Shown: positions 1 to 64,000 of the stretch, piece by piece | Numbering within the stretch: the stretch's first letter is position 1 | Layout of the letters: each line of letters opens with the position of its first letter | DNA from: Diplocarpon mali | Taxonomy: Eukaryota; Ascomycota; Leotiomycetes; Helotiales; Drepanopezizaceae | Assembly: GCA_024741835.1 (NCBI GenBank) | Contig: JAENRP010000183.1 | Span: 17,413-81,412 of the forward strand | Direction of reading: 5' to 3' | Length of the DNA stretch: 64,000 bases | Notes under the pieces: model-generated | The model's input: only the letters and a program-made list of their open reading frames with translations | Databases searched by the model: none | Told to the model about the DNA's origin: nothing | Position numbers and translations under genes: made by a program

Positions 1-248
1 TCCTATTAAAGGTAGTAGCATTTTTAAAGTAATAGGGATAATAAACTCCTATCTCTCTATCTTATTATTAAAGTAATTTATAGTATACTTAATAAGATAA
101 GTCATCTTTTCTTTTATAATAAGTAGATTATATTACGACTATTAAAGGCTAAGTATATCTAAAATAGTTTAGTTAAGAAGTGTAAAATTATTATACTATA
201 AGGGTTCGTCTTTTATAGTCTAAATGGTAGAGTATATAATAGTACTTA
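1..248 (-). pseudogene. Giant gypsy element X1, internal piece of ORF3
   Basis: This stretch matches 30655-30895 of copy X2 and reads on the minus strand as part of ORF3, the second of two long downstream ORFs in family X (see 28045-31540). The reading frame continues at 14479 on the far side of the CopA-1 insertion. Its 3' part and the 3' LTR of X1 lie outside the window to the left. RIP stops break the frame. The product is unknown; only its homology to X2 and to ORF2 can be stated. Confidence 0.8.
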
Positions 249-253
249 AGAAC

Positions 254-424
254 TGTTGCGCCATGAGGAGCCTCAGGCACTGAGGCATCTGAGGACTGGC
301 TTATGTAATGTACCCCTGAAGTGGCCACGGAGTACTTCTATAAAGGGAGCTCAGGTATATAGTTAGAGTAGAATTTATAAGCTTCTGCTACTATTGAGAA
401 TCTACCTTTAAATATAGTACGATA
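254..424 (+). repeat. CopA-1 5' LTR
   Basis: The LTR is 171 bp, starts TGTTGCGCC and ends in a mutated ACGATA, where the 3' LTR has ACGACA. Most differences from the 3' LTR are transitions. A TATA-like TATAAAGGG sits near 341, the probable promoter. The sequence right after it (GTTATTAGCAC) is where the primer-binding site should be. Confidence 0.92.
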
Positions 425-619
425 GTTATTAGCACTATTCGCGACTCTTAAGAGCAAATGATTAAAAATCTATTATATTTAGAGACTTTTTAAAGAGGTT
501 TTACTACTATTTTTCATTTATTCTCCCTTGCCTATATATGTTATATAACTTGACTCGATATTCTAATGCTCTTAGCCAATTAATACCATACTTCCTATTA
601 TCCTAGTCAATATAAGCGA
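425..619 (+). other. CopA-1 leader
   Basis: This is the untranslated stretch between the 5' LTR and the first clear gag codons, and it should hold the primer-binding site and packaging sequences. No coding frame is convincing here. Confidence 0.5.
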
Positions 620-3600
620 ATACTAGCAAAAAGAAGCTTAGGAGCTTAGCTTTAGTAGAGTTATACTTTAGGATAGGAAATTATAGCGCATTTAGTACGC
701 TAAGCTAGAGTTTCAGGCTGAATTTCTACGCCTTTAGAAGTATATAGAGAAGCTAAGACAGGTTAATAACCTTGAATTGTATACTATAGAAACGGGAAAC
801 TAAGCTTTGCTTTATAAGAATAAAGCTCTATATCTGCTGGATTTAGAAATAGAACCGCCGCAGTTTGAAAAAATTGTGGAAGGATAGGACTAGAGAGTAT
901 TGCAAAGCTACTATAAGTTGTATTAATAGTAAGAAGCTACTGATTAATAAATGCTAGCTCTACTACTACCTGCGAAGATAATAGCTAAAGACGTAGAGCT
1001 GGAGTATAAAATGGCGGTAATATAATACAATCTTATAGTAGAAATGTGGAAAAGGAATAGGAGCTCTTATACTTAGTTATACTATTGGATTACTAAGATA
1101 GTATACCTTATATTGCTTTAAGTAGTGTAATATGATTGCAAGGAAGCGGGGAAACTGTTAATTCAATAGATTGTAGAGCACTTGCGTAAGGAACTAGCCC
1201 CCTTTGAGGTTAGTATAATAGAGTCAATTCGGGAAGACTATAATAATAAGCTCTTTGAAATAAGGAGTAATAAAGTAGAACTGAAGACCTGGCTTGCTAG
1301 CTTTAGGAAGATCTATTAAGAAGTACGAACGTATAGAATCCCAGAGGTTTAAGGCTCCTTTGCGATTATGAAGTTTCTATAATCAGTTTACTATTAGGCT
1401 CCTACTTGGTCTTAGCAGATTTAGGCAAAGCTTATTAGAGATAATAAGCTAGGTTTAAAGTATAGAAAAGATATGGTCTATTATATTAATTAGTTCTTAA
1501 GCTTAATAGAGCGAAGCTTCGCAAGCTCTTTGTCAAAGGTAACCCTTAGAGTATACGCCTCGCTTAAAGGAGTAGGCGATCATACTAATCTAAGAGTATT
1601 AAGTAAAGGCAAGGCGAAGAAGACTCTTAAAGGGAGCGTTAAAAAGTGCCTTTGCCCTTAGGTCAAAAATCACTTCTGGAACCTAGAGGAGTATAATAGG
1701 CTGAAATACGCCTTAACTAGCGCTAAGGAAGGTACGCTTTAAAACCTCCTTAGCTATGATAAGGTTAAAAGAACGCGTGAAAACCTTACTTCCTTAGAAT
1801 GGAAAGAGCTTTGAGCTAAGCTTTCCTATTTTAAATATACTCTTATAAATCAATTTAAGGAAAGAATATCTGCTAAAGCTTTAGGGAGCGGCAAATCCAA
1901 GATTATAGCCGCCCTTTTAAATCCAACTCTCTTTAAAGACTTTACCTTAGGAATATACTCTACCCTTAGAGCTCCTTACGCTCTCTTAAATATAACCCTA
2001 CTTGATAACTGCGCCGCGATGCACCTTATTAATCAAAAGGAGCTTCTAGTTCCTAGATTATTAAAAATCGCATATCCTTAGGATTATATAAAGGCAGGGA
2101 GCTTGAGTCTGCTAATAAGGGGGAGGGGTATACATCTAATAAAAGGGGTTCTTGCTAATAGAGGAGACTTAGAGCTTAGGAATATAGCACTTATAGATAG
2201 GTTTAATATTAATATTATCTTAAAGCCTCTTTTAAAGAAGGCTAGGGTATAGTATATAGGCTTAGACGCAATACTTTAAAAGGGTATAGTAGATAATAAT
2301 ATAGTTATAAAGCAGCTAGAGCGTAGGTCGAATGTGATAGTATTTAAATATAAGCCTATTAACTTTTATAATACTTCTAACTTGCTATATTATACTTAAC
2401 TAACCTGCCTAGCTTTTCCTACTTTATAATGGCATTTGCGAAGCTAATATAAACCCCTAAGGAGCAGCGTATTCCTAAGAGCTAGGAACGATTTAGCAGA
2501 TATTTAGTACCTTCGATTAAGCTATTTAAGAGCAAAGGCGCTTAAGAAGCTTATATTAAACGCAAAGGGGGTAAAGATTAAAAGGAAGCTATAAATCAAT
2601 TATAAAGCTTACGCTTAAGTAAAAGCTAAGCAAAAGCCTTCTAAGAGAGAGTCAGATTTTAAGGCTTTAAGACTATTCTTTAGGTGCTCTTAGGACCTAT
2701 TTAACTATAGCATATTAAGCCTCTCCTTAGAAAGCTGGCTTCTTTTAATTAAGGATGAATTTAATAGGAAGTTATTTGAATATACTCTACTTTATAAGTC
2801 CTTAATGCTAGTTTAAAAGCTCTTTAATCTTTTAAAGCATAAGTAAAGCGCTATTATAGCCTTTCCTTATATATTCTAAGGAGCGATAACGATACCTTGG
2901 TATTTCCCTTATAGGGAGTATTGAAATATAAAGAGTAGTACGAAGCTAAAGGTATAAAGGTAGAAGTCACTTTATCCTATACTTATAAATTAAATAGAGC
3001 TTTCGAGAGAGCGGGAGTAGAGATTATTAAAAAGGCACTTATTATACTAATCTTTGCTAACCTCCTGGAGTACCTATGGCTTAAAGCCGTATTAGCTGCA
3101 ATATACCTTTATAATATCGGCCTATTAAAGTGTAAGGGATAGAAGAGTCTAAATAAGGTGCTTTAGCTCTAGTTTAGATAATACTTTAAGTAGTATAATC
3201 CGCAGATTACTATAAAGCTTATTATTGATTTAAGATTAGAATAGGGAGGTATAAAAGCGTATAAAGCGCGCGCGTACCTATTAGTAAAAGAGAGGGAAGC
3301 TTTAAAGAATAAGAGAGCTTTTAAAACTATACTAAAAGGGTATATTAGATACCTAGTTAGTTACTATATTATTAATATATATAAGATTTAAGTGCCTAAG
3401 CTTCGAAAGGTTATAATCTCCTAAAATGTCGAGTTCGATAAGTCTAAATTCTACTTTAAGGAGTATAAAAAGGTAGCTAGCCATCTGCTCTTAATTATTA
3501 AGGAGATTGTGCAAATGATCGAAGAGGAGGAGAAGGAAGCTTAGGACGTTGAGTTAATTATTAAGAATATAGAGGGAGCTTTGGACAAGCAGCTTGCGGA

Positions 3601-5960
3601 TAACTTAGTAGGAGGTAAGCCTATTAATCTTTTACTAATAGAAGCTCTAAGCTTAGATCTATCGAGGGCTATTGTCCTTTATAAGGCTACTTATAGCGTT
3701 TCTATTCTAGCTACTTAGGAGCAGCTGCCTAGTAGCAAAGGGTTAGACGCTTTAAGATAACTATTAATAGTTGGGAGGAGCGTCGAAAGCGATATTATAT
3801 ATACTAGCTCTGCTAGGGAGCGTAATACTAGGCCTTTAGTTACTATATAGACTAAGCAATCGCAAGGGTAGGAGCAGGCCCTTTAATTACTAGAAGCTCT
3901 ACTATAGGCAACTAGTAAAGAAGCATGCTAGCTCTTATTAGAAGCACCGATCGATCGGGAGCTATACTAGGATATAGAAGCTCTTAAGGGTAATACCGAA
4001 AGAGGGAGCTCTTTGAAACTAATAGAAGCTTAGCCTGAAGTATTTGATATAAGGGCCTTTCGAAAACGTAAGAAGCCTAATAAGGAGTAGGAAATAGTAC
4101 CTATACCGCTTTATAGGTTAAAAAGGAGAAGAGGGAGCGGGAATGCTATATACGTAATATATGTTAAAGATCTTCTACTAGCCTTTAAAGAACTTAAAAT
4201 ATATTAATTAAAGCAGGTAAATAGCTTTATATCGACTTTCTAGCTAAGTTAAGAGCTTGCAAGAACTAATAGAGAAGAATATAAAGTGGTATATTGCGTT
4301 ATTGCTATAGCGATTCAATCTAGAAGCTCTAGAGGAAACTCTACCCTTCTAATTCTACCTTAAGACAAGCTTCCTAAAGTGCCAACTTACTAGAAGGAGC
4401 TTGCAAATCACCCTTTTAGAGAGCAATTTAAAGAGGGAGCCAGAACTGAGATTAGGAACTTAAAAGCGCGCAATTGCTAAAAAGTGATTAATAGAAGCGA
4501 GGCTACTATAAGGCCTATACTACTAAAGTAGGTCTTTAACTATAAGCTAAGCTCCTCTAAGAAGATTAGCCGCTTTAGGTCAAGAATAGTAGTAAAGGGA
4601 GATCTTTAAAAGGAAGCTTCTATTTTCTCTACCTACGCTACAACGCTTATATTAAGATCTTTTAAAGTTATAATAGTAATAGCTACTAAATTCGATATAG
4701 AGCTCTAATAGTTCGATATTATTAACGCCTTTATAAATGCTAAGAGAGACCCTTAGAGCGCGCTAGTTATTTGCTTTTTACTAAATAGTTAAAAGTAAAA
4801 AGATAAGGTAGTAGAGCTCGATCGCGCCTTATATAGCCTTTGAGACTCCTTAGTACTTTAGTACAAGGATTATACTAGTACTTTAAAGTCTTTAAAGCTT
4901 ACCCCTTTTAATAAGGAGCCTTACATATTTGTTAATAAGGATAGGACTATATTTATAGCCTTCTATATTAACGATATATAAGTAATATACTACTCCTTTT
5001 ATATAAAAGAAGCTTAGAAGATTATAGAAGGACTATGCGAAGCATACGAATTGATAGCAATAGGAGATGTTAAGTAGTTCTTAAGGGTAAGAGTCTCTTA
5101 AGATAAGAAGTAGGGTATAATTACTCTACTCTATAATGCTTATATTAAGAAGATGGCAAAGAGGTTCGGCCTTAATATAGGGCGTTTCCTTAGTACGCCG
5201 CTCCCTTACTTCGAACTTAAAAAGAACTATAAAATAGCTCCCTACTTAAGAATTAAGGAGTTCTAGGAAAAAGTAGGCTCTACCTTATATATAGCTATTA
5301 TATTATACTTAGATATAGCTTTTGCAATCGCCTAGCTATTTTATTTCTATATAAACCTAAGCTTTAAATACTTTAAAGCTATTAATTAGATAATTTGCTA
5401 CCTTTTTAGTATACGCTTCTTAGGAATCACTTATAGTCGATTTAGTAGATTAAATAACCTAATAGTATCATTAGATACTTCCTTTACAAATAATCTAAAG
5501 ATAAGGCGCTCCTCTTACGGTTTTATTATATTCCTATTTAAAGGAGCAATCGTTTGAAAGGCCTTAAAGCAACCGATAGTTACTACTTCTACTATAGAGG
5601 CTGAGCTCTTAAAAGTAGCGCATATAGCAAAGGAGATAATAGCTTTAAGAAGGTTCTTTAAGGAAATATAGCTTAAGGTGAAAGCTTTATAGTTTATATT
5701 TTATAATAATTAATAGATAATACGGCTTATTATAGGAGACTCTTAAAGGATTTCTATAAAGCTCTGATATATTAATATATATAATATATAGCTATAATAG
5801 GAGTATTAAAAAGGGAGCTTTTAAATGGCCTATCTCCTTACTAAGGATATGCACGCTAATAGCCTTATTAAAAACCTTCCTTAATAAAAGTTCGAGAGCT
5901 TTATTAAGCTTTTGAACCTCTAAGACGCAAGAGGTCTAGTTGAGAAGCTAGCATTTTAAA
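620..5960 (+). pseudogene. CopA-1 gag-pol polyprotein (Ty1/copia), RIP-inactivated
   Basis: From about 1260 one plus-strand frame runs through with only TAA/TAG breaks that fit mutated Gln codons. The order is that of Ty1/copia: gag, with a zinc-knuckle remnant K-C-L-C near 1645; aspartic protease, with the L-D-N-C-A-A active-site motif near 2001-2020; integrase, about 2570-3500, with the K-D-E-F block near 2750 and a recognisable A-V-L-A-A-I-Y-L-Y-N helix near 3090-3120; reverse transcriptase, about 4530-5250, with F-D-I-I-N-A-F near 4713 and Y-I-N-D-I (usual YVDDI) near 4963; RNase H, about 5480-5900. The 5' gag part is poorly resolved. The catalytic Asp to Asn change in the RT box is another RIP effect. 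The closest relative in the window is CopA-2. Confidence 0.9.
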
Positions 5961-6129
5961 TGCTTTATAATCCTTTTATATCTCCTTTATAAATAGTAAG
6001 TGGGAAGGAAGCGTAAGATAAGGTTCAATTTTCCTTATATTAATATATAAGGAGGCTTAAAACCAACTCCTTTAGATAATCAGAACCTTTAATAGCTTTG
6101 CGAATAATATAAGGGTGCGTCCCTAATGA

Positions 6130-6804
6130 GAAGCAACCGACTCCTTTAGTAGCATAGCCCTAGGAGCCGCCTAGGGAGCAATGCTGGGAATAACCACAGG
6201 TACGCTACGAGCTGCTGCAGGGGCAGGAGTTTTAAAAGCCTCTGCAAGGCGGGCGGCGAGGCCAAGAGGTGCTATAATCGGCGGCAGGAGCTCTTAAGCC
6301 ACTAGTTTTAAGAAGCTATTAGCTATAGTATAAAAAAGCTTATAATTAATATACCCTCTGACAATACTACCTCTTTTATCTCTCTTTAGCGCGCTTTCTG
6401 AAGCTCCTCTTTTACCTTCCTCTTAGTAGCGGCAAGGCCTTAAACTACTTATTAGTAGTAAACTACTTAAAGGGAACTTGAGAATGTACTGCGGCATTAC
6501 TATTGTTCTCCTCTAATAAGAATACGTAATCTTCCTATGCCTTTAAAGTGCTAATAGGAAGCTCTTAATACGTATAGTCTCCCTTTGTATAATAAAAGTA
6601 GCGTACTCCTACTATGCTATTGAAGCATACGCCAGCCGACTTCCTAGCTAAGAAGCTCCGAACGCACCCTTTATATAGTATATTCCTTATTAGCCCCTGC
6701 TTTAGCTTGCGGCAAAAGGAGGGAGCTATAAAAGGGACCGCCGGTATTCTAGGAACTACGGCCTAAAGGGTAGCAGGAAGGGGAGGGGGCGCGCTCCCTC
6801 TTTA
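6130..6804 (-). pseudogene. Antisense Cys-rich ORF of CopA-1, C-terminal part
   Basis: Opposite to the copia polyprotein, the minus strand is open apart from RIP-type stops. From about 6760 to 6430 it reads a Cys-rich segment with G-V-C-F-N followed by closely spaced C/Y residues (Tyr where TGC became TAC) in a C-x2-C-x4-C-x-C like arrangement, then a Ser/Arg-rich and Ala/Pro-rich tail to about 6150 in a shifted frame. The N-terminal part lies at 13824-14015, on the other side of GypB. A similar Cys-rich antisense ORF sits at the same place in CopB (53690-54700). I cannot name the family; the Cys spacing suggests a zinc-binding fold. Confidence 0.5.
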
Positions 6805-7056
6805 TATTACGACTGGCTCTGGAGCGTACAGTGGGGCGAGAATCGAACGCTGACTATATTACCTCAAGAGGTACGCTATATAATTGAGAAGAAAAGATGA
6901 AGAAGAAGAGAGAGTCTTTAGTAGAGCTCCTCCAGAATAAGTACAAGTGCTTTACTAGCGTACACATAATCCAGCTACCTCGCTACCTTAGCGTGCACCT
7001 GACTTTGATACGTGATATAACCGTTTATATAATATGCATATAATGCGGCCGTAATA
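6805..7056 (-). repeat. GypB 3' LTR
   Basis: This 252-bp copy is more mutated than its partner at 13572-13823. All four CACGTG boxes of the partner are destroyed here by CpA-type transitions on both strands. Confidence 0.9.
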
Positions 7057-8713
7057 CTACCTCCTCCCTTTGAAAAACTGCGCCTACGCAGTTGTATCTA
7101 TAGGTGTATTATCCTCTAGTTCCTTATAATTGTCAACTCTATTGTTATATGACCTAAGCCAGCTTAATAGCGCCCTTAGCGGCCCCTTAGCTTAAGGGTT
7201 TTTTAAATGGAAATCTCGAATAGCATATGGCGCTATTATAGTATTAGAGCATAGGTACTATTTGAGGTCTTTATTAGCTCCTTTCTACTTAATCTGATAT
7301 TCGAGCTTCTTAGCTCGAATATAAGATCCAATTATCTCTTCTATCTCCTACTCCTCTTATTCTGGTAGTACCTTAATTAGGGTAGGAGGTTCTTAAACTT
7401 GTCCTAGTAGAGGGTTAGGAAGGTATTTATATAGTAAGTGCGAGTGGAAAATAAGGTAGATCGAATAGAGTGAATCGGGTAATTATAGCTTCTAGCTTTC
7501 TCCTACCTTTTCTAGTACTTTTACTAGGCCGTACTACTTATTAGAGAGCTTTCGGCTTAGCCAGTCCAATTTCCAGTTTTTAGTACTAATTAGTATATCA
7601 TCTTCTATAGTCTAATCAACTGGCTAGCAGTAGAGATCTGCGAGCTGTTTCATTTTAGCCTATTATACTTAGAGAGATAATTAAGCGAATTGGACTACTT
7701 TTTAAGCTCTAGTAGCTATGCGAAGTGCTATTTTACAATTTAATCTCTTAGTTGCTATCTATAAAGGCTCTAGGTTAATTAAATTCCAAGAGGAGCGAGC
7801 TTTATAGCCGTTTAGCACTTGGAAAGGGGAAATTTACCCTAGGGATTTATAAGGTAAGGTTAATTAGGCAATATCTATCAAAGGTAAAAGACGATTCTAA
7901 TTATCTTAGTAATATAAGTAGAACGGCTTAAGGCATTGTTTTAAATATTAGTTTATAATCTTAGTTTAGCTATTGATATTAAGGTTATAAGCTATAGTTA
8001 GCTTGACCTTTATACTTAATATTTAATAGAGCTCTTTCTAAAAGGTAAAGACGAATTGGGCGCCTTTATCTAATAGAATCGAATTAGGCATACCGAAATG
8101 GCGTATCTAGTGAATTAAAAACAACTTTGCAAGGCCTTTTGCGTTAACTGTCTTATAGCATAGGATCGATACTACCTTCTTTAATAATCGGTCTATTATT
8201 ATTAGTGCAAAGTTGTAGCTAAGTTTGTTAAGCAGGAGCTTTATAAAATCTATAATTAAGTATTAGTATGCTTATTCAGGAATTGGCAAAGGGTGGAGGA
8301 AACCTAGGGTCTTATTATAATAAGCTTTTATTCTTAAATAATAATAGTTTTAAATATAAGTGCTAACGTTACTGCTAAGGCTTTTCTAATAGTATTTTCT
8401 TCCTATTAAAAGTCTTGTTTTCCCAATTCTAGCGTATGCGATATAAGGTTACTTATGCATATAACGAATCAGGGCTATTTGCAGTTCGGGAGGTTAAGAT
8501 GGTATAATAAGTCTACCTTAGAAGAAGAGTTTGCCTTAGCTAAGTTCATAGTTAAGGCTATAGCTCTACGCTTTATCTCGGAACTTCTATAGCTTAAGGG
8601 AGGTCTTATTAGCTTAAATAACCTTATCGATAATATAGTAGTTCACCATATTATACTCGACCTTAGACATTAGGTCGGCAGGTGCCTCTATTAGCGCGAT
8701 TGGCATAGTCGTT

Positions 8714-8781
8714 ACTTGTAGGCCGGGCCTAGGAGTAGAATCGATTTGCGCTAAAGTTACTTATAGGCCGGGCCTAGGAGT
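8714..8781 (-). repeat. Two 23-nt palindromes in a 45-bp tandem duplication (GypB)
   Basis: Palindromes lie at 8714-8736 and 8759-8781, exactly 45 bp apart, with repeated flanks. On the coding strand each reads D-S-T-P-R-P-G-L-Q-V-T in frame with pol, giving a 15-residue protein repeat between RNase H and integrase. Confidence 0.9.
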
Positions 8782-10660
8782 AGAATCGCCTTTAGTAGCA
8801 AGTACTTTTATAAAAAGCTTATTATTAGGTAAGAGCTGCTAGTGGCATAAAGCTTATTTCCTAGCCTTAAGAGAGGTTAGCTCCTAGTCTCGATATAAGA
8901 GTATATTAGCTAGCGTATTCGTTATGCCTATTTAGTATATAATAAGGAAGTTAAAATTAGCAAAGAACTCCGCCTAGCAAGCCTGCTAGGCTATTAAGTC
9001 CTTAGTTGTTATAAAGTACTTAAGGGCTTTATAGTCTATATATATATATACTATTTTCTAGGCCTTAAGTAGCTTTGCCTTATACTAGTAGAACGATTTA
9101 AAAATCGCTAGGAGCTCTTTATTATAAATAGGGTAATTTAGCTTAGCGTTATTCATTATCTTTAAGAAGTACCTAATTAGATAGTAGTTATTATCTTCTT
9201 AAAGTTAAGAGAGTACGCCAGCGACTATACTATCGGAGGCGTCGGTCTTAAGCCTTATCTGCTTTTAAGGGTAATAGTAGTATAAAATCAAGGTCGTTTG
9301 GAAGCTTAAGCGCAAAGCTTTCTAAGCTTCCTTATAAGCGTTGTTAAAATTAAAAGGAACGTTTCTTATAAGAGCTATTAAAGGTTGGCAAATATAACTA
9401 TAGCCTTTAATAAATCTTCAGTAGAAGTTACAGAACCTTAAGAAGCTTTATATATTATATATATTCTTAGCATATTTCTACTCTTAAATAACTAAGACCT
9501 TATTAAGGTCTACCTCAATTTTATAAACTCTGATAATAAATCTTAAGAACCTAGTCTTAGTAACCTTAAACTCGCTTTTCTTAATATCTGCTTAAAGGCT
9601 ATAGCGTTAGAGAATTCCTAAGATCTTCTTAATATAAATCTTATAGTTAAGGGAGTTTTTTAAATAGATTAGAATATTATTTAAGTAAGTAAAGTAAAAA
9701 TCGTTAAGGTGGTTTAAAAGAATCTTATTAATAAACCGCTAAAAGGTGGTAGGCCTATTTGTCAGCCCAAATAGCAAAACCTTATATTTATAGGTCCTAT
9801 AATACGTGCGAAAGGTAGTTAGGTCTTTGGCATTAGTTAATATGCAGATATAGTAGAAGGCTTGTTATATATCGATTTTTATAAAAATACAAGCTTTCGA
9901 TATGCGTGCTATTATCTTATTAATAAGGAGAATTAGGTAGGGGTCTTTCTTCATTAAGGCATTCAGTTTCTAGTAGTTAATATATAGATATAAGGAGCTA
10001 TTGGCTTTCCTAATAAAGAGGATTAGGGCTACTTAAAGGGAACTTAAAGCTTTAATAAATCTTTTATATAAGTTCTTAAGAATATAGCTCTTGACCTTTA
10101 AGAGCTATTTATCAGTAAGGCAATAGAGGGGTTCGATTATTAAGTTATTCTTACCTATTAGCTCGATTTTATAATCTACTCTTAGCCTGGGTTTCGATAG
10201 CTAATTAAAGGCCTAGCGACTAAAGACATTCTTGAACTTAGCGTACTAAGGTAGGAGCTTCTGGTCTATTAGCTCGTTGTTACTCTTATACTTAGCTTGC
10301 AGCGGCGAACTAAGGCCAAGGGAGCTAATTTCAGCCTGCCTAACCGATTCTCGGCGATTGATTTCTTAGCGATTGATTTCTTAATTTAAATTGTAAATAA
10401 AGCTTACAAATATAAACTTTTCAAGCGCTGGTTCTTAAATTTGTATAGCTTGTCTTACCCTAATTATAAAGTAGTAGTAGAGGGCGCCGATTACTAAGAC
10501 TAAGATTAGGCTAATCTAGTAAGCCGTCTTCGGTAAAGCATTTCTCTTTACTTAAAAAGGGAGCAGGGAGTCTAATACTTCTAATAAGGCCTTCTTTATA
10601 TAGTTCAGATCTCTTTTTAAGTCTTTAAAGAAACTGCTATCCTTAAGTCTATAAAAGGCC

Positions 10661-10773
10661 ATTTATAGGCTAGGACTAAGAGTGAGATTCGAGTTTATAG
10701 ATTTTACTCGTAGGCTAAGACTAAAAGTAGGATTTGAGATCGCAGATTTTACTCGCGGGCTAGGACTGGGAGT
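10661..10773 (-). repeat. Three 23-nt palindromes at 45-bp spacing (GypB)
   Basis: Palindromes start at 10661, 10706 and 10751. On the minus strand they form three 15-residue repeats of the type S-N-L-T-x-S-P-S-L-R-V-K-S. They lie in the region between gag and the RT core, so the arrays appear to grow by whole codons. A sixth degenerate GypB copy is at 12526-12548. Confidence 0.88.
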
Positions 10774-12750
10774 AAGATTCGAGGCATTATTACTTGCTAG
10801 CACTAAGAGCTAGGCTTAGGCCATTCTTAGGTCTTCGTCCTTAGCATCTATTATAGCTGCTTAACGATTGATATTTTACTAGGCTATTAAGGGTTTTATT
10901 AACTATAAGAGATCAATTAGTACGCATCAATTAAAGTAAAGGATAATAGGCATATCCTTAGGCTAAGAGATACTATTTTTCCCCTTTCTATAGGATTGTT
11001 TAAGGTTATAGTGCTTTAGGAACTTCTTACTAATTAAAACGTCAATTGCTCTTAAGCTTATAATTAAGAAAGGGAAGTTTATTCATCGCCTATTGATTAT
11101 AAGGGTAAGTAAGATAGCGAATCGAATGGTTTCTCCTTTAAAGCTATTATAGCCTATAAGGGTAATCGGTTTAAGCAATTTAATAAACTTCACCTTAAGT
11201 CTTTAAGAGAGCTAGTATACTAAAGACGTCTTAATAATATTGAAAATATTAGCTTTACTATTAATATAAGTAACTGTTTTAATAAATGATCTATTTTAAG
11301 CTAGTTCTATAGGAATTAAGAACTGACGGCCGCCTATTAATAAGCGGGAATTAAAATCTAAGTCTTTTTATAAATTATAACTTATACTATAATAGAAGTC
11401 TTTACTATAGCTTAGCAGTTTCCTAATAGTAGGTCGTTTTCCATCTTAACTTTAGCTATTATAAACTCGCCCTGCTTCTTTAGCTTAGGGCAGTCCGTCG
11501 TATAGTAACTAAGGGCTTTGCAGTTATAGTAGAGACTAGACAACGGCTTTAGGCTGGCAGACCTTTCTTAGTAGGCCGCCGGCGAAGGGAAATAAGTATA
11601 GGGAGCTAGGGAAGTAGCTATAGCTATAGGTCTTTATAACTCCCTTTTCAATATGCTAAGGATACGGTCCTTCGAAGGGAAGAACGCGACAGCAGGAGCG
11701 ACTTATCAAGCGTTATAAGCTTCTTCTTATTTAATATTATAGGCCTTACGGTCCGCAATAGCTAAGAACTTATTTAAAGTAGTATAATTATTATTTATTT
11801 TATACTTCTCTACTTAAAGGTCGTTCTTTAAGGCTAAGGAGACCTTTTTATAAACGTTATCGAACTAACGAGATTGATCGATCTTATTAGCTATTATAAA
11901 AGTAATAAACTTAGATTAGAACTTATTATATAATATTAAACTTATAGTTAGCCTATTGTATTTAAGCTTAGCAAACTAAATATAGTTATAGTTAAAGAAC
12001 CTTTAATCTAAAACCCTAAGGATATTAGTAGCGCATATAAACTTATTAGCAAAGATAGGATCTATATATTATAAGATTAGGTTTTAAGCTTTACCTATTA
12101 TATACTTAAAGTAAGTAATAATCTAGTCCTCTTTTAAAGTAAAGTTGCTTAAGTACTTTTAAATAAACACTTTTATAGCTATCTTCTAGGTATTATAAGT
12201 GATTTTGCCTTAGTGGTTGCTAAAATAGGTTTAAGGGTACTTAATTTAATAGGAGTTGACGGCAGGGACTAAAAGTCGGATAATTAGGAGGTAGTAGTCT
12301 AAGGGAGGCAGTAAGTCGGCGGTAAAGGCCTAAGTATTCTAAGGACTAGCACTTAAGAAAGAAGGGGCAGTAGCATTATTTTAAAGAGCAGCGGCTATAG
12401 TAATGCTAATAAGGTTTGCGATTTCGGCCTATTAAGCAGCTAAGAAGAGAGGGGCCGATATAGTAAGGGTAGACATCGGTTCTTCCTTAATTTCAATTGA
12501 TAGAAGAGAAGTATTTTAAGAATCTACTTGCAGTTTAAGACTAGGAGTGAAATCAGTACTAAAGGAGGTTTCTTCTTAAGTAGGCTTAAGAGGGGGAATA
12601 TCTTTAGGACTAGGGTTAGTAATAAGGCCTATAGAACTAATGGCTATAAGGCCTAGTAGTAGAGGTACGGTTAACCTTTCACTTCTCTTAAGTAGTATAA
12701 GATTAGAGGTTATAAGTACTAACTCTCTTTATATTATCTGGTTTAGTCTA

Positions 12751-13571
12751 AAGGGACCTAATGCTAAATAGTGACCTATTTAAAAGGGAAAAGATTAGTA
12801 TAAGCAGAGCTATATACATTCTTAAAGCCTTCTAATAGAGTATATATTAAGGTATTATAAGTTTATAGATCTTAAAAAAGAAGGTTTTACTTTAAGATTA
12901 TATCTCTTTACTAATTAGGAGTTGCAATAAGGTTACCTAGGAGTATAGTGCAAATCCAGGGAAGTAGGGTCTAGGGATCTAAAGCTTATCACTCTACCAA
13001 AGTTGACCTAGTCTTTAATAGTATAGTATAACCTACTAAGGCTGACCAAGTCTCTATGTATATATATAGGTATAGGTCCCCTAGTTTCGTACCCGAGTAT
13101 TCGAAGGAAGGAGTAAGGAGCTTCGAAGAGTATGAGGAGAGTTGTCGACGAGTATATTATCGATAAGTATAAGGTCGATGAAAAAGAGTAGTATAGAATT
13201 GTTTATAAGGGAGGGAGAAAGTCAAGAAGAGAAAAGCTATTATACTGCTCTAGGCAGCAGCCTATGCTAGCGAAGCGAGGGCATAGTGAATAAAATTTTT
13301 TTCGAATTGAAATTGAAAGGTAAATCTCCGTTTGCCAAATAGAGGAGGTAAAGGGTCGAAAAAACAAGCTAATCTTATATTTAAAGGTCGTTTTTCAGCT
13401 TTCTTTAAAAACTAGATTAGTAAGATCTAGGCGCTATATACAAGTTACTTAGGGCAGTTTATAATAGAAGTCGAGATTAAGAGATCGAATTGCTTAAGGC
13501 AGTTCGAAATAACGATTCTAAAGGTAGTAGATATTAAGCTTCTTAGCAGAGGTTGAGTTAATCTTTTCTTA
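12751..13571 (-). other. GypB leader
   Basis: This stretch lies between the 5' LTR and gag on the minus strand. No supported coding frame. The primer-binding site should abut 13571, but the bases there (TAAGAAAAGATTAAC on the minus strand) do not begin with the usual TGG. Confidence 0.5.
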
Positions 13572-13823
13572 TATTATAACTAGCTCTAAAGCGTATAGTA
13601 GGGCGAGAATCGAACGCTAACTATATTACCTTAAGAGGTACGCTATATAATTGAGAAGAAAAGATGAAGAAGAAGAGAGAGTCTTTAGTAGAGCTCCTCC
13701 AGAATAAGTACAGGTGCTTCACTAGCGTGCACGTGATCCAGCCACCTCGCTACCTTAGCGTGCACCTGACTTCGACACGTGATATAACCGTTCACGTGAT
13801 ATGCACGTGATGCGGCCGTAACA
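13572..13823 (-). repeat. GypB 5' LTR
   Basis: This is the better-preserved 252-bp LTR. It keeps the intact terminal CGTAACA and four CACGTG boxes in the first 95 bp of its U3 end. Confidence 0.9.
13730..13809 (-). promoter_or_regulatory. Cluster of four CACGTG (E-box) sites in the GypB U3
   Basis: CACGTG occurs at 13730-13735, 13776-13781, 13793-13798 and 13804-13809, with a related GCACCTGA between. E-boxes bind bHLH regulators in fungi. Their position just inside the U3 end suggests an enhancer for the LTR promoter, but they may simply reflect an internal repeat. Confidence 0.55.
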
Positions 13824-14015
13824 GGTATCACTACGTCGAATGTCTTAGGCGCATTGTTATCCTCTTATTATCTGCCGCAGCGAAAAGCTCTAAGCTATAT
13901 TCGAGTATAACAACTTCGCTATAAGTCTTTAGCAGGAGTGAGGGAGCATAATTAGGAAGCTTATAGTAGTAGCCCTAGTAGGGCGCTCCTTAGAGTTGTT
14001 ATTGCTGTTCTCCAT
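13824..14015 (-). pseudogene. Antisense Cys-rich ORF of CopA-1, N-terminal part
   Basis: A minus-strand ORF starts at ATG 14015-14013 (M-E-N-S-N-N-N-S) and stays open, except for RIP-type TAA/TAG, up to the GypB boundary. It should continue in the segment at 6804 and below. This is the only segment where a natural start codon can be proposed. Function unknown. Confidence 0.5.
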
Positions 14016-14302
14016 TTTTAAAGTGATTATTTGAAGAAGTATAAGGAAGGAAAGCTTTATAGGGAAAAACGCGTACTTTTATAGGCGCGCTGCCTTTGTT
14101 GACTTTCCTTTATCACCTGATTTAGCTTCTATTCTATAGAGGAAGCACCTGGAACCGCGCTCCCTTTTTCATTTATTATAGCTTTGTTAAGCAATTTTCA
14201 TTATTCTAAAAGCTAGGGAGTATAATAAAGGAGTCTTATATACTAGATCTGGCGCTAGTTATAGCTGAGCCTAGCTAGGAGCTGCTTCTTACCTAGGGGG
14301 TG
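14016..14302 (+). other. CopA-1 3' untranslated region with polypurine tract
   Basis: No coding frame is supported on the plus strand. A G-rich stretch (CTAGGGGGTG, ending at 14302) directly precedes the 3' LTR and is the likely plus-strand primer. Confidence 0.55.
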
Positions 14303-14473
14303 TGTTGCGCTATAAGGAGCCTTAGGCACTGAGGCATCTGAGGACTGGCTTATGTAATATACCCCTGAAGTGGCCACGGAGCACTTCTATAAAGGGAGCT
14401 CAGGTATACAGTTAGAGTAGAATTTACAAGCTTCTGCCACCACTGAGAATCCACCTCTAAATACAGCACGACA
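14303..14473 (+). repeat. CopA-1 3' LTR
   Basis: A 171-bp match to 254-424 with the same TGTTGCGC start and an intact ACGACA end, followed by the target duplication AGAAC at 14474-14478. Confidence 0.93.
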
Positions 14474-14478
14474 AGAAC

Positions 14479-15110
14479 CTAATAAATTTTCTGCCTCTAA
14501 TGCTATTTCCCAATAGCTTTTTCATACCTTCTTAGATAGTGAAATGATTTAATACTTATATAGCCTTTGCTATAGGTTAGTATATTTCAAAGATTTTGCC
14601 AAGCCCCTATAGGGCATTATTAGTAGTAATATTAATTATAAAGTAGGTCCGGAAAAGTGTACTATAGGTATTACTTATAAATTGCAATAATCTTTTCATA
14701 TACTTATTCTTCTTATCTCGATTTTTCTAAAATAAATCTATTAAATTAGTATACCTTTAATATTCTTATAGAAATTTTTTATAATCAATCCCTTTTATCT
14801 TAAGCTTATTCTTAAGAAAATCATCAAAGCTTAAAAATCCTTCTTCTATAGTAGAAATTCTATAGTTCAATACTTCTATAGATGAGTTTAGGAATACTTA
14901 CTATTCTATTTTACCTAACGTTCTATAGGTAGTTACTATATCTTCTAATAATCTTAGAGCTTTTCTATCCTATGAAAAGTTACCCTTTAATATTAGTTTA
15001 TTATTAGTAGTATTTAAGGGTTTGCTATCCAAAGCTACAACTGATATATTCTTCTTAGGTATGGCTTTCTTACTTAAGCTTGGTAGTGCTATAATGAATT
15101 ATTTAATAGG
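14479..15110 (-). pseudogene. X1 ORF3, N-terminal part
   Basis: This is the minus-strand start of the second accessory ORF. It opens with a basic S-K-K-A-I-P-K-K segment and then shares motifs with the start of ORF2: F-S-Q-D, T-Y-R-T-L, F-D-D-F-L, K-G-I-D, I-A-K-A-I and G-N-S-I-R-G. It is interrupted by CopA-1 after 14479 and resumes at 248. Product unknown; see the X2 copy for the whole ORF. Confidence 0.75.
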
Positions 15111-15569
15111 AGGGGTAGTTCTAAATGAAGAGATGATTATTTAAGAAAGATTAACGATATAGGAGGCTTATACTAGAAAAGATTGATAATAAAAGATAAT
15201 AGTAGTAGTACTGGTATTATAGGTCTAGTAGGGTTGTAGAAGAAGTAAAAAAAAGTAAAATCGTAATGCAAGGAGAGGCTTATTTATAGAGTTTTAGAAT
15301 CGCGCTAGTATATAAAGGAAAAGTGGGCATAAAGAGGCTGGAGGTAGGAATAAAAGTAGGGCGTAATATATACTAGGACCTATAATTGGTAAATGATAAT
15401 TATTAAAGGTGAGGATGACATTTTAAAGGTAAGTATTAGAAAGTTATATATAAAGGAAATAATTAAAGGATAGATTATATAAAGAATAAAGTAGAGTAAA
15501 GAATATATATAGAATAGAATAATAAATAAAGAATAATAAGGTGCTAGTATATAGGAAGTAGATAATCTT
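15111..15569. other. X1 spacer between ORF2 and ORF3
   Basis: About 460 bp with no frame conserved between X1 and X2. It is rich in TTTAT/ATAAAG tracts and may hold a promoter or processing site for ORF3, but nothing specific is visible. Confidence 0.45.
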
Positions 15570-18500
15570 AAAAAAAAGATTTAATTCAAATTCGTAAGTT
15601 CTTTAAATAGTATTCTCTAAGGGTAATAGGCTAGATTCTTTAAATTGCTTAACTTAATTATCGGTTCTATTATCACTTTAGAGTCTTCTTTTCTTATATT
15701 AGTTCTTACTTCTTAGCGATTTTTCAGCTTTAGGGACCTCTTTTAAAGGATCTTCTATTAGTACCCCTAGATTTAGTAGCCGAAGTTTATCCGAACTATC
15801 TTATAGGCTAAAGCTAGCTAAGTCCAACCTCACTTGTAGGCTAGGCTTATAAGTCAGTCTTGGCGTTTCTAAGCTTAAGGGTAAAAACAGGAGATTGGTT
15901 CTTAAATTAAGGTCTAATACTATACTAGCGTCTTAGTTCGTCTCTTTTCCGAATTTTTTTATAATAATATCTTTATTAATTAGTGTATTAGGCTCTTAGA
16001 TAGCATTTATTTCATTATATTATCCTTAAGACTTAAGTCTATAAAGAAGCGACTTAGTGTTTATAATATTCGTTTAGGTATTAATAAAGGCGTTAAAGAG
16101 TTTTTAATTATATTTTATAAAGTGGATTTTCAATTCGTCTTTATTAAGAAGAAATAACTTCTATACTTTAATTATAACTAAGGGGTCTATTTAAGAGCAT
16201 CGACTAATAATGGCTTTAAAAAGGCTATTGCAGTTCTTAAGATGAAAAGCTGCTTTAAAAGGTATAGTAGTTTTGCTTGTATTAATCTATTAAGGTACTA
16301 GAGGTTACTTTAGAGTAGAGATTGAAAAGATAAGATCAGAGATTTAAATCTTATTTTCTAAAGTATTCTTATTATAGATAGTTATATAATTATTATAAAA
16401 GGCTATAAAACTACTAGTTCTATAAGAATTATTTAAAAGTATTTTAAGAAGATATCCCTATTTTATTATTACTATAATTAGATTGCTATTATTAGTAATA
16501 GGTCGCAAGATCTCCTTTTACTTTATTTTTATAGTCATTTGAGCTAGTTGAGATTTTGAATTAAGTGCTTAAGAAGTCTATCGACTTGTCTTCTTTATAG
16601 ATAAAATAAGTTTCATATTTGATTAAGAGCCGATCTACCTATTAAGGCTTTTTAAAGCGGGGCCTTATTTAATTAATAGGATCTGATAATTTAAGACTTA
16701 CTTACTAGTAAAATTGACTCGCGGGCCAGGACTGCGAGTAATAATCGGATTTTCTTTATTAGTAGTACTTATATCTTTCTTTATTAAAACGACTTAATTA
16801 TAAAGACTAAGACTAATCAATTAAAGAGGTTTAAGGTAGGCTATAAGCTAATAGGCTCCTTTACTTTTTACTATTATAATTAAAAGGTAGAGTCTATAAT
16901 ATATCCGAAGGACTTATTAAGTGAGATTAAATATTATATTATAAAGAAAATAAGAAGGTATAAAGGTTGCGTTATCTATAAGGCAGAAGTGATAAAGGTA
17001 TATCTCTACTTCTTATCTTATAATAGAGAGGAATATATTTATAAAAGTACTATTATTAGTAGTAAAATTATCGGTTAAGAAGCGGCATTCGAAGGGTTTA
17101 GGCATTACAATTGACCCTTCTTCTTCTATTTCCTCTTACTATTTATTACTTAATAATATTAAAAAGAAGGAATTGTTCTATTTAATCGACTCTAATGCCT
17201 TTAAGGCTTTAGGATTAGCCTTGAATTTTATAGCACTTAAAGATGCCTCTATTATTAATAGGTTAGATTTGCATATCTTTAAAGAGATAAAGAATTGATT
17301 ATTAAAGTAGATTAGAAAAAGATCAATATCTTTTATTATATAGAGAAGTTTAAGGTATTTAATAGTTTTATTAATATTAAAGCCTTTATAATTAAGACTA
17401 TAGTAAACTGAAAGAGAGCAAATATAAAGGTCGCAAAGTCTTCTCCCTTTGATTCTTACGCTAAGAAGATACTATTAAAAGCGAGTTTTTATTATAAAGG
17501 ACACTTGAATATTATATTATTCTTTAAGCTTAAAGTTAAGAATGACTAATTAAGGCATATTGCTATAATTATAAATATCCTAATTAATAGATTCCTCTTT
17601 GCATTCTCTTTCTTATAAGATAAAATAGTCTTACTTAGTATTTAAAAGACTAAGTTCTTAACTTTTATAATTATTAAAGAATTAAATAATATTTATAAAG
17701 GCGAACTTATTTAAGATAAGCTATTGAATCTATTTAATAGCTCTTTTAATTATCTTTAGAGCAATAGGAATAGGGTCTTCCCTTATATTATTATTTTTAA
17801 AATAGTTGTATATAAATATAAAGAAGTTAAGAACTAGCTCCTTTAAGTTATTAAGGAAGGAGTCTAATTAAGCGCGCAATCCTTTAGTTTTAAATTGCAA
17901 ATTAGCTAAGGTGGCTATTAAATAATCTATCCTTTTTAAAGGTTAAGCTAAAATAGGTCGTTTAGCTAAAGGAAAGTCATTTAAAGATTTTGAAAATTCT
18001 AAAGAGGCTGCGCTAAGTGTTTAAGCAGTTTATTTAATAGCGGTTTCTAAAATTATTTCAGTAAAAGGGAAGTTAAGTTTAGTTTTAAAATTCTTACTTC
18101 TAACTCTTAGTTTAAGACTATAAGTCAAATTATAAGGTTTAATACTTATTATATCTTTAAGCTAAAAGGCGAATTTCAAGGTAGGTTTAATTATAAATAA
18201 CTAATTCCCTTCTTTATTATTAAAGAAATCTTATTTAAACCTTAGTATAAGAGTCTAGTTCTCTTTTAAAATAAGCAAACTATAAGCAGAAACGCAAAGC
18301 CTTAGTATATTAATAATAGTACTATTAAGTAAGGTAATATCTATAGCCTAATTTGATCTTTTTATAGCTCTATTAGCTATTATAAGTACTATATTAAATA
18401 GGCCTATAAATCTGCGATTGCGAATTCGATTGCCTTAGAATTTTGCTACTTCTTTTTAAATAATAAAGAAATTAAGAATCTGAATAGCTTTAGCTATAGG

Positions 18501-18950
18501 AGTGTTTTCCTTAAGAATTTTTAATAATACTCGCCTTCTATTATTAAAATCAATATTTATTAAGAAGCGCAAACGAAATAGGAGTCCTTTTTTATTAATG
18601 GCTAAATTATCTAGTTATTGAATAGATTCTTCCCTTTTATCTTAGTCTATTTCAAAAGTATTAGCCAAGGTTATATATTAATCTGCGTCAGCTAAGAATT
18701 CCTCTTTAAAGATTCTCTTTAGTCTTAATTCTTTAGTTAAGAAGTCGTTAAATTAGAGAATTCCAGGGGCCACTTAGGTTGAAAGGTTATTAATAGCATT
18801 CGCGTAAGCTAAAAGGAGTTTTTATTACTTTATATCTCCTAAGGCTATATAAGTTGATTTAAAGCTCTTTAATAATATAATAGCTCTACTATCTTAAGAG
18901 AAGTTTATAATTAGTATTTATTTATCCCCTATTGCAGTAGATAAAACCAT
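15570..18950 (-). pseudogene. X1 ORF2, large accessory ORF downstream of pol
   Basis: The start is ATG 18950-18948 (M-V-L-S-T), conserved in X2 at 35370. The frame then runs about 1,120 codons on the minus strand with only RIP-type stops. Differences from X2 are largely conservative at the protein level, which supports past coding function. It contains three palindrome copies (15832, 16717 and 18103), read as T-x-x-(P/L)-x-(L/P)-R-V. No transmembrane segment, signal peptide or known catalytic motif was recognised; the C-terminal third is rich in Lys, Ser and Asn. It occupies the place of env in errantiviruses but does not look like an envelope protein. It is homologous to ORF3. Confidence 0.75.
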
Positions 18951-21900
18951 TTATAAGTTCTTTAAAGGCATATTACTTATAAAAGATAGGAAGTATAAAT
19001 AAGAGAGTTTAATAGGGTATAAGAATTAAAAGGGTATATAAGTTGCAATAGGTTTACTATATATATATTAAGGAAATTGGACTTTTTATTTATTATTTAA
19101 GGAAAGTAATAGGAATACTATAATTAAAGGCTAATATTAAAAATATAAAATAAGTCAAAGTAGATAAGAATTTAAGGTAATCTTAAAAGATCTATATCTT
19201 AAATAATAAAGTAGGCAACTTTGTTAAAAATGTAAAAATAAGGATTAAAGGAAGGTAAGATAATTGATAGGCTAGGAAATCGTTTAATATTCCTATTTGC
19301 GTTCTTTAGATATTTTAAGAATAATGACTTAAGGTTGCGATTAATTAGGTATTTTAATATTTTTTACTTATAGGATTAGCTTATAGGTTAAGTTAGAAAA
19401 ATCTTAGTCTTCGTCTAAGGGTTCAAAATTGCTTATATTACTATCGGTTCTTATAAAAGATTCGGAAGTTGTATCAATTTCTAATTCGTCTTTTAAAGGG
19501 AATAAGGTCTAGTCGTATTAATAAAAGCACTTTAATCAGTTGGCTGCAAAGGTTCTTTTAATATCGATTCTATTAAGTTCCTAAAGAGAATAGTATCCCT
19601 TTTCTTTCTACTTAAATTTAACCTTAAATAAGCTAAGCTATTAATAGTCAAGTTTAGTATCTGCTAATATATTAATACTTCTTATAATATTATAAACTAG
19701 GATAAGATTATCTTTTTAAATAGGGTAAGTCTTAAGTACTTTAAAAGCAGCCTACGCTTCCTTAGCTTTTTCTTAATATTGTTTCTTTTACAAAATAATC
19801 TCTTTTATATTTATATCTTAGAGCTTAAGTTATTAGTATCTTATTATAAGTAAATCGGAATAGTTCTAAATTTGACTATAGTTGAATAATCTTTAAATAG
19901 GCTATTAAGATTTAAAAGGGAGCTATGCCTCTTTATTATAGATAAGGAAGAATAGTATAACTCTAATTAGTTTATAGATTATCGTTTGATAAGTAAAGAG
20001 TATTTTATAAAAGCGTTTTATCTAATCCTTAAATCCTTTGCAAGTAACTTTAGATAGACTATTAAAAATATTATAGTATCCTTATTTTACTACTCTATTA
20101 GCTTTTGAGTTATATACTAAGATTTGAACCCGCTTAATGCTATATTTTCGCAAGAAAGCTTTAACTACTCCTTTGTTTTTAAGGCTTCTATTAATAGTTA
20201 GTCTTTTAAAAAGTCTATAGCAATAGACTACGTCTTCTTAAAGGAACTTTGCAATAGATTTAAAGTTAGCAGATCTTAAAGGTTATCCTTTAGGCTATCT
20301 TAATAGGTCTTCCTTTACTAGAATAAAATATATTATCCTATTCTTAGTAGTTAATACTTATATAATATTAAGGCTGACTTTATAAAAAAGGTCTAATATT
20401 TAGGTTAAGAATAGGAGATTCTCCTTATAATTAAGTTTTCATTTCTAATAAAGGATACAGCTTTTTATAAAAGCTTTATAATCCTTAAAAGAACCTTTTT
20501 AAAAGAATTTTCTTAAAAGCCGATAGTAAGTAGACTTAGCTCCTTAATAGCCTATCTCCTTATAAATATCTTAAATAGCCCTAGCTTACAATTTATTATT
20601 ATTTAAATAGAGTTATATAGGAAATAAGTTATTACTCCTTTTAAATAACTGCCTTCCTTATATTAGATAAATTAAAGCTTTAGCTTTAAACTTTTGAAAA
20701 TCCTTAAAAGAAACTATCTTTAATCGTTTAAGTATAATTAAAAATTTTATAATTTCTTTAGAATCACTTAAGTAATTAGGTAATAAAATCCTTTTATTTG
20801 ACTCGCGGGCTAGGCTTGCAAGTTAGGTCCCTTTAAGGCAATATATTAATAGATAATTAACTTTATTCTTTACCTACTTATTAATATCTATTTCGTCTTC
20901 TTTAATCAAATTAAAGGGGTAGGGACGAATTCTTCTTAAAAGGCTATTAGCGGCGGTATTTTTTATTCTTAAAATGTATTTGACTTTAAAGTCCATTAGT
21001 CTTATCTAAGCGATCTATTTTATTAGTAAAGCTCTTAATAGGTCGCTTATAGCTCTATTCAATTATTCTACTAGCACTTTAGCATTAGTTTTAAGGATGA
21101 AGTAAATGCTATAAAGGTTGCTTCTTATCTTTTTCATTACCTTTAAAGCGCCTTTACATTCCTATTTAATAGTATTATACTTTATTTCTATTAGATTTTA
21201 AAGACTACTTTTAAAGTAAGCTAAATGTCTTTTCTATTAGCTATTAGCTTATTAAAAGATAGTACTTTATTTAATTAAGCTTGCGTTAACTATTAGTATA
21301 ATTAGCCTAGCGTCGGCTCTATAGTCTATTTTAATTAGATATAGCGCTTTAAGCAACGCTTACTTTAGTTATTTCATAGCCTTTATTTAAGGTTCCTCCT
21401 ATTGAAACTTAGCCCCTTTCCGAAATAAGGTATAAATAGGTACTGCCTTTTTAGCGAAATCCTTAATTTAAATGCAATAGTATACTATAAAACTAATAAA
21501 CGCGCGAGCTTCTACTACGTTATTATACCTCTTCTATATATCAATTTTAAGTACTTTAGCCCTTTAAGGACTTCGGCCATTGGAATCAGTAATAAAACTA
21601 ATAATTTCTATCGATAGAAGATAGTATTATAACTTTAGACTAACTATCGCTTTTGTCCTTTCGAATTATATAAGTACCTAGTTTAGGTTTTAAATATATT
21701 CTATTATAAATCATTATATACTAAAGAGAACTTCTTTATAGTTATAGAATAATCTGAATCCTTTTACTCTTATATTATTTATATAAGAAAGTATAATATT
21801 AGGTATATAATCTACTAGTATTTTATAGATTATTTAAATAAATTGAGCAATTGAATTTATAGCCCTTTAAGGTAATCTTATTATCTGAAGTAGCTTAAAA

Positions 21901-24900
21901 GGGATTTGAATTACTATTATATCTTTTAATTTAATATTAAGAATAAATTAGTTATATTTAAAGAAGAAGTTAATAAAAGAGCTATAGGTTAATCCTATAA
22001 ATTTATTTAAGAACTTATCTATATTTAAAAGAATATTAGTATCCTTAATAGTTATTTGGTTTATCTCTATTACTACTATTATTAGTTTATAAATTCCCTT
22101 TTCTTTCTTAATAACTAAGAACCATTTATTCTTATAAGGGCTATTATAGAATTTGAGAATGCCTTATTTTAGCTTATCCTTTAATATTTCGATTACCTTT
22201 TCTTAAAGAGCTTTATAAACTCTAAATGTTTTCTCTTATTAGGCTTTATAAGGTATTATCTTAATCTTAATATAAGGCGTAACCTCTTCTTAAAGCTAAT
22301 TAAGTTCTATCTAATCAAAAGCTAAGGCGTCCTTTTGATTTATTAAGGTTTTATAAAGTAGTTCGCGTTTTTACTTTATTAGGTTATCTTTAATTTTTAA
22401 TATATCGAAATGCTCTTTTATTAGCCGATATCTAATAGGTTTATTAGAAAATCTGCTTATAATAAATTTATCGAATTTGCCACTTAATTTTAAAGGTCGA
22501 AGCTTCTTATCTTATTTAAACTAATCATCTAATCCTTTAGGCTTTAAGCTATTAGAGATTCCCTAATCTATTAATTATACTTTATCTACTTTACTTTTAT
22601 ATATAATTCGAATATTAGCTAATACTATACTTTTCTACTTCTTTCCTTTTTTATTAAATCTTATAAAACGGTTTGAATTTTCTTTTTAAAAATAAATAAA
22701 AGATTTTCTAAATTGTTAATTTAAAGTATATAAATAGAAATATTATTAATAATTTTATTATTTTTCACTTGCGGGTCTGGCTTATAAGTGGTTTTTAGGT
22801 TTTTTAAAATAATTAGTAAATTATCGAAATTTGTAAAACGAACTCTCTTTTCTACCTTATTTTTCTTTTTTCTTAATTATTAAGCTAATAAAACGCCGAT
22901 TGTACTATTCTTTAAAATTCCAGATTTGACTCTTAAGCTAGGATTGCGAGTTAAATCGCTATTATTTAAAATCGGCAAACTTACCTTCCTTTTGCTATAA
23001 CTCCTTATTAAGTGCCTTCTTTTACTAGCATTAAGCCTAGCCCTTATATTAGCTAATTATTTCTTAAAACCTTATTTTAAAATTCGGCTATATCTCTTAT
23101 AATAACTATCTATCCTTTTAAAAATTGATCTATATTTTAAAAACTAGCTTTTATAAGACTATCTTTAAGATAGTTAAATATTAGCTAAGATTTTAAAATA
23201 AAAGGCATTTTTAAAAGAATATTATTTAAAGAATTCTTTATTATTAAAAAGTTAGTATAATTAACGATCCCTTTAACTTTAACCTTTACGTTTTTTACCT
23301 ATTTATTAAAATTGTATTTCAATCTAAAGATAGTCGAATATATAAGAAGTCGATCGCTAATAATTATTAATTAAGCTATTTCTACTACTTTTCTAATTAT
23401 TATATTAACTTTTGAATTATAATTAATCAAAGCCTTTGCTTTAACTAATTCTTCTATTAAATAAATAATAATAGGGCTTTTTATTACAACTATTAAACAA
23501 TTTCAATTAATATTCTAAGATATTAAGGCTATTGCTATAATATTATAATACCTTTAGGTTCCTTTGTCTTTTGCAATCTAAAGATATTTGATTAAGGCTA
23601 AGTGCTTTTTAAAGTTCTTTTATATTCTAATTTCCATTTCTTTATTATTATTCAAATCTTTAAAGGTAATTAAGATATGCTTTCTTAGCACTTTATTAAA
23701 GCGTTTAATTAAACTAAATAGGTCTTTAAATATAAGGTTAATTTATTAAGTTATAATATTCTTTATAGCTTTCTCTATTACAATTGAACTAGCGTATTTA
23801 TTAATGAATTTTTCCTATTTTAATATCTATCTCTTTCGCTTAAGGTCAGGGGTCTGCGTAATAACTTCAACTTCTTAATCTTTAAGCTTAAAGCTATCTT
23901 TATCTATTATATCTTTAATCAATTTATCTACTATATCGGCTTTATCCTTATCTACTATAGTTTTAGACTATTAGGTATCTTTTAATATTTGGACTTTATA
24001 TTAAGATTCTTAAGTTGCATATGCTGATTTCTGGACTTTAGCTAGTTTTATTAGTATTAGTAGAGTAGAAGATCTAAAAGGACACTAAGAATTCTAAGGG
24101 TTCTTAGATATAGAAGCAATATTAATATTAGTTGAAATATTATTATTAACTTATCTTAAGATAGAGATGCCTTTAACTTTTATAGCTATTTAATTAGAAG
24201 CTAAGTCCTTAAGAACTCCTTTAAGTAGATTGCTAATTGGACTTATATATATATAAGTTAGAATTTTAGCATTTATATCTATAATATACTATCGTTCGAT
24301 TAAATTCTCATCCTATTTTATATTATATATTATTATTTAAATAGTCTATAATTATAAGTGATTCTAGTGCTTTTTAATAGGGATAGCTTTTAGCCTAGGA
24401 TCTTTAATATAAAGTATCCTATACTTATTAATATATATAACCCTTATATTAATAAAATGTTAGAAAAGAGGATATTCATTATAATACTTATATAAAAGGC
24501 AATTGGGTTCCTTATTATTGCAAAAGTTGCAAGTTAGTCTTCTTCTATTACTATTTTCTTAATACCTTATAGTATTAATATTAGCAGAGTGCTAGTTAGG
24601 ATTAATTTCTCCTTCTTTAATTAACTATTATATTCTTATATTAGCTGGTTATTCCGAATGATAAAAAGGAGGAGTCTAATAATAAGAATTACTAGGTTAG
24701 CTTATAGTAGTTGAGTTTTGCCTATTATTAAACTAAGGAATATGCTATTTTTCTTATAAGAGATTATTAATCCTAGTTTCTAAGCTTTAGATTTAGAGTT
24801 TTATAAATTAGGTCTTAAGTTCCTTAATCCTAAGGTTGGATCTTACTCTTAAGTTAGGCCTGCGAGTGAAAGGTATGACTACTAAGTTCTTCTTTATCTC

Positions 24901-25876
24901 CTTTATAACTTCTAAAGCCTTTGAGTATTCTTAGACTAGGCTCTTAAGGTCTTTAGTATAAGAGGGAGTAAGGGCTTTTTCTTACTCTATAGTATTAATA
25001 GTTCTCTTACTAAGATCTGATTTTAAAGTAAAGGCTAAGAATTCCTTAAATAAGGCAAAGGTTATAAGGTCTTGCTTATTAATCCTAAAATGCTTAATGA
25101 TCTTATTTTAAAGGCTAGTAGGTAATCTAAGTAAGAAAAGGCGGCCTCTTTCAACTTCGCTAAGTATTTTCTAGCTGATTAAGGTATTTAATATATAAGT
25201 AAAAGTCCGATAGTAGTTCTTAAGTTCCTTAGGAGTCTAGGTGATTAGAACAAATTCCTTTAAGAAAGTTAGAGTATTGCAAATCTACTATTTATCAAAT
25301 TTATAGAATTTAGACTTAAGAGCTTTAATAAGGAGTTCTTATAAATTATATATTTTCTATTTAAGAAGGGATTTAATAATATCTTTACTTATATAGTTAT
25401 AGTAATAAGGGAGCTAAGAAATCATATCTGCTTATAAAATATTAAAATCGTAATAAGTTTCCTTATATTGCTTAAGGAAATTAGTAATATTAGCTCTTAT
25501 AAAGTGAGAAGCACTAAGGGAACTAAGGAAAGGAAAGTGGCTAGTAATAGCCTTAAATGTGGCTATTATCGTTTTATACTAATTATCTAAGTTAATAGAA
25601 TCTATAGAAGGCAAAAGGGAAGCTTTAATATTGCAAGATTAATTGCTAAAAGGAGTACTTCGAAATTCAAAAGGGCTTAAAGAACGCTTAGAATCCGAGT
25701 TAATCTTAAAGTGATTAAGATAAGTTTAAAAAGATTTAGATAAAGGGTTAGTGAAAAGTTTAAAATTGTTATTATTTTTAGTATTTTCTAATATTAATAT
25801 TAAAAAAGTAGGTAGTAGTCTTAAGTTGTTTAAGGACGTCTTTTTATCCTCTTACTTATAGGCTAGGCCTAGGAGT
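15832..25876 (-). repeat. Nine dispersed 23-nt palindromes in X1
   Basis: Copies start at 15832, 16717, 18103, 19366, 20801, 22767, 22929, 24845 and 25854, each 23 nt. The best ones have 11-nt arms, ACTCGCGGGCC on one side and its complement on the other, around one central base. All nine have a counterpart at the same place in X2, so they predate the split of the two copies. They fall in gag, pol and ORF2. Confidence 0.9.
19235..23600 (-). pseudogene. X1 pol (protease, RT, RNase H, integrase)
   Basis: On the minus strand: protease about 23420-23100, with A-L-I-N-Y-N-S-K-V-N replacing the usual D-D/S-G core; reverse transcriptase about 22350-21450, with a mutated DDI box followed by R-V-K-G, typical of one fungal gypsy lineage; RNase H about 21400-20850; integrase about 20650-19900, with V-Y-N-S-K-A-N and F-F-L-I-Y-N-K-E-A; a C-terminal tail to about 19235. 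No chromodomain was seen, unlike GypB and GypC. Frames are broken by TAA/TAG. A roughly 285-bp gap separates the end of pol from the ORF2 start. Confidence 0.85.
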
Positions 25877-26000
25877 AAAATTTCGGATTCTGCTAAAAGT
25901 TTAATCTACGTTTCTTAAGAGATTTTAAGTAGATGCTAAATAGCTAATAGGAGTATTATGATTAATCGCAATAAGATAAAGTTTACTTAATTAAGGACCA
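23601..26000 (-). pseudogene. X1 gag region
   Basis: The minus-strand gag corresponds to the better-preserved X3 gag at 62325 onwards. A zinc-knuckle remnant (C-N-F-C then a later Cys) lies near 24545-24515. The long stretch between this and the protease is coding by homology to X2 but has no recognised domain. Confidence 0.7.
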
Positions 26001-26053
26001 ATTTCTAAGATAAGGTTTATATATAAGATTCTTCTTAGCCTTTAGGCTAATTC

Positions 26054-26249
26054 TATCGTGCAGAATGGGCGGAGTCTCCACTTATTCTAGAGACCCTCCA
26101 CGTGACTCTGCTAAGTCATAGACTCTCCCTTTTCTTCCGAAGTCTCCTTACTATATATATACTAGATAATAATATAATCAATTATCTTCTCCTACTTCTG
26201 CAAGCCTCTTAAGCGACCTAATAAAGGCCCTCTAGCTAACTGCACCATA
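26054..26249 (+). repeat. Y 5' LTR
   Basis: 196 bp; ends form the inverted pair TATCGTGCAG / CTGCACCATA. A TATA-like CTATATATATACTAG lies near 26150. The bases just after it (GTTATAAGCCC) are the candidate primer-binding site. Confidence 0.88.
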
Positions 26250-26539
26250 GTTATAAGCCCTATAAGTACTTTAATATGCTTTCTCTTTGTATGCAACTAG
26301 CTAAAGGGCCCTTTAAGCTCTTAACCGACTCTTCGAATACTTATAATAACTTAAAGGACCTTTATTTTCAATTAACAAATCTCTATTTTCCGATCGAACC
26401 TTATTTGCAAACTCTAATTTTATATACCTAACCTTTTTCACTAGACTTTATTTAATATATCTAACTCTTTGAGCATCTCTAAGCCTTGCTTTAATACTTT
26501 TGCCTTTTAAGTAAAGTAGTTTAATAAATATATATTCTT

Positions 26540-27400
26540 TACTAAGCTTTATAATATCACTATTTTTGCCGATCTAAGACTCCTATTTAAGTCAATTATA
26601 AAGACTGAGCCTTAAGCTCCCTTTATATAGGAGCTTAAGGAATTAGAAACGGCTAACCTTTGCGTAGTATACGCAAGGTTGTATAAAGAGTATATAATGA
26701 CTTTATCTAAATAGATTTACGCCCGCTTTCCCTTAAGAGATCTATTAAAAGCTCCTCCTTTATAGGCTTTTTATAAAGATATTAAGGATAAATATAAAAT
26801 CCTAATAAAGGAGCACCTTATGCATAAGGAGACTTAGAAGACCTAATGCAAATACTATAAGCTACTACTAAAATAGGTCTTTAAGACTATTAATAGAACG
26901 CTTCTAGCTTCTGCGATAGCTTAAGTATAAATCTAAGCTAAGAAGCTCTCTTCTTTAATACTTAATAGAAATACTCCTATAAGTGGAACTATTGCTAACA
27001 ACTTATATGCTAATTTGGTAAATTAGCAACTCTTACTTTAAGGCCTAGTATCTATTTTAAAGTATGATATTGCGCCTTTTAATAAGGCTATTTAGTCTTA
27101 GATAAGGCTTTAGTACTGCGATATACTACGCTAAGGCAAGATTAAGAGAATTAACACTTAGTAGTAGATCTAGGAGTAGTAGGAGGCGTATTGCCTAATA
27201 GAATAATATAATCTCTTTAAGATTAAAGGGAGATTAAGAGTAATTGACTTTTTAGACTTAGTTATAGTAAAGATTAATCTAAGTTAGGTGACCTACTTAA
27301 AGGAGGAAATAATTACTAATAAGCAAATAGGAACCTTATATAAGTATAATCTAATATAGCTGAGCTACGCCTTGGCAGGTATTAAATCTAATAGGGCAAT
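26540..27400 (+). pseudogene. Y gag-like ORF remnant
   Basis: One plus-strand frame is open for about 280 codons apart from TAA/TAG. It is basic and helix-prone and includes Y-K-D-I-K-D-K-Y-K, L-A-S-A-I-A and N-N-L-Y-A-N-L-V. I recognise no domain; position after the LTR suggests gag. The frame is cut off where the partial X2 LTR begins. 26250-26539 shows no clear frame. Confidence 0.5.
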
Positions 27401-27445
27401 TGATAATAAAGGTCCGCTGGCCTACTAGCAGCTATTACTTAGTAT

Positions 27446-27696
27446 TATATTATAAAACAGAGGGGGGACAACACAAGAATAGGCCTAAGGGAAGACCTAA
27501 AAACCAGAGGAGGAAGCACCATAAGCAGGCTCTCTTAGACAAGATATTAGGAATAAGTCCCAAGTATGGGGTATATTCAATACTTATAACGACGCGCGCT
27601 GTCTCTATATATAGAAGATGGCCCTTTTATCCTCCTACTGTCCTACGCCGATTATATGATATATATTATAAAACCTATCTATCTTAGGTCTTTATA
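27446..27696 (-). repeat. X2 3' LTR, truncated
   Basis: This matches the last third of the LTR at 42469-43222 (plus-strand orientation), including the TCTATATATAGAAG TATA-like box near 27610. An apparent 95-codon plus-strand ORF over it is non-coding LTR sequence. The left boundary is approximate. Confidence 0.82.
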
Positions 27697-28044
27697 TATA
27701 TCTTAAATAATAAAAGTAGTAGCCTCTACTACTATTAATAAAGAATATAAAATAATATAGGTTAAGGTAATAGTATATCAATCACTAGTAAACCCTAAGT
27801 GCGAGAAAACTAATATATTAAAAGGCCTAAATTAGGGCTATATTATTATTAAAGGTAAAAGGAAAAAAAAGAAGAGTTTTTNNNNNNNNNNNNNNNNNNN
27901 NNNNNNNNNNNNNNNNTTTTATATATGCACTTTTTACCTATAGGCTAGGCCCAGGAGTTAGAAAACGAAACTAGCAAAATAAACAAATAAGCTATAAAGT
28001 CGTAAAAACAATTAAAAATAGTACTAACCTAGATATCAATTTTC
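27697..28044. other. X2 3' untranslated region with assembly gap
   Basis: This lies between the ORF3 stop and the 3' LTR. It includes a homopurine/homopyrimidine stretch at 27856-27881, 35 Ns at 27882-27916, and a palindrome at 27936-27958. The low-complexity run may have caused the gap. Confidence 0.6.
27882..27916. other. Assembly gap (35 N)
   Basis: A run of N adjoining an A/T homopolymer-rich stretch; the true length is unknown. Confidence 0.99.
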
Positions 28045-31000
28045 CTTAGTTCTCTTTAAAGGATAGGAAGAACTATTACCAGATAATACTCTCTTTATAA
28101 AGCGCTTACTTTTTCTTAATAGTTTACTATTAGTATTAGAAGAGTCTGGTCTTGGTATTATAAGAGCTTTAGTATTTCGTAAAGATGCTAGTATAATTTA
28201 ATAGCTTTTACTAATAAGGAGGGAGACTTGTATTATAGCATTATTATAATTATCTTCTTTATTATTATTATCATCCTTTGGAAAGTCATCTGCTATTAAG
28301 GGAGACGCAGTAGGAGATTCTATAGCCACAACCTCCTTAGCCTTGGCTTTCTTTAGATTAAGTCGCAGGCTGGGCCTAGGAGTCGTATTAAGGGTTTTTA
28401 TATAAGGCTTTTTAATGCTATACTTCTTAAGAAGAATTATCTTATCAATCATATTATCAGCCTTAATATTATTATTAATGCCTTTCGTCTTAGCCTAGGA
28501 TTTGTCCCTATACAGTTATAGCTTTAAGTATTAAATTAGTTTCTAAGTATAGGTAAAATTATTAAAAAGTTCTTACTTATACTTCTTCAAATAGGTTATT
28601 AGCTAACCTATATCTTTGGATAGCAACTCTTTCATTATTATTACCACTAATAGATCATTCTATAGTTGTCTCCTTATAAGTGCCTTTAATAGTGGGCTAC
28701 CTTTTATTATACTAAGTATTATACGAAACTTGGCTGACGATTCCCTAGTAATACTCTATCTTATAGTGCTCGGTTTCTTTATACAAATGGACTTAATATA
28801 AAACTCATCTAGGTCGGCACCATTTTCAAGTGAGTTATTACTAATAACTTCTATATAGTTGTTACTAATAGTAAGGAACCTACCTTTTCCAGGCTCTTTT
28901 GCCAGACTTTAAGTTAACGAATGTTCCTTATCTTATAAATATAAAGAATAAGGTAGTCTTATTAGAGATATATTCCTTAAGTAGTATCCTAGTCTTAGTA
29001 TTCAATTCTTTCTACTGTATTGCGTTTTATACTAGATTTAGTAAGACCTATTAAGTATTCTTTAAGCGCAAGAGGGTAAAAGCTAATAATTTATAGGATT
29101 TTTCCTATATAGCAAATTCTTTAGTTGATTGTTTTACTATAGGTATTATATAGTAATCGATAGTCCTGCTATTAGGGGAGCTAACCCGCAAGCTGGGCCT
29201 AGGAGTTAGCCTTACGAATCTTATATTAGCGTTAATCTTAGTAGAAATAACTCTCGAATAGTAGTTAATACCTATAAACTATATAGCCTTAGGATACGCT
29301 ACTAGCTTATGTAAAGAATTATAGTAAGTTAATAGAGCATTAAGATATAGCCTATAGTATATCCTTAAAGTCTGTTGTATTAAACTGTAAGTTATATTAT
29401 AAAAGAAGGTAGAAGGAGGGGAAGGCTTCTTATTTAAGATTCGGAAATAGTGCTTATATATTTCCATTTCCTCTTATGCTAATGTTAAAAATGAATTCTT
29501 TCCTTAAGAACTATAACTATGCGTGCGAATTATACTTAAGAATGCGTAGCTAAATAATTTAAGTATATTTAAGAAACCCTTAGTATAAAGCGATATTAAA
29601 GTATCCTTAGTTAGTATCGTTTTATACTAGGCAAGAGTCTAAGCGATATTATAGAATAATTTCAAAGCCTTAAGTGCTACTCTAAACTTAAAGAAACCTA
29701 GCGATATATCTTTTTTAATCTAATTGGCTATTCTATTACTAATAGCTACTATCGCATGATTTCTAAGGTATAATAAGAATAATCTTAGATTAGGAGCAAT
29801 GTAAAATTTATAAAGGTTAGATGATACTTCTTTGTTAGTAATGCCTATTAATGCTAGTCCGTAGTATAGTGCATATTATCGTTTATAAAGGGCATAAAAT
29901 TTCTTAAAATAGAAGTCTTTAAATATCCTTATTATAAATTTACTTAAGCGAGTTTTCATTTCTGGTATTACTATAACTTTAAATTTATTATTATACTATA
30001 GTATCATCTTAACGTTAAGAGGGACTTAATAATATTCTATAGAGATTATTGTTATAGTATCTTTAGGCTTCTCCTTAAGCATATAGTAGTCGCCCTTTGA
30101 TTTCTTATAGTCGATAAAGAACTATATAATATTATCTAAAGAGAATTCGTCTTATTATAGTTTTATAATCTATTTAACAGCTCTTGCTATTACCTTTTAT
30201 ACTAATAAAATATCTCCTTGGTTTTCCTTTTTCAAACGCTTTATTATAGACTTATAGAATTTTAAAATAAACTTTTACAAATCTTTAAAAAAGGTCTATA
30301 CGATATTAGATATATCCTTTTTAGTATTATTAAAAATTTTTAATATATTAGTAATAGGGCTATCTACTTTATCTGTCAGCTTATCTTCTGAGTCTATATT
30401 ATTACATGTTCTGACCTATAGGCTAGGCCTACGACTCGATTTACTTGCTATTAGTATTTAAGGTATTCGGGGCATTTCTAGGGACGGTAATTCAAACTCG
30501 TCTAAGTTAGAAGATAAGTGGTTAGGCTAGTATTCTACTTAAGCTTTAAGTATTATAAGCACCTTATACTTAAGGACTTCTTTATCATATGCTTCTTCCA
30601 CTCGTAGGCCGGGCCTATAAGTTAAGTTGGGCTCGTTTATTAATTCGGCTACTAATAGTAGTAGCTTTGCGGCGGCAGGGATAATAAATTCCCATTTCTC
30701 TGTTTTATTATCAAAGTAGTTTATAGTATACTCGGCGAGATAAATCATCTTTTCTTTTATAATAAGTAGACTGTATTATAATTATTATAAGCCGAGCGTG
30801 TCTAGAACTATTTGATTAAGGAGTGTAAAATTATTATACTAGGCGGGGCTATCTTTTATAATCTAAATAGTAGAGTATATAATAGTACTTAAGAAACCTA
30901 TAAATTTTCTACCTTGCGTACTATTTCCCTATAGCTTTTTTATACCCTCTTAAATAGTGAAATGATTTAATACCTATATGGCCTTTGCTACTAATTAATA

Positions 31001-31540
31001 TGTCTTAAAAATTTTGCCGAGCCCCCGCAGGGCGTTATTAGTAGTAATATTAGTCATAAAGTATATTTGAAAAAGTGTATTATAAGTATCGTCTATAAAT
31101 TATATCAATCTTTTCATATACTCATTTTTCTTATCTTAATTCTTTTAAAATAAATCAATTGAATTAGCATACCTTTAATACTTTTGTAAAAACTTTTCTT
31201 AATTAATACCTTTGCCTTAGAGTTCCTTATTTAAGAAATCATCGAAATCTAAGAATCCTTCCTTAATAGTAGAAATTCTATAGTTAAGCACCTTAATAGA
31301 TGAATTTAGGAATACCTGCTATTCTATCTTACCTAACGTTCTATAGGTGCTTATTATATCTTCTAATAATCTTAGTGACTTACTATCCTATAAGAACCCT
31401 CCCTTTAATATTAGTTTATTATTAGTGGTGCTTAAGGACTTGCTACCTAAGGTAATAACCGATATATTCTTCTTAAGTATAGCCTTTTTACTTATGGTTA
31501 GTAGTGCTATAATGAATTATTTAGTAGGGGGAGGGTAGTT
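28045..31540 (-). pseudogene. X2 ORF3, second large accessory ORF
   Basis: A minus-strand ORF of about 1,160 codons ends at a TGA near 28045 and is otherwise broken only by RIP-type stops. Intact pieces include 30748-30539 and 28452-28198. It is homologous to ORF2 along its length: the N-terminal block (T-Y-R-T-L-G-K-I, F-D-D-F-L, G-N-S-I-Q-G-R-K-F-I-G), a middle block (V-P-L-N-V-K, I-S-L-G-F-F), L-R-I-Y-Y-R-L-Y-L shared word for word, and a C-terminal block (K-Y-K-Q-E-L-F-N, L-Y-R-D-K-S-Q). It is rich in Lys, Asn, Ile and Leu. No known domain, signal peptide or membrane span was recognised. Tandem duplication of an ancestral ORF is the simplest origin. Confidence 0.78.
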
Positions 31541-31999
31541 CTAAATAAAGAGATGATTATTTAAGAAAGATTAATAATATAGGAGGCTTGTATTAGAAAA
31601 GATTGATAACAGAAAGATAATAGTAGTAGTACTGCTAGTGCTAGTATTTAGTAGGATTATAGAAAAGGTAAAAAAAAGTATGATTGTAATACGGGGAGAG
31701 GTTTATTTATAGAGATGGGAATCGCGCTAGTATACAAAGGAAAAGTAGGTATAAAGAGGCTGGAAGTAGGAATAAAAGTGGGGTATAATATATATAAGGA
31801 CCTATAATTAGTGAATGATAATTGTTAAAGGTAAGGATAATATTTTAAAGGTAAGCGTTAGAAAGTTGTATATAAAGGGAATAATCAAAGAATGAATTAT
31901 ATAAAGAGTAAAGTAAATAAAGAATATATATAGAATAAAATAATAGGTTAAGAATAAAGAGGTACTAGTATATAGAAAGTAGATAATCTTAAAAAAAAT
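31541..31999. other. X2 spacer between ORF2 and ORF3
   Basis: Matches 15111-15569 of X1. No conserved frame on either strand. Confidence 0.45.
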
Positions 32000-34900
32000 T
32001 CAATATCTAATTTGCAATCTCTTTAAATAGTTTTTAAAGGGGGGTAGACTATGATTTTCCAAATCGAATCGACTTAATTATTAGTTCTATTATCACTTTA
32101 GAGTCTTCTTCTCTTATATTAGTTCTTATTTTTCAGCGATTTCTCAACTTTAGGGACCTCTCTTAAAGGATCTTTTATTAATACCCTTAGATTTAATAAC
32201 TGAGGTTTATTCGGACTATCTTATAGGCTTAAGCCAGCTGAGTCCAACCTTACTCGCGTGTAGGCTTATAAGTTAGTCTTGGCGTTTCTAAGCTTAAGGG
32301 TAAAAACAGGGGATTGGTTCCCAAATTAGGGTCTAATACTATACTAGCGTTTCGGTTTGCCTCTTTTCCGAATTTTCTTGCAATAATACCTTTATTAATT
32401 AGTGCATTAGGCTCTCGGATAGCATTTACTTTATTGCGCTATCCTTAAGACTTAAGGCTATAAAGAAGCGACTTAGTATTTATAACGTTCGTCTAGGCCT
32501 TAATAAGGGCGTTAAAGAGCTTTTAATTATATTTTATAAAGTGGATTTTCAATTCGTCTTTATTAAGAAGAAATAACTCCTGTACTTCGATTATAACCGA
32601 TGGATCTATCTAAGAGCGTCGACTAATAATAGCTTTAAAGAGGCTATTGCAATTCTTAAGATGAAAAGCTGCTTTAAAAGGTATAGTGGTTCTACTTGTA
32701 TTAATCTATTAAAGTATGAGAGGTTACTTTAAAGTAAAGACTGAAAAGATAAAATCGGAGATTTGAGTCTTATTTTTTAAAGTATTCTTATTATAAACGG
32801 CTGTATAGTTATTATAAAAGGCTATAAAACTACTAGTCTTATAAGAATTGTCTAAAAGCATTTTAAAAAGGTATCCCTATTTTGTTATTATTATAATTAG
32901 ATTGCTATTATTAGTAATAGGTCGCAAGATCTCCTTTTGCTTTAATTTCGCGGTTATTTAAGCTAGTTGAGATTTTAAATTAAGTACTTAGGAAGTCTAT
33001 CGACTTGTCTTCTTTGTGGATAGAGTGAGTTTTATATTCGATTAAGAGCTGACCTACTTATTAAGGCTTTTAGAAGCTGGCCTTTATCTAATTAGTAGGA
33101 TCTGATAATCTAAGACTTACTTTCTAATAAAATTGACTTGCGGGCTAGGACTATAAGTAAAAATCGGAATTTCTTTATTAGTAGTACTTATATCTCTCTT
33201 TATTGAAATGACTTAATTGTAAAGACTAAGGCCAATTAATTAAGGAGGTTTAAGGTAGGCTATAAGCTGATAGGCTCTTTTATTTTTTACTATTATAGCT
33301 AAGAGGTAGAGTCTATAATGTATTTGAAGGACTTATTAAGTGAGATTGAATATCATATTATAGAGAAAATAAGAAGGTATAAAGGTTGCGTTATCTATAG
33401 GGCAGAAGTAATAAAGGTATATCTCTACTTCTTATCTTATTATAAAAAGGAATATACTTATAAAAGCATTATTATTAGTAGTAAAATTGTCGGTTAGGAA
33501 GCGGTATCCAAAGGGTTCAGGTATTATAATTGACCCTTCTTCTTCTATTTCCTCTTACTATTTATTACTTAATAATATTAAAAAGAAAGAATTATTCTAT
33601 TTAATTGGCTTTAATGCCTTTAAGGCTTTGGGATTAGCCTTGAATTTTATAGCACTTAAAGATGCTTCTATTATTAATAGGTTGGATTTGCGTATCTTTA
33701 AAGAGATAAAGAACTGATTATTAGGGTAGATTAGAAAAAGATCGATATCTTTTATTATATAGAGAAGTTTAAGGTATTTAATAGTTTTATTAATATTAAA
33801 TCCTTTATAATTAAGACTATAGTAAACTAAAAGAGAGCGAATATAAAGGTCGCAAAGTCTTTTCCTTTCGATTCTTATACTAAGAAGATACTATCGAAAG
33901 CAAGTCTTTATTATAAAGGACACTTGAATATTATATTATTCTTTAAGCTTAAGGTTGAGAATGACCGATTAAGGTACGTTGCTATAATTATAAATGTCTT
34001 AATTAATAGATTTCTCTTTGCGTTCTCTTTCTTATAAGATAAAATAGTCTCGCTTGGTATCTAAGAGACTAGGTTCTTAACTTTTATAATTATTAAAGAA
34101 TTGAATAATATCTATAGGGGCGAACTTGTTTAGGATAAGCTATTGAATCTATCTAATAGCTCTCTTAATTGTCTTTAGAGCAGTAGGAATAAGGTCTTCC
34201 CTTATATTATTATTTTTAAAATAGTTGTATATAAATATAAAGAAGTTAAGAACTAGCTCCTTTAAGTTATTAAGGAAGGAGTTTAAGCGAGCGTATAATC
34301 CTTTAATTTTAAATTATAAATTAGCTAAAGTAGCTATTAAACGATCTATCCTTTTTAAAGGTTAAGTTAAAATAGGTCGTTTAGCTAAAGGAGAGTCCTT
34401 TAAAGATTCTGAAAATTCTAAAGAGGCTGCGCTAAGCGTTTAGGTAGTTTATTTAGCAGCGGTTTTTAAAATCATTTTAATAAGAGGCAAGTTAGGTCTA
34501 GTTTTAAAATTCTCATTTCTAACTCTTAGTCTAGGACCGCGAGTTAAAATTATATAGTTTAGCACTTATTATATCTTTAAGTTAAGAAGCGAATTTTAAA
34601 GTAGGCTTAATTATAAATAACCAATTCCCTTCTTTATTATTAAAGAATTCTTATCTAAACCTTAGCATAAGAGTCTAGTTCTCTTTTAAAATAAGCAAAT
34701 TATAAGCAGAAGTGCAGAGCCTTAGCATATTAATAATAGTGCTATTAGGTAGGATAATATCTATAGCCTAATTTGATCTTTTTATAGTCTTATTAGCTGC
34801 TATAAGTACTGTATTAGATAAGCCTATAAATCTGCAACCGCGAATTCGATTGCTTCAGAATTTTACTACTCCTTTTTAAATAATAAAGAAATTGAGAATC

Positions 34901-35370
34901 TAAATAGCTTTAGCTATAGGAGTATTTTCCTTAAGAATTTTTAATAACACTTGCCTTCTATTATTAGAATCAATATTTGTTAGGAAGCGTAAATGAAATA
35001 GGAGTCCTCTCTTATTAGTGGCTAAATTATCCAGTTGTCGAATAGATTCTTTCCTTTTATCTTAATCCGTTTTGAAAGTATCGGCCAAGGTTATGTATTA
35101 ATTTGCGTTAATTAAGAATTCCTCTTTAAAGATTCCCTTCAGTTTTAATTCTTTAGTTAAGAAGTTGTTAAATTAGAGAATTCCAGAGGCCACTTAAGTT
35201 GAAAGGTTATTAATAGTATTCGCATAAGCTAAAAGGAGTTTTTATTACTTTATATCTCTTAAGGCTGCGTAGGTCGATTTAAAGCTCTTTAATGATGCAA
35301 TAGCTTTGCTATCTTAAGAGAAGTTTGTAACTAGTGCTTATTTATCCCTTATTATAGTAGATAAAACCAT
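32000..35370 (-). pseudogene. X2 ORF2, first large accessory ORF
   Basis: The start is ATG 35370-35368, with about 1,120 codons to near 32000. The frame agrees with X1: for example, both copies keep K-E-I-L-R-P-I-T-N-N and L-R-I-Y-Y-R-L-Y-L while differing at silent sites. Palindromes at 32252, 33136 and 34522 are translated. The plus-strand open stretch at 33487-33717 is antisense and not the gene. The product is unknown; it shares ancestry with ORF3. It probably needs its own initiation or splicing, since it starts about 285 bp after the pol stop. Confidence 0.78.
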
Positions 35371-35654
35371 TTGTAAGTTCTTTAGAGGTATATTACTTAT
35401 AAAAGATAGGGAGTATAAATAAGAGAGTTCAATAGGGTATAAGAATTAAAAGGGCATATAAGTTGCAATAGGTTTATTATATATATATTAAGGAAATTGG
35501 ACTTTTTATTTATTATTTAAGGAAAGTAATAGGAATGCTATAATTAAAGGCTAATATTAAGAATGTAAAATAAGTCAGAGTAGGCAAGAATTTAAAGTAA
35601 TTTTAAAAGATCTATATTTTAAATAATAAAGGAGGCGTCCTTACCGAAAATGTA

Positions 35655-38600
35655 AAAGTAAGAATTAGAGAAAGGTAGGATAATTAATAGGCTAAGAAAT
35701 CGTTTAATATTCCTATTTGCGTTCTTCGGATATTTTAGGAATAATAACTTAAGGTTGCGATTAGTTAAGTATTTTAATATTCTTTATTTATAAGACCGGC
35801 TTATAAGTCAAGTTGGAAAAATCTTAGTCTTTGTCTAAGGGTTTAAAATTGCTTATATTACTATTAGTTCTTATAAAAGATTCGAAGGTTGTATTAATTT
35901 CTAATTCGTCTTTTAAAGGGAATAAGGTCTGGTTGTATTAGTAAAAGTGCTTTAGTCGGTTGGCTATAAAGGTTCCTTTAATATTAATTCTATTAAGTTC
36001 TTAAAGAGAATAGTATCCTTTTTCTTTTTACTTAGATTTAACTTTAAATAGGCTAAGCTATTGATAGTTAAGTTTAGTATTTACTAATATATTAATACTT
36101 CTTATAATATTATAGACTAGGATAAGATTATCTTTTTAAATAGGGTGCGTTTTAAGTACTTTAGAAGTAGCCTATACTTCTTTAGCTTTTTCCTTATATT
36201 ATTTCTTTTGTAGAATGATTTCCTTTATATCTATATCTTAGAGCTTAAGTTATTGGCATTTTATTGCTAGTAAATTAGAATAGTTCTGAATTTGACTATA
36301 GTCGAATAATCTCTAAATAGGCTATTAGGATTTAAGAGGGAGCTATGCCTCTCTACTATAAATAAGGAAAAATAGTATAACTTTAGTCGGTTTATAAATT
36401 ATTATTTAATAAGTAAAGAGTATTTTATAAAAGTATTTTATCTAATTCTTAAATCCTCTATAAGTAACTTTAGATAGCCTATTAAGAATGTTGCGATATC
36501 TTTGCTTTATTACTCTATTAGCTTTCGAATTATACGCTAAGATTTGAACCCGTTTAATGCTATATTTTTACGAAAAAGCTTTAACTACTCCTTTTTTTTC
36601 AAGGCCTCTATTAATAGTTAGTTTGCTAAAAAGTCTATAGCAATAGACTATATCTTCTTAAAGGAACTTTGCAATAGATTTAAAGTTAGTAGATTTTAAA
36701 GGTTGTCCTTTAAACTATCCTAATAGGTCTTCCTTTATTAAAATAAAATATATAATCCTATTTTCGATTATTAGTACTTATATAATATTAAGACTGACTT
36801 TATAGAAAAGGCCTAATAGCTAAGTTAGGAATAGGGGATTCTCTTTATAACTAGGTTTTTATTTCTAATAAGGGACGCAACTTTTTATAAAGGCTTTATA
36901 ATCCTTAAAAGAACCCTTTTAAAAGAATTTCTTTAAGAGTCGGTGGTAGGTGGACTTAGCTCTTTAGTGGCTAGTTTCCTTATGAATATCCTAAATAGCC
37001 TTAGCCTTTAGTTTTTTATTATTTAAGCAGAGTTGTATAAGGAATGAGTTATTGCTCCTTTTGAATAATCGTCTTTCTTGCATTAGATAAATCAGAGCTT
37101 TAGCTTTAAATTTTTAAAAATCTTTAAAAGCAACTGTCTTTAGTTGTTTAAGCGTGATTAAAAGTTTTGCGATTTCTTTAAAGTCACTTAAGTAGTTAAG
37201 TAATAAAATTCTCTTATTTAACTCGCGGGCTAGGCTTGTAAGTTAAGTCCCTTTAAGGCGATATATTAATAAATAACTAACTTCGTTCTTTACCTACTTA
37301 TTAATATCTATTTTATCTTCTTTAATTAAATTAAAAGGGTAGGGACGAGTTCTTTTTAAAAGGCTATTAGTAGTAGTGTTTTTTATCCTTGGAATATATT
37401 TGACTTTAAAGTCTATTAGTCTTATTTAAGCAATCCATTTTATTAGTAAGGCTTTTAATAGGTCGCTTATAGCTCTATTTAATTGTTCTACTAGCACTTT
37501 AGCATTAGTTTTAAGGATAAAGTAAGTGCTATAAAGGTCGCTTTTCATCTTTTTTATTACCTTTAGAGCGCCTTTGTATTCCCGCTTAATAGTATTATAC
37601 TTTATCTCTGCTAGATTCTAAAGACTACTTTTAAAGCGAGCTAGATGTCTTTTCTATTAGCTATTAGCTTATTAAAGGACGGCACCTTATTCAATTAAAC
37701 TTACGTTAACTGTTAGTATAATTAGCCTAGCATTAGCTTTATAGTTTATTTTAATTAGATATAGCGCTTTAAGTAACGCTTGCTTTAGTTGTTTTATAGC
37801 CTTTATTTAGGGTTCCTCTTATTGAAACTTAGCCCCTTTTTGAAATAAGGCGTAAATAGGTACTGCCTTTTTAGCAAAATCCTTAATTTAAATGCGATAG
37901 TATATTATAATGCTAATAAATGCGCGAGCTTCTGCTATATTATTATACCTCTTCTATTTGTTGATTTTGAGTACTTTAGCCCTCTAAGGACTTCGGCTAT
38001 TAGAATTAGTAATGAAACTAATAATTTCTATTAATGGAAGATAGTATTATAACTTCGGATTAACTATTGCTCTTGCCCTTTCGAATTGTATAAGCACTTG
38101 GTCTAGGTTTTAAATGTATTCTATTATAAATCGTTATATGCTAGGAAGAACTTTTTTATAGTTATAGAATGATCTTAATCCTTTTACTCTTATATTATCT
38201 ATATAAGGGAGCGCAATATTAGGTATATAATCTACTAGTATCTTATAGATTATTTAGATAAATTGAGCGATCGAATTTATAGTCCCTTAAGGTAATCTTA
38301 TTATTTGAAGTAGCTTGAGAGGGGTTTGAATTGCTATTATATCTCTTGATTTAATATTAAGAATGAATTAGTTATATTTAAAGAAGAAGTTAATAAGAGA
38401 GCTGCGGGTTAATCTTGCGAATTTATTTAAGAACTTATCTATATTTAGAGGAATGTTAGCATCTTTAATAGTTACTTGGTTTATCTCTACTATTGCTATT
38501 ATTAGTTTATAAGTTCTTTTCTCTTTCTTAGCAATTAGGAACTATTTATTCTTGTAAGAGCTATTATAGAACTTGAGAATACCTTACTTTAGCTTATCCT

Positions 38601-40020
38601 TTAATATTTCGATTACCTTTTTTTAAAGAGCTTTAAAGACCTTGAATGTTTTCTTTTACTAGGCTTTGTAGGGTATTGTTTTAATCTTAATATAAGGCGT
38701 GACCTCTTTTCGAATCTGGCTAAGTTCCGTTTAGTTAAAAGCTAAGGCGTCCTTTTGATTTATTAAGGTTTTATAAAGTAGTTTGTATTCTTATTTTATT
38801 AAGTCATCTTTAATTTTTAGTATATTGAAATGTTCTTTTATTAGTTAATATCTGATGGGTTTATTAGAAAATCTGCCTATAATAAACTTATCGAATTTGC
38901 TACTTGGCTTTAGAGGTCGAAGCTTCTTATTTTATTTAAACTAATCATCTAGTCCTTTAGGCTTTAAGCTATTAGAAATTCCTTAATCTACTGGTTGTAT
39001 TTTATCGGCCTTACTTTTATATATAGTTCGAATATTAGCTAGTACTATACTTCTCTACTTCTTTCCTTTTTTATTAAATCTTATAAAATGGTTTGAATTT
39101 TCCTTTTTAAAAATAAATAAAAGATTTTTTAAGTTATTAATTTAAAGTGCGTAAATAGAAATGTTATTAGTAATTTTATTATTTTTCATTTGCGGGTCCG
39201 GCTTGTAAGTGGTTTTTAGGTTTTTTAAAATAATTAGTAAATTGTCGAAATTTATAAAATGAATTATCTTCTTTATTTTATTTTTCTTTTTTTTAATTAT
39301 TAAGCTAATAAAACGCCGATTGTACTATTTTTTAAAATTCTAGATTTGACTCTTAGTCTAGGACTGCAAGTTAAATCGCTATTATTCAAAATTGGCAAAC
39401 TCACCTTTCTTTTGCTATAACTCTTTGCTAAGTGCTTTTCTTTACTAGTATTAAGCTTAGCCCTTATGCTGGCTAATCGTTTTTTAAAACCTTATTTTAG
39501 AATTCGATTATATCTCTTGCGATAACTATTTATCCTTTTAAAGATCGATCTGTATTTTAAAGACTAGCTTTTATAAGACTATCTTTAGGATAGTTAAATA
39601 TTAGCTAAGATTCTAAAATAAAGGGCATTTTTAAAAGAATATTATTTGAAGAATTCTCTATTATTAGAAAGTTAGTATAATTAACGATTCCTTTGATTCT
39701 AACCTTTACGTTTTTCACCTATCTATTAAAATTGTATTTTGATTTAGAGATAGTTGAATAAATAAGGAGTCGATTGCTAACGATTGTTAATTGAGCCATT
39801 TCTGCCACTTTTCTAATTATTATATTAACTTTTGAATTATAATCGATTAGAGCCTTTACTTTAATTAATTCTTCTATTGAATAAATAATAATAGGACTTT
39901 TTATTATAACTGCTGAATAATTTCGATTAATATTCTAAGATATTAAAGCTATTGCCATAATGTTATAGTACCTCTAGGTTCCTTTGTCTTTTGTAATCTA
40001 AAGACATTTGATTAAGGCTA
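35655..40020 (-). pseudogene. X2 pol (protease, RT, RNase H, integrase)
   Basis: Collinear with X1 pol (offset 16,420): protease about 39840-39520, RT about 38770-37870, RNase H to about 37270, integrase about 37070-36320. The C-terminal tail includes N-R-L-K-H-F and a translated palindrome (T-Y-K-P-V-L-Q-I) at 35786-35808, and stops near 35655. All catalytic blocks carry RIP changes. Confidence 0.85.
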
Positions 40021-42420
40021 GGTGCTTTTCGAAATTCTTTTATATTATAATTTCTATTTCCTTATTATTATTCAAATCTTTAAAGGCAATTAGGATATGC
40101 TTTCTTAGCACTTTATTAAAGCGTTTAGTTAAATTAAATAGGTCTTTAAACGTAAGGTTAATTTGCTAAGCTATGATATTTTTTATAGCTTTCTTTATTG
40201 CAGTTGAACTAGCGTATTTATTAATGAATTTTTCCTATTTCAATATCTGTCTTTTTCGCTTGAGGTCAGGGGTCTGCGTAATAACTTCAACTTCTTAATC
40301 TTTAAGCTTAGAGCTATCTTTATCTATTATATCTCTGATTAATTTATCTACTATATCGGCTTTATCCTTATCTACTGCGGTTTTAGATTATTAGGTATCT
40401 TTTAGCATTTGGACTCTATATTAAGATTCTTAAGTTATATATATTGATTTCTGGACTTTGGCTGGTTTTATTAGTATTAAGGAAGTAGTAGATCTAAAAG
40501 GACGCCGAGTATTCTAAGGGTTTTTAAATATAGAAGTAGCATTAATATCAATAGATATATTGTTATTAACCTATCTTAAGATAAAGATGCTTCTAACTTC
40601 TATAGCTATTTAATTAGAAGCTAAGTCCTTAAGAACTCCTTTAAGTAGGTTGCTAATTAGACTTATATATATATAAGTTGGAATTTTGGCATTTATATTT
40701 ATAATACGCTATTATTCGACTAAATTCTTGTTCTATTTTATACTATATATTATTATTCGAATAGTCTATAACTATAAGCGATTCTAGTGCTTTTTAATAA
40801 GGATAGCTTTTGGCCTAGGATCTTTAATATAAAGCATCTTATACTTATTAATATATATGACCTTAGTGTTAATAAAATAATAGAAAAGAGGGTAATTGTT
40901 ATAATACTTATATAGAGTGCAGTTGGGTTCTTTATTATTATAAAAGTTGTAAGTTAATCGTCTTCTATTGCTATTCCTTTGGTATCTTATAGTATTGATA
41001 TTAGTAGAGTATTAATTAGGATTAATTTCTCCTTCTTTAATCAACTGTTGAGTTCTTATATTAGCTAGTTGTTCCAAATGATAAGAAGCAGGAGTTTGGT
41101 AATAGGAACTACTATATTAGCTTATAATAGCCGAGTTTTGCCTATTACCAAATTAGGGAATATGCTGTTTTTCTTATAAGAGATTATTAATCTTAGTTTC
41201 TAAGCTCTAGATTTAGAGTTTTGCAAATTAGGTCTTAAGTTTTTTAATTCTAAGGTTGGATCTTACTCCTAGGTCAGGACTATAAGTGAAAGGTATGATT
41301 ATTAGGTTCTTCTTTGCTTCCTTTGTAACTTCTAAAGCCTTTGAGTATTCTTGGACTAGGCTTTTGAGGTCTTTAGTATAAGAGGGAGTAGGGGCTTTTT
41401 CCTATTTTATAATATTAATGGTTCTTTTACTAAGATCTGATTTTAAAGTAAAGGCTGAGAATTCCTTAAATAAGGCAAAGGTTATAAGGTCTTGCTTATT
41501 AATCCTAAAATGCTTAATGATCTTATTTTAAAGGCTAATAGGTAATTTAAGTAAGAAAAGGCGGCCTCTTTCAACTTTGCTAAGTATTTTCTAACTAATT
41601 AAGGTATTTAATATATAAGTAAAAGTCTGATAGTAGTTCTTAAGTTCCTTAGGAGTTCGAGTGATTAGAACAAATTCCTTTAAGAAAGCTAGAGTATTGC
41701 GAATCTACTATCTATTAAATTCTTAGAATTCAGACTTAAGAGCCTTAATAAGAAGTTCTTATAAACTATACGTTTTCTATTTAAAGAGGGACTTGATAAT
41801 ATCTTTACTTATATAATTATAGTAGTAAGGAAGTTGAGAAATCATATCCTTTTATATAATATTAAAATTGTAATAAGTTTCCTTATATTGCTTAAGGAAA
41901 TTAGTAATATTAGCGCCTATGAAGTAAGGAGCGCTAAGGGAACTAGGGAGGGGAAAGTGACTAGTAATAGCCTTAAATATAGCTATTATCGTTTTATACT
42001 AACTATTTAAGTTGATAGAATCTATAAAGGGCAAAGGAGAAGCTTTGATATTGCGAGATTGATTGCTAGGTAAAGTACTTCGAAATTTAAAAGGACTTAA
42101 AGAACGTTTAGAATCTGAGTTAATTTTAAAGTAATTAAGACGAGTTTAAAAAGATTCGGATAAAAGGTTAGTGAAAAGTTTAAAATTATTATTATTTTTA
42201 GTGTTTTCTAATATCGATATTGAAAAAGCAAGTAGTAGTCTTAAGTTATTTAAGGATGTCTTTTTATCCTCTTACTTATAGGCTAGGCCTAAGAGTAGAA
42301 TTCCGAATTCTATTAAAAGTTTAATTTGAGTTTGCTAAAAGATTTTAAATAGGTATTAAATAGCTAATAGGAGTATTGCGACTAATTGTAATAAGATAAG
42401 GTTTACTTAATTAAAGACTA
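40021..42420 (-). pseudogene. X2 gag region
   Basis: Minus-strand gag, homologous to X1 and to X3 gag: both X2 and X3 encode V-I-P-F-T-x-S-P-x-L-G-V, around palindromes 41265 (X2) and 63426 (X3). A zinc-knuckle-like Cys cluster lies near 40950. Many RIP stops. Confidence 0.7.
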
Positions 42421-42468
42421 ATTTCTAAAATAAGGTTTATATTTAAGATTCTTCTTAGCCTTTAGGCT

Positions 42469-43222
42469 AATTCCTATTAGTCCTTAGAATAAAAGGGTCT
42501 TTAAAGACGATTCTAAGGTAGTTTTTAGAGTTCTATTAAGCTAAGGCAGTTGAATTATCAAATTCGGATTTTTAAAAATTCTAAGGAGGTACTTTTAATT
42601 AGAGTTTACGCTTAGTATTATTTAAGTATTCGAAACTACTACTATTTGAGATTGCTATTATAAGGTTCGCCAAACTTTTTATATTAAGAAGCCGAAAATT
42701 CCGAAAATCTTAGAGTTAAGGAAGAAAATAGGGGTTTTTAAAGCAGAGCCGAAAAGGGAAAATCTAAGGTTATTAATAGTTATTAAACGAAAATCGACAG
42801 TTTTAAGTAACTGGGCGATTAAGGATAAGGTTTTTAGAATTAATTAAAATGCTATAAGTGTTTTAAAGATATATTTTTTTTTTTAAAAGGCCGGTCTCTT
42901 AATTGCAAACTAAGAGATCGATAAGGTCGTATAGGAATAGAAATCTCAAGAAATCGGTCCCTGCGTAGGTTACTAATATAAAATAGAAGGGGAATAATAT
43001 AAGAATAGGCCTAAGGGAAGACCTAAAAACCAAAAGAGGAAGCACTATAAGCAGGCTTTCTTAAATAAGATGTTAGGAATAAGTCCTAAGTATAGGGTAT
43101 ATTTAGTACTTATAGCAACGCGCGCTATCTTTATATATAGAAGATGGCCCTTTTATCCTCCTACCGTCCTACGCCGATCATATGATATATGTCATAAGAC
43201 CTATCCATCTTAGGTCTCTATA
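42469..43222 (-). repeat. X2 5' LTR
   Basis: 754 bp, matching 44088-44839 and, inverted, 61457-62247. On the minus strand it starts TATAGAGACC (original TGTAGAGACC) and ends GGAATT. The TATA-like box is near 43130. 43223-43227 (ATATA) would be the target duplication, but the partner is lost. Confidence 0.9.
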
Positions 43223-43890
43223 ATATAATAAATGTAATACGCATTAAAGGTACTATTAAAGTACTAATAATTAAGATTATTAGTACTCTTATATATAATA
43301 TAGCGCATATATGCGTTATTATATTCTATTATAGGCTCTAGTATATAACGCGCAGCAGGGGCAGGGCTCTTAGGCGGCAGCGGTAGTAAAGGCGGCAGCA
43401 GGGGCGGCGGCAATAGTAGCAGCGGCTTATTACCTAGCAGGCGCTAAGACGAGTGCGCTAGGGTTGCAGCTCCTAAGGGAGCGCTAGCGACTTAGCGCAA
43501 AGTCAGTATAACGCAAGGTATAAGGGCTCTAAGGGTCTTACTTTATAAGGGCGGCTAGGGCTATAATAAGTAAGAGTTCCTTTTATATTTAAAAATTATT
43601 AGTATAAAGATAATATTTTTAAATAATAAAGGAGGGTTATTTTTAAAAGAAGGGAAGGAGAACCTCTATAATAGAAATACTCTATAGGAAGCCTAATAGA
43701 GTACTAGCATAGAATTGCAAAGATTCCTAAGCGCGCTTATTACCTATAGCGACCCTTCTTATTTTAAAAGGAACGACCTCTAAAGGAGCAGTATATAAGA
43801 TAAAGCCTCTTTTCTTTATAACTGCTATTCTTTCTTTTATTTTATCTATATAATTAAGCGATTCTAAAAGCATCGCCTAATTAAGGGGTA
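43223..43890 (+). other. Y internal 3' region, no clear gene
   Basis: It includes a GC-rich GCAGCAGGGGC/GGCGGCAG repeat tract (about 43345-43450) that largely escaped RIP, and a polypurine TTAAGGGG right before the 3' LTR. The minus strand over the GC-rich tract is open and Cys/Arg- or Ala-rich depending on frame; too little supports a gene call. Confidence 0.5.
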
Positions 43891-44087
43891 TATTATATAG
43901 AATAGGCAGAGTCTCCACTTATTTTAAAGACCCTTTATATAATTCTGCTAAGTTATAGACTCTCCCTTTTCTTTCCGAAGTCTCCTTACTATATATATAC
44001 TAGATAATAATACAATTAATCATCTTCCCCTACTTTTGCAAGCCTCCTAAGCGACCTAATGAAGGCCCTCCAGCCGACCGCACTATA
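43891..44087 (+). repeat. Y 3' LTR
   Basis: 197 bp, matching 26054-26249 with many transitions, followed by the target duplication AATTC (44088-44092). Confidence 0.9.
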
Positions 44088-44839
44088 AATTCCTATTGGT
44101 CCTTAGAATAAAGGGGTCTTTAAAGACGATTCTAAGGCAATTTTTAGAGTTCTATTATCCTAAGGCGGCTGAATTATCAGATTCGGATTTCTAAGGATTT
44201 TAAAGAGATACTTCCGATTGGAGTTTGCGCTTGGTATTATTTAAGTACTCGAAACTACTGCTATTTAAGATTACTATTATAGGGTTTACCAAACTTTTCA
44301 TATCAGAAAGCCGAAAATTCTAAGAATCTCGGAGTTAAGGAGAAAAATAAGGGTTTTTCAAAGTAGAGTCGAAAAGGGAAATTCTAAAGTTATTAATAAT
44401 TGCTAAATGAAAATCGATAGTTCTAAGTAACTAGGCGGTTAAGGATAAGGTTTTTAAAGTTGATTAAAATGCTATAAGTGTTTTAAAGATATATTTTTTA
44501 AAAGGCCGGTCTCTTATCTGCAAATTAAGAGATTAATAAGGTTATATAAGGACGGAAATCTTAAGAAATCGGTCCCTGCGTAGGTCACTAATATAAAACT
44601 AAAGGGAGATAATATAAGAATAGGCCTAAGGGAAGACTTAAAAACAAAAGGAGGAAGCACTACAAGCGGGCTCTCTTAGATAAGATATTAGGAATAAGTC
44701 CTAAGTATGGGGTATATTCAGTACTTATGGCGACGCGCCCTTGTCTCTATATATAGAAGAGGCCCCTTTTATCCTCCTGTCGGCCCTGCCCTATCATATG
44801 ACTTTTGTCATATGATTCATCCATACCCAGGTCTCCACA
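44088..44839 (-). repeat. X1 5' LTR, severed from X1 by Y
   Basis: A full-length X-family LTR whose first bases (AATTC) are duplicated at 26049-26053, so it is the 5' LTR of X1 rather than a solo LTR. It ends with an intact CTCCACA at 44839 and abuts GypC pol. The TATA-like box is near 44745. Confidence 0.85.
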
Positions 44840-47310
44840 GTACTAAAACGACTCTTAAAGGCTGGCCTTTAAATAGATATTAAAAAGTGCAAGTTCTATA
44901 TTACTTAAACTTAATATCTCAAATATATTCTAATAATAACTAGGATTAAACCAGACCTTAAAAAGGTCGAACTATTATGCAATTAGAAGTACTTGAAAAC
45001 TATTATTAAAGTAAAGTCCTACTTAGGATTTTGCAGGTTCTATTAATAATTCATTTGCAACTTTAGGCTAATTGCCAAGCCCCTTTTAATTCTGACCTAA
45101 CCGATAGTACCTTAGGATTAGATAAAAGAGTGCCAAATCACTTTTAAAGAGCTTTGCAAGCAATTGCTTTTAATTTAGCAGATTTACTATTTTAACCTTA
45201 ACTTGCCTATAAAGCTAGAAACTAATGCTTCTAATAGTATTATTACTAAAGTACTTTTTTAATAATACTCCAATTAGCAATAGTACCTAATTGGCTTTTA
45301 TTCGCATATACTCTTTAGCTACGAACCTAATTAAGAAATATATAATAAGGAACTCTTTGCTATTATAAAATCCTACTATAAATGGAGACTTAAGCTTATA
45401 TCATTTAAAGAGCGAGTTGATATTTACTCAGATCACCGCTCCTTTAAGTACTTTATAACTATTAAAGTTCTAACTGCGAAATAGTATTAATAGATGGAAT
45501 TTTTATTTAACTTCAATTTTCAAATTATATATACTTTTAGCAAAGATAATTAAAAGGCTAATATTCTTAGCTATTAAAAGTAAGATATGCCGGTTTATAA
45601 ATAAGCAAAGCTAAATAGCCGATCTTAAGTTTTGATTTCCCTTACCTAGTTAGACCTTTAAATTAATACCGAACTGGCCGATAAATTTCTCGCTGAATCC
45701 GCTAAAGGCACCCTTACCCTAATATTAACCGATTCTCCTAATTTAACCCTAAATCGACCTAAGGATTTCTTTAATTTAATTAAAAAGCTTTATTAAGATA
45801 ATTGCAAATCCTTTTAAAAGATTTGCGCCGACCTTCTTAAGAATTACTCTTTAAAAGACAGATTACTTTACTTTAAGGAGCATCTTTATATATACTATAA
45901 TACTCCCTTATATACTTATCTAATTCAAGAAGCTTATAACCAACCTTTAAGCGCGCACCCTAGTAGCTTAAAGACCTATTAGCTTCTTGCCTTTAAGTAC
46001 TATTAGGTCGGGATAGGTTCAGATTGTAAAAGATTTATTATAAATTACAAACTTTATTAATTCTCATATTTAAAGACAATTAAATAACAAAGCCTCTTAT
46101 AGCCCCTTCCTATTCCTAATTATCCTATGCAGTACTTATATATAGATTTTAAGGATTTCCCTTTTAATAAGTATAGTTTTGATTAAATCCTAGTTTTTAT
46201 AAACCGACTTAGTAAGAGCGCTATTATAATCCTTTATTAAAAAGATATCGACACTTAAAGAATTGCCTAATTATTTATTTAATGGATTTATCAATTCGGC
46301 TATACCTTAAAGATAATTATCTTAGATTAAGGCCCTTAATTCGTTTCCTTATTTTAAAGAGAGTTCTATTATATTATTAGTATTAAGATCAAACTCTTTA
46401 TAGTATACTATAAGAAGACTGACAGCTAAACGGAGATTATAAATAAGTATATTAATTTAAGGCTATAGCCTTTTATTAATTACTACTAAAATAATTAAAG
46501 TGAACTAATTCTATTAATAGATTATACGCAATCTACTCTCTCTTACGCTTCTATCGGTATGACCTTATATTAGCTTAAGTATAGAGTTGCGCTTTAAATA
46601 AGTTAGGACTGGATCTTTTTAAATACGTTAAGCCTATAGGAGAGATTGAATTAAGTAAAGGCTAAGCTAATAGTAAAGAGGATATACGCAGCTTAGGAAG
46701 TAGTAAAAGGTAATATAGAACGCGCTTAAAAGAAAATGCGTAAGTCTATAAATCAATACTAAAGGGAGATTGATTAGAAACCTAAAGATATAGTCTACTT
46801 TTTAATAAAAAATCTTAAGAACTACTGCCTTAGTAGGAAACTAGCCAATTAATAAGATAGCCCCTTTAAGGTTCTTAAGAAGGTAGGCAATTTATATTAG
46901 ATCAAGCTGCTTATAGGTTTTATAATATATAATATCTTTGCGCTAGAGCTACTATTTAAAGATCTGCAGAACCCTTTGCTAGGTTAGGAATAACCTTAGC
47001 CTACTATAGAAAAGATCGCTAAGTAAGAAGAGTATAAAGTATTTAAGATACTAAGTATACGCCTATCTTAAAGGAACTTAGAGTATTAGGTTAAATAGAC
47101 TAGTTATAACCTTAATTTAAGTTAATATTATACTTCAAATTTTATAAGATCCTTATATAAGATTCGCGACTTTTATTAAGCCAATCCTATAAAGCTAGGA
47201 CTACCTTAGAACCTATAAGCTTGGCTAAAGGCTTAGGAAAGTAGTATAGATGATTATAGTTATTTAAAAGATAATAGGCCAGATGTAAAAAAAGTTAATA
47301 AATAAATCTA
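44840..47310 (+). pseudogene. GypC pol, C-terminal part (RT thumb, RNase H, integrase, chromodomain)
   Basis: A plus-strand frame with only TAA/TAG breaks. RT thumb about 44845-45080, with L-L-x-A-G-L-Q and L-G-F-C-R-F-Y. RNase H about 45170-45590, with L-E-T-N-A-S, Y-N-K-E-L-F-A-I and Y-S-D-H-R-S. Integrase zinc region about 45930-46050; catalytic core about 46120-46500, with Y-I-D-F-K-D-F (first Asp) and L-D-Q-G-P-Q-F (second Asp). A chromodomain-like end at about 47030-47220 has K-I-R-D-F-Y-Q-A-N-P. The RNase H TDAS motif is NAS after RIP. Confidence 0.88.
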
Positions 47311-47354
47311 AAAATATAAAAAAAAGGAGAAAAATAATAAAAATAGAAAAATAA

Positions 47355-48597
47355 TAATACTAGGCCTACTGCCCCCTCCTTTTATAACTCCTCCGACCCC
47401 TCCTCCTCTGCGCTTAAGGAGATAAGCTCCAACTCTATTCTAAAGCTAGAGCTTAGCTCCTATCTACGCCCCCGCTTAGAATAACCCTAACCTCCTTTTG
47501 CTATTACTAGCACCGCCCTATTAGCCGCTGCGCCTGATGCTACCCTTGCTACTATAAGCCCTCCTCCCTTTATAAAAGACTCTACTACTATAGTAGTCCG
47601 CTTTACTAATATAGTAATAAACCTTAAGAGGCTTAGTATAGTTTGGCTAGATTACTTTAACCTTATTAGCCAGGACTTAATAAGGTCGCTGCGCTCTTAT
47701 TAGAAAGTTAGCAATCGATTTAATACTAATTCGAGTTTGACTTATAGTAACTGTCGCCCGGACCCCCTTTAGCTAGCTTGCTATAGCCTTAGCTATAAAG
47801 TAGAGCTCTGCAAGGTTAGTACATTTAAGTTAAGAGCGGCTAATCAAAGCCTCTGCGCTAGCTATTAGCAGGAGGTTAATAAGGATCTAAGCGCGCTAGA
47901 CCGCCTTTTAATAAAGCATCTTACAGTTCCCTGCCGAAACCGCCTAAGCGTTATTATCATTATTGCTGCTATTATCCTCCTCTTACTACTAGGCAGCCTC
48001 CTTTTACTACTCCTTAAGGGCCGCGGATAGCGCTGCGAACTCCTCCTTAATATAAGAGGGAAGCTATAAATAAGTATTAGCGCAAATAGGACTCTAGAGT
48101 CGATTTAAGGTACTTATAAGGATGCACTCCGCCTTTTGCTCTTAGCACTAGTAGCACTTTTTACTATACTCCGATTCGAATTCGCACTTATACGCAATAT
48201 CGCGCATAAGGCGCCGCATATACTAGTAATAACAAACGCAGTAGGCCACCGCAAGGGCGCCTAATAGCAAAGGGATCAGCACTATACGTATTAGACGCGA
48301 TTCGACCCTAGACTAGGGTAAACTTACTTATAGTAGTTAGTAGTAGTAGTAGTAATTATTTCTACTACTATATATTAGCCTTGCGCTATAGTAGTAGGAG
48401 TAGGAGACCTATGCGATTATATATAGTTATTATACTAAGGAAGGAAGATCCTATAAGAGGAAAAACAAATTTAAGTATATAACGCAACTTACGCTAAACT
48501 AAATATAAAACGGTCCTATTTGTATAATAATGCGCTAAGTATATTACTATATAAAAATCGTCATAACCTACTAACGCTTATAGGCAAGCGTTCTTAA
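47355..48597 (+). pseudogene. GypC accessory ORF: predicted membrane protein in the env position
   Basis: Directly after pol, one plus-strand frame stays open to a TAA at 48595-48597, broken only by TAG/TAA typical of RIP. It has a Ser/Pro/Thr-rich N-terminal region, then a stretch with several Cys residues and candidate N-glycosylation sites (about 47700-47940), a strongly hydrophobic span at about 47950-48016, a second at about 48120-48160, and a Val-rich stretch near 48340. This resembles an ectodomain plus membrane anchors. The G8 polypurine tract overlaps the ORF end. The antisense frame over part of this region is also fairly open, so the call is provisional. No homologue is recognised. 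Confidence 0.5.
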
Positions 48598-48609
48598 AGG
48601 GGGGGGTAG

Positions 48610-48916
48610 TATAACAGCTATACCCCTAACTGGCGCAATTACCTAGGAGTACGGCATTTTAAGGTTTTACGATCTCGATTTAATATAAGATTATTTCAAA
48701 TTGACCCTAAAGGTGCAAAAGGATATTCTTATATAATATTATATAAACGGGTAAAGAGCCTTAAGCTGCTTATATATATAAGGGAGAAGGGCTCTCCTAT
48801 AGGGAGGGCTCTTTAACTTCTTCGTTTCTTTCGTATTAGACCTATAGAATACGCCTTTTGCACCACTTCTTGCTACCATACTTGATCTCGCACTTCGGTA
48901 GTTCTGTGTCGTTACA
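48610..48916 (+). repeat. GypC 3' LTR
   Basis: 307 bp; starts TATAAC (original TGTAAC) and ends in an intact GTCGTTACA, giving inverted ends. A TATA box TATATATATAAGG at about 48771-48783 is followed by inverted GGGCTCTC/GAGGGCTC motifs. Confidence 0.82.
48770..48783 (+). promoter_or_regulatory. TATA box in GypC LTR
   Basis: TTATATATATAAGG lies about 160 bp into the LTR, where the U3/R promoter is expected. Confidence 0.5.
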
Positions 48917-51900
48917 GGCAGAGCTTATTAGAGATAATAAGCTAAGTTTAGAGCATGGAAAAGATATAGTCTATTATATCAATTAGTTCTTAAGCTTAAT
49001 AGAGCGAAGCCTCGCAAGCTCCTTATCAAAGGCAACCCTTAGAGTATATGCCTCGCTTAAAGGAGTAGGCGATTATATTAATCTAAGAGCATTAAGTAAA
49101 GGCAAGGTAAAGAAGACTTTTAAAGGAAGTGTTAAAAAGTGCCTTTACCCTTAGGTCAAAAATCACTTCTAGAACCTAAAGGAGTATAATAAGCTGAAAT
49201 ACGCCTTAACTAATGCTAAGGAAGGTACGCTTCAAAACCTCTCCAGCTATAATAAGGTTAAAAGAATATGTAAAAACCTTACTTTCTTAGAATAGAGAGA
49301 GCTTTAAGCTAAGCTCTCTTATATTAAATACGCTCCTATAGATCAATTTAAAGAAAGAATATCTGCTGAAGCTTTAGAAAGCGGTAAATCCAAGATTATA
49401 GCCGCCCTCTTAAATCCAACTCTCTTTGAAGACTTTACCTTAGGAATATACTCTACCCTTAGAGCTCCTTATGCTCTTTTAAATATAATCCTACTTAATA
49501 ACTGCGCTGCGATATACCTTATTAATTAAAAGGAGCTTTTAATTCCTAGATTATTAAAAATCGCATATCTCTAAGACTATATAAAGGTAGGGAGCTTGAG
49601 TCTACTAATAAGGGAGAGGGGTATACGTTTAATAAAAGGGGTTCTCGCTAATAAAAGAGATTTAAAGCTTAGGAATATAGCGCTTATAAATAGGTTTAAT
49701 ATTAATATTATCTTAAAGCCTTTTTTAAAAAAGGCTAAGGTATAGTATATAGGCCTAGACGCAACGCTCTAAAGGGGTATAGCAAATAATAACGTAGTTA
49801 TAAAGCAGCTAAAGCGTAGGTCAAATGTTATAGTATTTGAATATAAGCCTATCAACTTTTATAATACTCCTAACTCGCTATACTATGCTTAACCAACCTA
49901 CCTAGCCTTTCTTACTTTATAATAGTATCTGCGAAGCTAATATAAACCCTTAAGGAGTAGCGTATTCCTAAGAGCTAAAAACGATTTAGCAAATATTTAA
50001 TACCTTTAATCAGGCTATTTAAGAGCAGAAGCGCTTAAGAAGCTTATACTAAACGCAAAGGGGATAAAGATTAAAGGGAAGCTATAAATCAATTATAAAG
50101 CTTGCGCTTAAGCAAAAGCTAAGCAAAAGCCTTTTAAAAGAGAGTCAGATTTCAAGGCTCTAAGACCGTTCTTTAAGTGCTCCTAGGACCTATTTGACTA
50201 TAGTATATTAAGCCTCTCTTTAGAAAGCTGGCTTCTCTTAATTAAAGATGAATTTAATAAGAAGTTATTTAGATTTACTCTATTTTATAAGTCCCTAACG
50301 CTAGTTCTAAAAGCTCTTCAATCTTTTAAAGCATAGGTAAAGCGCTATTACTACCTCTTCCTATATATTTTAAAGAGCAATAACGATACTTTAATATTCC
50401 TTTTATAAGGAGCATCGAAATATAAAGAGTAGTACGAAGTTAAACGTATAAAGGTAAAAGTCATTCTATCTTATACTTATAAACTAAATAGAGCTTTTAA
50501 GAGAGCAGAAGTAGAGATTATTAAAAAGGCACTTACTATACTAATCTCTGCTAACCTCTTAAAGTACCTATGGCCTAAAGCCGTACTAGCTGCAATATAC
50601 CTTTATAATATCGGCCTATTAAAGCGCAAGGGATAGAAGAGTTTAAATAAGGTGCTTTAGCTTTAATTTAAATAATACTTTAGGTAGTATGATCCGCAGA
50701 TTACTATAAAGCTTACCACCGATTTAAAACTAAAATAAGAGGGTATAAAAGCGTATAGAGCGCGCGCGTACTTATTAGTAAAGGAGAAAGAAGCTTTAAA
50801 GAATAAGAGAGCTTTTAAAACTATACTATAAAGGTATATTAGATACCTAATTGGTTATTACGCTACTAATATATATAGGATCTAAGTACTTAAGCTTTAA
50901 AAGGTTATAATCTCTTAAAACGTTAAGTTCGATAAGTCCAAATTCTACTTTAAAGAGTATAAAAAGGTAGCTAGCCACTTACTCCTAATTATTAAAGAGA
51001 TTATGCAAATAATTAAAGAGGAGGAGGAAGAAGCTTAGAACGCTAAGTTAATTATTAAAAATATAAAGGAAGCATTAAATAAGCAGCTTACAGATAACCT
51101 AATAGGAAGTAAGCTTATTAATCTTTTACTAATAGAAGCTTTAAGCTTAGATCTATCGAAGGCTATCGTCCCTTATAAGGCTACTTATAGTATTTCTACT
51201 TTAGCTACTTAGGAGTAGCTACTTAATAGCAAAGGGTTAAATGCTTTAAGACAACTGTTAATAGTTAAAAGGAGCGTCGAAAGCAATATTATAAATGCCA
51301 GTTTTGCTAAGGAGCGTAATACTAGGCCTTTAGTTGCTATATAGACTAAGCAATCGCAAAGGTAGGAGCAGGCCCCTTAATTACTAAAAGCTCTACTATA
51401 GGCAATTGGTAAAGAAGCACGCTAGCTCTTACTAGAAGCACCGATCGATTAGAAGCTACGCTAGGATATAGAAGCTCTTAAGGATAATACTAAAGGAGGG
51501 AGTTCTTTAAAACTAATAGAAGCTTAGCTTAAAGTACTTAATATAAAGGCCTTTTGAAAACGTAAGAAGCCTAATAAGGAGTAGGAAATAGTACTTATAC
51601 CGCTCTATAAGTTAAAAAGGAGAAGAGGAAGCGGGAATGCCATATACGCAATATGCATTAGAGATCTCCTACTAGCTATTAAAGAACTTAAAATATATTA
51701 GTAAAAGTAGGTAAATAGCTTTATATCGACTTTTTAGCTAAGTCAAGAGCTTGCGAGAACTGATAAAGAAGAGTATAAAGTAGTATATTGCATTATTACT
51801 ATAGCGACTTAATCTAAAAGCTTTAGAGGAAACTCTACCCTTCTAATTCTACCTTAAGATAAGCTTCCTAAAGCGCCAACTTATTAAAAGGAGCTTGCAA

Positions 51901-52851
51901 ATCACCCTTTCGAAGAGCAATTTAAAGAGGAAGCCAGAACTGAGATTAAGAACCTAAAAGCGCGCAATTGCTAAAGAGTGATCGATAAAAGCAAGGCTAC
52001 TATAAGGCCTATATTATTAAAGTAGGTCTTTAACTATAAGCTAAGCTCCTCTAAGGAGATTAGCCGCTTTAAGTTAAGAATAGTAGTAAGGGGAGATCTT
52101 TAGAAAGAAGCTTCTATTTTCTTTACCTACGCTATAACGCTTATATTAAGATCTTTTAGGATTATAATAGTAATAGCTGCTAAATTTAATATAAAGCTCT
52201 GATAGTTCGATATTATTAATGCCTTTATAAATGCTAAGAGAGACCCTTAAAGCGCGCTAGTTATTTGCTTCTTACTAAATAGTTAAAAGTAGAAAGATAA
52301 GGTAATAGAGCTTAATCGCGCCTTATATAGCCTTCAAGACTCCTTAGCGCTTTAGTATAGGGATTTTACTAGTACTCTAAAGTCTTTAAAGCTTACCTCT
52401 CTTAATAAGGAGCCTTGCATATTCATTAATAAGGATAGGACTATATTTATAGCCTTCTATATTAATAATATATAAGTAATATACTACTCCTCTTATATAG
52501 AAGAAGCTTAGAAGACTATAGAAGGACTGCGTGAAGCATACGAATTAATAGCTATAGGAGATATTAAGTAGTTCTTAAGGGTGAGAGTCTTTTGAGATAA
52601 GAAGTAAGGTATAATTACTCTACTCTATAATGCTTATATCGAGAAGATAGCGAAAAGGTTCAGCCTTAATATAGGGCATTTCCCTAGTACGCCGCTCTCC
52701 TACTTCGAACTTAAAAAGAACTACGAAATAGCTCCCTACTTAAGAATTAAGGAGTTCTAGGAAAAAGTAGGCTCTGCCTTATATATAGCTATTATACTAC
52801 GCTTAGATATAGCTTTTATAATCGCCTAGCTATCTCATTTCTATATAAACC
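48917..52851 (+). pseudogene. CopA-2 gag-pol, first segment (late gag to RT/RNase H junction)
   Basis: Nearly collinear with 1424-5357 of CopA-1: gag end, protease (L-N-N-C-A-A near 49495-49515, first Asp changed to Asn), integrase about 50070-51000, RT about 52020-52780. Breaks are TAA/TAG and often differ from those of CopA-1, showing independent RIP. The last five bases (AAACC, 52847-52851) are the CopB target site. Confidence 0.88.
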
Positions 52852-53150
52852 TATAGGTTCTATACTAGTATTCGATATTCACGTGAATATAGTTAAGTAC
52901 TTATTATTAAAAAGAATCTATTATAATATCTGTCTATTTCTATATAACTGAGATAGTACCTTTATACTTTTAAATATCCTCCCTCCTATAGTCCCTTCTA
53001 GCCGCATATAGATATCCTTCTGAGGTCCTCTAGCTAAATAGCCGTTTGAAATATATATAAAACCCCTTATATCGCATATGGTATAGCTATATAGGATGAC
53101 CCTAGGAATAAGGATAACTTGCCTCTTATATAGGAATCTGCGTACTAATA
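52852..53150 (-). repeat. CopB 3' LTR
   Basis: 299 bp, ends TATAGGTTC and TACTAATA (original TG and CA ends). A minus-strand TATA-like TTTTATATATAT lies near 53060. The apparent 158-codon minus-strand ORF at 52921-53397 spans this LTR and low-complexity DNA and is not a gene. Confidence 0.92.
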
Positions 53151-53689
53151 CTAGCAGTACTCTCTTTTGAAAAGACCTTTTCAACTCGCATAAGGAAGTA
53201 CGCAGAATAGGTGCATATAGAAGGCAGATTGGTAGCAAATAATCAAATAGCAATAAAGAATAAAATAGTAAAGACAAATAGCTTAATAGCAAAGGTAGGT
53301 ATAATAGATAGTAAAGATAGTATATAGAAAGTAGAATAGCAAAGATAAAGGCAAATAGCAAAGAGGGAAAGGAAAGGTGTCTAAGTGATAAAAGCAATCT
53401 AAAGTCTTTGTTTAAGCCTTATAGTAGTGCGATTATAATTTAGTTACGTTCTGATAGGTTTGAGACTCTTTATTAAAGAGTTATCTAAAGTTATAATCTA
53501 CTATAGCTATAAATTATAATAATCTATAGAAGGGAAAAGAGGGGCCTTTGAGAAGGCATATATATTAAGCTTCCCTCCTCCCTTAATCTCTTAACTCTAA
53601 CTCCTACTTCTTATAAGTAGGTCGATTCCTCCTCTTACTTTTAAGTTAATTAATCCTATAGTAGATCTTATCTCATATTATCCTATTAA
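53151..53689. other. CopB 3' region with A-rich degenerate repeats
   Basis: At about 53230-53370 a short motif of the type AAATAGCAAAG recurs many times on the plus strand. It may be a decayed microsatellite-like array. No gene is supported. Confidence 0.5.
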
Positions 53690-54700
53690 TACTATTATTA
53701 TTATTAATAAGTGCTCCGATTATTAGCTAACCCCTTTTAATATATACCTTGCTAACTTAGATAGTGCTCGAATGCAATCCCGAGGACCTGCCTAAGGCCT
53801 TTTGGGTACTATGCGTATATTATACGTATATAATATTAAGAAAGGAGGCTAGTAAGAATAATACTAGCTATATATGCGCATTTAATACTCTTACTTTTAA
53901 GAAGTATGATTACTGCATTGCGCAGTAGGCAAAGTATATTTTAGTAAGTGCCTTCTAATATCCTTTTGCCTTAATGACCTTTGATAAATATCTATTTTAA
54001 ATACCTATTTAAGCTTAAGATAAGTATATTATCCTTTAGGATATTTAGGTTAATAGTAATATTAAAGCGATTTAAGAGGCGGCCTAAATCCTATCTAAGG
54101 AGACTTAGATATAAATCTCTATAGTCCTAAAGACTTAAGATGCTCTTTAGCTAGCTTAGCTAAATAAAGCTTATGCTTTCTATTATAGTATCGACCTTGC
54201 GAATACTTAGTAAGCTATATATACCCTTAAATCTATCTAATATTAATAATTAACTATTTATAAGATCTATTGCGCGCTATCTAAAGTGGTAATACTGCCT
54301 TTAGGCGTTTTAAAACTTAAGGCGCTAAGGTACTTAGCTCCCTTTAGCGTATAAAAGGGCTATCTAGCTTAGCTAAAGGCCGCTCTTAAGCTCCCTTTAA
54401 TAATATCTGCTACTAAAAAGGCAAGGGCAGATAAATGCCTTCTAAAGGCTCTTTAAAGGGTAAGGATCTAGATCTTAGTAATTTAAATAAGCCGAATCTA
54501 GAGGAGATCGCGGCCGCTCTTACTTAAGTGCAAGCTTAAGAGAAGCGGGCCAACTTGGCTGCTGCTTTAGGTAGTAAGGCTTCTAGGCCTTAGGGGTTTA
54601 GGGATCTACGCTTTAAAAATCCTAGTGCTTAGGATAGGTGCTTATTAGGAGTGGAATTATTAATAGATTATTATCTTTAGTAATATAATAATCGCTACTT
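53690..54700 (+). pseudogene. Antisense Cys-rich ORF of CopB
   Basis: Opposite to the CopB polyprotein, and not overlapping it, the plus strand is open except for RIP-type stops. It includes C-N-P-E-D-L-P-K-A-F-W-V-L-C near 53770-53815 and, near 53870-53945, C-A-F-N followed by K-K-Y-D-Y-C and Q-A-K-Y, where Tyr probably replaces Cys. From ATG 54437 a second frame reads M-P-S-K-G-S and continues Ala-rich to about 54680, so an intron or frameshift near 54430 is likely. The Cys pattern resembles that of the CopA-1 antisense ORF. Possibly zinc-binding; function unknown. Confidence 0.5.
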
Positions 54701-54919
54701 TACTATAACCTCCTTCTTTAGTACTACTTAAGTGATAAAAAAAATGTAAGTACGCGCAAGTAAGTAAGAAAAGATAAAAAGAAGGTAGTAATAGCAAGTG
54801 TAGGAATATAAAAAGAAAAGATAAAAAAGAAGGTAGTAATAGCAAGTATAGGAATATATCTTATAGTAAAAAAAATAAAAAATAAATAAAAAAAATTGCT
54901 AATAGCTTACAATTAAAAA

Positions 54920-57900
54920 TATCAGATATCGTTAATCTAAGACCTTTTTAGGTCTAGTTATACCCTAATAGGCCTTTATACCTATCCCTTCTTTTTAATA
55001 GTTATCGAATTAGTATCTACCAGTTGCTAAAGGGCCTGATTTAGATTGGCTTTTGTTATAGTATTAGCAGGGTTGCTAGCGCCATTGATCTAATATATCT
55101 TTATAAGCTCCTTATTCTCATACGATTATCGAATAGCTATTATATTAATTATTAATCGCTTCTCCTTTATAGTGCCCAATTTGATAATACACTTATATAA
55201 GGAGAGGGAATCTATATATATAATAATAAGGAGGCAGGGTAGACTTAGCTTAGCTATTACTATATCGATCGTTATAGCTATAGAAACTAGTATATTAATA
55301 CCCGCTACTATAGTATATAGTTCAAAGGCTAGTATAGCTCTTATCACTCTTTTATACTTCGTTAAGCTATAGTATAGAATATTGCCTTTTAAAGTAAACT
55401 GCGATTCTCCTTCCTCTTTAATAGCTAGTACGATAATATAGCCGATCTGCGAGCTTAAATCCTTATTATTAGCAAAAGATCTATTGATAAATGCGAATAG
55501 CTTAGCGTTTTATAAATTAATAGCAAGGTATGTCAGGCCTCTTTTAAGGTTATTTCGGATCTATTTGAGTCGCTTATTCAAATTCTCTATATCTTAAACT
55601 ATCGGATCCTAGTGTTAGGCTACTGCTAACAAATCGAAGGAAGCTTTTAATTAGCAGATTATAGCTAAATAAGCTCCTTTTGCTCTTTGCTCTAAGTATT
55701 ATTACTTATAGCCCTTTTAAAAAGTGTCGACTAGTTCCAGCCTTTAGCCCTAGCCCTTTTATCGCATATATACTATATCCCCTTCTTAGGAAATAATACA
55801 CCTATTAAAAGCTAGTAATTTAGTGCTCGATAGGTACTATATTAGCTTTATAAGGAATCCTACCCTTTTGATCTCATTCTCCTCCTTTTTTAAAAAGTCT
55901 GCTTCTTTAAGCATCAAAGTATTATCCGTTTGTATTCCTATTATACCGAAAAAGGGAGAAGTGCTTAAGGTTAATAATAGACAAGGGTTATAAGTTGAGT
56001 TAGCTATATTAAGATTGCTATAATAGTGCTTATAGTAGGTGCTAAACTAATGATTTCCTGATTTAGGAATGCTATAGAGCAGTAGTACCACTTTAAAGAC
56101 TATACCTGCGGAGAATAGCTTAGCGATATCTTATAAGGGAAATATAAATATATCATATAGTAGCTTTAAAGCTACCTAGGTATACGCTTATATAATATCC
56201 CGTAGGCCTAGAATGCCTTTCTTACCCTATTCTTTAAAGTGTTCCTAAATTAATACTAAAAGTGATATTAAAAGGCATTAGCTTACTTATTAGATAGTTA
56301 GGAATTAAGTAATTATACCTTCCTCCTTTTTACTAGTATCATTCTAGGCCTATATAACTAGGCGTGATTTCTTAAATAAGTGATCTATCTCCTTCCCTTT
56401 TATCTTATTAACTATTCTTAATTTGAAGATCCTCTTGCCTTTTATAATAGGGTCATTTTTATTCATTAGTATAAATACCCCCTTATTCATTAGCCCTTAG
56501 TACTCCTTTAGGCGAGATTGCTAAAAAGGGCGCCTAAGAGTGGTGATCTTACCTTCTGCCTATAGCTTCTGCGATAGTTCTTAGTCCCTATTCTCCTTCT
56601 CTATTAGAAATACCTCTGATTTGGCTATATATAACTTATTGTCTACTTTAAAGGATATCTATATCTTAGTATTATAGTTGTCATCAATTATGGAAAGGCC
56701 GGAAATAGGCTTAATAAAGGGAACCTCTACTTTTAGCAATTGCTTATAGCTATTAAGTTGCGGCTTAACTAAGCGAGAGGGCTCTACTTCTTTATCAACG
56801 TTGGTTGCGTTCTGCTTCCTTTCAGTGGTTGTCTCAACTAAGCGAGAGGGCTCTACTTCTTTATCGACGTCGGTTGCGTTCTGCTCCCTTTCAGTAGTCG
56901 TTCAATCCTTAGGTTTAATTCCTTTGGTTTCCTTTAAGCAGTTTTCTTTATTATCGATTTTGAATAGACGTACGCTTATTGATCTGAAGTGCCTTGTTTT
57001 GCTATTAATATCGACTATATAGGTTTCATTCTTTAAGCTTAGGAACTCGAATAGGCCTATCTATCCTCCCTTCTCCTAATATACTAATACTAGGTCTTTT
57101 AGCCTTAAATCGTAGATATAAGTGGTTCTAAGGCTATTCCTTATATTTAAAGCGTTATTAACCTTATAAGTAGTATAGATCTTCCTAACTTCCTTTATAG
57201 CCTTTTTAATTATTATTACCCTTTATTCTACTAACGGATTTAGTAAATCTAATTCAGTTAGCCTTAGATATGCCTTAAAAACAAGTAGGGTGGGAATCAT
57301 CCTATTAGGCCTTGCTATATTATTAATTGCTTTAATAGCCATTTGCAGCCTCTTATTATTGCTTAATCGGGGGTGTTTAGCTATTATTATCTTAAAGGCA
57401 TATCTTAAAGGGTAATAATACCATTCGACCTTGCTGATAGAGTGGTACGCCTCTATAGGAACTAGTTTAAGGGTTATTCTTATAGATCTTAAAGAGCTTT
57501 TAAACTCTATTAAGTTGAAGTTAGTGCTATAGTCGTATATTATAAAATCAGGAGGTCTAATATATATATTTAACTAAGCCAATTTGAGGGCTTAAAATAC
57601 TGCGTCGGCCGAATATGCTCCTATTCCCTTCTATAAGAACCTTGCAGCTTTAAATCCTATCGCTTCGTCAACTATATAAAGGGCGTTCCTTCTACTAAAT
57701 TAAGTAATATCGATATATATAATATAATTAAAGTCGATATTGTCTTATAGCTTAAATCGGAATCTATAAGAAGCGTTAGCGTAGAGTTGATAATATTAGT
57801 ATATTTCCCTTACTCTTACTATAATGCTAAAGTCGACGTTATAACCGGCCTAGTTTAAGAGGTATTTAAGGCGTTTTATTAATAGATGTTCGAATCTTTT

Positions 57901-60308
57901 ATATAGCCTTCGGATCTCTATTTCTATTAAGTGGCATATATTGATTATACCCTTTGAAGTTATTAGAAGTTGCTCTATTATATTAAGTAAGAGCTATAAG
58001 TGCTTGTGTTTTCTAATAATTAAGTATTTCTCCTTGCTAATTATAAGTAGATTGTACAGATTATCGTATTTAGCTCCTATTTTATCGAGTTATTATAAGT
58101 AGACTAAAAACAGTATATCTGCCTTTATAATTAAGAACTTTATAAGGCCTGCCGGTATTTAAACAGTCGTTTTGCCGATTGCATTTCGCGAATCTGCCTT
58201 AAGGTAATTTTATACTTTTCAGCACTAAGTAGAGCTAGAACTGCGTCTTATATATTTTGCAAGGCTTTGAATTAGTTGATTCCTTTTACATTTTTATTTA
58301 AGGCGCCTATATCGATTAGGAATCCTTAAAAGAATTGATCTATCTACTAGGTTGTAAATACCTTAAGGTCCGTTTGTATAGGTTTATTAACCCTTATTAT
58401 TAAGAGGTATTTAGCCTTTTGCTTTTTAAGCTAGTCAAGTACGGTTCTTAAGTTATACTCCTTCTTAGAAGCTAGGAATACTATAGTAAAGTTGATATTA
58501 CTATTCTTAGGGTCGCTAATTGCTTAGTCCTCCTCTTCTAAAGACATTTCCTATTTATCCTTATTAGTCCTATTGCCTGCCGAATATGCTCTATTATCTT
58601 CTTAAGCAAGGTATGCCTTATATATTTTATCTATTAGCTTATAGCCTTTAGCTTATTAGCTTGTTATATAGTAAGACTTTTAAGCGGCTCTTTCTTCTTT
58701 CAAGTGCTTACTACTATAGTAGTCCTTTTTCTAATATATAATATACCTTATATAGCCTGATTTTAATTAAAAGGTTATTCCTCTCTTATTACCTTAGGCA
58801 AACTTTATCTTTCTATTTGAAAAGTACGCTATAGATTGCCCTTACTCCTTGGCTAAATAATATTAGGGTCTATTAATAGCTAAACTAGGGTATTAGGGTC
58901 TAGATGGTCTATCTTAGGCAACTACTCTTGCGCAAGCCTGTAAGCTATTTAATAAAGCTAGGAACGTCGCTAGTAACTTAAAAAGTGCTATTTAAAATAG
59001 CCGATTCCTAGAAACACCTTATATAAGTCTATCTCTAATAGATCGATCATTCCTTATACTAGTATATAGGCCTAATTATAAGTTTTGCAGCTCCTTAGTA
59101 TAGTTCTTAAGTTAGGTTAGGATCAGTTTCTCCCTCTAATAGTCTTCTTATTAGAATAGGTCAAATGTCAGCTGAAACTACCTCCTTAGGAATCTGCTAC
59201 TTCTCTCTTCAGTCTTATAATTGGCCCGAATGGCCTCTACTAGCTCGGCAAACTTAAAGTTCTTATTTTATAAGTACTAATAGTAGTATATCGAGGCCGA
59301 GTCTTATAGTATAGATAGAAAGGCTCTATGCCATATGCTTTAGTCTACTAAGGCTCTTTGGCATAAATCGGCGAATATATAAAGCTTCTTATTAAGGTGA
59401 TCTTTCCTACTTAAGTATTAAGTCTCCTTAGTATATATCTTACTCAAATTTATAAGGGTTTTAGCCTGATCTAAAGTCAAAGGTTTTATAATATACTAGG
59501 ATAGTTAAGCGTCGCTTTAATTAAGGTTTAAAAGCGCTCTTAAACTCCTCTTTATAGCAAAGGGTAGCAATGATCTATCTCTTAATTAGATCGGCGGTAT
59601 TAGTATTAGATTCAGGATCTCTAGGTATTGCAAGACTAGGGTTCGTCCTAATCAGGATTAATAAGGTATTCTTTTAAGGTTATACTATTCGGTTATTTAT
59701 CTTAGAGTATCTACTTTATATAAGTTGTCTTATAAAGTATTATTATTATATCTAAGGTATCTTTACTAAAGCGAGTCTTAGTATAGTATCTCCTATTTAG
59801 CTATAGTAACCCTTTAAGCAAGTGGCTCGCTTATTTGCATAGATTTAGCAAATTCTAAAGCAGACCTTATTCTATATCTTAAAGATTATACTATAACTAA
59901 GTTTAGTACTTCTTAGGTCTATAACTTTAGCTAGTCTTTTAGCTACTCATTTCCTTCTTAATATACTATATTGAAAAGTGCCTAGCTAATCGAAACGCCT
60001 TTCCTATGCTAAATGTATACTCTATAGTACTAAAGGTCGTCTCTTAGGCGTTGTCGAATATCCTTATCTAGCAATTTAAAGTCGCCAATTGTCCAATCTT
60101 AGAACTCCTTTTAAAAGTCCTTAGCAAGGTATAACCCTTTCTATTTACCGTCTTATAATATCTTTCGGAAGTTCTCTATATATAGGTCTTTTAGTCTAAG
60201 GGCCTCTTTACTAAGTTGATCCTCCTAAGGTCTTATATCCCTTTTAAGGTCCCTTAGTGTTTAAGATTGCCTTGGATTAAGCGGCATTAATAGCCTCCCC
60301 TTAGTCAT
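54920..60308 (-). pseudogene. CopB gag-pol polyprotein (Ty1/copia)
   Basis: Proposed start ATG 60308-60306 (M-T-K-G-R-L-L), with a second Met at 60287. On the minus strand: gag to about 58700; aspartic protease about 58330, with F-L-I-D-I-G-A; integrase about 57990-57300, with Y-H-S-I-S-K-V-E-W-Y and L-L-V-F-K-A-Y-L-R-L-T-E; RT about 57000-55700, with Q/N-T-N-G replacing Q-T-D-D-T; RNase H about 55600-55030, where 55347-55126 is still an uninterrupted stretch (F-E-L-Y, I-D-S-L-S-L-Y). These blocks match a well-known lineage of fungal copia elements. Breaks are TAA/TAG. A 69-bp tandem duplication lies between integrase and RT. Confidence 0.88.
56767..56904 (-). repeat. 69-bp tandem duplication in CopB pol
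   Basis: Two near-identical 69-bp units (56767-56835 and 56836-56904), each beginning AACTAAGCGAGAG on the plus strand. 69 bp is 23 codons, so the frame is kept; the unit lies in the linker between integrase and RT. Confidence 0.85.
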
Positions 60309-60681
60309 TTCCTAATATTGTCCGGATATTGCTCTACGCCCTAATAGGGTCCGAAAGAAGTCTAATGTAGTTATATTTTGCGTATTATTACGCTATTATC
60401 TAGTTGTAGTTAAGATATCGATTGCACTCCGGTTTTACCCTAATTGTAATATGTAATAGAACGCAGGTAGAAGAGGATAGTATCTGCCTTTAAAGTAATA
60501 ACTCTAGCTAGATTCGCGTACCTTTTGCCTTTTCCCCTTTAGTAGTAATTAATATTACTTTATACGTTTAGGTTAGTATTTAAGGTAAGCTAGAAATACA
60601 ATTAAGTACTCTTTAAATTAAGAAAGAATTCTTTAGTTTAATAACCTTGCTATCTATAGTAAAGGTGCTACTACTAATTAA
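60309..60681 (-). other. CopB leader
   Basis: Untranslated region between the 5' LTR and gag on the minus strand; the primer-binding site should abut 60681. No specific match was recognised. Confidence 0.5.
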
Positions 60682-60980
60682 TATAGGTTCTATACTAGTA
60701 TTTGATATTTACGTAAATATAGTTAAGTATTTATTATTAAAAAGAATCTATTATAATATCTGTCTATCTTTATATAACTGAGATAGTACCTTTATACCTT
60801 TAAATATCCTCCCTCTTATAGTCCCTCTTAACCGTATATAGATATCCTTCTAAGGTCCTCCGGCTAAATAGCCGTCCGAAATACATACGAAACCCCTTAT
60901 ATCGCATATAGTATAGCTGTGTAGGATGACCCTAGGAACAAGGATGACTTGCCTCTTGCATAAGAATCTGCGTACTAATA
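60682..60980 (-). repeat. CopB 5' LTR
   Basis: 299 bp, matching 52852-53150; followed by the target duplication AAACC (60981-60985). Confidence 0.93.
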
Positions 60981-60985
60981 AAACC

Positions 60986-61456
60986 TAAGCTTTAAATACC
61001 TTAAAGCTATCAATTAGATAATACGCTACCTTTTTAGTATACGCTTCCTAAGAATCACTTATAGTCGATTTAGCAGATCAAATAACCTAATAGTATTATT
61101 AGATGCTTCCTTTATAAATGATCTAAAGATAAGGCGCTCTTTTTATAATTTTATTATATTCCTATTTAAAGGAGCAATCGTTTGAAAGGCCTTAAAGCAA
61201 CCGATAGTTACTACTTCTACTATAGAAGCTAAGCTCCTAAGAGTAGCGCATATAGCAAAGGAGATAATAGCTTTAAAGAGGTTCTTTAAGGAAATAGAGC
61301 TTAAGGTAGAAGCTCTATAGTCCATATTTTGCGATAATCAATAGATAATACGACTTATTATAAGAGACTTTTAAAGGATTTTTATAAAGCTCTAATATAT
61401 TAATATATATAATATATAGCTATAATAGGAGTATTAAAAAGGGAGCTTTCAAATAG
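60986..61456 (+). pseudogene. CopA-2 gag-pol, second segment (RNase H)
   Basis: Continues CopA-2 after CopB and matches 5358-5827 of CopA-1. It encodes RNase H motifs including R-R-S, T-T-S-T-I-E-A and the A-K-E-I-I-A-L block. It ends at the X3 insertion; the last five bases (AATAG) would be the X3 target duplication. Confidence 0.87.
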
Positions 61457-62247
61457 TGTAGAGACCTGGAAGTGGAGGATCTTATGATATAGGTCATATG
61501 GTCAGATGAGGACCAAGAAAGGGGTATATATAGGATTACTATTGTACTTAGAGATAGCGCGCAATGCCAACTACCTATTCTACCCCTAACGAGTGATTTG
61601 TCCTAGTTCTATCTTCGGAGAGCCCGCTTATAGTGCTTCCTCCCTTTTTGTCTTTAGTCTTTACGTAGGCCTATTCTCAGGTGTTATTCCTACTTCCTTT
61701 TATATTAGTGACCTACGCAGGGACGATTCCTTTGAGATTTCGTCTTTATACGACTTTTCCTCTTGATTCTCTTGGTTCGCAGATAAGAGATCAACCCTTT
61801 GAAAAACCCTCTTAAGATAATAATCACTTAGTTATTTGGAACTATTAGTTGTTATTCCTTTATTATCGACTTTGCAATCACTTAGTTATTTGGAACTGTC
61901 GATTGCCACTCTCTACTATTAATAGCCTTAGATTTTCTTATTTCGGCCCCTATTCCGACTCTCCTACCTCTGATCCGACAAAGCTTAAATTGTCAGCTTA
62001 TTGGTACGATTGTCGGATTCCTAGCCTTTCTAATATAAAGAAGTTTAATTAGTTATAATAGCTACTTTAAACAATAGCAGTTTCGAGTATTTATATAATA
62101 CTAAACGAAAGCTCCAATCGGGAGTGTCTCCTTAGCTTTTTTAAAAAGCTAAATTGGATACTTCAGCTGCCTCCATTTGATAGAACTTTGAAAACTGCCC
62201 TAGAATCGTCTCTGGAGACCCCTTTATTCTAAGGACTAATAGGAATT
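61457..62247 (+). repeat. X3 5' LTR
   Basis: 791 bp, starting TGTAGAGACC and ending near GGAATT. It is the inverse of 42469-43222 and 44088-44839. It is longer than those partly because AATCACTTAGTTATTTGG is repeated at 61822 and 61876. TATA-like GTATATATAGG near 61518. Plus-strand ORF 61849-62052 lies within it and is not a gene. Confidence 0.88.
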
Positions 62248-62324
62248 GTCCTAGAAGCTAAGATGAATCTTTCTTAGAAACTTTATCTTAGAAATTAGTC
62301 TTTAACTTAATAAACCTTTTCTTA

Positions 62325-64000
62325 TTGCTAGTGATTGCAGTACCTTTATTTGTTGCTTCGTACCTATTAAAGAAGTCTTGGCAAAGTATAAATAAACTTT
62401 CTGCAGAAGCTGGATTTTCACTCCTGGGCCGGGCCCGCGAGTGGGAATCTAAAAATGCAATTTTATATAACTCGAGTTCTTTACCTTCCCCTTCTATACC
62501 TTCTCCTTTAACACCTTCCCCTTCGACAACTGCACCTGCTTTCTTAATGTCGACACCTGAAAATACTAAAAATATCAATTTTAAACCTCCTTCCGACCCT
62601 TTGCCCGAATCTTTTCAAGCTCGCCCTAGTCACTTTGAGATTGACTCGGATTCTGAAAACTCCTTAGAACACCTTAGGCCCTGTATTCGACCTGACTCCC
62701 CTCCTGTCGAAACGAATAAAGCGATAATAGCCGCCTTTAAAGCTATTACTAATCATTTTCCCCTCCTTAGTTCCTTTAGCGCTCCTTATTTCACTAGAGC
62801 TAATATTACTGATTTCCTTAAATAATATAAGGAGACTTATTATGATTTCGGCATTAGATATAATAAAATAATCAATCGACTTCTCTGCTACTGCGATTAA
62901 ACTAGTAAAGATATTATTAAATCTCTGCTTAAGTAGAAGCTTCGCGAGTCCTAGGAACTACTCGTTAAGGCTCTTAAAGCTGAATTTCGGGAATTTGATA
63001 GATAGTAGATTCGCGACACTTTGGCCTTTCTAAAGGAGTTTGTTCTTATTACTCGCACTCCTAAGGAACTTAAAAATTATTGTCGGACCTTCACTCGAGT
63101 GTCGAATACCTTAATCGACTAGAAAATACTTAGCGAAGTTGAAAGAGGCTGCCTTTTCTTGCTCGGATTACCTACTGGCCTTTGCAATAAGATTATTAAG
63201 AATTTTAAGATCGATGAATAAGACCTTGTAACCTTTGCCTTATTTAAGAAGTTCTCGGCCTTTGCTTTAAAATCAGATCTTAGTGAGAGAACTATTAATA
63301 CTATAGAATAGGAAAAAGCCCCTACTCCCTCTTATACTAAAGACCTTAAGAGCTTGGTTTAAGAACACTTAAAGGCTTTAGAAGTTATAAAGGAGGCAAA
63401 GAGAAATCCAGTAGTAATTCCCTTTACTTGCAGTCCTGGCTTAGGAGTGAAATCTGCCTTAAAAATCAAGGAACTTAAAGCCTAGTTTTCTAAACTCCGC
63501 ATCTAACGTTTGGAAACCTCAATCGAAGGCCTTTTTTAGAAAACTTATTACGCCCCTTAGTTTGGAAATCGATAGGCTCTAGAAGGTAAAAACCAGCATG
63601 CGAACTCTAAATACCCAAATCTAGCTTCCCTTAGGTTGAATAAGCGAGTTGCTACCTTAGAAAGGCTTAATAAACGTCTATATTAAAGGAATTCCTAAAT
63701 TGTTAGTCGAATTTTATGCGAAGCTTGAATTTTCTTTGGCGAGGACGCCTCTTAAGTTGGTTAGGGCATATATGCTTAGGATTACTTGAAATTGTCTTCG
63801 AATTTTCCTTGAAATTGCGATTTGATAGCTTTAACAACTTTGAGCTTTTGACTCGCGGTCCTAGACTAGGAGTCGCATTACTAAAGGAGGAAAAAGGAGT
63901 TTTTATTATTTTATGCGTTTACTACTGCACCTCCTCCCTTCTCCCTCTCCCTTTATATATTTCTTTGAAATCCACTTGCGGGCCCGACCCGTGAGTTAAA
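62325..64000 (+). pseudogene. X3 gag (fungal Ty3/gypsy type), 3' end beyond window
   Basis: ATG 62325 opens 166 intact codons with a short hydrophobic start and a Ser/Pro-rich linker. They run into the capsid-like region (N-I-T-D-F-L-K, then Y-C-D and I-I-K-S-L), the usual D-G-x-N-I-T-D-F-L-x-x-Y of fungal gypsy gag. The frame continues beyond 62825 through scattered TAA/TAG to about 63710: E-F-D-R, L-K-E-F-V and F-T-C-S-P-G-L-G-V-K. A further open frame (63716-63994) includes T-R-G-P-R-L-G-V. The palindrome at 62420 is read in a different frame (S-L-L-G-R-A-R-E-W). From about 63550 similarity to X1/X2 fades, suggesting a divergent subfamily. Confidence 0.75.
62420..63996 (+). repeat. Four 23-nt palindromes in X3
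   Basis: Copies at 62420-62442, 63426-63448, 63851-63873 and 63974-63996. The first is nearly perfect: arms ACTCCTGGGCC and GGCCCGCGAGT around a single G. The first two match X1/X2 sites in place; the last two lie where X3 no longer aligns to them. Confidence 0.9.

What the first reader, a model, noticed from the sequence alone, without database searches (positions are those of the whole stretch)
8714..63996. A 23-nt coding palindrome dispersed at least 33 times through two gypsy families
Seen: GC-rich palindromes of a constant 23 nt (11-nt arms of the type ACTCGCGGGCC, one central base, then the complementary arm) at 6 sites in GypB, 9 in X1, 14 in X2 and 4 in X3. They sit inside gag, pol, ORF2 and ORF3. 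Most are read in the same frame as T-x-x-P-x-(L/P)-(R/G/Q)-V; the 62420 copy uses another frame. None was found in CopA, CopB, GypC or Y. Known: Rickettsia palindromic elements insert in-frame in genes, and fungal mitochondria carry GC-rich palindromes. Inference: this is a nuclear, protein-tolerated palindromic mini-element that spread within or between retroelements, perhaps by template switching at hairpins. Its conserved frame suggests selection against disruptive insertions.
Basis: partly seen in the sequence, partly recalled or inferred. Interest (0 to 1): 0.88.

Follow-up and report, generated by a model that had tools for sequence, protein, structure and literature searches.

The report
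GC-rich coding palindrome multiplied in retrotransposons
A short GC-rich near-palindrome that spells a Gly/Pro-rich peptide occurs again and again inside the proteins of at least two unrelated jumping-gene families of a fungus, an unusual nuclear example of a protein-coding palindromic repeat; how it spread is not settled.

Summary
In detail: all 33 reported sites exist. None is a perfect palindrome today; most of the imperfection is C/T and G/A change, as RIP gives. The sites lie in decayed Gypsy elements (GypB, X) and an X relative (X3) of a fungus whose closest named protein relatives are Diplocarpon coronariae. Genome-wide, three forms have 2,839 exact matches (402 aa, 2,397 ab, 40 bb) and none with the pattern reversed. 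Five contigs (2.07 Mb) have none. Intact D. coronariae proteins carry T(R/P)GPGPRV-like peptides at six of the window's positions. Many copies are inherited: X1/X2 share nine of nine sites, 20 of 20 further ORF3 copies chosen by protein homology have sites A and B, and two paralogous ORFs of X share two sites. Yet the motif is in two families with no detectable sequence similarity, in different frames of the same pol linker, and one array has two to four 45-nt units in different copies. Best reading: a coding palindrome that multiplied inside Gypsy ORFs by tandem duplication (shown) and recopying (inferred). No empty site was found; a binding site or selected linker peptide remain possible.

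The parts
7102..12600 (-). GypB gag-pol (degenerate; 5' limit not determined), holds sites 8714, 8759, 10661, 10706, 10751, 12526
   Evidence: 33% aa over 853 columns, E=2e-90, to the Gypsy at 44831-47281; 68% to D. coronariae P0008/P0009; gag resembles P0014
8714..8781 (-). two palindromes 45 nt apart in the RNase H-integrase linker of GypB pol
   Evidence: P0008/P0009 have two copies of the peptide here
10661..10773 (-). three palindromes, 45-nt tandem array between protease and RT regions of GypB
   Evidence: other copies have 2, 3 or 4 units
12526..12548 (-). palindrome near the gag N terminus of GypB (P0014: DFTPGPGPRVDS)
14476..26053 (-). X1 as far as it aligns with X2, 9 sites: 15832 16717 18103 19366 20801 22767 22929 24845 25854; X1 continues at 252-1
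   Evidence: 87.5% identical to X2 over 11.6 kb, nine sites shared, no 23/24-nt gap
27448..43233 (-). X2, giant Gypsy element between ~0.26-kb repeats (27448-27708, 42974-43233) that may be its LTRs; 14 sites
   Evidence: a third copy of the repeat lies at 44589-44837
36852..37809 (-). X2 pol: RNase H and Integrase_H2C2
   Evidence: Pfam PF17919, PF17917, PF17921
37221..37243 (-). palindrome in the RNase H-integrase linker of X2 pol, frame 1 (=20801-20823 in X1)
33001..34964 (-). X2 ORF2 (span aligned), with site A 34522-34544 and site C 33136-33158
   Evidence: paralogous to ORF3, 27-36% aa over the longer segments
28201..31600 (-). X2 ORF3 (span aligned), site A 30600-30622, B 30414-30436, C 29184-29206, D 28361-28383
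   Evidence: homologous to intact D. coronariae P0128-P0131
27936..27958 (-). palindrome near the 3' end of X2, frame not assignable; assembly gap beside it
32251..32272 (-). X2 counterpart of 15832, one base lost
35786..35808 (-). palindrome at the end of X2 pol (=19366)
39188..39210 (-). palindrome, X2 (=22767)
39349..39371 (-). palindrome, X2 (=22929)
41265..41287 (-). palindrome in the gag region, X2 (=24845, =63426)
42274..42296 (-). palindrome upstream of gag, X2 (=25854, =62420)
61618..64000 (+). X3, relative of X in the gag region (about 69-78% nt); sites 62420 and 63426 shared with X1/X2, 63851 and 63974 beyond the homology

Best explanation
The 23-mer is the core of a GC-rich, near-palindromic coding repeat (about 35 nt with its conserved flanks) that multiplied inside the ORFs of at least two Gypsy families of a Diplocarpon-like fungus. 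Read in frame 0, in either orientation, it gives T(R/P)GPGPRV-like peptides, which sit for example in the RNase H-integrase linker of pol and in low-complexity stretches of ORF3. Shown: the number of units in one GypB array differs between copies in 45-nt, in-frame steps; many sites are shared by related elements and ORFs. Inferred: RIP made today's degenerate form; new positions and the second family were reached by recopying of the unit (recombination or template switching between retroelement RNAs or cDNAs), which may also keep copies alike.
For: 2,839 exact matches and 0 with reversed patterns; no match listed in contigs C2, C3, C5, C11, C14 (2.07 Mb; about 119 if spread evenly; relies on the capped listings being in contig order). 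20 sampled 10-kb stretches: 0 hits with the aa pattern at <=3 mismatches, 1 with four patterns (L007, 3 mismatches). 20 flank clusters (one is that L007 hit, one lumps 62 mostly array units); 30 contexts by a looser rule (at least two duplicates). X and GypB share no detectable similarity but both have the motif in the RNase H-integrase linker, in different frames. Both ab and ba relative to the coding strand. Same purine/pyrimidine haplotype at 8714, 8759 (GypB) and 25854, 27936, 29184 (X). GypB array: 2 units in L053 and L059, 3 in window and L084, 4 in L079, 2 plus a truncated one in L069.
Against: No empty site. 20 of 20 ORF3 copies chosen by protein homology have site A (0-2 mismatches) and site B (1-3); X1/X2 share nine of nine. 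The looser comparisons (site B against ORF2; pol linker against P0010-P0020) are in linkers of variable length. Sites A and C look older than the ORF2/ORF3 split yet stay alike, unlike neutral insertions. The haplotype argument is weak: sites were chosen for likeness to the motif, and 2 of 8 X1/X2 orthologous pairs also differ. Copies are not independent events, nor are frames within arrays and paralogs.
Confidence: 0.45

Rival explanations
1. A cis-acting nucleic-acid motif: the near-palindrome is a binding site (DNA, or an RNA hairpin) for a protein of the elements or the host, kept in many copies along the element.
For: Dyad symmetry extends into flanks that the search pattern did not fix; sites A and C conserved in paralogs; both orientations; one coding site in another frame, and 25854 and 27936 perhaps outside ORFs; five hand-picked 35-nt stretches (four sites, one on both strands) fold better than the shuffle mean, z -1.9 to -5.9.
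Against: Positions 9 and 15 do not covary (G-C 14, T-C 7, G-A 5, T-A 4; Fisher p 0.69); most exact matches are the asymmetric form; at site B of many ORF3 copies the outer arms have changed while intact proteins keep (S/T)RGPGPRV; the frame bias is unexpected. The near-invariance of positions 3 (28 of 30) and 21 (30 of 30) is partly made by the search pattern: in the 20 copies chosen without it, position 21 of site A is G in six.
Confidence: 0.25
2. A selected linker peptide: T(R/P)GPGPRV is useful between folded parts of these proteins, and the DNA symmetry comes from its codons and from descent.
For: Frame bias; position in linkers; peptide kept with conservative change in intact proteins (TPGPGSRV, SRGPGPRV, TPGPGPQL).
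Against: The X pol site in frame 1 encodes another peptide; a peptide alone does not predict flank symmetry; in the pol linker it is clear only in P0008, P0009, P0014 and, as a variant, P0010.
Confidence: 0.15
3. Plain descent: all copies derive from one ancestral element with several sites, plus tandem duplication, without recopying between places or families.
For: Shared sites in X1/X2, X/X3 gag (two), ORF2/ORF3 (two) and 20 of 20 ORF3 copies; X and GypB both have a site in the same linker.
Against: That site is in frame 1 in X and frame 0 in GypB; the nearer relative of GypB at 44831-47281 has none; many positions have no counterpart in the other family.
Confidence: 0.15

Closest known systems
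Rickettsia palindromic elements (RPE)
   Same: Palindromic repeats inserted in frame in ORFs, each with a conserved peptide (passages of PMC10969869).
   Different: RPEs are ~150 bp and bacterial; here 23-35 nt, in a eukaryotic nucleus, found so far in repeats.
PARCEL (palindromic amphipathic repeat coding elements)
   Same: Tandem coding repeats whose DNA has dyad symmetry, in some taxa associated with mobile elements (abstract of PMC2996958).
   Different: PARCEL units are 25 residues and amphipathic; here 8 core residues in array periods of 13-18 residues, Gly/Pro-rich.
Sirevirus repeated-motif boxes
   Same: Many palindromic boxes, most with a CGG-CCG core, in one group of LTR retrotransposons (passages of PMC2829016).
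   Different: Those lie in LTRs and beside env in plant Copia elements; these lie mostly in ORFs of fungal Gypsy elements.
VANC-bound motifs of VANDAL transposons
   Same: Short motifs of one transposon group bound by a sequence-specific protein (search listing and start of abstracts of PMC5735166 and PMC10398659; details recalled).
   Different: No binding protein was sought here.
Mitochondrial GC clusters of fungi (recalled)
   Same: Short GC-rich palindromes in AT-rich DNA.
   Different: Mitochondrial, not in nuclear retroelements.

Membership tests
Rickettsia palindromic elements | palindromic element of about 150 bp | tested here: not met
   core 23 nt, alike over about 35 nt
Rickettsia palindromic elements | in frame within coding sequences | tested here: met
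   15 of 22 window positions assigned by homology, paralogy or flanking domain: 14 frame 0, 1 frame 1
Rickettsia palindromic elements | clean presence/absence between orthologous genes | tested here: inconclusive
   no empty site found
PARCEL | 25-residue amphipathic tandem repeat | tested here: not met
   array periods 39, 45, 48, 54 nt, Gly/Pro-rich
PARCEL | coding DNA with dyad symmetry, mobile-element association | tested here: met
   window sites lie in Gypsy-type elements
MITE / palindromic transposon | target-site duplication | tested here: inconclusive
   bases -1 and 24 are identical in 10 and complementary in 10 of 30 contexts; no empty site
MITE / palindromic transposon | dispersal outside other mobile elements | tested here: not met
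   none listed in five contigs (2.07 Mb); one 3-mismatch hit in 200 kb sampled
Sirevirus repeated motif | palindromic boxes in non-coding DNA of Copia elements | tested here: not met
   mostly in ORFs of Gypsy elements
Gypsy LTR retrotransposons (hosts of the repeat) | pol order RT-RNase H-integrase | tested here: met
   X: RNase H and H2C2 by Pfam, RT by alignment only; GypB: by homologs

The most novel reading that the evidence does not exclude
A protein-coding palindromic mini-repeat that parasitises retrotransposons: it moves within and between unrelated Gypsy families in their RNA/cDNA phase, is tolerated because it reads as a similar Gly/Pro-rich linker peptide in either orientation, and builds up to about fourteen copies in one element.
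Probability: 0.3. Interest if true: 0.8.

Novelty: new variant of a known kind. Interest (0 to 1): 0.6.

Why it matters
In-frame palindromic repeats are known from bacteria, and palindromic boxes from plant Copia retrotransposons. A nuclear one written into retrotransposon proteins, with thousands of matches in the repeats of one genome, would record how short sequences are copied between retroelements, and whether a DNA symmetry can persist under a reading frame and under RIP. Intact relatives exist in D. coronariae, so it can be tested without touching the damaged copies.

Tried and rejected
Chance: rejected. Strict hairpin pairing: not supported. Empty sites were sought in X1/X2 (15), X3 (37), ORF2/ORF3 (46), GypB/GypC (52), relatives of GypB pol (54) and 20 ORF3 copies chosen by protein homology (82, 84): none found. 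The 13 ORF3 copies had been picked because they have site A, so they say nothing about it; 12 of them have site B, and in L040 unrelated sequence, with palindromes of its own, begins before it. P0014 lacks the 10661 array and neighbouring residues, and P0130 lacks about 63 residues with site C; either may be a gene-model intron, so neither is counted. A linker-length comparison found anchors in 21 of 120 proteins and was dropped. Transversions within families (clusters of 4 to 40 copies, poor matches and the centre base left out): 79 of 9,372 in the core, 977 of 25,986 in flanks over 9 clusters, but 3 of the 9 had more inside than outside: weak support. Pfam on GypB used the plus strand, the wrong one, so its empty result says nothing. 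Peptide expression: 6 of 127 proteins hit; P0012 and P0054 look like chance. The protein searches scored only part of their candidates (7994, 7993, 7992); one search lists 120 of 303. Literature searches: no title or abstract start listed describes this motif; three papers holding one of two 11-mers were judged by title. In PMC11527701 (passages) 'palindrom', 'gypsy' and 'repeat-induced' do not occur.
Full report
What is there. The window is C183:17413-81412 of a 49.4-Mb, 676-contig genome. It is AT-rich with RIP-like dinucleotides (TpA/ApT 1.50, (CpA+TpG)/(ApC+GpT) 0.58) and has only two stop-free stretches of 150 codons or more. All 33 sites of the finding were located. Their arms pair in purine/pyrimidine code in 9.8 of 11 positions on average, but in only 7.1 by Watson-Crick rules, so the imperfection is mainly transition change, as RIP would give (inference).

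Hosts of the repeat. X is a Gypsy element on the minus strand with RNase H and integrase zinc-binding domains. It has two further ORFs that are paralogs of each other (27-36% aa over the longer segments). GypB is also on the minus strand; its pol is 33% identical to the Gypsy at 44831-47281, which has no site, and 68% to D. coronariae proteins. X and GypB had no match to each other in the translated self-comparison at E 1e-4. X3 is a relative of X in the gag region. The species is not shown: the best named matches of GypB pol and ORF3 are D. coronariae, but the best of 41 scored copies of intact P0128 in this genome is 74% identical with 31 stops. I infer Diplocarpon or a near relative.

Spread. 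Exact matches: 402 aa, 2,397 ab, 40 bb; all reversed controls 0. Free combination of arms would give about 540 bb; copies are not independent, but the 30 contexts are also 21 ab, 8 aa and 1 bb (13 of 179 hits were left out first, and at least two contexts are duplicates). Contigs C2, C3, C5, C11 and C14 do not appear in the three listings; those are cut after about 100 rows but run in contig order. The families outside the window were mostly not identified.

Descent. X1 and X2 share nine of nine sites, one with a lost base. ORF2 and ORF3 share sites A and C, in purine/pyrimidine code 0.87 and 0.91 alike, against 0.53-0.62 around A and upstream of C and 0.75-0.77 downstream of C. The flanks there were compared without gaps, which lowers them. 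The two sites seem to predate the paralogs and to have been conserved or homogenised since.

More than descent. In the RNase H-integrase linker X has the motif in frame 1 and GypB in frame 0, twice. GypB array copies have two (L053, L059), three (window, L084) or four (L079) 45-nt units; L069 has two plus a truncated one. Other arrays have periods of 39, 45, 48 and 54 nt; L040, L049 and L058 have spacings of 61, 64 and 66 nt, not all multiples of three. Non-homologous sites share purine/pyrimidine haplotypes (15832, 20801, 30600, 63974; 8714, 8759, 25854, 27936, 29184; 34522, 39349, 63851), while sites A and C differ between ORF2 and ORF3. This is weak: sites were selected for likeness, and 2 of 8 X1/X2 pairs differ as well.

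Peptide or nucleic acid. Of 22 distinct window positions (my tally) 15 have a frame fixed by homologs, a paralog or the flanking domain: 14 in frame 0, one in frame 1 (p 2e-6 if independent, which array units and paralogs are not). Five more look like frame 0 by stop counts (24845 ambiguous on one side), and 25854 and 27936 are unassigned. Flank symmetry was not imposed by the search; invariance within the core partly was. Positions 9 and 15 do not covary.

Relatives. P0128-P0131, four D. coronariae proteins and the only hits of the ORF3 search, carry the peptide at up to four positions. P0008, P0009 and P0014 (D. coronariae) and, as a variant, P0010 (unnamed) carry it in GypB-type proteins; Drepanopeziza P0033 and P0037 did not match.

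Verdict. A real, abundant and unusual repeat. Gain or loss of units in place is shown, inheritance is well supported, recopying between places and families is inferred, function is open.

Noticed in passing
window 250-14476: A nested LTR element (about 254-14471, ends TGTTGC...CGACA, 169-bp alignable terminal repeats) sits in ORF3 of X1 with what looks like a 5-bp target duplication AGAAC.
   Followed up: partly
window 28201-34964: X carries two further ORFs that are old paralogs; no Pfam match at 0.01 in three minus-strand frames of 27920-35600; the four protein hits for ORF3 are all Diplocarpon coronariae.
   Followed up: partly
L061, L071, L076, L087: Another repeated sequence has palindrome-coded arrays just before a KRGRP-containing, AT-hook-like stretch (motif recalled).
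   Followed up: no
L048, L057, L074, L086: Arrays of five to seven palindrome units with 39- and 48-nt spacing.
   Followed up: no
L040: In this X copy unrelated sequence with three palindromes of its own interrupts ORF3 between sites A and B.
   Followed up: no
window 27882-27916: Assembly gap of 35 N beside the 27936 site.
   Followed up: no
window 42469-43218 and 44088-44835: A 0.75-kb direct repeat (85%) next to the X2 end, possibly part of a further copy.
   Followed up: no
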